Under the pieces are notes generated by a model, which saw only the letters and a program-made list of their open reading frames with translations, had not been told where the DNA came from and ran no database searches. Shown here piece after piece: positions 1 to 64,000 of a stretch of DNA of 64,000 nt. Position 1 is the first letter of the stretch, and every line of letters begins with the position of its first letter. Source of the stretch: Asterochloris sp. CNOR1 (Eukaryota; Chlorophyta; Trebouxiophyceae; Trebouxiales; Trebouxiaceae). A program made the position numbers and the translations under genes. The stretch covers positions 434,001 through 498,000 of the forward strand of contig OZ017763.1 in NCBI GenBank assembly GCA_963969365.1, written 5' to 3'.

Positions 1-32
1 GTCATGCGCTCCTGAAGGCCCATTGCGCCATC

Positions 33-3000
33 TCAGAAAGCATGGAAGCTCATGAGGGGGTCCTCTCTCTTGCGGCCCCTGCCTCTTCCCCTCCCACGAC
101 CCCTTCCCCGCCGGCCGCCGCGCCCTGCCCGCTTCACAAAGGCTTTCCCGTGCTTCACCTACAGCCACAGGCTGGACACGTCAAGCCCATAGGCTTGCTG
201 AAGGGACCCAGGTCAAGGTCATGCCCGACCGCAGCTATGTGCCTGTTGGCATGCCGTATGGCAGCAGCATGGCACAGGCCAGCCCAGCGTACCTGATCCC
301 CAAGTCAGCACAAAAGCAGCAGACATGGGGTTGGAAATCAACAAAGTGAGGATGAACCAAGTCCTGCTGTTGGGCAATACCAATGCTGGCCAAAAGGGCT
401 GCTGCCCACTGCCTCAACTCGCCACTCTGCAGCAACACACTCTGTGCCTGCCAGTGGCTGCCAGGCTGCCCCTGGCTGCCACTGCCGCAACCACAGGGCG
501 CGAGTGCGGAGGCAGCTGACTGCTGAGCTCCGGCCTGTCCCCCTCACCTCACAGAGCGGTTGCAGGAGGCTGCTGCACACCACGCAGCCGACATGGTGCG
601 TCTCCCCGTCTGGCAGGGGGGATGCCCCTTTCTTGAAGTCCAGCACCAACAAACTTGAGCTGCACTCCTGCACAAAGAGGTATGCAGGGTGACTGCCAGT
701 AAACAACAGCTGGAGCCCAGCCTGAGGCTGCACTCCCTGTATGTGCAGGAAGGCAGGGCAGCTGGCACCACTCTGCACTGGGTGACAGTAGGTTTTGTAA
801 CCTGCTGCTGGGGGCAGCCACTTCAAGGCAACACCAGCAATTGATCTGAGACAGCGTGCCACATGGCATTGCATGCCACGCGAGCAAGTGTGATGGAAGT
901 TCAGCTTGTCTTGAGCATAGGTCAGACAGTTACAGAGCTGCCGTGCAGCACTCAAGCCCCTCCCAGCGGTCAAACTGTGACACAGCTCAATGAAAGCAGC
1001 CTGCACTGGCTCCACCAATACCTCGCATGTCTGCTTGCTGGATACTTTGGCACTGTGTAGGTCCTTCGGCAGGTAGATGAGGAAGCTGCAGTGGTTGCAA
1101 TCCAACCGCCACTTTGGCGCAGACACAGGGTCCAGCACCAGCATCCCCTCATCGCACTCTGGGCAGGACGACACCTGTGCAGCAGAGCCAGCAGAGCTAC
1201 AGCCCGCAGGTGGCGGCATACAGCATATCAACAGCCAGAACAGCTGTTTTGGGAGCTCCCCAGGCGGTCACCCAGAGCTCAGCAGACAACAGGGAGGCAG
1301 TGTACAAACCGCCACGGCTGCAACAGAGCAGCGCTCACCCCTTGTTTGAGCATGCTGTGCCTGCACACAGGGTGAGGGCACTGTGTGCAGGGCATGCCAG
1401 CCTTGCCCTCCCCACCAGCCTGCAGGGCAGTCCCATGCATGGATTCAGGACAGGTGAGCAAGCAAGGGTAAGTGAGGAGAGCGCAGTGAGGGTCTGCAGA
1501 GAAGCAGCTGCCAGCAAGGGGCCCAGGCATGGGGCTCGCTACAAGGAAAGCAAAGGGGCATGCTGGCTGGCCAGCTGCATAGACTGGGAACCCGGTGCAG
1601 GTAGACAGTCTTTGTGATGGAGGGGCACCATGGCAGAAGGACGGCCTTCCTGCCCAGAAGCCCTTTCAGGCATTGGGCGCACTGGCTGCAGTACACATGA
1701 GGCACATGAAGACATTGGAGGCTGTGCTGCAGGTGGGGTGCACAGCTGCTTTTGAACTACTGCCTGGCCCTTCGTGAACCCACCTTGACATTCTCAAAGG
1801 GTGGCTGGTTGAAACAGAAAGGGCCTGCAGGCAGGCAGCACTGTCTGCGCTGCCCATGCGCACTCCAGGAACTATGGCACCTGAGGACAGCACTCATGCA
1901 CTACTTGCACAAAGGCACAGCACCTAGGCAAAGCAATTGATGCTTCACTCACAGAACTGCAGTGCACCTGAGCAAAGAGGAATTTGCACCACTGGCAGAG
2001 AGGCACATGCAGCACTCACAGAAGGGGTAGGTCTTGCCATCTGCTCCGCCTGTCAAAGAGAACAGGAGGAGCTCATAGTTGTCCAGTGGGCAGACCAACC
2101 CTTTGTACAGCTTCACTGTTCCACCCTACAGAAGGCAGACAGGTGGCGTTTCACATTACTTCATTGACGTGTTGGCAGTGGGAGCCCGCTATGTAGCACA
2201 TGCGTGCAGAGATGAGCCTATTTGTCGTCTGCTCAGAGCTTCTGCCAGCATGGGGGCACCTGCTTGAAATAGGCAGGGTGAACTCACAATGAGCAGTTGG
2301 CATGCAGCTCTGTGGGTCCGCACGCCCCACATAAGGCTGAGTCCCACACAACCTTGAAAAAATCCACAGCAAGCTGAGGTGGCTGCCAGCAAGGCCTACC
2401 TGTGGAACCGCCAGTACCTCCTCGCATGAGGGACAGTACAGGCGAGATGGCCGCGCAGCAATGAATTTCAGGTAGCGGCTGCATTTGCCACACTTGCTCA
2501 TGACTTTGCCTGCAAGAGTGATGCTGTGGTTACCTAGATTGAGCTGGACAGCAATGGGGCCATTGAGTCTGAGTGTCACTTGAACGCCAGTCAGTTTTGA
2601 GTTCATCATAGCGCACAGCTGGTCATCAACGACTCAGTAGCCTAAAGGTATGACGCTGAGATTCATCCAGATGTCCTAAAACATCAGGCTTGTACTGCTG
2701 GTGAAGCAGCTGATCAGCGCACCAGCCAGGCAGCTGCAACGGTCTGTGGCAGAGTATGGCCTTGCACAATGCGAGCACGCACCACAGCACAAGGATGCGC
2801 ATCCCTCAGCACAGCTTCCAAGCATCTTTCTGGTCAGCCTCATCAACCCCACAGCAGCTCTCATGTGAAGAGGCGAGAGGGCAGAGTGGCTACTGACAGA
2901 GCGATGTTACGTGTAGGTCTGAAGGGTCACACCACCACTGTCACAGCAGCTCTCACCTGAGAGAGCGAGAAAGGCTGGAAATGGCCCCTAGTGGGCGGTA

Positions 3001-6000
3001 CATGCACGTGATATACAGGCCACAGCACCCGCACCACAGCAGCTCTCACCTGATGATGCCAGAGGAGAGAAGCTGGCCTCAAACAGGGCATCCATGCGCT
3101 GGATGTTGTTCACGAAGAACATGAACTTCTGCCTGAACTGGTCCAGCGTGTGCACGACCACAGAGTCCTTGTCAGCCTGGCCCTTGGCCACCAGGCCAAT
3201 CTGCTGCTCTACATGGCTGCGCACCTGCAGCAGGACAGTGAACAGCAAAGTCAGACTGCCAAGGGGCTCTTCCAGAACATTGTCTGGCGCACAGCATGGG
3301 TGTGCAGGAGCCCCACGCAGGGCTGGTGCCTCTGCTCACCTGAGGCTGGCAGAGCTCTGGATCGATGAGCTGGTAGCCTCTTACAAGAGTGATGCCCAGC
3401 TCTGTGGGCACTACTCGCCTGCCACCCTGGATGGAGACGTAGTTCCTCTCACAAATGTTGTTGATGTGGACCGGGATGGAGGCATCTGCAGCAGCATGGG
3501 CATAAGTTCTGCAGCGCCTGTGCAGCAGACCAAGGTCCACTGACGTGAATGGACGCAGAGGGTTTGGAGGCAGCATTGCAGCTGCTCAGATGACCCCAAA
3601 CAGCCGGTAGCCTTGATGGCATTTGGCTGCAGCAAGGGGTGCACAGCCTGCAGCTAGGACCTCAGACAAGAAGCAGGCAGCAAGGAGGGACTGGCCTTAT
3701 GCAACAGCACTGCTGACTGACCAGCTGGCAGGGTGGACAAGCAGTCTGGACAGCTAGCTCTTGAGTTGCATGCTCACCCTTTACAAGCACAGCAGCTCAC
3801 CTGTGCCGATTCCGTGCTTCTCCATGAGCCCAATCAGCTCTGACTCAGTCAGGTAGTCAGGAGGGCTGGTCTTGCCCTGCAGGGCTTGCAGACACATGCT
3901 CAGAAGCCAGCTTGAGCGAACAGGCAGTGAATCTAGCTACTCTCAATACGCCTGCACAAGGGCGCTGGCCCGCTGGCCATTTGGACCTCGATGACATTGT
4001 GATCTTCAGCTTTGATAGCTTGAATCTGCTGCGGTCGCGACACTGCAATGTAGCTCACCTGGTGCAGCTCTACCTCAGCAAGAGGCAGCACCTGCAGCAG
4101 ACCACCACAAAGTGTATGTTGGCTGGATGCAAAGCCACACAAGGTAAAGCAGCATGAGGCCGTGGAGAATTTGGGGGCATGCCTCTGAGCCCTTTGAGTG
4201 CAGCAGCTTTATCCAATTGGCAAAGCTGCTCACCTCTCCCTCTGCCAGTGGAGGCAGCGGTGCACCCTCAACAGCCTGCATAAGCCAGTAGCAGCACTCT
4301 GAGCGCAAAGTCAATATCTGGTTCAAGAGCCAGAGAGTGGCCAGCAGAGCAAGTACCATGCAGGTGCAGCATCAATTGCTGCACAGGGACGCAGTCACCT
4401 GCAGTGCCAAGTGTAGGTGGGCCCAGGAGCGCAGGTAGTAAAGGCCGGCTGGACCCAACAAGATTGGCCAAACTTTTGAATAATAGGAGTTGGGAGTGAA
4501 AGTCACCCAGCAACAGCCCACTGGCTCACCCTCCACGGCATGACTGCTGTGAAGCCGGGGCGCAAAGCCTGTGTGCCTGTGCAGGTGAAGGTCTCACCCC
4601 CACAGGTCAGAGTGGCCTTTGTTCTCCTGAAGACGCAGTCTGGACTGATGGAGCCCAGGAAGTGCCTCACCACATAGTCATAGATGCGCCAGCTGTCACC
4701 TGCATGGAGACAAAAGGCTGACACCCCAGATTGCGCCCAACTAGCATTGGGACTTACATGCTACCAGATCCATGTGGCCTGTGGCCACAGGTCCACAGAG
4801 TGCGGGCAGGCGCACCTGCCTTCAGATAGAGTGAAGTCGCTCCTGACTATGCTGAGAAAAGGGACTAGGGTGCCAAATCAAAACTCACCAGGAATGTCAG
4901 CCTCGGTGGCTGCAGCCACTGGCGTGATAGGTGGATGGTCTCCAACGTCGCTGCCTCCCTGCACTTCAGCAAAGACCTGAAGCATTCAGGCCTCATGCCA
5001 GCATGGCAGTATGCCGGGCAATCCCACAGGCTGCCTTGGCCAGGCTTGGCTACTACAGCGGCTTGGGGCAGAACAGCAGGCAGCTGCAAATTTGCTTGCT
5101 GGCTGCCTCAGCAGGATAGTATGGCTGTGTTGTCTTCAGGACTTTGAAAAGCTCACTTCAGCAATGGCCATGACATTTGCCCACAGGTGACCATTGTTGT
5201 GGTGGGTTCAGAGGAGCGTGTTCGTCATGAACACCAAGGCAGCAAGAAGAGCTTACCTTGGGGGTTGTAAAACCCTCGCTCAGGAGCGCCCCTGCATACT
5301 GCCCCCAGATGGGATGGCGCCGCTGCTCCACCAGCACCTCTTGGAAGTCAAACCCTTGAGGGTAAGCAGAGCTCTCAGTCCTGCAGTCCAGTGAGCCTGC
5401 TCAGACCAGAGAGCAGCATTGGGCAGAGCCAAATGCTTGAAAGCAGCAGTGATGATGCAGGGACTAGGGCTGACACGATTTGCTCTCTGCATAGCATCGT
5501 GTCAGAATGAGGTGCACACAGGGGCACTGGGCATGGGACAGGGCACAATGCAGTGCATCAGCGGCCTTGCAGCCCAGCCTCGAGATGCTGCGCTTTTTCC
5601 AGCTCGGGGTTAGGGCGCCTTTTGCCTACCTGGGGTAGCTGAGGTAGCCTGAGGTGTACAGACGCTCTGCCAGCTGCACACAGGGACGCATATAGTCATG
5701 ATGCTGGTGCGAGTGCACTTCAACTCAATAGAGCACAGCAAGCAGCTGGCCCCCATGCGTAAGCAGTGCGGGCACATGGCCTGACTGGGCATGTGACAGC
5801 AGAAGACAACTGCATCTGATGCCGAGCACGAGTTGTCCTTCTAGCAGTGGCCCTGTGGATGCATGTCATGCAGGTTTGCGGTCCGTGGTGCAAGGCGCTT
5901 CTTGAACAGAGGCATGTAGCTTGCAGGGGAATTAGATGTGCCTGTGGGTGAACCAATAGATGTGTAGAACCAAATGCTTGCCAGAGAACTGCTGCTGACC

Positions 6001-9000
6001 CATGTGCAGGACCCCAGCCCAGGCATGACAATGCAACTGTGAGAAGCCCACATGTCAGGAGCCCGCATGGCAGCAGCCATGTCAGACTGGAAGCTGAGTC
6101 CTGAGCGGCCTGCAAGTCAGAAGCTGTCGCTGATCTTCATGCTCTGCACATGACAGATACCCAGCAACAATGAAGCTGCTTTGACTAGTGTGCAGCAGAG
6201 CCTGGCAGGCACAGGCAGGGCCTGGAGTCGTCCTGAGCAGCCTGCACATCAGCAATTGCTGCTGACCTGCATTGCATGTGCGGGGCCTAACCCCAGAGAT
6301 GATGATGCAATCTTGAGGAGCTCCACCGTGTTCAGGCCATGGGGACGCTGCCGCCGATCCTCTTTCTCTGTCACGCTGACAACCTGCACCACAAGAGACA
6401 TGCTTGGTACCAACAGGCAGGGCTGTTATGGCATCAGCTCAGTCGCATGTTCTCAAGCAGCCCAGCAGCCTCAACATTGGCGCATCACACTGACAAGCTG
6501 GTTCAAGAGACATCAAGTAGGCCACAGGGACTTCCAGCCATGTGAAAGGTTGGCTGCCACACAGCAGGATTCCATACCGGCACATCATACACCCTTGCCC
6601 CGCCAAATTGGGAGGGGAGTTGTGACGATTTGACCTGGTCTGCTGCTCCTACAGCACACTGAGCAATGCTCATCTCAGCCCAGCCGTCCTGTGCCTCTCT
6701 AGACTGCTTTGAGCTGCAGCATGTCATGGCTTGCTGCCCATGCAGCAGCACTCCCGGACTTTGCTGAGCAATGCCCACATCAGATGCAGTAGGAAACACT
6801 CCACCACTGCATTGTTGTCCCATGACCAGGTTCACCCTGCCTTGCCGCGCTTCCAAAACACCGTACTGACACAGCTGGGGAGTGCCCCACCTGTAGCCTT
6901 GCATCCCCCCAACATGCCCTCATGGTCACCCCAGCCTGCCGCCTGTCCAGCACCACTTTCCCAGACAGCTGGTCAGCATCACTGGACCACCTCACATCCA
7001 GCCAACACGTTTATGTCAACGCGGTCCCAGCCTCACCTTGGCATGCCGACCATCCAGCACCACCTTCTGGAACAGCTGGGCAATGCCCACATCAAACAGC
7101 CTGCCCCGCTCCCACTCCAGGTCCAAGGGCTGGCCAGCCTTCTTCAGGTGGGGCCGCACCACCCAGAAGGGCTCAGGTTGAAAGCCCTGCAAGCACGGGC
7201 ACTCAGCTTCAGCGCTGCTGGAAAACAGCTCGCCTTCGGGTGGGCTACCCATGAGAGCTTTGGCTGGAAGCTCTGCACAGCGCGGGCCTCTCGTGTAAGC
7301 TTCTCTTTGTGATGTGGTCAGTGTTTATGAGGAGGCAGTATGACCCAGTGGCGATCCGGCTGGAAGCCATGCACTGCATCTCTGTTCTTGGTCTCCACCA
7401 CATGGCTCACCTGTATTTTCTGACACAGCAACAATCCAGCTGGAAGCCATGCACTGCATCTCTGTTCTTGGTCTCCGCCACCTGCCTCACCTGTATCTTC
7501 TGATGGCGCTCCACGGTGAAGTAGAGCGTGGGAGTCTGGCAGGGGCCGTAGCTTACAACAGAGGCATCCAAGTTGCCATACTTTCCCTGCAGCAGCAGGG
7601 CTGCGAGTAGACGCCATGCACAGCCCTGCACTCTGTGATGATCAAGGCACCCTCAGGCAGCAGCCAATGTGACTCAGAGTCATGTAGGCCGCACTCAGGC
7701 AACAGCCAGGCTAGACAGGGCTTTCAAAGAGAGATAAGGCGGCTGAGCATGCTGCACCCCACAAGCTGCTTACCCGCCCTCATTTCTGGCACGTAAGGCA
7801 AGGTAAACCCTGGAAATAGCAATTTTGATATTCGTAGTTGCACACAACCGCCATGCAGACACAATGCGCTGTTGAGCTTGCCTGCACCAAACAGGGGCAT
7901 ATACAGAGCCAGGCGGCAGCTGGCAGGAACAGGAAACAAGCTGATGTCCTGCAGACCTGAAAGTACCGCGTTTGGTAGCGGGTGAAGGCCACGCCGACCT
8001 TCAGGTCCAGCTCCTGCCGTGCATCCACTGCCAGAGCTTCGTTCTTGTTGGGCTCCCCCAGGTTGGCCTGCACTACGGCATGCAGTCTCAGTGGCATGGC
8101 ACACCGACTAGACCTGTCTGCAGAGCTCTTTTCAGCTTGACTGCACAGACAGAGGCAGGTTCAGGGGGTTCTTTGCGCCCCACAGGCAGTTTGCAGTTTG
8201 GAGAACAGCAGCACAGTCAGAGAGACTCACCATGGCTCCCCGGATGCCTGGGGCAGTGATGGCTGAGAAGCGTGCCCTGAAAACCTGCTGCCGGTCCACT
8301 TTCCTCATCCACTTCACGGTGTTCTCCATCACCTGCAGCATCATGTTTGGTTCTCTCAAGAAGTATTCAAACAGGCTGCTTGGTAAGAACTGGAGCAACC
8401 ATCTTCCCAGAGGTTGCAGCAGGGTCACATAAGGTGGCAGACAAGCCTGGAACGTCCAGCCTGAGTCCTGGCTGAGACGCAGCCAGAAGGCAGGCCGCAG
8501 CATGTGAACATGATCATTTTGGTGCCCACCATCCAGCATGCCCAATGCATGCCATGGGTTCAGCCGTGGTCAAAATTCTTAACTCCCTGACCAGTGAGAC
8601 TACCCAAGAGTCCAGAGCAACCAGAGCCACAGCCCTTACCTCAAAGCAGATGTTTTCCCCTTCGCGATCACAGTCCAGCCACAGCACCAGATAGTCACAG
8701 CCCTTGGCCTCGCTTTGCAGGTGTCGGCACACATGCGCCTGCAAGTCAGCACGCAGCAGTTGTCATGTTTTGGGCAGGGTGTGAATGCACAAGCAGATGA
8801 TCAAGCAGGTGCTGGCAAGCAGAGGCATGCAAACCAGCACAGCAGGTGGCCATGTGGTGATCAGTCAGACAAGGTCTCATGACACTACACTGGTGGTTAG
8901 ATTGCTGCTGGCGGAAGGGACGCTGGCTACTACCCGTGCAGTGCTATGCAGCGGCAGTTCTGCAAATCCGTCCAGGCTCTTGCATTGCAACAGGCAGTGG

Positions 9001-10010
9001 TGCCAAGCACTGCCCACTCAAGCAGGGAGTGCAAGCCATGGCTTGACCAGCCCGTCAAACAAAGTCTCCGGAAAGCCAGACTGCACGCCTCAATGCAGCA
9101 CCGTGAGGCAGCAGTCCCTGCCTGCACCAGCGCTGCAGTCCTGACCTTGGGGTTAGCCTCTGCCTTGAGGGTGGGGGCATCAAACAGAGTGACAGGGTCA
9201 GTGGTTTGCCAGGACTGGTACTTGGCGGGGAAGTCAATGCTGCAGCACATGAATGCGTGAGCTGGTTCAGTGGAGCAGTGGAGTTACAAGGCATGCTTGA
9301 CAGCACGTGGCTGGGCTTTCAAAGCTGCATTTGACTCAAATGAACCTGTGAGTCACAAGGCAGATGCTCAGGGTAGTGTGGCAGGGCAGGTGTTGCTGCA
9401 GCACAACACCCACAAAGTGAGCCTTTGCTGCAACAAGATGGCTCAAGAGGCAGCTGAGCAGAAAACCCAGTGCTGCATCGCATCAACAGCTGTTGGACAT
9501 CATGGAGCTAGCTGTGACCAGGCAGTCAAAGCTCAGCACGGCAGCCACACGCAGAGCTTTGCCCATAGTCAGCATGTGTTGGCTGGCGTGGCAGGCTGCT
9601 TGTCTGTTGCAGGCAGAGCCCCTGCTGCAAGTTGCATAGTGCAACTGATTACCTGAGTACATGCCCTATGACTGAGGTCATCCGAAAATGGGCAGGTCTG
9701 CCCTGAAAGGTTCCCTCGTACTCATGCACATCCAGTGCTCCTCTGTGTGAGTGCATCTGCAGCCAGACAGCTGGATCACTGCTTGCTTGCAGCATGCAGA
9801 AGCGACGATCCCCATTGCGACAGTCTAGCAAAGCTTAAAGCATTGCTGGTGTCATCTTTCTTAGTGCAGAGGTGATGCTTATATTCTGCCAATCCGGCCA
9901 GCTTGAGCTGGAGAAAAGTACCAACTCACATGGCCGTTGGACAAAATGCCTGCAATGGAGGCAGCCAGCGACGGCTTTTCTGCCACCATGAGCACTGTTA
10001 CCGGCGCCAT
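33..10010 (-). CDS. TOP3B: DNA topoisomerase III beta (type IA), multi-exon
   Basis: Type IA topoisomerase that passes single strands of DNA, and in animals RNA, through a transient tyrosine-linked break. Exon 1 (9930-10010) encodes [15 protein letters not shown], the family's N-terminal TOPRIM start. Later exons give [15 protein letters not shown], the TOPRIM acidic motif [15 protein letters not shown] (about 8650-8700), [23 protein letters not shown], and the active-site region GYLSYPR joined to [12 protein letters not shown] (about 5628-5690 and 5290-5390). Then come [25 protein letters not shown] and [11 protein letters not shown]. The C-terminal half carries several Cys-pair zinc motifs (CGKC..CPSC near 2430-2500; CPEC..CNHC near 1080-1170). 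The last exon (33-158) is an Arg-Gly tail followed by [12 protein letters not shown] and a stop. Domain order matches animal TOP3B, not TOP3A. Not every exon boundary was resolved. The exon near 7016-7186 is flanked by decayed copies of itself. Confidence 0.96.
6640..7505 (-). repeat. TOP3B: Tandem copies of a TOP3B exon and its splice junctions
   Basis: The exon encoding [18 protein letters not shown] begins at 7186 on the minus strand. Similar exon-head sequences occur upstream at about 7271 ([14 protein letters not shown]), 7368 ([14 protein letters not shown]) and 7448 (GFQLDCCCV), spaced 80-97 bases. The 80-base unit covering 7360-7430 and 7440-7505 is nearly identical between copies. 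It includes the tail and donor of the preceding exon (real donor at 7490/7491, copy at 7410/7411). Downstream of the exon, at about 6640-7000, weaker copies of its tail ([18 protein letters not shown]) appear as [12 protein letters not shown] and [17 protein letters not shown]. The copies contain stops and frame changes and read as intronic decay products. Confidence 0.8.
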
Positions 10011-10256
10011 GCTGACTGCCTGGGCCAGCCCCAACTCCTATACTACTTGCATACTGTTTGGGAAGGTGTCCAAGAAAACTTCACTGCTCAAATTTGAGCC
10101 CCATGAATCTTCTGCGTCCAGCCTTTGCATGCATGGGTCTGGGGCGAGAGGATTCGATGGTTGAAGAAAGCAAGTGGTGCAGCCGCATCAGACAGGCCCA
10201 GGGCGCTTTAGGACAGCATGCCTTTGCTGCATTGTGCGTAGCAGCCTGATCTGAGG
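10011..10256. promoter_or_regulatory. Short divergent promoter between TOP3B and CARNMT1
   Basis: The two start codons face away from each other across about 246 bases, so this interval must hold both 5' UTRs and probably a shared bidirectional promoter. I see no convincing TATA box or named operator. The role is inferred from gene geometry only. Confidence 0.5.
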
Positions 10257-13200
10257 ATGACCGAGGGACATGTGCATGCTAACGGGGAGCTCTGCGGCAG
10301 AATGCACAGCCACGATCAGGGCAGGCCTCCCACCATCACCAATGCTGGAGGCCCTGCTGGCACATCAAATGTGGGAACAGGAGGCATGCCAGAAAGACCT
10401 TCTACAACACATATGGCGCAAAGCGATGCAAGTCAGATGGCACTTGGTGAATCAGACGCAGAGCAGGCAGCAAGGGAGGAACGTGAGGCGCTTGGCAAGT
10501 GAGCTCTGCCATGATGAGGCATTGGGCGATCTTGTCAGCCTGGAGGCTATGCTGCACATGCCTGAGTGGGCCTTCTTCCTGCCAAGCATGTGCTTGCAGA
10601 GCTCACTTTCAGCTCTCCTGTTCCCACACTGGGCGTCACTGGAATTCACTGTACGCTGAAAAGCATGAAAGGTGCTTCGGGACACTTGCCTGACCCAGGG
10701 GCCCCTGCCGTGCTGATGCTGGGGGAGCACAAAGCAAGCAAGGCAGAGCTCAAAGTGATGTAAGACCCTCACAGAGAAGGGTTCTGTCTGCAGGATTGCG
10801 CATGCTTTCCGAGGGTACAAGACAGACGCAGACTGGGAAGTGACACGATGGGAGTCCAACTATCTGCGCCTGACTCAGCGGCACAAGTGAGTCCTGCCAT
10901 CTCAGCAACATGAGCCCACTGCTGAATAACAGGTGCAACATGCCTGCAGTGCAGCACAGATGTGTTTCGCAGGCCGACGTGCACCCTGCCGGGTTTCCAA
11001 TTGCCCTTCTTAGAAGAACATGCTTATAAGGCCCTGACTTGGGCAAATTTTCCTAGAGATGCTGTATGGCGTAGCTTGCAAAGGCATGAGCGAGCATGGA
11101 CCCTGTCCTGCCAGAGGGGTAGTCTCGCGATAGCATCCACTGGCGATTGCAACTGGCTAGGGGTTTCACCCTATGGGCGGGCTGGAGCCCAGGCATACCG
11201 CAGGCGTGCTGTCAAACAAGCAAGCACCTGCTCCTGTTTCTGCCGCAGCAGTGACCTGCCTGAAGCTGCCTAGTGCCTACTAGTTCCTGGTAGGCACCAT
11301 TGCCGAGTTGTGCTGCTGGAAAGGCGGCTGCTGCATCCCCAGAGGAGATTGCTGCATCCCCATGGCCGCTGCATCCGCATGGAGGCTGCTGCATCCTCAG
11401 AGGAGGCTGCTGCATCCCCACCGGCTGCTGCATCCCCACAGAGGCTGCTGCATCCTCATGGAGGCTGCAGCCTGAAGGGAGCCAGCAAGTGCATGTCCAG
11501 CAGGGACTCTTGCCAAACTGAAGTGTCACAGAAGTGGATTGGTTGAGTTGGTCTCCCTGGCCAGATGGTCAGTGGCCTGCCTTCCAGCGGCAAAGTAACA
11601 GCTCCCCATACTGCAGAGCATTTGCAAGCCACGCTGTCTGATCGCATGTCTGCACGTGGCTGCCTGAGCAGCCGGTCTAGCATGCTTTTGCAGAGGAGAT
11701 GGCTGCTGACAAGTCTCACCCTGTGCATGCCTGCTCACGGGGATCCTGTTTGCCATGAATGTGGGGCAGCTTGCACAGCATCTACCTGCCGGCAACGTGG
11801 GACAAGCCAAGCATTGCATGTCACCCTGTGCACACCTCGCACATGCCCTGCCTGCAGACGGCTGGTGCCCAAGCAGCCGGCAAAGCTGAAGGCGGCACGG
11901 GAAGCCATCCAGAGCAACCACCTCTTCTTCAAAAGCATGCTGGGCTCATTTGACGATGATGGGCGCACCCCAGAACACCTGTCAGTGGCCAATGCAGCGG
12001 CCAGCGAATGGGGCCAGGCGCATCCTGAGGTTCACCCAGGAGACATCGAGAAAGTCAGGTGGGCACAGCTGCTGGGCGGGAAGCTGCTTGCAAACCACAT
12101 GTGTGGCCGGTCTTTTGAGCATGTTGACTGTGTGGCAGACGCTGTGGCCGGCAAGAGGTGACAGGCACATGCTGATGTGCAAGTGGGGACGCTGAGAAGA
12201 TTAGGTGGGCATAAGGTTCTCGCGTGGGAGCTGCCTGACCCTTGGCGAGTGGGGCAGGGCACACCCAGAGGTGCACGCTGGAGTTATGGAGACTGTCAGA
12301 GGGGCAGAGCTGCTTAGCAGGAGAGCCGCTCAGAACCCTGCCTGTTGGTGACAGATGAAATTGCAGGTGAGTGAGGCCAGGAGCACCCACAGGTGCATCC
12401 CAGCGAGACACTCCGGTGTGAAAGACGATTGGCTACATCTACTCTGCAGCAATGCAGGCAACACCCCCAATGCCTCCCTTTGTTGTGCACCATGTACAAG
12501 TACATGCTCAGGAGCCTCGAAGAGGATTGATCGGCAAGCAGAGCCCCAGAGGTGCAGCCAACCTCACAGCACAGCAGCAGGTCTGACTACTGCACCCGTC
12601 CGAACCACTTCTGCCCCACCTGCAGGTATGTGCTGAAAAACCTGATGAGAGACTGGTCAGCCGATGGCGCCCCCGAGCGCACGCAGTCCTATGGGCGCAT
12701 CATCAAGGAGCTCTCCAAGCGCTACGAGGGGTGGCAGGACCCACAGCATCCGCCCAGGGTACTGGTGCCCGGTGAGTCACGTCACTTCCCCCGCACAGCA
12801 GGATCAGAGGCAGCCGAGGTGCCGCACAAGGTTCAGGGATCCTGCTGTCTGCATGCTGGAGTGCTGCCAGGGGTTGGTGGGACCCTCAAAATCCCCCTTG
12901 AGCCAGGAGGAGCCCTGCAGGGCTTTGTCAGGGAGGCTGCAAGAGTGATACGACCTCGCAGTCTCCCCAGGGATGGCAGAGCCATCTCGCAGGCTTCAGG
13001 CCGCCACCATGAGCACCTTTGTTTTGGGGGCATGATGGGTTGTCATACTGGCGCCCGTTCCTGGATCGAGCATGCCCCCCAAGATCACGGTGCAACAGCG
13101 CTCGAGCACAGGGCAGCCAGCCCAACAAGCCAAAGGTGCCACGCCTTCTCCCACACCCCCTTGCTTGTAGGGCCTGGGCTTGGGCATCTAAACCCCACAC

Positions 13201-15318
13201 TGCATGCTGCTGGCCCTAAGTGCTTACAGAGTGGTCTGACTTGCTTGTGGATGTGATCTGCACCCCTCCTGTGTGCAGGGGCTGGCCTTGGACGTTTGTG
13301 CCTGGAGGTGGCTTCTCTGGGCCTGGAGGCCCAGGGAAACGAGTTTTCATACTACATGCTGCTGGCCTCCAGCTTTGTGCTGAACCAGTCCGCCCGCGCA
13401 GGGCAGTGGACCGTCTTCCCCTGGCTGCACACCAACTGCAACCAGCGCTGCATCGGGGACCAACTGAGAGGGGTAAGTGGTGTGACTGTTTCTGGGCACC
13501 CCCGCCACAACCCACCACAGACCCTAGACCCTGAAGCTGCATACCAGCATTGCATGGGGGCCTCTGGAGAGGGGTGAGCCTGAGTGTGCTCCTCTGCAGC
13601 AGGAGACGTGCTTGAGCCAGCTGCAAGTTTGGCCCCTTACCCCCTCCGGGCAGGTCAGTCCACCACAAGGGAAACTCGCATGCCTGCATCCTGCGGCCAC
13701 ATGAGCTCATTGCAAAGCCCCTCATTGGCTGAACATCAGGGGTCAAAAGACATGCTGCTGGCTGGCCAACTATGCCATCATTCTTCCTGTCTTATGATGC
13801 TGTGTATGTGGATGTGTATAGCTTCTATCGCATTGCTGGTCTGATGCCTATCAGCATTCAGCAGGTGCGTCATGCCATGCTGTTCAAACTCCCTCCATTA
13901 CAGCTCCTGAGGATTCCTGAAAGTTGCCTGTGAATCCCTTCCACTGCCCTGCAGGTTGCAGTGCACATATGCTGCGCCAGCTGGCCTGTTGCCTAGTTGC
14001 GCCTGTGGTTATGAGGAGATCTGCGCTCCGCTGAGTCCTCTCCTGCCTGCTGCAGATCTGTGTGCTTGGCATGCTTCCAGCAGACATGCATTCTGCTGTC
14101 CAGATGCCTGGCAGATATGCGAAGGTCTCTATCACACTCAGTCCTCTTCTGTTCTCTGCAGGTTTCTGTGCTTGTCACGCTCCCAGCAGACCCCTGCCCA
14201 ATCGAGCCTGCAATTTGAGAAGGTCTGCATCACACTCAGCCCTCTCCCCTCCCCTACAGATCTCTCTGCTGGGAGCACCCTGCCCAATCGAGGCCGCAAT
14301 CTGTGGAGGTCCACACCACACTCAGCCCTCTTGAATCCCCTGCAGGTGTCAGTGCCCGATGTGCTCCCAGCAGACATGCTGCGCCAGCCCGGCCTGCTGT
14401 CGATGTGTGCCGGCGACTTTGTGGAGGTCTACAAAGCCCCAGAGCACGCGGGCGATTTTGATTGCGTGGCCACTTGCTTCTTCATCGACACAGCCCACAA
14501 CATACTGGAATACATGGACGTCATCTGGCATGTCCTCAAGGTGGGGTCAGCACCCAACTGTGGACTCAATGCAAGTGTACCCACTCTCAGCCTGAGCAGT
14601 GGTGTCAAGACTTCCTGGCCTCCTGTGGCCCTGACAAGTAGTAGTTGCGCTGTTACCTTTGACTGGCGGGGGCCAATCAGATTGACTAAAGCAGCACTGC
14701 ATGTGACTGCAACTTGAACAGGCGCTGTGCAACAATTGGTCCAGGGTGTGGTACAGCGTAGGTCCAGTGGCGTCTCTTGACATGCCCACTTCATCACAGT
14801 GCCCTATGTGAGCGGATGGCGCCTGCCGTGTCGAGCATGACTTGATGCAGCAGGCCTTTCTCCCCCTGTTAGGCGTCTGACAATGCAGCAATGCTCTCCA
14901 TGGATCATCAAGGATCATCCTTGCTGGGCTGCTGCAGGAGGGTGGCTTGTGGATCAACCTGGGGCCTTTGCTGTACCACTGGGCAGATGCACACACCTAC
15001 CTGCCAGAGGGGGAGCTCTCCATTGAGCTGTCTCTGGAGGAGGTGGAGGCTGCAGCTGCTCAGATAGGGTTCAAGACCCTGCACCGTGAAATTGTGCCAT
15101 CCGCGTACATGGCCAACCTCAAGTAAGCAACACTTTACTTGCACCTGTCTGTCAAGCAGCTCCAGGTGTTGTGGCTGGCAGGCACCTTTGAATGCCAATC
15201 TGTCACGCATGTAGGCAGTCAAGTCACGCATGCGAGCATGTGAATCTGATGCAGGTCTATGCTGAAGTCCTCCTACAACTGCGCTTTTTGGACCATGACC
15301 AAACCAGCTGCAGCCTGA
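10257..15318 (+). CDS. CARNMT1: Carnosine N-methyltransferase (N2227 family)
   Basis: SAM-dependent methyltransferase homologous to CARNMT1, which methylates the histidine ring of carnosine in animals. The algal substrate is unknown. Eight exons join in frame: 10257-10498, 10794-10886, 11858-12058, 12626-12771, 13279-13472, 14346-14540, 14938-15122 and 15255-15318. They give 1320 nt, 439 aa, against roughly 410 in human. Features in order are a poorly conserved N-terminus of about 80 residues, [35 protein letters not shown], the SAM loop VLVPGAGLGRL, the family signature [29 protein letters not shown], and [14 protein letters not shown] followed by ELSIELS. The protein ends [15 protein letters not shown]. 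The first ATG in the exon 1 frame was chosen, so the start is less certain than the rest. Introns 2 and 5 are long and hold tandem repeats. Confidence 0.95.
11325..11470. repeat. Intronic minisatellite (GAGGCTGCTGCATCC units)
   Basis: Within CARNMT1 intron 2 a unit of about 15-20 bases resembling GAGGCTGCTGCATCCCCA repeats about eight times with small changes. It lies between exons (10886 and 11858), so it is not coding in the assembled model. Confidence 0.85.
13950..14395 (+). repeat. CARNMT1: Array of copied 3' splice site plus exon head, CARNMT1 intron 5
   Basis: The real exon head at 14346 (GTGTCAGTGCCCGATGTG, then CTCCCAGCAGACATGCTG) is preceded by four decayed copies. Each follows its own CAG or AG, at 13955, 14056, 14162 and 14260. 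Spacings are 101, 106, 98 and 86. The sequence between units is shared too: GGTCTSYAYCACACTCAGYC occurs upstream of the 14162, 14260 and 14346 heads. The real exon is the last unit of the array. Confidence 0.85.
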
Positions 15319-15775
15319 TGGTCTGATATACAGATCAGTGAACAAACACCTCCAGCAAATGAGTGCTGAACTCCCTGTCCATTTCAAGTTGAGCAGCTGA
15401 TTTCACAATTTGATTGCTATTGAGTGCTTCTGCAGCCGTTTGCTAGTGCCGATTGAGGGGACTGAAGCCGGCCACTGCAAATAAATCTGCTGTATGTTCT
15501 GATTTATTTAACTTCGGGGAACACATCAAGACAGGGGTCTAGCTGTATCTGCTGGGCATGGCTGTAGGAGCAAAGCAAGGCTGTCAACGTGTATCAACAC
15601 ACCCTGAAAGCTTGCTGTTTCCTGAAAGCTGTCTAACCCTCTTGACAAAGCTTTGGAGCTTGAGCATATATATTGTGAAGCTTGCCCAGACATTGTACTC
15701 CACAAATCTAGCAAAGCCAAAACTGAAAGTATAGGACAGCAGGAACATGTCAAAGAATCCAGTCAAAGCTCACTT
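15319..15775. other. Convergent intergenic spacer, CARNMT1/RAE1 3' ends
   Basis: About 457 bases between two facing stop codons, presumably both 3' UTRs and polyadenylation sites. It is more AT-rich than its surroundings near 15470-15520. No open gene or repeat is seen. Confidence 0.6.
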
Positions 15776-18700
15776 TCATCTGCGTCCGCCAACCTTGGGC
15801 CGGGTTTTCACCTCTGCGTCCTGGGGGTTGTGCAGCAAGACATAGTTCTTCATCGTGGCAGGGTTGTACTTGGCATGCCCTTCAGTCCAATCATAGCTGG
15901 CAGCATAGGCATATACCGCCCCGTCCCGGTTGTATTTGCCACACGGAATGGGAAGGTTTCCCCTTGTCATGGCCTTCAGCCTCTGCTTGGAGTCCTTGTC
16001 CCAAAAATTGTAGCTACCATCTGAGCCCGCAGTGACAAAGGTGCCAAACTGGGGGTGGAAGTCAATGTTGTTGACCGAGTACACGTCAGCGCCATCCCTG
16101 TGGCACTTGAAGGTAAAATTTTTGCTCTGCTGAGCATCGTCCACATGCTGCACTGCCACCCGCCCCTCAATGGAGCCCACCTGCGGCAGCATGGAAGGCC
16201 TTACATTGCAGGCAGTGATGCTTTGCATGCAACATGGCTCCACAGCTGCAGAGCCGCCTGTGTTCTACAGAGGCCACCAGTGTGCTGGGGTTCGGAAGCA
16301 GCCATTCCAGGAAGTCTGGCTGATCAGCTCTCCGACGTGTAACAGAGCCGAGCTGCAGCTCAGCCAGGTTTGCCAGGCGCCCAAGTGCCGTTGCAAAGAC
16401 AACACCGGAGCTGCCACCCTGGCCTCAGGGGGCCCCACTTGCACCAAAGAAAGCTCACTTGGTGGACACAATGTAAGCCGTCTGCCTCAAGGAGCAGACT
16501 AGTCAGAGCACGTCTGCACTGCGGCGCATAGACCAGCAGGCCTGCAGCGCTGCCTCTGCCATGCTCTGTCGGCTTCTGATGTGACCTTTGCACAAACACG
16601 CAGTGACCCACCATGTAGCCAGTGGAGTCTGGGAAGCAGGTGATGCACCGTGTCTGGTACTTCAGTGGCGACTCGATGTCCTTGAACACCTGCTGGGGGG
16701 CCTGCATGTTGAAGACCTGCAGCACACAGGATGTGAAGCAATGTCAACACAGAGTCAGCCCGCAAAATAGGGCGGAAAAGCCTCTGTTGCAGTGTCGTCA
16801 ACATGTACCAGCCTGCCGAAGGTTACTAGCAGCTGGGGGAAAAGGGCATTTGCTGATGACTTGCAGCCACAGCACAGTCGATGCGTCTTCCATGTCCACT
16901 GCCCAACCCTTCCTCCATCGGCATCTGGTGTGTTGGCCTTGGCTGCCTGTCAGAGAGTACCATTCAGTTATTCGAGCCAGCACCAGGCCAATCTAGAACG
17001 TTCACCTCGAACGGAGCCCACCCGCCCCTGCACAGCCCAGCCCTGTGCAGCCCTGTGTCTCACCTGGATGTGGCGGTTGGCCAGCCCCGCCACCAGCAGG
17101 TTGTTCTTCACATCCATCGCATATACCCTCTCCTGCATGCCCTGCTGGTGCATCGGCTGCGGCTGCCTCATGTCCCAGTATCGCAGCGTCTTGTCCCAGC
17201 TGGCGGTGCACAGGATGGGCTGCTGGTTGATATGCACCACGGCGCAGTGCCTGCAGCAGCAGGCAAGGGCAGTTGATGGTGGCCACTGCGCACTGTGTTG
17301 TCCCAGCTGAATGTGCACAGACTGGGCTGTTGGTTGTGTGCACGACGGCAGTCCCTGCAGCAGCAGGGTGGTAGCAATCAGTTGCAGCTTGTGCATGGTG
17401 ATATCTGGCAAACCCTACTTTGGATCCAGCACGCAGTTCATAGTGAGCAGTGCAGCATCAACCTGGCGCATGCAGTTCAAGAAAAGCAGTGCAGCATTGA
17501 CCTGGCTTTCCTGTGACTGCCTGCGTTTCAGTCACGTTTTGCACAACAGCTCAACTCGTAACACAACCATTTCCCTCGCCAAAACGGGGAGCCTGCACCT
17601 GGCCAAGCGTGCTGCACATTAGCTCAGGAGCACCCTGCAACTGACCTGACAGGGCCATCGTGGCGCCCCACGGTGCTCTGCTGGTTGCTCCCCAGGTCCC
17701 ACAACTTCACTTCATTGTCACAGCCTGTAGGCAGACACCACCTGATGAGCACATCTGCTGTGAAGTCACCGCAGCACGGTGTTCGCAGGCTCCCAAAACC
17801 TCTTTGCCTCATGGTTGCAGCCAGCAGGCAGGGGCACTGTGCACTCAGATAAGATGTGGGGTCAGTGAGGGGGCACTGCAGCATGCTTTGCAGTCTGTGG
17901 CTTTTGCCATGATGGCTGCACAGTGCTTGGCAGGTCCTGCAGCTTCACCTCAAACCTGCATTGCTCAAGCAGGAAGAAGTCCTAACAGACACTACATTTG
18001 TGGTGTTGCCCTCAGCATGCTCCATGCTGGCGTTGCAGCAAGTGCTGAAGAGTATGCGAGGCAGGGACTGAGCTGGTCTGCACCTGCTGGGGCTGCCCTC
18101 TCAGCTGTCAGCCCTGGTGCTGCACAACATTGGATGCTGGTGTGGTGGGGAGATCAGCAATGCCAGGGAGTGTCCTCACGGTCAGCGGGGCTGTTTGTGG
18201 ACGAACAGTAGGCCAGCAGGCAAATGTGCCTGTATGAACCCACACGACCCGCCCAACACCTGCTAAGATCATGTTTTGAGCCTATGGTGAGCCATACACC
18301 GTGCAGTGTTGACACCCGATGCATGAAACAAATCCTAGACGTCAGAATCGCCGGAGTCAACTTGAGCTCACCTGCCGAGACCACCTTTTGGCCATCAGGG
18401 AGCCAGGCGCTGCACAGCACGGGCTGCTGGTGGGTGACGCCGGCCATGTACGAGCTCTGCGCCGGGGTGGTCATGGCACCAGGCTGTACATTGTAGCAGC
18501 GGACGTGGTTGTCCCATGATGTCACAATCAGGTAGTTGGCTAGGGGGCTCCAGCTGAGACTGCTGATGCCGTCAACTGCAGGCAGGGTAAAGAAGGGTGG
18601 GGGTGTGAACAGGGCGGAGGAGATGGTGTGCTTGCTGAAGCAGGCAGGCCCAAGCAATGCAAGGTACGGGCTGAGACTGCTGACAGCGTTTGACTGCAGG

Positions 18701-19030
18701 CAAGGAAGGAGAGGGTAGGGCTTGTCTTCAATATCAGAGCACAGCAACCAGACATCGACACACAGCAGGCAAAATTCCCTGACAAGCCAATATTTTGCCC
18801 AACCACTTTGACGGGGACGGCAGCTCAATGCTACCTCTGTAAGCTGAGACATGAGCTTTGAATCATACTAGGGATACGCAACAGCCCATCAGGGGCCATA
18901 TGAGCCCCATGGCACGCAATGCATGGCTACCTGGCCCATTGGGGGGCGTCACCAGCTCTGCGTCTTTGTTAGGGTTGTGGGGTGCTGCAGCCGTGGAGCT
19001 CCCAAAGGTGACAGCGCTCCCAAATGACAT
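15776..19030 (-). CDS. RAE1: mRNA export factor RAE1/Gle2, WD40 propeller
   Basis: RAE1 (Gle2) is a seven-bladed WD40 protein that binds nucleoporin NUP98 in mRNA export and also acts in mitosis. Exon 1 (18931-19030) encodes [12 protein letters not shown] and an NPNKDAELV segment like the family N-terminus. Exon 2 (18372-18575) gives [28 protein letters not shown] and [18 protein letters not shown]. Then follow [29 protein letters not shown] (exon head at 17250), [16 protein letters not shown] and [12 protein letters not shown]. The last exon encodes [30 protein letters not shown] and [16 protein letters not shown]. The YDW..GH..YNP ending is diagnostic of RAE1. Middle splice sites were not all fixed. 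Two introns hold copies of the next exon's head. The partner is divergent member A upstream, more than 2 kb away. Confidence 0.95.
17283..17360 (-). repeat. RAE1: Copied exon head in RAE1 intron
   Basis: The real exon head starts at 17250 (minus) and encodes [22 protein letters not shown] second copy begins at 17354, 104 bases upstream, with its own CTGCAG acceptor. It still reads [20 protein letters not shown] before diverging. Similarity covers about 70 bases plus the CTGCTGCAG acceptor. Confidence 0.85.
18655..18700 (-). repeat. RAE1: Copied exon 2 head in RAE1 intron 1
   Basis: The real exon 2 begins at 18575 after CTGCCTGCAG. A copy of the acceptor and about 30 exon bases begins at 18693 (CTGCCTGCAG, then TCAAACGCTGTCAGCAGTCT), 118 bases upstream. 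The real version reads TTGACGGCATCAGCAGTCT. Confidence 0.8.
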
Positions 19031-21341
19031 GTCTGCAGACCCCGCTCACAGCCCACAGCCTGCAGGTGCAGAGACTCCAGCCGGTCTAGAAGCAGAAGAC
19101 TGGTAAGAAATTGAATTGGGCGACCTTGCCAGCGTAGCACATAGCCAGAGGAAGCGCTAAGCAGCAGGTCACAGGAGCTTGGGAGCCAGCGGTGGCCTTC
19201 AAGACCCGGTGGTGCCAGACTGCCATTAGCGCTGCATCGTGTGGTCTGTGATCAATGCATACCACAAAGGCTTGGCAAAACGTCCCATAGTTTATGCTGT
19301 CAGGCTTGGCGCACACCTGCAGGGGGTTGCCTGGGAAAGCAGGCTCTAGCTGTGGCAGGAGTTGCACGGCTCTTGTACTGAACTGAGCACAGGCTCCAGC
19401 AGCAATGAGCCTGCATGCAAGCATTTTGGGCAAGGGACATCTCACTGTGGGTTAGTCCTGCCTCAGCAGACGCTTTCCCCCGTTGCTTCTATTTGACAGC
19501 CTATATGACAGCGTGCTGTGTTCCTGCCAGTTTTGCACGAAGATTTCCTGATGAGCAGCTTCCCCTGGCAGCCACAGCTAGTGGCCCAACGCAGCAGCAG
19601 ACCTCCTTCCAGGGTTCCCGAAGCAGACCCAGCCGCGATCAAGCCATGCTGTGGCTCGCAACATAGCACCAATTGGCATTGGCAATGCACCGCATACCTG
19701 AGTCGGCTGTTGAGTTTGAGTGGATCTGTGGACCTTCACACGGGGGGCCTGCTGGGGAATTCAAGCGGTCAGCCGAGCTTCTGCATCATCAAAGAGACAA
19801 GCACAGGCCAATCTTGCGTCGAGTGCTGTCTGTTTCTGTCCTCCGATCGAACATGTATGTCACCTTTCCTTCTGGGACTGTTTGCTTCTACAGCAGGCAC
19901 AGTGACTTGCAGGCGTGTCATGGCAGGCGTGCCATGGCCTGTCCCGCACAGCTCTTGCAGCAGGACCAACAGCCATGCAAAACTTGTTTTGTGCAGATGA
20001 AGCATATGATCAGAGCATATGTCAGATTCAGCCTCATGCAGCACTCTTCCGCAGACTTGTTGCTTTAGCTGCTTAATTTGATCAGAGCCACACCTGGCTA
20101 GGCAGCCATACTCAAGCCAGCATGAGCATGAAGGCGCATGTGATGCCTTCACAGTTGCATGTGACATCAGGCGTGAGAGGCGGCTGCATACATGCAGCCT
20201 GAGTGGACACAGGAGTTTGATTGCCACATGTGTCTCCAGATCGAAGTGCGTCCTGAGAGGTCAATTGACTAAGGTCCTTGGTTGCACCAAACTGGAGACC
20301 ACGTGGCAGCACACGGCAGCCACAGGCAGGCCATCAGGGGGAGAGCCTTGGACGCCCACCTCTCAAGCTTGACAAGTGAAGTGAGCCTGTTGCCACTTGT
20401 CTGACCTGGCATTGCACTCCTCATGTCCAGCCCTGACAGGAAGTGGCGAATGCACTCATCTAAGGCCTGGCTGGGTGCTTGGTGAGACACAGCCCCCTCA
20501 GCTCATGGTATAGCCAGAAGCACTGGGCCTATGCCAGAGCTGGCCTTGGGCGCTCTAGAGCATGCAGCCTGCTGCCGCATCCAGTCAGGGTTGCATTAGG
20601 TGGCCATCCATGCATCAAGGGGTTGTGGTTGTTTCCTGCCTTGAAAGGTGCTGACAGGCGCGCCTTCCAGGTCAGCACAGCACTGCTTACTGTGCTTTTC
20701 AGGCGCCAGCTGCTCCCCCTGCTGTTGTGCGGGTAGCCATGGCCAGCAATGCCCTGCACACCGGCCTTGACAGTGGTTCAGGCTGTTTGCCCAGTCCCTG
20801 CCAGCTTTGCATAATCTGGCCATTTACATGTGCTGCAGGCTGGCACCATGACCACCCTGCCTAGATGCATGCGCCCTCACAGTGTTGGTCCTTCCATTGC
20901 AGGCAGCCTTGGCTTTCGTTGCACAGACCCTGCACCCCATGCAGTCACCTGTCCCACGTTGCTGCGTTGACGTTGCTGTGCTGTGCCATGCTGCGGGCAG
21001 TCATGCTGACTCCTTGCCACGATGACAGGCCTGGACCTTTGATCAGGCATCACAGGCTCGTCATTCGGCCACACCAGTGCCCCCACTGACCTGCGCTGTA
21101 AATGCAGCCAAGGCCACTACAGCACTCCCCGCCAACACAACAACATGCAGAAGTAGACCTCCACGACCGTCTCTGCAGAGCTGAAGCTACGCTTCGCTGC
21201 AGGCAGTCATTGCTACGATGCCCCTCAGATGTTGACCAGCATGACCATCTCCAGTCTTCTACGCTACAGGCAGTTATGGCTGCCACTTCCTCAGAAGACC
21301 ACCTGCATCACCGTCCCCAGGATTTTGCGCTGCAGGCAGCC
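19031..21341. other. Divergent spacer between RAE1 and member A
   Basis: About 2.3 kb with no recognisable protein. It must contain the RAE1 promoter and 5' UTR and the promoter of the plus-strand gene at 21342. Because a strong acceptor abuts that start codon, a 5' UTR exon and intron probably lie in the right part. The last 200 bases are a 66-base tandem array. Confidence 0.5.
21135..21341 (+). repeat. 66-base array of copied splice acceptor and start-codon region
   Basis: Heads follow ACAG or GCAG at 21203 (GCAGTCATTGCTACG), 21270 (GCAGTTATGGCTGCC) and 21336 (GCAGCCATGTCTACC, the gene). Spacings are 67 and 66. A partial unit is visible from about 21145, and a looser match lies near 20993. 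The middle unit still carries an ATG at the equivalent place. Confidence 0.8.
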
Positions 21342-23094
21342 ATGTCTACCGTGCCTTCCAGCTTGAGGGACTACCGGAGCACTGCAGCGGAGCGCGTGCC
21401 GCGCACCACGGCAGAGGCTGGCCTCCCCAGAGTTGGCGTGGAAGGCCTGGTCACCAAGGAGCCGGCTGTCTGCGGGCAGCAGTTTTACACCAAGGTGTGC
21501 ATTGTTTGACAGAAAGGAAACAGTGACAAACTGTGGTGTGCTGGCGAGAGTGAGTGGACAGAGACCTGTGAAGGTTCCTGGGACCCCTTCTGCTGTGGAA
21601 CTGTGCGGCAGACTGCACAATGCAGTCCCCGTGCACAGTACAGTGAAGCTGAACAGTCGACTGTGGCAGTTGGACCACGCCAGCATGGGGCCCATGCAGC
21701 TGCGTGCCACTGCATGCTCCCGGGCCCTTTGGAGAGCTCTGCCTGCAACTGGTGATGCGGTGAGCTTGAGCAGAGCCAGGGAGCTGCTGTCACTCAGCAA
21801 CACTCCTGTGTCAAGGTAGGCTGGGCTGCACATGTCCTCAGGGTGGGGCTTATGTGAGGATCCCAGCTGCTGCTTACTGCACAGCCGGGTCACGAAGGGA
21901 CCTGGATTTAGGGGCAGCAGTGGGGAACCTGGGCAATCCAGCAGCGAGCGATCAACATGCAGCCCTAGCAGCCCTGTGTGTTCCATCTTCGCCTGTAAGG
22001 GCTTGCAGCTTGAACCAGTCAGGGCGTGCCGGTCCACCAGGAAAGCTGCAGCCTGTGGGGCTGCAAACCGTGCTGGGTCCTCATGGCAGCCCCAGGCAAA
22101 TGCTTGTGGTTCCTGGTGTGGCAGCTCTGCATCTGTAGCTGTCCACAGAGGGCCAACAGGTCTCGTCTGCATGTGCAGGTTGAGGCCAGGCCCACCGTGC
22201 GCACTTTCATCAAGACTGTGCGTGAGATCAAGATGGTGAGTGCTGCTTGCACATCTTCAATGCTTGGCGTGCACAGGCTGAAAGTTCATATCCACCCTTT
22301 CCTTGACCTGTGCAGGTTGAGAAGGAATTTGTTGTGGTGAGCCTGCTTGCATCATGAACAGTTAGTAGAGGCTTTGCTGCATTGCCACCACACCTGGGTG
22401 GCAGAATGAAAGCTGGCTGGGCTGCCTTGTTGGCAATGCCACATTGGGCGCACACTGCTGGGTTGCGCAGGCCTCTCAAATTTGCATGGCCATGCTGTGC
22501 AGCAAGCAATGGCCGCATGGTGTCCAATGCTACCCTGCTGCAATCTGTGCTGAGCAAGAAACCCAGATGCTGCATGCTGTGCACTGCATTCAAGAAACCT
22601 TTCATGCTCAAACTCAAGATTGCATGCAGCTTGCTGTGTGTTGCATGCTCAGTAGGTTGTTAGAATCAGCAGCCAGTGCAGCAGGCATGTCTGCTGCTCT
22701 TCATGGGCCTGCCGACACCTGAGAGGTGACCTGTGTGCAGGAGACCAGGTTCACTGGCCGTGAGAGGGAGCTGGAGGACCAGAGGAAGCATGAGGTCAGC
22801 CAGATGGTGACCTCAATGACAGCGTCTGCATGTCCCTGTCAAAGCAGGTCATGTTGAGGCTTGTCCTGGTGCCCCTGCCATGGCATGCTCCACTGTTGAT
22901 GGTGTGAATTACAATCCGTCCTTGCTCATGGCATAGCAGCCTGTTGAGCTCTAGATCTAAGTGCGCAGGTGGTCAATGAGACGGTCACCATTGATGAAAC
23001 ATTTGAGCCTGACGCCTGCACCGCTGTGGAGCCAGTGTTGATTGGCGGGTCAACTCCTGTCGCTGGCACCTCCAGCCCCTTCAAGCGCGTTTAA
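21342..23094 (+). CDS. Member A: short 'VETRPTG' module protein, unknown function
   Basis: Five exons (21342-21494, 22179-22235, 22316-22336, 22741-22794, 22969-23094) join in frame to 136 aa. Visible blocks are a charged N-terminus of about 35 residues, EPAVCGQQFYTK, VEARPTVRTFIKTVREIKM, VEKEFVV, then ETRFTGRERELEDQRKHE. A tail with DACTAVEPVLIGG ends in SSPFKRV. No signal peptide or membrane segment is seen, and the C2-like domain of members B and D is absent. The VEKEFVV..RKHE stretch is split by an intron that the other members lack. Exon 3 is only 21 nt. Function is unknown. The hydrophilic, Glu/Arg-rich composition would suit a disordered or coiled stress protein, but that is inference. 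Confidence 0.8.
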
Positions 23095-24455
23095 GTTCAG
23101 ATGGACCTCTCGTGGCAGGCACTGACAGTGTGCCAAGAGATGTGCCGAGCCCCATGAGGTGCTTCGACAGAATGCATTTGGTTCTGAAGATGAGCATGCT
23201 ACCACTATTTCCCAGGCAACATTCAACCTTTTCATTCATTTGAGGCCCACAGTGGGTGCAACGCAGATGAAAGCATGAGACAATGGTATGTTCTCTGCGT
23301 GTGTGGCTACTCCGTGCATCTTAGCCTATGAACATAACAATGTTGAGTGGTCTCAAGCAACACTGTGCTGGCCACTTCATCTTGCCAGCATCATTGTCTT
23401 TGCTATTGCAGCTACTGGTGCTGATCCCTTGCATGTGCATCCAATGTGATTCAGCATGCCTTCTTTCAAATCTTGAGGTATACATAAGGTGCAGACATGA
23501 GGCATGTCCACATTCAGCACAGCAGCATCGCCTGGCCAATGTGCAAAAGCAGCATTGGCATGCCTCTGTGGCTGCAAAAGGTCTGGTTATGCCTGGTGGA
23601 CACTCTGCAAAATTGGTTGGCAGAAGCGTTCAGCAGGCAGCAACACGGACATGCCCTCTGATTTCTGCCTGGAAGATGCCGTGTATAATGGGGCTAGCAG
23701 CTGCGTCTGGCAGGCAGCAGCATGGGGATGCCCTCTGAACCAGCGCAGGGGTTGCGTGATGCCTGACAGATGACCTCTTCGTAAGTTCGAAGTAGCTGCA
23801 GCAGAAAAGAGAGCACTCAAAGGGTGATATTCAGGAAAGGGACTGCTTAGCCTGTGAGTGATGTACAGAGCGCCTCAGGCAATGCAGGTAGTGCACAGAC
23901 CGTCTGGTGGCCCTAGAGGTTGGGAGGGCTTCCCACACAAGTCAGCTGACGCCATGCCTGGGCAGCTAAGCAGCAGAGGTGGCACTAGGGCTACTTTCTG
24001 GGACTGCAGCTAAGAATGGCTTGCACAAAGACATATGGTGCCAGGTGTCAAGAGCGCAATACCTCTGTGTGACCACGGTTGGGCAGCTCCCTAATCCTCC
24101 CTGCAGTCATGCCAAAGCTCATGAGATGCTGAGACTAGGCCAGAGGTTCCATCATGCTGCACACCGCAGCGAAAAGGTGGGGGGCAATTGGAACCGCACG
24201 ACAATCACCATGTGCAAGCACAGGAGAGATGCTGCAGGCCGGGGAAATATTGACTGCACAGGCATCACACACTGGACTCGCAGCATAGCTGTATGCCTGA
24301 CAGATACTGCAAACCATAAGCACCTCATGCAACCACAGGGCCTTACTTGGCCTTCTGTAAGGCAGCACTTGCTGCGCTGCTCAATACAAAACTTGTCCTC
24401 AAGGAGGAAAGCACATGTTCAATGCTGTCAAGGAGGAATTGTAGAACTTACTCAC
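23095..24455. other. Spacer after member A
   Basis: About 1.36 kb between the stop of member A and the last supported exon of the minus-strand relative. Any downstream exons of that relative would lie here, but I could not recognise a DPCAG-type ending. No repeat or other gene is supported. Confidence 0.4.
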
Positions 24456-26531
24456 GCAGTACAGGCACAGAGCAGTACCTGTGGGTCTGGTCTCCACAGC
24501 AAACTCCTTTTCATAAGCGTGGTGCCTGCACCAGCAGAAGATACGCTCCAGGCACCGGTTGATAGATGCACCAACATCACTGCACACCGGCTCTGCACAA
24601 TCACCCAGCTGTCAATGGCTGCAGGGGCAAACCCTGCAGGTGTGCAACACTCTTAGGGGCTGGCCACAGCAGCCACCCAAGAGCTCCGTGCAGTATATGG
24701 CTGCAAGAGGGAAGGTTGATGCAAAGAGCCTGAGGCACAGCATCCAGCCAGGAAGCTCAGGGGGCTGCAGGAGGCAGGCCTTGCATTACCTTTCCCCAAG
24801 ACTCAAGTTGGTAAAGCACCCAGACGGACAAGAGAAGTGTGCACAGGCACACGCACGGAAGTACTTTCTGGATGCCATCTGGTGGTCTGTTCACTCAATC
24901 GGGGGCTGGGCTTGCCAGTGGCTTCAGGCAAAATCCTAACATGTGCCGCCACGACATGCAGGCCCTCACTCGCGCCAAGTGGTTGTGATCTCCCTCACAA
25001 CGGGTGCGTCCAGCTCCCTGGTGAAGACCTGCCTGCCACACACCTGCAAGCAGCTGCAGAACGTGTGTGCAAAAGTGGTGGAGCAAGAGCTGGAAAGCTG
25101 GTGCAGGAAGGGAGCAGAGGTGCTGCAGAGGTGTGCAGCACCTGCAGGCAGATGCACAGAGAAGAGCTGGAAAAGGGGCATCACGCTTGGAGATCAGCTG
25201 TGGATACAGGGGCTGAGCATTGCTGTCAAATGACTGAGACTGCTGCTACCCAGCATGAGGAGGACTGCTGCTGGCTGCGTCATTGCGAGGCTGTGGACTC
25301 TACCGCAAGCAGCTGCTTGCAGGCTGGTGTTTTGGGCCTGCTTTCCAGGTGGCCTTGGCTACACGCAAGAGCATCTGCTTTGTGATGCATGGCCTGCTAC
25401 AGGTGTACACGCCTGCAGGCAAAGGGCTTTGCAGGTGGAGAAGGAGCTGAAGATGCTGCCAGGGCCCTGCTATGGGTTCCAGAATGCCAGCCTGAGCATG
25501 CGATGCACTGCAGGGACTGGGGATTTTGAACTGCCTCAGGGCATCTGCCTCTGTCAAGGCGGCATGGAGGCCAACCTGCATGTGTGGGCACAGAGCATTC
25601 TGCAGCATAAAGCCAGCAGCAGGCAGGCTTGGAATGCCGTCCAACATGACCAAGCTGCATCACCAGCCCTGATCTGGCAGCATGCAGCTGCAGCTGCAGG
25701 CTGCTTATATACTCATGGCTATAAAGCCTATCTATAGCTAGATAGCCTTCAGGAGGCCCAAGCTGCACTGCGTCACCACCACCTCCACGAACTTCCCGTC
25801 TGCCAGCATGCCACTAGCCTTCAAACGCCCAAGCTGCATCAAGCTCAGCTGTCAGCAGCCTCCTCTGCAGCCAGGCAAGCCGCGTGTAGCCTCTCAGAAG
25901 ACCCAGCACCAATTAGCTGTCCTGCTGTGCACACCTAACAGCCCCAACACAGCCTGGGGGAATAAACAGCTGGCAGCCCCAGTATTCTACACAATTCCAT
26001 GAAGTACTCGCCTGCAGTGCACTGCACTCAGACCTCTGGTGTGTGGGGACTGGCTACAGCTTGACCTTCAAGCACAGCAGGTGGCGGCGCCCAGCACCAC
26101 CACCCATCAGCATCTGGCTGTGCAATGTGGCACTGCACTTCCACCTCTGAAGAATTATAGGAGGACTGTGGCACTGCACTGCCACCTCTGGAGGAATGTA
26201 GAAGGCTGCAGCTGCACCCTCAGGCGCTTGGGTGATGACTCTCAGCACCACCACCCAGCTCCGCACCTCCTCCACGACTTGGCTGTGCACTGCAGCACTA
26301 CACCCCCACCTCTGAAGATGCGGGGAGGAGCTGTGCCCTGACCTTGACCTTCACCTCTGCAGGCTGCACTGTCTCCGCCTCTGCCTTGGCCCTGACTCTC
26401 ACAACCTCTTCCGACTGCACAGGACTGCCTGTGCCCTGGGCAGGCGCCGTGTTGGGCTGAGTGAGGTCTGGCCTCAGCTCTGTGCGCGTGGAGGCAGGCT
26501 CGTTGCCCTTGCGGTGCTTTAACAGAGGCAT
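24456..26531 (-). CDS. Member E: diverged or incomplete relative of the VETRPTG family
   Basis: Two adjoining exons are clear on the minus strand. Exon 24970-25028 encodes VFTRELDAPVVREITTTWRE. It splices in frame (phase 2) to 24456-24525, which gives EHHAYEKEFAVETRPTG and then TALCLYC before a GTGAGT donor. Upstream, a reading frame from an ATG at 26531 encodes MPLLKHRKGNEP..GSPVQSEEVVRVRAKAEAE..EVKVKV. It resembles the PVRVREEVRV..EEVKVVV exon of member D. A further possible exon near 25740-25800 reads DGKFVEVVVTQCSLGLLKAI. I could not find the usual GREKE or DPCAG ending, so this is either strongly diverged, incompletely recognised or a decaying paralogue. Exact ends are uncertain. Confidence 0.5.
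26088..26320. repeat. Diverged tandem repeat inside member E
   Basis: A unit beginning CAGCACCACCACCCA and ending in CACCTCTGAAGA occurs at about 26092-26157 and again at about 26241-26318. A partial third copy (CACCTCTGGAGGAATGTAG) lies near 26183. It sits between the putative first exon and the downstream exons of the minus-strand gene. Confidence 0.6.
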
Positions 26532-27051
26532 GGTGCAAACCAGAAGCCCTGGACAGCACAGCAGGGGCCACTTCTGCAGATGTCCACAGAGTGATAAGGC
26601 AGCTCTGGACGGTGATAAGGACCCTGCCACTGGGTTTGCTCAAGCAGCGGTTGTGAACTGCTACGTGAAGGTGGGGCAGTAAAGCTGCACGGGCAAGGAG
26701 CAGGCTGCCTGCTGAGCACATAAATATCACAAGTGCAGCAAAGCAGATGTGTGCAGCAGCATACCTGTCAATGGCCTAAAACTACGTTCTGCCTGCTTGG
26801 TCTGCGCTTGGGGCTTGGTTCATGGCAATTGCAGACCTATGTCGCTGTTGCTCTGATCAGACATGTCTTGACCCTTGAAGCGCCCCTGGCTTGAGCAGCA
26901 AGCCCCCCTGTTTCCCGATCGTGCTGGGCAACCATGCTCTTAAATTTGAAGCGCTGCTTGAAGCTCACTACAAAAGCGATGCACTGCCTAGGTATTCATT
27001 GTTGGGCTTCAAACAGCGGCCAAAGTGTGCTCAAGCTCCGAGGAAAGATGC
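26532..27051. other. Spacer upstream of member E
   Basis: About 520 bases between the putative start of member E and the RPL9 stop codon. It likely holds the member E promoter and the RPL9 3' UTR. No gene is recognised. Confidence 0.4.
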
Positions 27052-29808
27052 TCACTCCTCCTTCACGATGTGCCCCTTCTCAGAGACATAGATGCCGTCC
27101 AAGAACTTCCTGATGTCCTTGTTCTTCACATGGCACACCATGTTGATCAGAGCAGCTGACTTGCTGACCAGCTCAATGTCATTGCCGGTGATGACCAACT
27201 CATCCTTGACTGCCTTGGAGCGGTCCACCTTGACGCCTGCAGTCAGATGAACAGTGCTGGTCAGCAGCTGAGAGCTGGCATGCAGACACCACAATCCCTG
27301 TGCTGCTATGAACAGCTGTGCAGGAGCATCACCACGACCACTCAGAAAGAAGCGGGAACCCACCAGGTGGTTGGGAAGCTCCATCAATGGTGACAATGGG
27401 CAGCCTTTGGCATGATGGCACACTGCTCCAGTACTTCATCTATAAGAAGCCACCCTTCCCAGGCCACTGTTGAAGAGCACTACCATTGCCCCTCCAAACC
27501 ACCTGGCAGCAGGCGGGGATGCTGCCTGCCAGAGATGCTGCCCGTGCATTGTATGGGCTGAGCAGGTCACCCCGAGGAAGCCGGTGCACAGCCTCACATA
27601 GCTTGTGGTTACCTTCTCGCTCCCCATCACAGGGATAGTGCGCCAGCCCTGGCAAGTAAGATATAGAAGCCACCATTGCAAACTACGTCACTCCTACCAG
27701 TGTGCAGCCAGACCTAGCAGCCGGAAGCTGACAGCCAGCTGCTACCTGAACAGGCTGCCAATGTGCACTGAATGCTAAGCCTGTTTGCTGAACCAGCTCT
27801 TTTTGACATAGCTAGTCTGTAGCCTTGCATGGTAGGTAAGTGTGCACAAGCTCAGGTCGACGGCGCCAGGAACGCCCCCATCAAACATCACTGCACCCAC
27901 GCCAGTCCTTCCACTAGGCAGCTTGACCTGGCGCGCCAGACAGCATGTCCAGACCTGGCATTGCCCCAGATGAACACAAGCCTCACCTGGCCGCATATGC
28001 ACATGAGTTCCTCCCACAGGGGCTTCCACGGTCAATTCACACTTGGACAAATGTTTACCAGGAACACCTTGAACTTCATGAAACCCACGTCCCACTCCAC
28101 CAGCTGTGCAGCCTCACCTGCCAGCATGTGCACGGTGCGCACGAGCTTCTCCCCCAGGAAGTTACGAATCTCCACCCTCTCGTTCTCATCTGTGATGTTG
28201 ATAGAGATGGGGAAGTGGGCATACACTAGGCGCATCTTATACTCAAAGCCCTTTGTCACGCCTTTGATCAGGTTCTGCAGCAGCACAAGGAGTGCTGATG
28301 GGAGCCTACGCAGAAGTCAAGGGCTGTTGCTGGACTTTGCTGCAGGTGCAGCTGTTATGAAGCCCGTCATAATGCCCTCAATCTGGTTCTGCAGCAGAAG
28401 AGGACTGTAGGAAGCCTACAGCAGGGAAGGGACTGTGCAACAGATGCGCTGGATGCTCCAGCAGCAGCAGATGAGCCCAAGCCCTGGGCTGCATCCTTGA
28501 TCAGGTTCTGCAGCAGCAGGAGGACTGCACAGTGCAGTCTTCGAGGCCAACCAGCAGGCGCATCTTGACTTCCAAGCCCCATGTCACACCCTGATGTCTT
28601 CCTGCAACATGGGCACTTTTGTAAGTGATCAGACTGAGCTGTTTGGTTAGGACCAGCCAGCAGACAACTTCCACCGTCTTGCCGCTGGAAGGCCTTGGTC
28701 AGACGCTTGCAAGGAAATTTCAGCAGCCAGAAAGCAGCTTGCATCTGGCTTGAAGATTACTGCTTGACAGGAATTGCCAACAACTGTCATCAGGGCCATG
28801 TGCCATGCCCTGTTCATCAGTTGGTCAAGGGCTGACTTTGCACCAGGGCAGGCTACCAGCAACGTGGCTGTGCTGTATGGTAGATGCGCAGCAGCCTACG
28901 CTGCCAGCCTCTTCTGCTGCAGCATACAGCTGGTACATTACCTGTAAATGAGAGCAGATGCCCAAAGGTGCACCAGGCACACACCGCAGTTGTTGAGATT
29001 GCTACAAGTTATCCAAGACGATAAGGCTACACCGCTGTTGACACATGCATCCTGCTGGCAGGTGAATGCCACCTTCTTGTGCTTGTCTCAGCGGCAAAGA
29101 GCCTAACCGAGATCTACATGTGGGTTCAAAGCATATCAAGCCGCCCCACAAGACACGACTCACGTTGACATGGGAGACGGCCGTCCGCAGTGATGCCACC
29201 CTCTTCCTCTTGCTGAAGTGGCAGTCCACCTGCAGGGTCTTCTGGCCCTCCTCCTCTGTCAGATACAGGTCCACAGCCAAGTGCTTGAAGTCGCGAACGA
29301 GGGTGCCTGCAGCATCAGGTCAGGGCCTCTGCAGCGTCAGCACATCGATGGTTGGATAGTCTGGAATTCAGAGCTTCCACGGGTGAGGGTGCCTGCAGCA
29401 GGTCCCAAGCACTATGCTTCACTGGCAACCAGCACCAGAACAGGACAGCAGCCGCTCAGCTCTGCGGTGCGTAAACGGGCCGAGTAGGGCGTCATGTGCA
29501 ACAGCCTGGAGTCGGGCTGCAGGCCTAGTCCAGGCCCGCTAACGGATGCCATTCGATCTTAGTGCTTCAAAGTGTGTGAGATTTGGCTTCTGTGAAAGCT
29601 CCAGGCTGGTACAGGCCCAGGCAGCACATCTCCCCACGGCAGGGCAGGCTGCCTGCTGCATGACTGGCAGCACTGCAGCCACAGCTACGGTCAGATCAAG
29701 GCTGCAGAACGCACCTCTAGGGCCTTTCACGCGGATCTTGCGGGCCTTGACAGACAGCTCCACCCCCTCAGGGATGGCCAGGCTCTGGCTGGCCTTGATC
29801 AGCTTCAT
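27052..29808 (-). CDS. RPL9: 60S ribosomal protein L9 (uL6)
   Basis: Component of the large cytosolic ribosomal subunit near the sarcin-ricin loop. Four exons on the minus strand (29715-29808, 29164-29306, 28118-28274, 27052-27236) join in frame to 579 nt, 192 aa, the same length as human RPL9. Conserved blocks are [72 protein letters not shown] and [16 protein letters not shown]. The eukaryotic [16 protein letters not shown] ending separates it from plastid L6. Introns 1 and 2 each contain copies of the head of the exon that follows. It is divergent from the TMEM62-like gene. Confidence 0.97.
28270..28545 (-). repeat. RPL9: Three-unit exon-head array, RPL9 intron 2
   Basis: The real exon 3 head begins at 28274 (CTGCAG, then AACCTGATCAAAGG). 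Copies begin at 28388 (CTGCAG, then AACCAGATTGAGG) and 28506 (CTGCAG, then AACCTGATCAAGG), spaced 114 and 118. The upstream GTAGGCT or similar and CTGCTGCTGCAG tract is copied as well. Confidence 0.85.
29300..29402 (-). repeat. RPL9: Copied exon 2 head, RPL9 intron 1
   Basis: Real exon 2 starts at 29306 (GCTGCAG, then GCACCCTCGTTCGCG). A copy starts at 29392, 86 bases upstream (GCTGCAG, then GCACCCTCACCCGTG). Similarity is short, about 20-25 bases. Confidence 0.65.
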
Positions 29809-31000
29809 GGCGCCTGCTGCCGATGCTCCGGCGCCTCACCTGCGAAGCAAACAGAGCCAGGGTTGGCGCTTGGCAAAAAGTGCCAGGCCAGCAAGCCCAG
29901 GACTGCAGGCAGCCACGACAAGCCACGTGCAGCCCTGGTGCCTCACTCAGCCTGCAAGCAGGCCAGAGCCAGGTTTGATACTGTGCACTGCGCGACAAAC
30001 AAGCATCATGCCAAGGACTTCAGGTCCAACGGGGCAGTGGAGGGTGGCCTGACAGAGCACGGGCGGGGGCATGGGCAGTGCTGGGTTGCAGCGACTTGGC
30101 TCCTGCTGCCAACACAGAGGCGGCAAAGCAAGGGTGTAAGCCCGCAGACACACTGCGTCCAGGCTGGTGTCAGTGCTCAGACAGGCCGCTGAGGCAAGTC
30201 TTGGTTCCACTTGGTGCTTCATATCGCCTGCAGCTAAGCGCAGCGAGGACACTTGGTGCTGGAGAGGCAGGCAGAAGCTGACTGCTGCCTGCGAACAATG
30301 CCAGTGCTCTTGCAGGGATGCCTGCCTGGCCCCCTTTGATACCTGTATGTTCCACAACACCAGGAGCAGAATTGCAGCTGTCAATGAACAACGCTCCAGG
30401 GAGATCACAACATTGCGCCAGTGGCAGGCAGCCGCATCCTGGGCGCAAAACCTGCTGAGGTTGTTGCAGTAAGTCCCTGGGCTTCCTGAACCTGCCTCTC
30501 AGTGTTCTGCTTGCTGGGACCCAGCTGCTGCTCTTGATAGGCGCCATATTGAAGGTGGGCAACATGGCAGCCAGCATCCCATGATTCCTGCCCAGCACTG
30601 CCCTGCTGAGACAGGACTTGGCATGAGGACCTCGTGCCTGCGGTGCTCACCAAGTGTTGTTTTCTCGACCAGGTGCCTTGGCAGGCGCCCTGCGTCAGCA
30701 GATCCGGTCCCTGAGAGCAGATACAGCTCCTCTGCCGTCCCTCTGCCTCTGTCCACAGTCCAGTTTCGGCAGCCGACGCAACAACCCTAGGGGTTAACCT
30801 CCCAGTTGAGTCGTGTTCAGCTGTGTTATTGCCTCGGCAGCCTGCTACGGTGCTCATGGGCCTGCTGTCCGTGCACGCATGTGATCTGATTACCTCAAGA
30901 CAGCCCCTCACACAGTCTGGTTACATCCGTTTAACTGGCATGCCGGACGTCTAACTGGCTCACTGTGAAGCAACCTTCTCCAATTTCAGCTGTGTGTCCC
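29809..31000. promoter_or_regulatory. Divergent spacer RPL9 / TMEM62-like
   Basis: About 1.2 kb between two divergent start codons. It should hold a strong ribosomal-protein promoter on the minus side and that of the plus-strand gene on the other. I could not identify a specific element, and no coding sequence is supported. Confidence 0.4.
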
Positions 31001-34000
31001 ATGAATGTGATAGTCACACTGCTGGTGCTGTTGTTGGCCCAGCTCACAAGTATGTGGATAACGGCATCTACTTGTCTATCTCAATGCAGCACACAGAAAT
31101 AGCAGCATGCTCGCTGGAATCACATGGTGATAGTCTCCTCTGATGGCCAATGCGTGTGCAGGCACATCAGGTTCTGCCACAGACAATGTTGCCACCTTTG
31201 TGCACGTCTCAGATCTGCACCTCTCCCATCATCATCAGCACTGGTACCAAGTGGCAGGCGACATTGAAGGCGACCTGAAGTAAGCTTTGGTGCAACGCGT
31301 TCTTGTCTTGCCCTCTGGCCAGGCACGAGGCAGACAGCTCCACCAAGCAGGACTGTGTACAGTCCCCTGCATCCCTGGTCCTGCGCATGCTCACATCTGC
31401 AGCTGCAGACACTGGTAGAGATTTCTCAAGATTGCCAAGCAAAAGTTTCGTGTGCCCCTGCAGGCTCCTGGCCGAGCGGGTGCTCAGGCCGCTGCAGCCG
31501 GGCGCAGTGGTGTTTGGCGGGGACCTGGTGGATGCCAAGACCCTGCTCATGCAGGGTCTGCAGTATGAGGATGAGTGGCAGGCAAGTCATGTGCACCAGC
31601 ATGCTGCTGCGCACACCGTTCATCATGAGGGGCAACAGCACACTGCTGCCCGTACCATCCAGTCACAAGGGGCAGGGGGGACCAGCAGGATGCGTGGCAG
31701 TCAAGCCAGCTGAGTTGTATGCTGCAAATGCATCTTGGGCAACACTATGGCAGGATGTTCACTGTAAAGTGGTAGCTTTGGAGCTGGGCAACCACCGGGG
31801 AGGCTGTCTTGTGACACACCCAGCAGGCCAGTCCAATTGCCAGACATGCCCTTTTCAAACAGCAATAGACAAGGCTGCCATCCCCATATCTTGCTTGTCG
31901 ACTTCTGCAGCTGCCAGGGCTGTGGTGCTCACGCACACAGCTGCGCTGCTGGTGCAGCGCTTTCGCTGGTGCACAGCGAGGTGCTCCACTAATTCAATAT
32001 GTCGTGTGCAGGCCTATAGGAGGGTCCTGGAGCATGTGACGACTGTCACAGGGCTGCCCGAGAGCAGGCTGCTGGACGTTCGCGGCAACCATGATACCTT
32101 CAACGTGCCCAGCAGGTGCACTCACGTGCCCATGATTCCAGCGGTCAGACATGCTGAGGCTAGGACTGTGCCGTCTGCACATCCTGAAGTGCACGGCTCC
32201 TGTGCTGAAGCAACAGGTGCAGCATTGATGCCTACGCTGTGGTGTGTCAGACTGGCTCGTCCTGCCACCAAGACCCTTAGCCCCGCAGGATTGCTGTTGC
32301 AGTACACACAGATCCATCCTGCAAAGCTTGCTCAAGACCCTGCATCACCAAGGTTCAGCTCAGCTGAGACATAGGTATGTGATGTCAATTGCTGCATGCA
32401 GGCTCGGTGATTTTTTCACACAGTACTCAGCTCAGGGGCGCCGCAACGGTTCAGCCTGGGTGACCGCCACGCACCTGGCTCCGTTACACACGCCCAGCAC
32501 TCAGGCAGCTGGTGAGGCCGTTGCTTGATTTGAGGCTATGTGCCTGTAGGTGCTCATGTAGTGATGAGGCCTGCAGCTGGTTTTCATGGCCTCAAGCTAC
32601 ATGTGAGCGCCCAGCCAGAAAGTGAGCTAGCCCCTGGGCTGTTGCAAGCCGCTTTGTTGTTCAAGTGCAGCATGCGGGTGTCAGTGCAACTGCTGCTAGC
32701 CCTGTTTAAGTACAACTGCAGCATGCTGATGTCAGCACTGGCCTTTCTGCACCCTTGAGGACCCATGCAGATGGTGGCGCCCCAGCTCCTGTCGGAGCCT
32801 GTGAAGTCAAGGCAACCACTGGCGCCCCCTGCAAGTCTGGCGATGTGCCGGGATTGCCTGCACCAGCTCCCGCTCCTGCCAGCCTGGCGTGGTGATGCTT
32901 GTCAGCCTGCTGCTGCTCAATTGAGCAACTCCTGCTGCAGGCACTGGTGACTGCCCGCCAGCAGTGCTCTTGGGCTTGGATGCCACTCAGTCGCCAGGTC
33001 TGCGGGGCCCTACAAACTTTGTAGGCATTGCAGACACATCCAATATGGAGGAGCTGCGTGGTGTTCTTGCTGAGCAGGCTGACCTACACAGGTGAACGTA
33101 TGCACCGTCCTTGTGGTACAAATGCAGTCATCATGTGGCGCTCTGCAGCAGGCAGAGCTGCACAGGTGGGCGCATTCACTGCCATGGCTGATGTGGCAGA
33201 CACAGTCATCATGCACGAGCTGGGCAGCGCTCGTGCTCAGCATGCAGAGCTGCACGTTTGGAGATCTGTGCTGCCATGCTGCATGGTGCAGTTGCAGCTA
33301 CCGTGTAGCGGAGGAGAGGTGCGCTTGCACATTGATGGATCACTCCAGATGGCCCAGGCTCCTTGTTGCACAGTGGCCTCGGTTGTGTTGTATTGATAAA
33401 CAGAGCCTGGGCAGATGGCAACTCTCAATTGCCCTCATATGATCTGCTTTGCTGGCATAGCTGCTGCAGTGGGAGTGTGCAGGGCTCCCATGACAAGCTG
33501 TGGCCAGTGCTCGTTATTCAGGGAGCCAGCTTCTGGTGACCTCTCTGAGAGCAGTGCTGCCACAGGCGAACTGCACATTCCTGGCGGCCGTGCAGGCACC
33601 CAGCTCCCGTTGTTGCGTGTGTTCAGGGACCCCTGAGCACATGTTCTTCATGAAAGCAGCTGAAGTGCTGCGTCTTGCTGCAGGCAGTGCCGGCATCCAG
33701 TACCCATTGTTGCCTGTGGGCACCACCCCTTGAGCACCATTTGGCAGAAGGATCTCAGCCTGCTGCAGCCCCTGGATCTGATCAGCCCCACGACCTTTCA
33801 GGTACACTTCTGCCTTAAGTCTGCCCAACAGGCATCCCTGCCTGCACTGGTCACTGCAGCTGTTCTTGGCAACCCTTGGAGTCGTGCAACTGGAGTTTGA
33901 CGGCAGTAACAGAGGCTTTGACAGCGTGCAAGAATCGGCTGTGCATGGTCTGCACAACTCAGTCAATGGCCTTAGGTGTGGCAACGCTGAAGTCGCTGCT

Positions 34001-37000
34001 TCAAGCGTGCCAGACCTCTGTGGTCCTAGCTCAATAATTTTTCTGCCTGCAGGGGCTCCTGAGCTCTGCAGGCGTGCTGGCCTATCTGAACGGTCACCTC
34101 CATGGCGCCTTTGGCAAGCAGCTGCACCGTATGCACAAGGCAGGGCCAGCAGGTGACTGCTGTGCTGCCTGAGCTGCAAATGTCCCATCGGCCTGCCCTT
34201 ACCTCAGGAGCGTGGTTGTGGGAGCAGTGCAAGCAAGTAGCTGCACCACATGCATCAGGGAGGCCCGTAGTGCTGACGCACTTATTTTGGCCACACCCGC
34301 AAAACCTTACATACGTGAGCAGCAGAGGTGACCATCAGTGACCTGGGCATGAGCTCTGCCAGGTGCTGCCTGGATGCAGTCGTCACGTTTAGGCAGATAT
34401 GGTTGTGACATGGTACAGGGGTGGCATGCCAATTGCAACGTCTTCTGGTGGTGAAGACTGTGTGATGTAGCCCAGTCAATTTCAAGATGTACAGCCCACT
34501 GGAAGTCACACTCTTTGCTGGAGGGTGCAGACTGGACACACCTTGAAAGGTTAAGGATTGTCACAGCTGGGATCTGGGCTCAGAGCCACAACATCTGACT
34601 GAAACCCTGCCGCCACGTGCACGCCCCCTGTTGGAGGTCGAGGGCGCAGCCAGTAAGGACCAAAGGAGGCTCAGGGCTGCTGCACTAACACCACTCATGT
34701 GATTGCCCTGCAGGCCAAGTTCTGGGACTCAAAGCCTGCAGCTTTAGGGTGCAGCCTGGTGAGAGCAGAGGAGATCCAGAGCTCCTGAGCAGACACCGGT
34801 GATGTGCTCTGCTGCAGGTCACCAGTAATGCGCTCTGCTTGCAGGTCACCTGTCTGCTTACAGGACCTTTTCTTGCAGGTCACCAGTATTGTTCTCTGCT
34901 TGCAGGTTACCTGCTGGAGCTTGAGGCTGCAGCCTGGAAGGACCAGAGGAGGTTCAGAGTGGCAGCTGTGGACCAGGGCAGGCTTGCCTTTGCAGATCTG
35001 CACCTTGTCACCCCCAGCCGCCCAAGCACGCAGATGGGGAACCTGACAGCAGGCCAGATCGGCATTTCTGGGGTGCACACTGAAGTCAAAGGTCAGCACC
35101 TCTGGGGCATATTGCCTGCTGAGATGCTTGATGTGCATGGTGGGCTGCACGAAGACATGCCTGGCCACCCCCAGCTGCCCAGGTGTGCAGCTGGGAGATC
35201 TGGCAGCAGAGCAACATTGGGGTCTTTGGGTGCACTCTGCAGTCCAGGGTTGGTGAGGCTGTTCAGGACTCCAGGCTGCTTGTGAACGATGCCAAGCCTG
35301 CTTCACCAGCATAGCACTGACATTTGAGGATGGCTTTTTGTAGGGCCTAAATGGTCGGAATGGTGCATGCCCAACTGCTGTGCTGTTCCACATAAGCATG
35401 GCACCCCAGCATGCATGCCTTCAGGTCTCGCATCTCATTTGTGGTGGGGGGATAGTGAGGCGGCCTTCTTGCGTTGACCTTGTGCTATGTCCCCTGAAGC
35501 GCCCTGACATGGCATCTGGCGTCACTGCCTACAGTCAGCAGCCATGTGGTGCTCCTGACCAGCCCCACAGACGCCCGCTTCAGCCAGCTGGGTGCAGGCT
35601 CGCTGCGCCAGCAGTATCCAGACATCAGGGCGCTGGTGAGCCGTCACCGCACGCCAGTCCAAGCTCACCGGCTGGTACTGCTGCCCTGCAAGCCCAGTCA
35701 TCCTGGCACCCCCAGGCTTAGGCAGCCTGTCTGTGTCACCAGTGCCACCTGACAGCTGCGCCTTTGCGGACATGCTGCTGCCCATGTTTGGCATCGACTG
35801 GAACTGGATTACATGCCAGCTGTGCCTGCCAGCTGGTGTCCTCCAGCGGCCTTGTCTGCAGCTCACACTCCTGTTCCAGCCTGCAGGCGCTGCCAGTGGA
35901 GCTGGATGGGAAACAGGGACCTGCAGTTGTCAAGGTGAGTCTCCTTGCGGAGGGCTGTCTATGCAAGGCGGCACACATGGTCGCCACAGCTGCAGCCTGG
36001 GAGATGCTTGCAGCTGTGCAGCCACTGTAAGGGCTGGACATCTTTGCCTTTGCTGCAGTCAAGGTGGGCCTGCTGGTTGACAGCTGGCAGCACATGGCGG
36101 CACTGCTGCTGCCGCTAGGGTCCCCATTTTAGGGCTTACTGCCTGCGTCAGGTCCTGAAGGTCTTTGCTATTGCTGCAGCCTGCTGCATTCTGAACTCCA
36201 TCTTGGATGATTGGAGTTGCGTCCCCGCAGTGTTACAAGCCAGATCTCAGATGCAGCGACAGCCACTGTTGTAGGCAGCTGCAGCATGCTCATGCTACCT
36301 TGCACCTGACCCTTCGTGGCCCCCAACTGTGCAGGCCTGGATCCAGTGGCAGTGCCAAACTGGAGCACAGCGGGGCGCAAAGGCGCTGACGCCTGCTGAC
36401 GGCAGCGGTCGCCTCTTTGAAGCAGCATGGGACCCAGCCATCTCCTGTGGCCCAGCAGCGCAGGGCGGCATGCAGCACATCAGCTTGCAGGTGACCCATA
36501 GCATTGGTCAGGGCTGCAGGAATTGTATGCAGGGTGCAGGCAGAGCTCTCAGCCATCGCCTGAGCACATGAGCTGCCCAGCTCATGTGCTTGTTGCGGGC
36601 ACACATGTCAGGGAATAACTCGACCTCCAGAGCAGCTTTACCTGCATCAGGGTGCACACTGTGTGGTCAAGCACAGCGTGCACCCTGCTGCAGGTGAACA
36701 TCGAGGGTTCTGACAGAGCGCCCAGCCACGGCATCACAGATAACCACTAATCATATCTGCCCAAAACAGCCAAGCTTACAGCATCCAGTCTTGCTGCCTG
36801 CAATCATGCGGCACCCTTGGCTGCCTGCCTGCTGCAGGTGCATGTCCTGGATGCACATGGCCACGAGAGCAGCTCCCAGACCTATCAGGTCACGCTCCTG
36901 TTGGAGCAGGGGCGCTCAGTGCCAACAGACCCTGCCCAACCCTTGCCCCTGCAGCTGTCCAGGCTGGAGCGCTTCACTCTGTGGAACAACTGGCCCCGCT

Positions 37001-38931
37001 TCCTGCAGCTGTGGGTCTGGTCAATGCTAGCCATGGTGCTCACCGTCGCTGGCAGCAGACGGCATTGCCTCAGTGCAGTGTTTGATCACACATGCTTCAG
37101 ATTGTTATGCTGGAGCCCAGCAGTGGCTCCGTCACAGAGACAATGCATCTCCCTGCAAGCAATACCTGTCCAGCTGTCAGCTGGCCAGTCACCCGATTCC
37201 ATATGTGTGCAGCAGACAGTTCATGCCCGTTGTCAATGTAGATTTGTCCTGTAGGTGGTTTGTGGCTACCATGACCACCCATTTGGTGCTCTTCCTGCTG
37301 CTGCCACGCCTGTTGGGGCCCCACCTCTACCCCTGGCTGTCCAGAGCATCGCACACAGCGCAGCTGAGGCCACTCCCTACTGGTGAGCACCCCTTGCCAC
37401 TGCAAAGCCCCACCCTCTGGCACCAGCAACCCTTGTCATGCGCTTGTAAGACACTGCAACATGCAGAGGGCTTGTGGCCAACCCCGATGCACCTGCTCTC
37501 CGGCCGGCATGTGTCTGACCAGATCCAAAGCCACCCCAAATGGTCACCCAAGACGGTGTTGCAGCAATCCTGCTCAAGGCACGTCTCACCAGCCTGCACT
37601 GGCGTGCACCCCTGCAGCCGAGTCACTGCTGCCACACTTCTGACAGCATGCGTGACCTGCAGAGGTTGGCAGGCTGGACAGGCACAGCATCAGCTCCAGC
37701 CCGGCACGCAACAGCCGTGACAGCCTGTATGGCCAGGACCTGCAGAACAGCAAGACCCATGTGAATGGCCAGCTGCCCAGTCCTGCGCAGGGCAGGCGCA
37801 GCCAGCAGAATGGGCGCACCCGTCGGGCTCAAGCCAGGCCCAGCGGTGTCCGGCAGGCAGTCATTCAGCAGCTGCTGTGGGTCTCCAGGATGCTGTGTGA
37901 GATGGCTCAGCTGCCCCGCTTGTGGTGGCCACAGGTGCGATGCTTCCTGCACCACACTGGGCGGCAGGTGGAAGTGCGAGTCCAGGGATGCTCCACAAAA
38001 GGCCTCATCTGCCTGCTCTCTGATGGGGCCAGATGAGAGAAGCCACAACAGGGGCTGCGTGCAGGGTGGCCCCAGTGTGCCTGTCAGCCCGCAGCGTGGT
38101 GGGTCCTGCACCTTCCTGCAGGCCCACGTGAATCTGCCTCACACATCTACAACAGCCCCCGTAAAGGTGGAGTCTCACTGGCCTGTGCTGAGCTCTGTGC
38201 AGGTGGTGTACTCGATTTACCTTCTCATAGGACCATGGTTCCCAGCCAGATTCCTGTCAGAGGCTCCCCCCGGCCTGTACTTCGCCTTGGGGGCTCTGAT
38301 CAGGCTTCCGCCCACTGGACAATGGCAATTTGTGTCCACAGTGGATACTTTGATAACTGGCAACCTTCAAACCTTTTTCTCGCTGCTGCCACTTACCCTG
38401 TGGACGGCAGCTGTGGCCTCAAGGTGGTGAGCAGAACCCACACTGCCCACAAATCAGGTGGCATGCGCCATGTTATTGCCTGGGCCGTCGGCACACATGC
38501 ATGCACCATCTCAGATGGGGCTGCCTGCGCGTCTATGCAGCCTGCTGCTGTGCTAGTCAGCATTCAGAGGACTCTACAATACCTCTGCTGGCCAGCTTGC
38601 AGCCTGAAGTCTAGAGCGCCCTGCATCAGCGACTTTCGACTTCGTCTGTGCTTTTGCACGCAGGCGGCACCTTGCCCTGACACCACCAGCTGCCAGCAAC
38701 AAAAGACCTTCCCTGCTCAGCTGCCGCCAGGCTGGCTTCTATGTGCTGCCACTGCTGCCAAATTTGCGACTTTGTTATCGTGGCTTCAACAGTTATGGAG
38801 CTCTAGCTCCGTTTTTGTCACCTGGCTGTGGTTGGACCATTCCTCTATATCTGACCCTGCTCCTGCTTCTCAGACAGCAACTGACCTCACACAGACGTCT
38901 GAGCGTCTGCAGCAATGACAAACTGCAGTAG
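31001..38931 (+). CDS. TMEM62-like membrane metallophosphoesterase
   Basis: Resembles animal TMEM62, a calcineurin-like phosphoesterase fused to C-terminal membrane helices. Its substrate is not known to me. Exon 1 (31001-31049) encodes MNVIVTLLVLLLAQLT, a signal peptide. It joins 31171-31279 with FVHVSDLHLSHH (metal-binding DxH). Exon 31464-31581 carries FGGDLVDAKT (GGDL) and ends at a GC donor. Exon 32012-32115 has LLDVRGNHDTFN (GNHD). Next come LGLDATQSPG..PTNFVGI (about 32941-33091), CGHHPLSTIW (about 33690) and LNGHLHGAFGKQLH (GHLH, about 34100). Then LLELEAAAWKDQRRFRV (from 34906) leads to a beta-sandwich part (VHVLDAHGHESSSQTYQV) and several hydrophobic segments (for example LVLFLLLPRLLGP and VVYSIYLLIGPWF). 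The final exon ends CSNDKLQ. Some middle exons are not fixed. Confidence 0.9.
33060..33260 (+). repeat. Copied exon tails with 5' splice sites, TMEM62-like intron
   Basis: The real exon ends at 33091 (GAGCAGGCTGACCTACACAG, then GTGAAC). A copy ends at 33165 (CAGCAGGCAGAGCTGCACAG, then GTGGGC), 74 bases on. A third, without a good donor, ends near 33255 (CATGCAGAGCTGCACG). The CAGTCATCATG motif between units recurs at 33126 and 33202. Confidence 0.75.
34625..34960 (+). repeat. Cluster of copied acceptors and exon heads, TMEM62-like intron
   Basis: The real head is at 34906 (GCTTGCAG, then GTTACCTGCTGGAG). Acceptor-plus-GTCACC copies start at 34818, 34845 and 34879. Longer exon copies occur at about 34637-34683 (GGAGGTCGAGGGCGCAGCC, then AAGGACCAAAGGAGG) and 34735-34783 (GGGTGCAGCCTGGTGAGAG). 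They match the exon interior (GAGGCTGCAGCCTGGAAGG, then ACCAGAGGAGG). Five copies of one exon edge therefore lie within 300 bases. Confidence 0.85.
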
Positions 38932-39536
38932 GTAGCTGGTGACGCCAGCTCCTGAGATGACCCTCTGCAATCGAGCTCTTCATGTTTCTTCCAAGTGCCG
39001 CATTGAACCATCATGGCCAAAAGTGTGAGCTCATAGACTTAACGAATGGACTGACCACTGTCTATATACTGTTTACTTGAATTCATTTCATGTGCATGGC
39101 ACCCTGCAAATTAAATCATTTAATTGTATGTGCTTGTCCCATACTGCGCATACTTCCCCTGTTGTGCATACAAACAATCACAATTGAATACTCAAACAAT
39201 GTAGGTCCTACATAGGGATGGCTGGTGGGCGCTGCAAAGGCATCAGGTTGCCTCTTGCCGGAAGCCATACCTGCAGGGCAGTGCCACATAAGTCCAGTGG
39301 CATGCTGGCAATTTACACAGCCGGCTCATGTGCTCATGTTGCTCGACTCTGGGCTCACATGTTACGAGTAGAGTAGAGCGGTGCACCGCTCACTCAAGCC
39401 CGCTGCCCTACTCACGCAGCAGCACAGAGCATCACGCCAAGCCACATGCAGCCTGAGCTCAGAGTGTGTGTGCATGCTGCCCTCCATTGGGCTCAGCACT
39501 GCACAAGCTGCTGCTGAGGACACATGTCGCCTGGGC
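38932..39536. other. Convergent spacer TMEM62-like / ABHD5-like
   Basis: About 600 bases between facing stops. The stretch 39040-39200 is clearly AT-rich (for example GCAAATTAAATCATTTAATT), as expected for 3' UTR and polyadenylation regions. No gene is seen. Confidence 0.6.
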
Positions 39537-42500
39537 TCACTTGCGCATCATGCCGATGCGGACATGCTTGTTTGACTTAGGGGGGTCTGGTTGGGCATCG
39601 CCTCCTGGAATCTTCTTGGCGTCTGAAGCTGCCGGAGTGATCATAACATCAACGCCCGCAGCATCTGTCTTGGCCATTGGCCCTTGATCCTCTGGGGTGT
39701 CTGGCCTGTGGAGGAGAATACACGACCATCAAAGGCAGAGCAGCAGCAAGGTAAGAGGGGCAATGTAAATTGCCACTTGACCACATTGCCATCCTGCAGG
39801 CATTGCAATGCAGACTCATGCAGACAAGGGCCAGGGCAGGGCTTTCAACCCCTGACCCGCAGGGCAATGCCATAGCACAGCTTTTCAGCCGAGGCCAGCA
39901 GCCTTGCAGCATTTAGGTATAAAGTAAAAAGGACTGCTGTGAGGCAGCTCAGGTGAGAGGGGTGCCGCAGGCAAGCAGTCAGGGGGAGGACTGAAGCACT
40001 GACCTGTAGGGCTTTGTCTGCATCAGCAGAGCCTTGAGGAAGAGCTGAGGCTGATCCAGGAAGGCATAGTGCCCTGCAGGCAACACAATCACTTGATCAA
40101 TATATTAAATGGAGCCCAAAGCGTCTCGCCCTGGACACAACCTCCAAGTCTGGCAGGCTAAGCTGTCCCTAGCAGTCACAGCACCTTGGCTGTCCACAGT
40201 GCCTGTGTCCTGCAAGCTGGCCCTGCACCTGAGATGGCCTTCAACCAAGTCATGTGAGGTGACCTGCCCCGAGTGGCACCCCACACAACCCAGCAGCAGA
40301 TTCAATGTCTGATGCTGTTGCCACACCAAATTTGCCTCCAGAGTTAGCCCCTGTAAAGACGCATTGCTGTTAGAGGATACTAAATACCCCTTCCTGGCAT
40401 AAGTGCCACCTCCAGACCTCCTGCGCAAGCAGTTTCAGGAGCATCTGCGCATCGTGCCACTGATGGCTCCTGCTGCTGCCAGAAGTGATGTCAGGCCACC
40501 TGTGTATTGGTATGAGCGTCAACTCTTAGTCCACAGGACTGGGTTGGACCCACTCGCCCAGCATTGGCATCCTAAGTCAGCATGGCAGCTGAGCCCACAT
40601 CTGATGTATCTGCCACAATCAGTCTGTGTGTGCCTCACTTTGCTCACCAAAGCCACACACAAGCCCAGCCCCATGGTGGCGCATCTGCATCTGGTACCAT
40701 GCTGAGCAGAGCTGCACCTATGTTCATCTACCACCATTTTGCAGCAGAGTCCTACTTGAATGCAGCTTACAGTACACAAAACCTTATGCACCTGCGTCTG
40801 GTACATGGCGCCCTGAGTTCTGCAGGGCTCAGTAGCTCTCCCTTCTCTCATCCACAGCTTGCGGCACACAAAGGCGTCACACACCTGCGTCTGGTATGAG
40901 CGCCACCTCCAGGTCTGCGGGGCTGAGCTGCCCCCTTTCCCTGCGGATGTCCTCGCAGATGCGCTTGCCAGCCTTGGGGTCCATCCAGTCATGCTCCCCA
41001 TATATGAAGGTCACGGGCACCTGAAGCAGGGGCAGCACTGCAATCGGCTAACAGCACAGGTAGATGTTGCATGCCAGGGCTCCTCAAACTTGGTGTAGTG
41101 TCTTGCTTCCTGCATATGAAGTCTTTTCCTGCTCAACATCTGCACACGAATCACACGTATGGCAGCCCTGGGGCCCAACTAGTGATGCTCCCGTGGACAA
41201 AGCTCACCAATGCATGCTCCAAAATTGACATGTCAGGCTGTGAGCCAGGGAGCCATGCTTTTGTGAGTTCTGCTGCCCATGTATCTGCAGGTGGTCACCC
41301 CCCCAGTGCGAGAGGCGCAGTCAGCTAACAAGTCTTCTGCAGGCTGAAGACCAGCAGGCGTTGCGAATGGTCTCGCGGCACAATCTTGCCCAGCCGCAGG
41401 TCCCCACAAAAGTGCTTGTGAACGCAGACATGGCCTGCAAAGGCCAGAGGCAACACCTGCCGTGGCTGCCCAAGAGCGTATTATACGTTTTGGGACTCAA
41501 GCGGCATGGCGGGCTCACAGGTTGCTGGGTAGATATGTACATCTGGCTTAGAGCAGCCCACTGCATCCAGCCACCAGTCTGAAGACACAGTGCCTTTCGC
41601 AACCCTGTCCACCATCTTCATGTGCTTCACAGGGTCTTTGAGCAGGCAGAGCAGCACACTGGGCCAGGAAGCCTAGTGCACCAAGGCAGCCCACCACATG
41701 CAAGGACTCAGCTGACTCCCACCTTCAGGTCCCTCAACTGCTGCTCTAGGGGGTTTGCGGCCCAGGCAAAGGGCTTGAGCAGGTAGCGCAGCGCGTGCTC
41801 CCCACTGCCCCGGCTGGCTGTTATGTGATAGAAGTACTGCTCGAATGCTGCCACCTCCTCATCTGACAGCGCAAGACCCTCCTTGAACCTGCAAGGCAAT
41901 AGGAGAGACATGGGCCTTGTTGAGGTGCAGGCTGCAAGGCATAAGGGGAAGCCTTCACTGATTCTCCTTGGTTCCAGGAACCTGCCAAGCCTGCACCTAT
42001 AAGTAGCACTGATGGGGGGCTAGGATCCCTTAATTGTGAGACAGCACGCCGTCCCAGCCTGCAGGCCGAAGAGTGGTCTGCCCTGTGTGAGACTGGCACA
42101 GCCCTCTGCAATGTGTTGGCCGCCAGCATGCAAGGGTGTCGAGCATGATACAGCAGACGGCGCCGCTACAAGCGCCAACAACACTGCCCTGCTGCCCATG
42201 CTGGGCCCCAACAACATGAAAGCAGCCTGGTGTCAGTTCCCCAAGCCTAAAAACAGTGTGTCAATCTGACTGGACAGGAGGGGCTGCTACCTGCGCCGTG
42301 CATAGCCCTCTATGAACCTCCGCCCCCAGGGGCCCAGTCCCCTGATCACAGTGCCTGGAGTCATGCCAGCATTCCAGCAGCCCCGGAAGAACCTGCAGGC
42401 AGCATGACATCAGCACAGGGTGCACAGCTGACATATGAAGCAATGCACTGCTGAAATGCCTGTGGCCAGCTAACAGCCCAAGCAGACTTGCAGATCAGTC

Positions 42501-45396
42501 ATTCTAGTGCCACTTTTAGGGGTCATGCACATGCATGCCCGACCAGAGGCCAAATGCAGCCAGAGTCAGGATAGTGCAGCATCCAAACTGCAACAATGCT
42601 TCACAGACTTGAGCTTGGTCTGGACACCTGAGAACCACAGTAGTCTGACTAATTGTCATCAAGCAAAAGAGCACACCTGAAGACCTGGCCTCGCCATGTC
42701 CATGGGGACCGCAGTGCCTCCGGATCTTGATAGTCCTCAGGCTGCTTGGCCTGCAACAAGACAGGCAGAAAGCTGGTGCTGGGCACAGCTTGGCCTGCAA
42801 CAAGGCAGGCAGAACCATGTTGCTGGGCATGACGACACAGCCAGACATGATATGATAACCAGCAAGTGCGCTGCCTCAGAGTGCTGGTGGTTCTTTAGTA
42901 GCTTGGCCTGCAACAAGGCAGGCAGGAAGATGGTGCTGGGTGAAATTGGTGTTTGTTGTCCATAGTACAGCCGTCTTTGGCTGCTTGGGCAGCAACACAA
43001 CTTGCAGGGATGTCAAGGGGCATTTTCCTGAACACAGCCAGACAGGATGTGAACTCCATGTGTAGTGCGCTGCCTCAAGTGTGCTGATGGTCCTCTGGTT
43101 GCTTAGCCTGCATCAAGGAAGCCCCAGCAGGTGTCGCAATCATCGATCACTTCTGATTGTAACAGACATCGTATGGCCCCATGGTTGTTAACAACTGCTT
43201 GGCCTGCGGCAAATGATGCAAAGCTGTGGGCTCGTGCATCACAGGGGTTCAGCAAGTTTGCCATGAAATGCTTTGACCTGCAACAGGAGGAAAGGAGTGA
43301 TCAACATCTGAGCACCATGCAATCAGCTGCTTCCTTCTTGGCGCTGCTGGGCAGCACAGCAACATGGCCCTCCCACTGACACAGGAAGAGGGAGTTTGAC
43401 TCACAATGCCAGCAGGGCACACTAAGATGAGATGCTGCACGTGCTCGGGGTGCTGCAGCGCATAGGTTGCTGCCAAGTAGCCTCCCAGGGAGTGCCCCAT
43501 CAGAATCATTTTGTCCAGCCCCTGCTCCTGCCTCCATCGGTGCAAGGCCGAAAGAAAGAAGGCCTCAGCGTCCAGACGGTTGCGGGCCTTGAAGTGGGGT
43601 CGCCCTGCAGCATGGGCACATCAAAGTCACTTGAGGCCTGACACTGCAGCCTCCATGGCTCCAGGTGCCTCCTCCTTGCAACACCCTTGTAGTAGGCAGG
43701 TGCTTTTGCTTTCAAGTGGGCCAAGCACACCAAGGGCTTGATAACCCACTTTCTCATGCAGAAAGCACCTGTTGTACATGCGTTGAGCACCAGAAGCCAC
43801 ACTTGTGCTGAGCAAGGCACTGCTCTGCACACAGCTGCAATTGTTGGCACCAATGAGACCCCTCATGGCTGCCATCCAGCGCTCGTTTGCATAAAATCGC
43901 ACCTGACATGCCGTTGCCCAGGAGGTCTCTCAGGTGCGAAAACAAAACTTCTTGATGTAAGCAGCAGACTTTGGTGCGCAGCCCAGCTGCACATCCCCAC
44001 CTGGCGTGCTATTGCTCAGGAGTCCAACTGGGTACATTGGCAGGCCAGCCTGTCAAGAGTATCATGTATCGGCACTGCTGCACTGAACATGGACCCACCT
44101 GACATGCCGGTTCCCAGCGGGTCTGTCAGGTACGTCCTGAAGTGGCGGCACATGTCCTGCAGGTTGCGGAAGTAGAACCCGCTGCCGGCGCCGTAGCCCG
44201 GCAGGCACACCAGCGGGGTCGCATCTGGGGCCCCGCCCACAATGCTGTGCTGCGTGTGGTCCTTGCTGTCACCCACAGGTGTGTCTCGGACCTCCACCTG
44301 GGCCCTGCAACAGGGTGGTTGGACGATTTGCAGCTGATGGCGCGGCCCCTGGCGTGGCTGCTGCTCCGCCTTGCAGAACGGCTGTCAGGGTAAAAGCAAG
44401 CGCTGTGCTGCCTGTGATCCCTGTTGTTGCCCAGAGAGCCGTCAGGTGCTATTCTATTGAAGGCAGCATCCTTGCTGCGAAAAGCACAGATACTATCCTG
44501 TTGAAGGCAGCATCCATGCTGCCAGAGGCACAGGCGGCAGCTTGCCTCCAGCGATACCTTTGCAGCAACAATCCGTGACCGACCTGACCAGAGCAAATGA
44601 CTCATGCAGTGAAAGGCAAACGGCATCTGTTCTAAAATGAAGGACCCCGGCCTTCTAAGTTTGATTTGTAGCTTGACTCCAGTCTGATGACAGCACTGGC
44701 TGGTGGCAGTTGCACCGCCTCAGCCACCTGCTGTCCAGCGGTGCAGTGCACTGCTGACAGTGGTCAGCCACACCAGCTTCTGGCAGCAGCAGGGTCTCAC
44801 CCTGTGCTGGCCAGCAGGTTCTTCTCTGCAGCAACTGCCTCCGCGGTGCTGGTCGGCTTCCAGCGTGTGTACCTGATGTACCTGCAGCATGAATGGACAG
44901 GACATGAGACGCAGCATGCAGAATCGAGTGGTGCCCTGCACTTCAGAAAAACACACCCAGTGCAGCGAGGCAGTCTGCAGGGAAAGGACATGCAGCATGC
45001 CAGGGCCTGCATGCCTGGCGTGCATTGATGCAGGGTAGCAAGCAGGGATGCATGCAGGGATGCATGCAGCATGCCAGGACTGAGTCAGGCACTAGGTGCC
45101 TGGTTTGCAGCAGTGGCAGGGATGGAACATGCACATGCCGGCGTACAGAAGCAGCAGTGCCTCTGATGAGTGAGTGCACAGCCGTTCAGTGCCAGGGCTG
45201 AGCCACAGAGTCAGGCCTTGCTCCTGCTGAGCGGGAAACCTGCCCCATATGGTGCAGTGACATCAGCAAGCAGGGGCTTCTGTATCATTCATGCGACAGC
45301 AAGACTGCAGCAGGCGCACCAGGGGATGGACACAGCAGCAGCTGCACCGGCATCCTGCTGCAGCTGTTCCTTGGCAGCTTCAGGTGCACCTGCCAT
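39537..45396 (-). CDS. ABHD5: CGI-58/ABHD5-type alpha/beta hydrolase
   Basis: CGI-58 proteins control triacylglycerol turnover and lipid droplets. Plant forms also show lysophospholipid acyltransferase and lipase activities. Exon 1 (45320-45396) encodes MAGAPEAAKEQLQQDAGAA and joins 44801-44881 in frame to read SIPWYIRYTRWKPTSTAEAV, like the plant WIPTSTDRI segment. Then come QVEVRDTPVG, TPLVCLPGYGAGSGFYFRNL, YLTDPLGTGMSG, RPHFKARNRLDAEAFF, the nucleophile elbow LMGHSLGGYLAA, QHPEHVQHLILVCPAGIV, GLGPWGRRFIEGYARRR, FIYGEHDWMD (acid) and GHYAFLDQP (His within HX4D). The protein ends KHVRIGMMRK. The serine is present, as in plants, whereas animal ABHD5 has Asn there. The exon starting at 42750 (AKQPEDYQDPEALRSPWTW) is preceded by repeated copies of its head. 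Confidence 0.93.
42745..43215 (-). repeat. ABHD5: Exon-head array in ABHD5-like intron
   Basis: The real head at 42750 (TTGTTGCAG, then GCCAAGCAGCC) is preceded by copies starting at 42794, 42907, about 42987, 43107 and 43203. The 42907 and 43107 copies retain about 45 bases of exon-like sequence (for example GCTAAGCAACCAGAGGACC). They share a CAGCAC..TGAGGCAGCGCAC block with each other and with the exon. The acceptor (CTTGTTGCAG or CTTGATGCAG) is also retained. Confidence 0.88.
43895..44145 (-). repeat. ABHD5: Copied exon tail with 5' splice site, ABHD5-like
   Basis: The real exon tail ends at 44099 and encodes DPLGTGMSG before GTGGGT. A copy ends at 43903, 196 bases downstream in the transcript. 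It encodes DLLGNGMSG with its own GTGCGA donor. About 40 bases match. Confidence 0.85.
44440..44545. repeat. Tandem duplication of about 55 bases in ABHD5-like intron
   Basis: CTATTCTATTGAAGGCAGC and CTATCCTGTTGAAGGCAGC begin neighbouring units. Both continue with ATCC(T/A)TGCTGC and end in GCACAG. The unit lies in the intron after the exon that ends at 44801. Confidence 0.75.
44990..45085. repeat. GCATGC-rich short repeat
   Basis: ATGCAGCATGCCAGG, TGCATGCAGGGATGCATGCA and similar words alternate over about 95 bases in the first intron of the ABHD5-like gene. It is low-complexity sequence and no function is inferred. Confidence 0.6.
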
Positions 45397-47229
45397 GCGG
45401 CTCAGTAGCTGCTTCCTCCCTCTGTTGAGGAGTTGGTACCGAATACTGGCGGTCTACCCTGGGCCTGGAATGTCCAAAGTGAGCTATTATGCATGCACGA
45501 TTTGTGTGCTAGGTAGCACGTTGCCCAGTTAACCGCACGGTCTATACCTCTGAAGCCTTGCTGCTTCAATCACCACGGCACAACTTGGCCAGTGCAAAAA
45601 TGCTTGCAAAAAAGGAAGTGTACGTTGACAACATTTGTACGACCTCTCCCTGGCTCATAACAGTCTTGCAGGGCAAAGTCCTGCCATCATGTCACATCTG
45701 GTCCGACAGATGTCAATGCAGTGTGAGCACCACTGAGACAGGTGTAGGTGGTGCTGTTGGGGAGCCAAGTGGCATGTTTTGCCTGAGTGCAATGCTGCAT
45801 GTTGTCCTAGTCGACAGAGGTGGGCCGGTGCGTAATCAGCTGCTTGACCATTGCTTCCGGGATGAGGCGGCTGATAACAGTGCTTTGCTTAGGATACGTC
45901 TGTCAAGCGGCCTAACAGACCAAAGGACCCCAGACCCTGTAGGCAGCTTACTTGTGTGAAAGGAGCAGGGAGCTCCTGAGGCATCTCGTCAGGGGCATCT
46001 GCCAGGGGCATGCACTAGGCCTATCAGGGTTCTGGGGCTTGAGGGCACCTTTGTTTGCAGGTTGCAGAGCATCGGGGCAAGGAAGGACAGCAGCACCAAT
46101 GGTGAACAGTTGCTCTGAGGCTGTGAAGCCTGGGGCAATCAGGACGCTGGTGAGTGCCAGAAGGGTCGGCACTCCCGGCAGAGGTATTAGGGGTGTGCTG
46201 GGTCATGCAGAGCAGCCTTGCGGCAGCTCACCGGGTTCATCTCAGGGAGAGCATTCAGGGGTTCTTGGTGGGAGGCAACCAACAAGATCAGCACTGGTGA
46301 CTTCAGAGCAGCACAGGCCTTAGGTGAGCTGGCTGCGTTTCTCTGATGGCTGCTGTCATTCCTACCATCTGGTCTGGTGGTACCTGGCGCCCATCCTGGC
46401 TGCAGCAAGCTCACTTAGGAGTGCAGGCTGCATCTGCAGGTGGGTCTTCAATGGCAGAGCATGTTGGCGAGGCGCGGCCATGCACTGCACCAACCACATC
46501 CTGCATGTCATGGCAGCGGTCACCCAGGCTCTTACGCTGGTGGCTACTCATATTTGCAATGTAACCAGTTCTGCTGCTGTATCGCCAGCGTGTAGGTAGC
46601 AGCACAGCTTGTTCAAAGGTTTGAACATGTACCAGCTTGTTCTGTGCGACCACTGGGTGCAATCTCCAAGCAGCAATGACTTGTTACCAGCACAGATGGT
46701 TCATGGCATTTGTATCACAGGCATTAAACAGTTTTTGGCCTGCTGCATGCAGGCTGCTCTGAGACGCTGAATGAGCTTCTGCCTGCTGCATTGGCTTCTA
46801 CAACCCCATATTCATTGTCATTCAGCGCACGTCATGTACTTTGCGGTACAGCATTGAGTTGGCCAAGAAATTCAGGAATAAATTTGCTCACATGTGCTCT
46901 TCCATCTTATCTGTTGAACTCAAGAAGTGCATGTGGCAGCAGAGAAGCAGTCGATACTAAACTTCATACAAAGCAACACCTTTTGCTAGTTGTTGTTTCA
47001 GCTACACAACCACCCTGCAGTCCTCGGCAAACCAATTGCTGCAGAGCAGCATACAGTAAGCACCACTAGGAAAAAGGGACTAATCCACCAAACTGTCTAG
47101 ATCATTGCCATGATTACACCAAGACGCAAAGTTCATTCTGCAGGACACATTCAATCAAACTATACACAGGCTGTGATAAAGGTTCTCAGAAGTGGCTGAC
47201 AAGATAATGCTAGGCAATTGTAAGGACCA
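45397..47229. other. 1.8 kb without a recognised gene
   Basis: This lies between the start of the ABHD5-like gene and the stop of member B, both on the minus strand. Open frames of up to about 130 codons exist on the plus strand, but none shows a known domain or a convincing exon series. The right part (46780-47220) is relatively AT-rich, fitting the 3' UTR of member B and the ABHD5-like promoter. Confidence 0.45.
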
Positions 47230-50200
47230 TCATCTAGCGCCGGCTGCTGCCTGTGGGGCCTGCAGGCAAGGAACAATGTGTGATAGTGCAGCAAAACACT
47301 CCTCTTCCGAATGCAGCAAGACCCTCCTGACAGGCAATGCCATCAGCTGTAACCTGTTACGGCAGGAACAAGCAGCAGATTGCTGATGAGCACCTGAAGG
47401 ACCCACAGGGCCTTGCGCAGCAGTGTTGGACTGCTGCACACCTGTGTGGCCGGTGGTGGTGTGGGTGCCAGTGCCACGGCTGCCACCCTGGTCGACAGAG
47501 CTGACGGGGCCAGACACAGAGTCATTGATGGCCTGGCCAGCAGTGTTACCAACACCCCTCTGGGCACCAGTGTTAGTGCCTGTGTAGCCAGTGCCTGTCT
47601 GGCCACCCTCGAAGTTGCCAGTGCCTGCAAGTGACAACATGAGCTCAATAAAAGAAAGTGCATGTGGTCAAGCTTTGGCAACAGTTTAGTTTGACTGATG
47701 CAGCAAGCAGCAACACTCAGCGCCACACAGCAACTTGCCACAGCTGCTAGGGACTCACCTGAGGTAGGAACACCAGCGCAGGGGTCACGCTCCTTGACAT
47801 CCACCACACGCGTGTTGGAACCAACCACCTGCAGGCATATGTGATGTGTGTGAAGGTCACTTTGCTTGCAAGGTCTGGGTGAGGGCATGGATCCACATAC
47901 TGACCTGAGCACAGCCAGAGCAGCAGCAATTTGTCCTCAACTTCTGAGACAACTGTGGCAATCTGTGCACACGCACACTCCATCATCAGGTCCAGGATGT
48001 CATCCCTTACCTCCTGGCTGCGCTCATTGCTACGCTCCTGCTCGCGGCCAGTGGGCCTTGTCTCCGTGACAAACTCCTGTAGCGACCAAGGCCAGAAAGC
48101 TGAGACCAATGCTGAGGCACAATTGTGGAGTGCAGGAGAAGAGCGCCCACAACGTGAAGTTTCCACAGCGTTTCAGTACACCACACTAGATGGCATATCT
48201 TGGTCCACAGGCAGCCCACTGTGCATCGCTTTGCCAGCCACCATGCAATGCACAGGCCTGCCAATAACACAGCATTGCGAGAAGCCTGCACAAGCCTGCA
48301 AACTTAGTATCACATCAAGTGAACTGACCTTCTCAATGGGGTGGTGCTCCCGGATGGTGGTCACCACCTCGCGAACCTCTGGGCGGTCCTCAATCTTGGT
48401 GTAGTACTTCTACAGACACCAAGAGAGAACTTTGGCACGGTGTGAGAAACCTGTCAGCATGACGGCGTACTAAGTGTCGGCACCATTACAGACTGACTTG
48501 TTGCTAGCTCAGCACAAAGCCTTTCAGATGGTAAGTCTTGTCTGCTGTAGCCATTTCGCAGTGTGCATCAATGACAGTCACAGAAAGACTGCATGGACAG
48601 CCCATGAAATGTAGAAAGGAGTGTTAAAAAGTGGTTCAGCCCCACCTGGTCGCAGACTGGCTGCTCAGCTGCACCAGTGATGGACTGCAGGCCAGCCTTC
48701 TGGCTTGAACTGGTCTCAAAGTTGCGACCACCCTCGCTGCCCAGGCTCATTCCACCCACACCAGCGGTGACTCCCTCAGTGCTGCCTGCAGGTCACCAGG
48801 TTAAATGCATTGGCTAGGGATACTTGCACAACAGCCAGCTGTTGTTCTGTTTCAATGATGGAACAGACATTTAAAGTAGACTGCAGCTTCCCACCTGTGC
48901 CCCTGCTGACGCCACTGGTGTCCCTGCTGCTGCCGCTGTTGCCAGTGACAGCCTCCTTAGCCCTGCTGACGGGGCCCTGGCCAGTGCCAGTGCCGGTGCC
49001 ACTGCTGACACCTGCAGGCACATAGAGGACATGAGCAGGGAGGCGGGGACAGCTGCTTGCCTTCACACAGCAAGACACAATGCAAACAGGGATACCCAGT
49101 GTTCCAGCTGCAAAGTGGTCAAGAAAGAGTGCAGACCTTCTGCTCTGCTTTGGAGTGGTGGCAGACAATCATGGCTGAGCAGGGGTGTTTCAGCTTGACC
49201 AAGTTGAATGCAACTTGAAGATGCAACCACTAATGGCACACAAGGGCTATGAATAGGTATGCAGCTGAAGGCCACCAAGAAAACACACCTGGAGCACACT
49301 GGAATGGGAGGGAGGGAGGCAAGGGAATCTGTGAACAGCATACCGACATGTAGCAGTGCTGTCAGTCATCATGTCAAGCAACTAGAGCAGAGCAGTAGAC
49401 AAGCCTGGTGCTTGCCTGTCCCAGTGCTGCGTGTGCCGCTGGCAGCCCCAGCTCCCGCACCAATACCAGCTGCTCCTGCACCTGTGGCAGCGCCAGTGGT
49501 TGCCCCAGACCCTCTGCTGCTGGTGTCGCGGTTGCTCCTCATATAGAAGGCCACACTGCCCACCTCGTTGTTGCCCTGCAGATTGCAGTGACAGCCTGAT
49601 GTAAGTGGACCATTGTTGAGGCATGATCTGGCTTCGGCTGGGAGGATCACAATGGACACATTAGCAGAGGTGCTGACAAGAGAAAGGTATGACAGTGAGG
49701 CCACTTCGCCTGATTGCAAGTGGGCTGCCAATGAAAGGCAGGCACAACCTTGACAAGTAAATATTGGTTGATTGCAAGATGCAGTACAGCATGGCAACGC
49801 AAGGTGCACACCTTCTTGGACTGGAGCTGGATGACCAGCTTGCCCTGCTTGTGGCCGTGGGTGATGTGGTGTGTGCCATAGCCAACGACTGCGTCAGGCC
49901 TGCGGGGGCAAAACAAGCAGGCTATCAGCTTGGAGACAGCAATTCTGAAGAGCCTGGGGAGCTGCAGCGCAGTAGCCATTCAAACGCCACTGATGGGAAT
50001 AGGCAGCAAACCAGGATATGTGGGGTTACAGCTTTGCCACAAGTGCATTGCAGCTGCAGAGGTGTGCGAGGGGGTCTAGCATGGAGAGTAACAAACACCT
50101 TTGGTTCGCTGTGTAAAGCCAAATCCTTGGGGCAATGACTAAAGCAGGTTTGTAAGGGCTTGATAGCACGCATCAGCCAACTCCCTGGACAATTTCTAAT

Positions 50201-51257
50201 ATTCCCACATAGAAATGGTGCCTCTGAACCCAGTGCGTGTGCCAGGTCTCACATGGCTCAGATACCTTGTCCTAGCAACACCACATATCACAGACACTCA
50301 AAACAACAGGCTGGTGCTGCTCTAAGGAGAGGTGTCAGCACAGTGTGACAACCAGCTTCCATGCTGAGGCAGGAAGGACTAAACAACACAACCAAAATGC
50401 TCTCCTGTCTGCCCACCTCAGGGTGTGCTTCTCATACACGACAGCCTCCAGGTCAAGGTCATCGCTTGTGAGGCTCCATGTTTCGGTGCCCCAGGTGTTG
50501 TCGCTGGCGCTTTGGGCAGCGGTCTGTGCCTGCAGCAACACAGGCAGGGGTGCTGACAAGGAGTCCCTGAGCGCACTGATTAAGGCAGGTCATTATACAT
50601 GAAGCAGTCTTGTGATGGGTATAGCACACCAATCATGCCAGGAACCGAGGCAAGTTTATCATGACACTGAACATGCTGGCTCCTAAAGCTGGGTCTGCAC
50701 AATGCTGTGTGCAGCGTCAGCTATGTGGCAGGGCTGGAAGTGGAGAGATGAGCAGTACAGTGCTGGCAGCTTGAGCAATTGGTGTGCTCATGCAAAATGT
50801 TGCACACCTTGTCCTTGCCCAGCTGGAACACGATGTACACGTTCTTGCTGATGCTCTCGGTGGTGTTGAGCTCCTGCAGAAGCAGTGGCCATGGTGATCA
50901 GCTCATAGAGTTGGTGAGCACGGATTGTTTGACCAAAGGGACCCATTACAGCAACTGTTTCTGAAGACAAGGCTGGGAGTCCGCTGCTCAGGCAGCGGCT
51001 GTGCAGCTGGCAGCAGTGCCTGGAGAAGCTTGGAGGCAATGAGTCAACCATGGCACCTGTACAGCTTGACCGGCCACGTCCATGCACAAGGGCAAGTTGA
51101 TGCTTGCCAGCACCACCAGCACAGGCTTACCAGCTCAGAGATAGTGTAAGTCTCTGTAGAGCCTGCAGACAGGCCATGGCAGGGATCAGAAGTGCTGCAG
51201 GTCTGGTGACATACATGTACCACGCAGCTTCCCGCCGGCATCATGTCTGTGCAACAT
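47230..51257 (-). CDS. Member B: C2-like domain plus VETRPTG module, unknown function
   Basis: Twelve minus-strand exons join in frame to about 453 aa: 51221-51257, 51131-51162, 50808-50873, 50417-50529, 49812-49899, 49416-49575, 48894-49011, 48646-48781, 48329-48409, 48011-48076, 47759-47828 and 47230-47624. The N-terminal third looks like a C2 fold (KNVYIVFQLGKDK, WGTETWSLTS, LEAVVYEKHTLR, VVGYGTHHITHGHKQGKLVIQLQSKK, VGSVAFYMRSN). A Gly/Ser/Thr-rich linker of about 120 residues follows, then EQPVCDQ, KYYTKIEDRPEVREVVTTI, REHHPIEK, EFVTETRPTGREQE and RDPCAG. The C-terminus is a second Gly/Thr-rich tail. Intron 6 uses a GC donor. No signal peptide or membrane helix is seen. The last exon could instead splice at about 47400, changing the end. 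Exon 1 is chosen only for frame and phase. Confidence 0.8.
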
Positions 51258-52143
51258 GATCTAGAGAAGACTGCTTGGGTTGTCCATGCAGCAGCTTTGC
51301 AGACATCTGTCCCTTACGAGGCGTGCCTCCCTAAACCTGCCTGGATGCGTGCATGTCAACACAGGCAGGGCCAGCACGCAAAATTTACAGAGGAGCCAAA
51401 GCAACACAGGTCATCAGCTGCCATAGGAGCTGGCCACAAGTGTCCCTAACTGAGGCCCAAGCAGAATGTCAATGTAGCATGTGTGCACCATGCACTGTAG
51501 GTGGACACGGCAGGGCTCACCGCTGGTTGTTTGGCTTGTCATGTTGGCTTAAAACTGGATCAGATATGAGCTGCAGGAGCCAAGGGACAGCTGAGATCCT
51601 TGAGAGGGACACTGAGGTAGAATTCACTGTGATGGAGGTCTCGCAATGCCACAACAGCCGTGAAGGCGCGCAGGGCGTCACAACCACTCCGGGACGCAGC
51701 TCGAGACCACAGCAGCCTGATCAACAGCGACGCCAAGATCCTGGCTCACCTGTGATGTGCTGCGGGTATTTGTAAGTGATCGGGCAGTGGCTGATTGCTG
51801 TGTATGGCTGGTTTGAATGTGTGACTTGCTTGGAAGCTGGCCTTTGGTACTTTCAGTATTGGGCTCCAGCTTCACTTTCGCAGACCACCCAAGATCACAC
51901 CCGCCCAGCACCCACTCAATCCCCTCTACAGACAGATCCGCCACAGGTGAGCCGCCCGGCCCGCCAACAACTTGTCTACAAGGCCATGGCAGCGATGCAA
52001 TCTGGGACATCGGCCAGCCCTGTAGGGCTCAGACCACTCACTGGGAGCTGGCCGTTGCAACAGCAACGCGGTGCACTGCCTGCTGTGGGCAGACAGCAGT
52101 GCATGAGCTCACATGGTGCCTGCCATGCAGGCTCATTATAAAC
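51258..52143. promoter_or_regulatory. Divergent spacer between members B and C
   Basis: About 890 bases between two divergent paralogues, so both promoters should lie here. I recognise no defined element and no additional gene. Confidence 0.4.
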
Positions 52144-53776
52144 ATGTCACAGGCCGGTGTAACACGGGGCACTGGCAACACAGGCACAGCCTCAGCAACT
52201 CCACTGAGCGATGCTCGTGGCGAGCCTGTGGTGAGTGCCCACAGGACTGGGGATTTGAATGACACCATTGGCAGTACACATCTGGCACTAGCAGTGTGCA
52301 AGTATAGCATGGAAGGTGGGCATTTGTAAGACGCGAGAGTCACCTACGGCACAGGTTTGAGTAAGCATGCGGGTCCGATTGCAACATGCACTGGTTTCAT
52401 GCTGCTGTCAGCGTGAGCATGCTGCCACCAGCTGGTGTTGCACCTTGCCACAATTCTGCATAGGGCCTGATTCCTGGTATAGTCTGTCTTGCGTCAGAAT
52501 GTTATCATGATTGCATATCATCCCCAGCTGGCAGAGGGGCAGTCAGTGGTATGTGTCTTTGTTGGCTGCCCTGACAAAGCTACTAGCACCTTGATACTCG
52601 CGCAGAACCCCTTCACAGTGCTGGGAAGCTACCAGTCATGTAAACTGTTAGTCATGGTGTCCTGGCCCTTCTAGGTGTTGTAGTGCTTCCTGTGTTTGGT
52701 GCACAGCCGTTGGCCTGCTGCTTTTTTGTCATTCTGTTCAGAGGTATGCCCTGCCTTGCTACTGTTATACTGGGCCTGACAAACTGGCTTGCCTGAGGCT
52801 GGGCTGCGTCTGTATGGTGAGAGAATGGGTCGCAGAGCCACCTGCTGAGTCCATACAGGTGTATTGACACTACCTCATGCCCTGTGTGCAGTGCGACCAG
52901 CAGTTCCACACCAAGGTTGAGGACCGCCCAGGTAAGCGTCATTTCTTTGGTCTGGCAACTGCTGTCCTAGCACTGCCGTTGCACAGGGCTCTCCTAACAT
53001 TACATTCTCTGATCTGCAGTCGTGAAGGAGACAGTTACTCAGATCAGGGAGCACCACCCCATTGAGAAGGTATGCAGCTGTGTTGCCACTGGAGTTGCAC
53101 TGCCTCCACACCCCAATACGTGAATTGCTGGCTACTTCAGCAATCGCAGTCTCACCAACGTGAAGTGATCCATGCGCCATTGGGTGTCCAGCATGCTGCA
53201 CAAATGTGCTGCAGGAGTTTGTGGTGGAGACCAGGCCCACTGGCCGCGAGAAGGAGCTGACAGAGCGTGCGCAGACCGAGGTGGGTATCCTAGCTTCTCT
53301 CTATGCTGCATTAACTGGATAATTCTGGCCAGCAAGGTCACTTGCCAGCATGTTGTTGCAGCTGTACTCGTGGGTCTTCTCTTATGTTTGCAGCTTCTGC
53401 TGTAGGTCATTGACACCAAGGAGCGCATCATCTCCACCACCCCCAGGGACCCGTGTGCTGGTGAGTTGTTTGATTGGTTAGTTAAAGAGTGGTGGCTTGG
53501 AAAAGCTCCTTTTTGTTGATGGTGCTCTGCACAAGACCAGTGCACTGCCCTTCTAATTTGAAGCAGCCATTCAGTAGGGCATTCGCTGGATGCTTGCAAT
53601 GCCTCACTCAAACCCACAGCTCACCATCTGGTCGCTACATTGCAGGTGTGGAGCCTGTGACCATTGGTGGCCACCACTCTGGTCACCATGGCCACCATGG
53701 CCACCACACTGGAGCTGGCACTGGCGTCGGCACTGGCACTGGCGTCGGCAGCCGCAACACTGGGGCTGGCCTCTAG
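52144..53776 (+). CDS. Member C: short VETRPTG module protein with His-rich tail
   Basis: Six exons (52144-52230, 52892-52931, 53020-53069, 53215-53280, 53406-53460, 53646-53776) join in frame to 429 nt, 142 aa. The N-terminus is MSQAGVTRGTGNTGTASAT. The module follows as CDQQFHTKVEDRP, VVKETVTQIREHHPIEK, EFVVETRPTGREKELTERAQ, VIDTKERIIST and RDPCAG. The C-terminus reads VEPVTIGG, then a histidine cluster HHSGHHGHHGHH, and ends with alternating Gly/Thr/Val (GTGVGTGTGVGSR). There is no C2-like part, signal peptide or membrane helix. The His cluster could bind metal ions, but only the composition supports that. Confidence 0.85.
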
Positions 53777-54217
53777 AAATGTTCCAGAGATATTCACTCC
53801 ACAGACACTAAGCACCAGCATTTGACAAATAAGCATTTGGCTGCTATTCTGTTGCTTTTTAGAACTCACAGCAGTTTTGCAAAGACATAATGTAAGCACG
53901 CCTGTAAACCCTGTCAGACATGTAGACTAGTGTATGGACATGTTGTTAGGCAAAGTTCGAGATCATTGCATCCATCCAAGCTATGCTGCAGTTGCTGAAA
54001 ATCTTTTGGTGGTCCTACACCATCCTTGTGTACCTGGTCAAACTCAGCCAACCTGCAGCCTGTACTACTGTTATCACATCACAAACAATAGGTGAGAACT
54101 TGTCTGCAGTGTGATGTTTCCCAGCATCATTTGTGCCTGCTGCAGGAGAGCCAGACATACTGTGATTGAGGTCATTGGTAGCCTGTTGCAGGGTTGGCTG
54201 GGCCTCAAAAGCGCAAC
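53777..54217. other. Spacer between members C and D
   Basis: About 440 bases between two same-strand paralogues, presumably the 3' UTR of C and the promoter of D. The left part is AT-rich. No repeat or gene is recognised. Confidence 0.4.
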
Positions 54218-57200
54218 ATGGCAGCCGGTGAGCACATCAACCAGTGACAGCATGCCCTCACTGCAAGCCTGCATAGAATGAGACCCCAGACTGCCTGCTG
54301 CTCTTCGCTGTTGCATACAAACATACATATTCATGCCTGGAAGTCTAGCAAACCACTGTTGACGTGTTCAGGTGGTCTCGCAAAAGTCCACTTGCACAAT
54401 GGTGGTTGCCCAATCCAAGAAGCTCCTGCTGCATTGTCTTGGCCTGCAGCCCTGCATGCCTTCGCAGCACCTTGAAGGGCGCTCAGCTCTTGCCCTGAGC
54501 CAGCACCCCACAGGCTGAAAGACTGCCCTTCATTCCCAGGACGACGGTGCTAGTGCTGCTTCTGACAGCGCTGCTCCACTCTGCCCTGCAGCAGCACTTG
54601 CAGGAGTGAGGGCTAAAAGTACCACCCCCTATGCATACTGGTGCTTCTGGCGTTCCCTGCCGCAAGCCTCTACTGGCCCCAGGCAGTCAACAGGCGACTG
54701 CAGCTGCAGTGATTGGAAGCCTGCCTGCCCTGCTGCAGCCAGCACCTACATGATTGAGGACTGCCAGTACCACCCCCCAGAAGGCATCCACAAGAGCGTC
54801 TACGTTGTTTTTGAGCTGGGCAGTGACATAGTGCAGACGTCCAGCCTCTCTCCTGGGGAGGGCAACAGCTGGGGATCTGACAGCTGGAAGCTGTCCAACC
54901 GGGACGGCGCCCGCGAGCTGAGGGTGGTGGTCTACGAGAAGCATGCGCTCAGGTAGGCTTGACATGTGGTGCACATGCTTTTATCTGGGCTTGGCACATG
55001 TGCAGCCCAGAGGGTGGAGCCCTGAGCGCGCCGAGGGGCAATGCATGCTGGTGGTCTTTGAGCAGTTCTGCAGGCCATGGTGCGCACATGTATCTGACCA
55101 TGCATGAAGAAGAGCATGCCCTGAGAAAGGGTTTTTGCAGGGTTGGCACACATGCCTGGCACACATCCTGGCATACATGCCCAGCCTACCGCTGCATGCT
55201 TTGCTGACGCCAGGGAAGCCCTGTGCCTGCACCTCAGGCTGTACCTGCACTTTCATGCAGGCCTGACCTGGTGATTGGCCACGGTACACACCACATCGTG
55301 GGCGGCCACAAGCCTGGGAAGCTGGTGATCGAGCTGGAGGACAAGAGGGTGAGCAGCAGCAGCCCGGCATCCCACGCAGAGAAGAGGATCTGCAATTGCA
55401 TTGATGCTTGAATTCAAGCCTCGATTGAGGTGCCTTGTGCTGCGCATAAGCAAGCGTAGCAAGCCATTGGCGTCGCAAGCGGTCAGCGCAGCAAAGCTGT
55501 GTACTGCTGAACAAGCTTACACAGGCTGGGCCCATTGCTTGCCAGGCTGCAGCTGAGTTGCTTGCACATGGTGGCACCACCACCTGCCCTAGGGGGCAGG
55601 GGGCAAGTGGCCACCAGCCCACAAGCTGCTTCAAGGCAGTGCCACGCCGGCAAGCAGCGGTTGCCTTGCAGCTGCAGGGGTTTGCATTGCACCCTGCCCA
55701 CATGCTGCATGAGCCAATGCACCTCCTGCAAGCAATGGTTGCTCTGCAGCTGCAGGGGGTCAGCACCTCACACTGCCTGCTGGTTCAACTGCCCTGGCTG
55801 CCTGAGCATGGCACCCAGCTGCCAACCACCCATGGTGGCACAACAGCTTGTGCCTGTGCAAGATCGGCCGGGAAGCTCTGGTCTGAGCACACGTGGTGCA
55901 CCCGTGTGGTCAAGGTGGTACAGCAGGCCACATGGCCATCTGCCTGTGTGGCAGAGTGGCCCTTTGGCACAATTTGGAGACGTTTCTGCGGCATGCACTT
56001 TGAGCAGGCACTGGGACTGATGTGCAGGGCGCCCCAGCAGGCAATGGTGCTTTCTTCTGGTGCAGCCATGAAATGCTCCAAGGTCCCTCCCACCTGCATC
56101 ATCATTTGAAGGTTGTTCAATCGCTGTCATTTGAAGGGTGTTTAATTGCTGGCCAGAGGGCGCCTCTGCCGGCAACAAGACCTTTTGCTTGTGCCAACTC
56201 TGCTGTACAGCACTTGTTTGCTGCAGCTCTGTAGCTGCAGGATGAGCCTGTCTAGGCCAGACTTATCCTCCACAGCTGGAAGGCTGCACCTTCAAGCACA
56301 TGTCCTGCAGAAACCTGTCTGGCAGCGGCAGCCTGTCATCATGCGCTTGCTGTCACCCCAACAAGCTTTGTCTGGGCAAAGCCTGAGCCTGTGTTGCCCT
56401 CGCGTACGCAGCGCACCCCAGCATGTGACATGGCATTGCACATGTCTGCGTGCAGCAGCCAGTCACAGAACAGGAGAGCTGCACCTGGAGCCTGTGTTGC
56501 CCTCATCTGTGCAGGGCGCCCCAGCAGGCGATGTGGCCTTCCGCCTGTGCGGCGTCGGCAGCCCCACATCACCACGCGGGGTGGTCAATCCCCCCGCCCC
56601 CACCCCCACCCCTGTAGCTACCACAGCCAGGAGGAGCATGGGCACCACGTCACCCAGCACAACAACCTCTACCAGCACCTGGGATGGAGCCTCAGGTCAG
56701 CATCATGCACCACAACTACCCCTGCCAGCACCTGGGAGGGAGCCGCAGGTCAGCTTTTCTATTGGCCCACGGCACTTGTCCTGGTGGCCATGATGCTCCC
56801 CTGGACCACCATGGGCATCTCACTGCAGCTGCTCTCAAGAACCCTCATGCTGTAGAGGCGCACCTGCTGTAGATAGCCGAACACAAGCCCCGACATCATA
56901 AGGATGCCACATCTGAGTGCAAGTGAGGGACCATGGCACAGCCTAGCATGATGGGCAACTGCGTTTGCCTTCCTGCTGCAGGGAGCCCTATGTGATAAAA
57001 TGACAGTGCATGTGCTGCAGGCAGCCCCACACAAACCACACAGCCGCCCCTGCTGCATGCAGCTCTGTGCAGGTTAGGGGGAGGGGTGGATGGGTGGGGC
57101 CATCGCAGCAGCACAGTCTAGGCGCCAACCGCCATCTCAAAGCTGCATTGTCTCATACTGAAGCAGCAGCCTCAAATTCATGCAGGTAGCCAATGTTAAT

Positions 57201-60200
57201 GCAGCAGCAGGTGCACCAGTGTTTCCCAAATGAATGCTCTCCTGGTGCAAGTGCACATGCTGCCCAGCCAGCACAGTTCTGTGCTCTAGAGTTGATTTTG
57301 ATGCTGGCCTCTCTGCTGCAGGCAGCCCAGTGTGAGCGAGGAAGGACTGGTGCAGCCAATCGACTTGAGACCTGCACATTGCCTGTTGCAGGCAGCCCTG
57401 TGCGGGTGAGGGAGGAGGTGCGTGTGGGGCCTGGAGCTGGCACAGAGGAGGTCAAGGTGGTGGTCAAGGCGGTGAGTGACTTGCATGGATTGTGCTTGAC
57501 AGCATCACTGCAGCCCGGCTGCGCGGGCGGACCCCACCTCCTGAAGGCACTGCGCACTGCGTCAGGGTGATGAGGCCCACATCTGTTGCAGATGGACATG
57601 GCAAGACCAGTCCAGCATGAGATGCATCATGCCAAGCTGGCATCAAAGCGTTTCAGTGCATCTGGCAGCACAGCAGCCTGCTCATTGCCCATGCCTGCAG
57701 CGCAGGACACTGACGGATGCTCTGCAGATCTGCTTTGTGCTTGTTGCGCAGACATTCCCTGAAAGCTGCTGCTTGCTGCTGCACGCTGGTGCCTGCTGCT
57801 CCTGCAACATGAAATGGCAAGCAAAGTGTACTGCTGCCCATACCCGCATCACCTTGCCACAAGCACGCAGAGTGTTGTGCTACTGCCTGATGGCCACTGC
57901 ATCTGCGTGCTTGCCCCGCCAGCACGGAGAGCTGGCTGAACGGGCGTAGGCAGTGCCTGCGCCTGCCTGGCGTTGCAGCACCCGATGGCAGGGCACTCAA
58001 GCTGCTGCATGATGCCTGCGTCTGCCTACCCATGCAGAATCCAATGGCAGGGAAGGAGGTGATCAACCATGGGGAGGCCCCTGTGTGCAACAGGGTGAGC
58101 CTCTGTGGCCTGAACTGCACCTGCTGCAGCTGCACTGCCACTGCCCTTGTGCATGGCCAAGCCCCAAGCTTGAGGTTTTTGAAGCGAAGGGCTGGTGCAC
58201 ACGGGTTGCTGCCTGCTGGGAGTCACCTGCTGTGAGGCAATGGCCGGTGCTCACGGCATGCTGCCTGCAGGGAAGTCACCACCAGTCACTACTTTGGTGT
58301 ATGTGCTGCAGGTATACTACACCAAAGTGAGTCCACGACACTGCTACCTTGTGGCAACTTAGCTCTTTCTGCGTGGTGCCTTTGCAGCAGTACCTCTTTT
58401 TGCTCATGGCAGCTCAGCATGCCTGCTTGTGGCATCAAACCTCTGTCTGCAAGATGCATTTGCGGCAGTGCCTTTCTCTTGACCCGGGACAGCTGCATGT
58501 TTGCCTGCATGTGGCATTCTAGCTCTGCCCTGCAAGGTGCACTTGCAGGAGCGCTGTGCAGCTTTGAGTATGCCTAGCTCTGGCTGCAGCTGTCTGCCTG
58601 GTGCATAATAAACAGTGCGCTTGCTGCTTTCCAAGGGACCGGCATTTGCCTGCATGTAGCTGTGACTATCTGCCTGGTGCACATGCAGTATGGTAGGTCA
58701 CCACCAGGTTTGCATGCAGCTGTGCCCAGTCAGCACTACACATTTGCGCTTTGCGGCCTGCTCTTAGGTGGAAGACAGACCTATCGTCAGGGAGATTGTC
58801 ACCACCATACGGGAGCACCACCTCTTTGAGAAGGTGACTGAGTGCTGGACGCACCCCTGCCTTCATCCTGCAGGGCCCCTCCTTGCTGACTCTCTTGCTC
58901 CTTGCTCACCCAACTGTGTGCAGTCTATGCCGTGCTTGCTGCCTCTGCCTGTCTACCATGCTATACTGTGCCCCTTCTCTGCCTTGCTTGCTGTCTTTGC
59001 CTGTGTCTCTCCCAATGCTCACAAGCCTCCACTTTTCGCATAAGTGCTAAGTCGCCAGGCTGCTGCGCTGTGGACCCTTTTATCTGTGTTCCCTGCTTCT
59101 GCCCTTGCTCACCGCTATGCAGCTGCAGCGAGGGCTTGCAGCTGCTCGCAACAGGTTGCCACTGCAGATGCACCTTCCGCCAATACTGCTATGGCCATGC
59201 AGCATTACTTGTGGTGACCACCCTTGCAGCTTGAATGGGGTTTGCTGCGCAGGCGTCTCCGGGGGTCTGCAGGCTGCGAGGCGTGTTTCAGAGCGCACTG
59301 GTCCTCCCGGCTGCAGCGCTGCTGCGAGTTTGCTGCCTGCAGGGATATCCAATTGAGGTCAGGCGCTTAGTGTCTTGTGGCACCAGTTGCCCCAACCTGT
59401 CCTCCAGAAGTCTGTGCTGCCTGCAGGAATTTGTGGTGGAGACGAGGCCCACTGGGCGGGAGGCAGAGCACACTGAGGACAGAACCAGCGAGGTGAGCTG
59501 CTGGCAGTTGTCGTCTCAAGACTTACGAGCCCTCTCACTCCATACAGTGCTGTGTGCTGTCTAAGCCATCTCTGCTGGGGCCAGCAGGTCTAGGCTTCGT
59601 AAGCTGTGCTTGGCTGGGGCATCCTTGGTGCTTTTCAAGGCAGTGTAGCACAGGTGCTGGTGCTGCATGTTGGTACTGTTGAGTGCTACCTCTGTCAACC
59701 ACTGACTGCTTGGCAGCATGACACCACCCCAGCGAGGTTGCTGCTTGTGTCCCTGCATGCAGCGGCTGCCTGGGGCTGGCAGCTTAACTGCTTGGCGCCA
59801 TGCCAGACTGGGCACTACGTCAGGGAAGCAGCGTGCACATGCTTCTGTGGGGTGCTGCCTGCACCCTGTCCTGGCAGCGCAAGCGGCCTGCTGCAGCCTG
59901 GGCAGTCCTATGCACGCTGTATGGGAACTACGTTCCCCTGACGCCTGCAGTTTGTGCACGCATTGGTTGAAGCGAATCCCCGCGGCTGACTTGACACCTG
60001 CAGTACTGCATGGCAACGGCAGCAGCTGTGTATGAGCGGCACTGTGAAGGAGACCTGTGGCCACAGCTTCACCTCCTTCACCTGCCGCTGCGCGGCACCA
60101 TTGACATGAGATCCTCTCTGAAGCACCCCATGGGACGGCAGTCACGCTGATGCAGGCTCTGACATCTGTCTGGTTGCCCTTTTTTGACTGCCTCTGCAGC

Positions 60201-60900
60201 ATGCCTTGGGCAGCAGCCACATGGTTGCATGCTCCGAACGGTGCCTGAGAGCCTTGTGGCTGCAGCTGGCTTCCTGCAGCCGGTAGTTCTGATGCCAAGC
60301 GACCAGATTTCCCCTCAGTGCAGGTCATCACCTCTGACACTCGCACTGTCATGATCACTCAGTCGGACCCCTGCGCTGGCGCCCCTGTCTGCGGTGAGCA
60401 GGCGCTTCTCCAGCTGCGCACTGCATCCATGCCGCAGGTGCATTCCAGCTGTGTGCTGCATGTGTGGCGCAGACGCTGTTGCAGCTGTGTGCTGCAAAAC
60501 ATGCGTTGGTCTCGTTGGCTGGGCGCTGCATGCACGCAGCAGGGCACCATGTTGGCTGCGTGCTGCATCCATTCCGCAGGCGGTGTTTCATTCATGTGTA
60601 ATGCACTGGCCAGAATGCACATTTTTGTACTGTCCACAGCCAGTAGTATTGTGGTGGCTCCCCAGGCTGTTGATATACAAGGCTGCCTTGCACCTGTACA
60701 TGCACAAGGTGCATGATTTCACATGGGTTCAGTGGCAAGTTAAGGAGTCCAGGCATATGTTACGATGTGCCGCAGAGGAGGCGGCTGCCTGCAGCTGACG
60801 ACTGCAGCCACACTCATGGACAGCCCATCATTTGACTGCTGCAGAGACAGTAGGCCGCCATGGCCCTGCTGCCAAGGTCGTCATCAAGGAGCGGGTCTGA
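54218..60900 (+). CDS. Member D: C2-like domain plus VETRPTG module, unknown function
   Basis: Eleven exons join in frame to 903 nt, about 300 aa: 54218-54227 (MAA, uncertain), 54739-54952, 55261-55348, 56515-56695, 57392-57471, 58038-58094, 58312-58326, 58768-58833, 59427-59492, 60324-60393 and 60845-60900. If the tiny first exon is wrong, the protein may begin at MIEDCQYHPP near 54750. The C2-like part reads KSVYVVFELGSD, WGSDSWKLSN, LRVVVYEKHALR, LVIGHGTHHIVGGHKPGKLV and GDVAFRLC. A Pro/Thr/Ser-rich linker leads to VRVREEVRVGPG..EEVKVVVKA and EAPVCNR. The module then gives VYYTK on a 15-nt exon, VEDRPIVREIVTTI, REHHLFEK, EFVVETRPTGREAE and SDPCAGAPVC, ending KVVIKERV. The 88, 66 and 70-nt exons are the same size as in member B, which supports the splicing. 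Introns 3 to 5 carry copied exon edges. Confidence 0.8.
56015..56760 (+). repeat. Copied head and tail of a member D exon
   Basis: The exon at 56515-56695 begins TGTGCAG, then GGCGCCCCAGCAGGCGATG. A nearly identical head lies at 56028 (GGCGCCCCAGCAGGCAATG), and a weaker one near 56150. Its tail, ACCAGCACCTGGGATGGAGC, with donor CTCAG/GTCAGC, is repeated 53 bases later. That copy ends at 56748 (CCAGCACCTGGGAGGGAGCC, donor CGCAG/GTCAGC). Confidence 0.85.
56970..57410 (+). repeat. Four-unit exon-head series, member D intron 4
   Basis: The real exon head at 57392 (CTGTTGCAG, then GCAGCCCTGTGCGG) has copies at 56982 (GGAGCCCTATGTG), 57021 (GCAGCCCCACAC) and 57322 (GCAGCCCAGTGTGAGCGAGG). Each follows CTGCTGCAG or GTGCTGCAG. 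Confidence 0.8.
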
Positions 60901-61846
60901 GAGGCCCTCATTGTACAGGAGCCTGCCTGGCAGCTGCATAGGCAGGCAAAGACAGACTCAATGCAGAGTGCTTGTACTCTAATGCAGCCTTACAGGCAGC
61001 CAGATTGGCAGAGAATGTAACATGCAAGTCCTGCCCGACACAGCTCACTGGAAGACTTGGTGCCCAACGCAGAACATGATGAGCACAGCCAATCAGGCGT
61101 ACTTGGCATTGTACTTGAGTTGTATTCTCAGGTTTCCTGGATTTACACCAGCCTTGCTGAATGGACAAGGGCATTCAAACATGAAGGACTGTATCATGTA
61201 CCAATGTCGGCCTCTAGGTGCACCCGATCACAAGCAGCAATGGGGGCAAGGGACAGCTGTAGATGTCTTTAGCAGTGCCTCCCTCACACAGTATCGCTGC
61301 CTGCCTCAGTTCATGGATGGCAGTGGCGTTGCTCAGGCCCTGCAGTAGGAGCTGTTAAACTAGTAAGGGCAAGCCAACCCAGTCATCACCTGGCATGGCT
61401 GAGATAGGCGTGCAAACCCCAACAGTTGGTGTCAGTAACCCAGCCTGTTTACTGAACTCTTGCAGATGCACAGGATTGCCAGGCTGCAAGGGAACACATG
61501 TCCGGTGGTTGGCCTGACTCATGCTCTACAGACATGAGCACAATGCTCAGAGCATTCTGCCAAAGCTCTACCTGCAGGGCCTGAACGCAGTCAATGAGGG
61601 CAGCTTCAGGCAGGCAGGCAGGCAGGCACGCATGCAGGCACAGGGCAGCTGTGCCTCTGGGATGTCCAGATTGTGCATGATGCCAGGTACCGGCATACAG
61701 GTTGCTGAGCCTGCATATCATGCCCTCTAGCACCTGCAGAACCTGAAGATGGCCGGCATCAAAAAAGCTGATGGACTTGCGAGGCTCAGCGAAGACTCCT
61801 TCACTTTCTGACTTTCCTAGGAAGCACAATCTAGCAGCTCTCCCTC
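60901..61846. other. Spacer between member D and RTF1
   Basis: About 950 bases on the same strand as both neighbours, containing the 3' UTR of member D and the RTF1 promoter. A GGCA tetranucleotide run lies at 61607-61628. Nothing else is supported. Confidence 0.45.
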
Positions 61847-64000
61847 ATGTCTTCCAACTCAGATGCGGAGATCAGTGACTACGAGGATGAGGCTCAAGCA
61901 AGGAAGCGCAGCAGGCCATCTGAAAGCGATGAGGTGCACCATGCAGCCTCAGCCTGCATGTTGGCTTGAACTGTACCCTTTCATGTCTTTGCACCTGAGA
62001 GTAGATTGTGACACAGAAGCACAAAGTACGCCGGCTTGTCGCCTAAGTAGACGTCCTTGTTGCGCAGGAGCTGTCTGATGAGCAGGAGGCACCTGCCAGG
62101 GCAGCCAAGCGGCCCAAAGCAGGCAAGGCAGCTGCCAAACGAAAGGGAGGCTCTGCAGCAGCAGAGGAAGAGGACTGGGCCAACTTTGTGTTCGAAGGAT
62201 ATGGGAAAGACTTGTACAAGTGAGGCAGCTGGCTGAATCTGACTGCATGCTGGCCTGGGCATGGGAGCTTGTGCTTATGTGTCAAGTTGCTGGTACATTG
62301 CACCTGCAGCGCAGCATTGTGCAATGAGGAGTAGGCTTTCCGGGTATGCTGCATTTTCATGCTCAAAGTGGTGCAATGACTGCTAGCTGGCACTGCTCCT
62401 TGCCTGGACTGCAACTGTGGCGTGCAGCACCCAGCAAGCCATTCTGAGCCAAAACATCTTGCCTCGTCTTCTTGCCTTGCCAGACAACCATTGGATCTAG
62501 GCCAGGACCTCTGCCTATCTGCTGTGATACACAGCAGCATCACCATCTGCAGGTCTTGGCTGTCAAAGGCCCTGCAGGATGCACAGGAGAGCTGCAGCAC
62601 TGAGCCAATTGCCACAGAGCTTCATGCGCGCAGGACCTGCTGTCAGAGCTGGAGCCTGGCAGTTCCTCTCAGGCTGTCACTGATCGCCACACGCAAATGC
62701 ACTTCAGGGATGACAATGATAGGGAGGCACTGGAGGCCATGAATGAGCTGGACAGGGAGATGGAGCTCATGGAGCGAGCTGACAGGCGAGATGCAGCCAT
62801 TCAGCGAGCCAAGGCACTCAGGCAGCAGGAGCAGCAGGAAAAGGCAAAGGCCAAGGAGGTGTGCAGGGGAGGATGGCTGCAGTGTGGAGTAGGCTTTCAG
62901 TGTTGCATTATATGTTGGGCATGAGGGCGCGCTCCAGCCATTCAGCCAGACGAGATCCTGAGGCCGCACAGCAGAGGACGGCCAAAGCCTCACTGCTGCG
63001 CAGTGCAGGGACTCTTCGATATGGCTCGCTTTGGCTTGCTTCAATTCAGCACCTTATTTTGCAGCTCAATTAAGCCAAAGTGGAGCCTCACCTATCAGCT
63101 TACCCACACCCTGCTACAATTCAGCACCACTTTGCAAGCCGGGCAACCTGAAAATTTTGCAAGCAGGCAGAGCGCCTGGCTGGCAACTTGGGGGCGCCTA
63201 CCTCCCGACTCACAGCATTCTTACCACTATGCTGTAGAAAATCGCCTCGCAAAGCAGTGCTGGCAGGGGGCGATGTGCACCAGACAAGCAGGCTGAATGC
63301 GTGCGTGCAGCACCTTGGCCAACCAAATTTCATCTGCATCTGTTGGCGTGCAAAGCGACAGGCGATGCTTAACAACAGGCTGAGGAGCAGCAGGCTGGGA
63401 GCCTAAGTGCGCGCCCCGCGGCAGGTGTTCTCACGAGACCCAATTTCCGACATGCAGCACAAGGGACAGACACAGCTGTGGCCGGCCTGGCTGGAGTCAA
63501 GAGCGCACTGCTGCAAGCAACACAGGCCAGCATCGACAGCCCGTCTGCCACTGTGCTGCAGGAGAAGGTCACGCAATACAGACATGAAACAGGGAGTCCA
63601 GGATGAAGCGGCAATGCTCCTGGCTGAGAGCCAGCAGCCCGGCACACTCTCTGCGCAACAAAGCAAAGGCTTCCTGCCTCTCTGGTGCAGGACAAGGTCA
63701 CCCGCCGCAAGGCTGAAAAGGAACAGCGAGCCCAGGATGAGCAGGCTGAGCGCCTGGCTGAGAACATGAGGTCCAGCACCCGCGAGAAGAATGTGAGCCG
63801 CGACAGGAAGAGTGCGGCAGCGGCGCTGAAGGAGGCCACTCAGAAGAAGAAGAAGCAGGCTGCACAGGCTGAGAAGTGAGTGTATGGCTCTCTGAGGAGG
63901 TGGGGTGTTGAGGGCTGTGTATGATCAGGGCGCTCAAGCCAGCACAAGTCGTCAGCCAGAAGTGCTTGTGGAAGAGTGTGCATTGGTGTAAACAGCAAGG
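61847..64000 (+). CDS. RTF1: RNA polymerase-associated protein RTF1, 5' part
   Basis: RTF1 belongs to or associates with the Paf1 complex that travels with RNA polymerase II and promotes H2B ubiquitylation. Exons 61847-61933, 62068-62219, 62708-62858 and 63691-63875 join in frame (575 nt, about 191 codons). The last donor (GTGAGT) leads off the right edge. Visible features are an acidic start MSSNSDAEISDYEDE, a basic Lys/Ala patch, WANFVFEGYGKDLYK (like the family's DGYGEDLMGDE), EALEAMNELDREMELMERADRRD (the TEKEREQELFNRIEKRE helix), and a long Arg/Lys/Glu helix up to KKKKQAAQAEK. The Plus3 domain should lie beyond the window. Exon 4 is preceded by decayed copies. Confidence 0.9.
63155..63780 (+). 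repeat. RTF1: Copied exon segments upstream of RTF1 exon 4
   Basis: The real exon 4 head at 63691 (GGTGCAG, then GACAAGGTCACCCGCCGC) has a copy at 63562 (GCTGCAG, then GAGAAGGTCACGCAATAC), 129 bases upstream. The interior is copied too: GTCCAGGATGAAGCGGC, then CTCCTGGCTGAGAG (about 63597-63632) matches GCCCAGGATGAGCAGGC, then GCCTGGCTGAGAA (63731 on). A further interior fragment, GCAGGCAGAGCGCCTGGCTG, lies at 63163. Confidence 0.85.

Follow-up and report, generated by a model that had tools for sequence, protein, structure and literature searches.

Decayed copies of exon edges in introns of the green alga Asterochloris sp. CNOR1 and their relation to local duplication

Exon-edge copies at the genes of the window

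The window, which is the whole stretch of 64,000 nucleotides analysed here, contains genes in which intron sequence next to an exon repeats the edge of that exon. We refer to these copies as echoes: a head echo copies the acceptor and the exon start, and a tail echo copies the exon end and the donor. The initial annotation proposed decayed echoes in the introns of conserved genes, and homology-checked junctions bear this out for TOP3B, CARNMT1 and RPL9. Six of seven such junctions (three in TOP3B, two in CARNMT1, one in RPL9) carry one to four echoes each whose scores exceed the maximum obtained with 500 random introns, a null from which the introns of the window were left out. The features are as follows.

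2928-3007 and 2841-2902, minus strand: two TOP3B tail echoes of the exon end ..SPLASSG, donor at 3049
7037..7086, minus strand: TOP3B functional exon end ..HAKV, donor at 7036, from the gene model and homology
6910-6975, 6826-6885 and 6725-6774, minus strand: three TOP3B tail echoes of the ..HAKV end, offsets 107, 201 and 312
7381..7423, minus strand: TOP3B tail echo of the ..KIQ exon end and its donor, offset 80; functional donor at 7490
12009..12058, plus strand: CARNMT1 functional exon end ..DIEKVR, donor at 12059
12157-12234, 12250-12330 and 12372-12452, plus strand: three CARNMT1 tail echoes, offsets 147, 241 and 363
13934-14004, 14029-14089, 14133-14209 and 14231-14283, plus strand: CARNMT1 head array, four upstream copies of acceptor and exon start
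17289..17336, minus strand: RAE1 upstream copy of 17182-17229 (inferred exon), offset 107, HSP of 48 nt at 81%
28225..28274, minus strand: RPL9 functional exon 3 start, from the spliced reading
28344-28407, 28458-28528 and 28556-28609, minus strand: three RPL9 head echoes, offsets 113, 233 and 327
29385..29400, minus strand: possible RPL9 exon 2 head echo (junction before TLVRD), 16/16 identical, offset 86
34618..35209, plus strand: cluster of local copies in a TMEM62-like (Metallophos) gene, predicted junction near 34905, tail copy at 35160-35209

The ..KIQ echo of TOP3B is identical to its exon end at 39 of 43 positions (score 179; null maximum 90 of 500) and belongs to a tandem duplication of two 80-nt copies at 7341-7503 (TRF period 80, 1.9 copies). 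The region gives an HSP of 83 nt at 88%, and the reading runs on across this junction in a TOP3B structure sequence. Echoes of the ..HAKV end score 141, 138 and 109 (null maximum 101 of 500). Those of the ..SPLASSG end, which is reached by the homologue alignment, score 133 and 139 (null maximum 99 of 500; HSPs at d 93 and 185), computed, like the motif-retention and edge-identity comparisons below, with the junction set one base off. In CARNMT1, the tail echoes score 141, 206 and 131 (null maximum 94 of 500) and the head copies 114, 125, 177 and 121 (null maximum 100 of 500); the functional exon starts at 14346, and the reading is unbroken across this junction in PDB 5yf0. The RPL9 exon 3 echoes score 126, 156 and 121 (null maximum 95 of 500), and the spliced reading can be aligned with plant uL6 from one end to the other, with a single two-residue gap. 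The possible exon 2 echo of RPL9, with a score of 80, is not above chance (null 95th percentile 79, maximum 92 of 500).

Other genes named in the initial annotation fared unevenly. The identity of RAE1 is supported and one copy was found, but the junction of the gene model there is doubtful and the exon edge is inferred. Local copies are present in the TMEM62-like gene, whose model is ab initio only and whose domain match is Metallophos. The name ABHD5-like is unconfirmed, as the sole match of the fragment is a sub-threshold Abhydrolase_1, and so is RTF1, for which the one 45-residue fragment tested gave no match. A further family has three copies in the window and three loci elsewhere. Its intron after ..HHPIEK measures about 145, 252 and 593 nt in the window and 549 nt at one outside locus (L035), and another (L036) reads through without an intron at that point; these lengths, compared between unaligned introns, are no more than suggestive. 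An Rfam search of the window at gathering scores gave no match.

Frequency, orientation and spacing of local copies

Worn copies of adjoining exon ends are common in introns, and their excess is real and extends beyond the window. Our sample of 314 kb comprised the window and 250 kb from five other chromosomes of Asterochloris sp. CNOR1 (six stretches). Exon edges matched their own introns in 35 of 599 cases with a shorter anchor, an excess over random introns (0.22%) and reverse complements (3/599). At a score of 80, 17/137 head and 11/144 tail edges matched the adjacent intron, against 0.33% and 0.10% in random introns and 1.5% and 0.7% for reverse complements. Of 35 catalogued junction-region echoes, 24 lie outside the window; the catalogue is without a null of its own, and three of its entries hold five exon bases or fewer. 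In-frame stops, which the initial annotation attributed to the copies, occur within 6 of 62 ungapped echo matches.

Each of the six stretches gives evidence of recurrent local duplication, at 10.0 pairs per 10 kb in the window, the highest density, and 2.6-7.4 in the others. After low-complexity filtering, direct pairs in the sample number 195 at 15-300 nt but only 7 at 1000-1286 nt, and there are 13 inverted pairs at 15-300 nt; without the filter, the direct counts are 292 at 15-300 nt, 15 at 1000-1286 nt and 11 at 3000-3286 nt. Exact direct 12-mers in the window recur within 120 nt at 34-122 times their level at 5-10 kb, and inverted 12-mers reach at most 11-fold in every distance bin beyond 20 nt, on very small counts. 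The spacing density of pairs stays level between 15 and about 150 nt and has dropped to less than half at 200-250 nt. Spacings of mostly 40-130 bases, as initially described, thus occur but are too narrow a range.

Whether the copies are tandem depends on their spacing. Under a strict criterion (matched length over spacing of at least 0.8), all 12 pairs at 15-30 nt are tandem, as are 47% of 30 pairs at 30-60 nt, 20% of 35 at 60-100 nt, 10% of 42 at 100-150 nt and none of 67 at 150-300 nt. The term fits the arrays and pairs spaced below about 60 nt; at 80-300 nt, many pairs consist of short copies separated by unrelated sequence. Whole-unit tandem duplication is also unfit for most pairs spaced over 80 nt.

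Probable untargeted duplication and the place of splice junctions

We consider it probable (about 0.78) that the echoes are what can be seen of a general and untargeted local duplication in which the exon copy is held by selection. Stretches of about 20-100 nt would be copied again and again, in the same orientation and to places no more than about 300 nt away; this would happen in introns and, at a lower frequency, between genes. Where a duplication covers a splice junction and the outer site stays in use, the inner copy of the exon edge would become intron and decay freely, while the functional copy would be kept by selection. With one copy constrained, exon-edge pairs should therefore remain recognisable about twice as long as intron-intron pairs. 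Repeated events at a single edge would produce arrays with periods near 100 nt. Fixation of the duplications was presumably neutral. As for the copying step, adjacent copies may reflect backward slippage or unequal exchange, and spaced copies perhaps repair- or fork-templated insertion.

Several measurements bear on this model. Local copies were found for 232 of 6839 intron-interior anchors (3.4%), and the ratio of exon edges to intron interiors, background subtracted, is 1.98 (CI 1.25-2.98). Such a roughly two-fold excess would be expected if duplication were untargeted and selection preserved the exon copy alone. The echo rate declines with depth into the exon, from 5.8% at 0 nt to 4.1, 3.1 and 1.9% at 15, 30 and 45 nt and 1.8, 0.6, 0.4 and 0% at 60, 90, 120 and 160 nt. 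Within introns there is no peak of copies beside splice sites, with anchors at 1.4-3.4% across the seven depths tested. The special role first assigned to splice junctions is not upheld by these data: intron interiors carry copies too, and the edge excess equals the prediction from conservation. Beyond the match core, 12-17 nt from the junction, identity is 0.60 on the exon side and 0.46 on the intron side. Exon-echo mismatches fall at the three codon positions in 129/777, 126/774 and 187/777 cases (16.6, 16.3 and 24.1%; p 5.5e-5), a pattern such as one free and one constrained copy would give, and a bias far weaker than two coding copies should show; coding constraint on the echoes is accordingly slight.

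Some observations run against the untargeted model. Junction-spanning pairs number 35 against 15.4 (sd 3.9) expected under annotation shift, a 2.3-fold excess; exon-internal/intron pairs number 40 against 30.9 (1.3-fold). The edge/interior ratio varies between stretches: in one (C15) edges at 3/110 are not above introns at 37/1246, and in another (C5) edges are about five-fold above introns (5/91 vs 11/1137). Inside junction-spanning matches, identity is equal on the exon side (0.798) and the intron side (0.801). Finally, introns exceed intergenic DNA, in pairs per kb (0.481 vs 0.275; ratio 1.75, CI 1.01-5.42) and in anchors with local copies (3.4% vs 1.3%). A purely random process predicts no such intron excess.

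Pairwise identities in four arrays had suggested a hub pattern, in which each echo descends from the functional edge. Identity is 0.72 between functional edge and echo and 0.62 between echoes (13 junctions counted, 12 distinct, with one CARNMT1 junction entered twice). The intron-anchor control is nearly the same (0.77 vs 0.71), so the hub pattern adds little and is mostly ascertainment.

Duplication could instead be linked to transcription or splicing, with introns and junctions as preferred sites; R-loops or stalled forks within introns might provide such a link. The intron excess, the surplus of junction-spanning pairs and the upper limit of the edge-ratio interval (2.98) point this way. 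However, no junction-proximal peak appears inside introns, the edge ratio is what conservation predicts, and the intergenic sample takes in promoters, untranslated regions and unrecognised exons, from which selection may purge duplications. We regard this coupling as unlikely, and give slightly less weight still to a fuller version, in which introns would be preferred 1.75 to about 3 times over intergenic DNA, junctions somewhat over interiors, and introns would lengthen themselves by same-orientation edge copies of about a hundred bases each. A different alternative concerns the copying step alone and is compatible with untargeted duplication, namely that spaced copies are mostly templated insertions from break repair, like the repair-mediated duplications known from vertebrates, and not eroded tandem duplications. 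Among pairs of at least 90% identity, 18 of 27 cover less than 0.6 of their spacing; median matched length stays at 36-44 nt across spacings of 60 to 300 nt; several copies end abruptly; and flanks of partial pairs spaced at least 80 nt reach a score of 55 in 24% of 239 cases, against 15% for reverse complements and 9% for distant controls. Break repair templated by either strand would give inverted copies too, but these are scarce, and some spaced pairs are, by eye, parts of longer duplications split by indels (C15 4431-4633). Templated insertion is a tentative alternative, somewhat doubtful as the main source of spaced copies.

The echoes could also be functional, as alternative exons or as decoy or recursive splice sites. 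By eye, CAG stands at the acceptor position in 6/6 head copies of the RPL9 and CARNMT1 arrays, the splice-motif core (with the motif masked) is kept in 4/4 head and 3/4 tail copies, and the third-position mismatch excess is significant. Yet CAG is frequent in these introns (3.9% of positions), eight copies are too few to judge motif retention, and mismatches at codon positions 1 and 2 still run at two thirds of position 3. The RPL9 reading is complete without echoes, and the tested CARNMT1 and TOP3B readings are continuous without them; a function is very unlikely. Repeated units within introns also recall mobile introner-like elements, but the DNA of the two arrays searched (RPL9 28290-28640 and CARNMT1 14010-14340) matches its own locus alone in the 56-Mb genome, in a search that skips simple repeats and very common words. 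The units are local exon-edge copies with no clear intron-gain signature, and we give this origin almost no credence. Nor, finally, do chance, composition or gene-model errors offer a credible account. The introns are CAG-rich and ab initio models break some genes, RPL9 among them, at its array-bearing exon. Nevertheless, exon-edge controls are lower by about 25-75 fold (random introns) and 8-12 fold (reverse complement), pairs that are distant or inverted are scarcer by 15-28 fold, and the arrays hold at homology-checked junctions.

Plausible intron lengthening and comparison with known systems

The creation of introns by tandem duplication, raised in the initial annotation, finds no support, as the AG/GT signature is near the random level: donor and acceptor contexts match by local alignment in 2/354 introns at a score of 80 (random pairs 0.49%), and ungapped scores in 365 introns average 13.42 against 13.54 for random pairs, with two outliers (0.55% vs 0.22%). 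That introns lengthen through local duplication is plausible. Those that contain a local pair are longer than the others (median 491 vs 278 nt), and copied bases make up about 5% of introns above 300 nt, 1.2% at 150-300 nt and 2.9% below 150 nt. From intron-intron pairs (9-19 in each 5% bin of identity from 75 to 100%; 164,290 intron bases), we roughly estimate that for every 1000 substitutions there are 3-4 duplications with a length of at least about 18 nt, a rate inflated by within-array pairs.

Exon edges may serve as recorders of this process. One copy is preserved and the new copy is identifiable, so duplications into introns would remain recognisable for about twice the time, and a single genome could therefore suffice to measure how fast and in which direction introns lengthen by local duplication. 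Decayed copies of acceptor plus exon may also mislead gene finders, which should be considered in annotation.

At the level of titles and abstract openings, among the matches listed and with subscription journals mostly outside the search, we found no exon-edge arrays in introns; PMC8469720 concerns other introns. Local self-similarity to about 70 bp in fly regulatory DNA has been read as pervasive local duplication and decay (PMC3188502); unlike those regulatory modules, the algal copies lie in introns and at exon edges. Internal gene and exon duplications (Gao and Lynch, cited in PMC4974935 and PMC3443670) are likewise tandem copies inside genes but are described as adding coding sequence or whole introns, whereas in the alga the copied pieces of exon have become part of the intron. 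In the potato RdRp case, a tandem duplication spanning an intron end and exon start gave rise to a new intron (PMC4974935; review PMC3443670). There, as in head echoes, the boundary-crossing copy has the same span and carries splice signals; in the alga, by contrast, the second copy remains within the old intron and the AG/GT signature is near random.

Also close are the short local duplications termed doublets (Thomas et al., cited in PMC2671141) and the repair-mediated duplications of vertebrates, whose proximal copies average 162 bp, with a mean donor-acceptor distance of 1.2 kb and densities per Mb of transposon sequence of 0.52-0.65 in primates and 0.18-0.26 in other mammals (PMC2671141). 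The same source notes that exons bearing splice sites may end up copied into neighbouring introns. Algal copies resemble these in being short segments at short distance, adjacent or spaced. They differ in their length of about 40 nt, their confinement within 300 nt, an orientation of 15 direct to 1 inverted and a density of 195 pairs in 314 kb, although the densities come from different methods. With its excess at short distance (195 vs 7) and its predominantly direct orientation (195 vs 13), the duplication process behind the echoes looks ordinary, that is, like short local direct duplication.

Decayed exon edges within introns

Our sample comprised the window (C18:434001–498000) plus 250 kb from five other chromosomes (314 kb, 0.56% of this 56.4-Mb, 21-contig eukaryotic genome). 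Judged from a single CYP97-type protein, Trebouxia (80%) and Coccomyxa (77–78%) are the nearest named relatives, and the genome is similar to that of Asterochloris glomerata in size, GC and richness in introns (PMC6652019). A hidden-Markov ab initio gene finder, trained on the same 314 kb, predicted 82 genes, 495 exons and 413 introns (median 323 nt), with donor GTGAG[C/T] and acceptor CTGCAG. CAG and CTGCAG make up 3.9% and 0.36% of positions in predicted introns; acceptor-like hexamers are thus common within them. Because the models are ab initio and split some genes, including RPL9, key junctions were checked by homology. The spliced readings of RPL9, CARNMT1 and TOP3B can be aligned to solved homologues. 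RAE1 is recognised by homology, with an alignment that lacks 17 residues at the relevant exon, and we therefore infer its junction there.

The initial annotation reported that introns in the window carry one to five decayed copies (echoes) of adjoining exon edges, either acceptor plus exon start (head) or exon end plus donor (tail). Self-alignment of introns with flanking exons across the 314 kb bears this out. When 45-nt exon edges were compared with 300 nt of adjoining intron, a threshold score of 80 was reached by 17/137 heads (random introns 0.33%, reverse complements 1.5%) and 11/144 tails (0.10% and 0.7%), compared with 8/222 intron-interior anchors and 2/91 intergenic anchors. With 36-nt anchors, 35 of 599 exon edges scored (reverse complements, 3). 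An echo at either end was found in 34 of 351 introns tested. Taking the best match at each junction gives a catalogue of 14 head and 21 tail echoes, 35 in all, of which 24 lie outside the window. Exon-edge echoes are real and general within the sample.

Echoes at checked junctions
TOP3B, exon end ..KIQ: one tail echo, offset 80, 39/43 identical; an 80-nt two-copy tandem duplication
TOP3B, exon end ..HAKV: three tail echoes, offsets 107, 201, 312
TOP3B, exon end ..ASSG: two tail echoes
CARNMT1, exon end ..EKVR: three echoes, offsets 147, 241, 363
CARNMT1, exon start VSVPD: four head echoes
RPL9, exon start NLIKG: three echoes, offsets 113, 233, 327

Every echo listed exceeds the maximum of a null of 500 random introns (window introns excluded), with one to four echoes per junction. 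At the RPL9 exon start TLVRD, the top score of 80 does not exceed the null maximum of 92 (95th percentile of the null, 79). A genome search with two array regions found no match elsewhere.

Exon–echo mismatches at codon positions 1, 2 and 3 number 129/777, 126/774 and 187/777 (p = 5.5e-5). Between two coding copies, mismatches would be concentrated far more at position 3; a mild bias such as this is what one free and one constrained copy would give. In-frame stops fall within 6 of 62 ungapped echo matches. Splice cores are retained in 7 of 8 testable copies, too few for a conclusion. In junction-spanning matches, identity is equal on the exon (0.798) and intron (0.801) sides; at 12–17 nt similarity is 0.60 and 0.46, respectively, the exon side persisting further out.

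Local direct duplication

In the window, exact 12-mers recur within 120 nt 34–122 times as often as at 5–10 kb; for inverted 12-mers, of which there are very few, the enrichment stays below 11-fold in each distance bin above 20 nt. Ungapped matches scoring at least 75 gave 292 near pairs, or 195 after low-complexity filtering, versus 15 and 7 at 1000–1286 nt and only 13 inverted pairs at the same near distances. Pair density stays level between 15 and about 150 nt, has dropped to less than half by 200–250 nt and is near background by 700 nt. The window holds 10.0 pairs per 10 kb (other stretches, 2.6–7.4), and 99 of 413 introns contain at least one base of a local pair.

Other repeats in the window:
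11322–11468: minisatellite-like array, about 7 repeats of a roughly 20-nt unit (GGCTGCTGCATCCCCA..), in predicted intron 10887–11857 upstream of a CARNMT1 exon
53715–53750: perfect 18-nt tandem duplication, two copies, within a predicted coding exon (Gly/Thr/Val repeat)

Introns carry 0.481 local direct pairs per kb and intergenic DNA 0.275 (ratio 1.75, CI 1.01–5.42; 314-kb sample); 3.4% and 1.3% of their anchors, respectively, have a local copy. This excess could stem from constraint in promoters and untranslated regions, from gene-model errors, or from duplication coupled to transcription.

All 12 pairs spaced by 30 nt or less cover their own spacing, as do about half at 30–60 nt; beyond 100 nt, matched length stays near 40 nt. 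Flanks of partial pairs spaced by at least 80 nt align only somewhat above controls. Several young pairs end abruptly, and some spaced pairs are fragments of longer duplications broken by indels. We conclude that some copies arose by adjacent tandem duplication and others by spaced direct copying. Their direct orientation would favour slippage on the same strand, or template switching at a fork, rather than break repair that can use either strand.

Splice junctions and intron growth

The initial annotation attributed echoes to recurrent tandem duplication across splice junctions. Local direct duplication is supported; a special role of the junction is not. Echo rate falls smoothly with exon depth (5.8, 4.1, 3.1, 1.9, 1.8, 0.6, 0.4 and 0% at 0, 15, 30, 45, 60, 90, 120 and 160 nt), which fits randomly placed units extending into the exon, and intron anchors at seven depths score at 1.4–3.4%, with no rise next to the junction. 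After background subtraction, exon edges have local copies 1.98 times as often as intron interiors do (CI 1.25–2.98; 35/599 versus 232/6839). With its exon copy under selection, an exon–echo pair would accumulate differences at roughly half the rate of two intron copies, so a ratio near 2 would be expected without targeting. Against untargeted duplication, 35 junction-spanning pairs are observed where shifting the annotation predicts 15.4 (sd 3.9), a 2.3-fold excess; for exon-internal/intron pairs the excess is only 1.3-fold (40 observed versus 30.9 expected). The other classes gave 79 versus 70.5 (intron–intron), 16 versus 33.9 (intergenic) and 11 versus 22.1 (exon–exon). By stretch, the exon-edge/intron ratio runs, on small counts, from below 1 (contig C15) to about five (contig C5). 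We read the junction as not special; a modest preference would still lie within the confidence interval.

That echoes create introns, as also suggested, is not borne out: resemblance of an intron's donor context to its own acceptor context (the Rogers signature) is near random by local alignment (2/354 introns versus 0.49%). Single intron births by duplication are possible, given two outliers among 365 introns by ungapped score (0.55% versus 0.22%). Lengthening is plausible. Median intron length is 491 nt with a local pair and 278 nt without, and copied bases make up 2.9% of introns under 150 nt, 1.2% at 150–300 nt and about 5% above 300 nt.

Two unnamed protein families occur in the window. 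One, a small family, has the motif ..VEDRPxVxETVTxIREHHPIEK, continued across a junction by EFVVETRPTGRE.., at six loci:
about 48080–48420 (-), window
53016–53290 (+), window
58765–59500 (+), window
C5:2946974, C8:230382 and C2:2539314, other contigs

The intron after ..HHPIEK differs greatly in length among members, or is absent. A look-alike lies in the gene model at 21276–23094. The second family (..GTHHIxxGHKxGKLVIxL..) has two copies on opposite strands:
49650–49979 (-)
54520–54953 (+)

Pfam searches with the tested pieces of the first and one copy of the second gave no match.

Comparison with known systems

The best explanation is neutral duplication of an ordinary kind, which the conservation of exons makes visible. 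Among the matches listed in a literature search, no title or abstract start concerned exon-edge arrays in introns. Published papers already describe a tandem duplication spanning an intron–exon boundary in potato RdRp (PMC4974935) and short local duplications in vertebrates (PMC2671141) and flies (PMC3188502). Exon-edge echoes are a useful recorder of intron growth rather than a new system.
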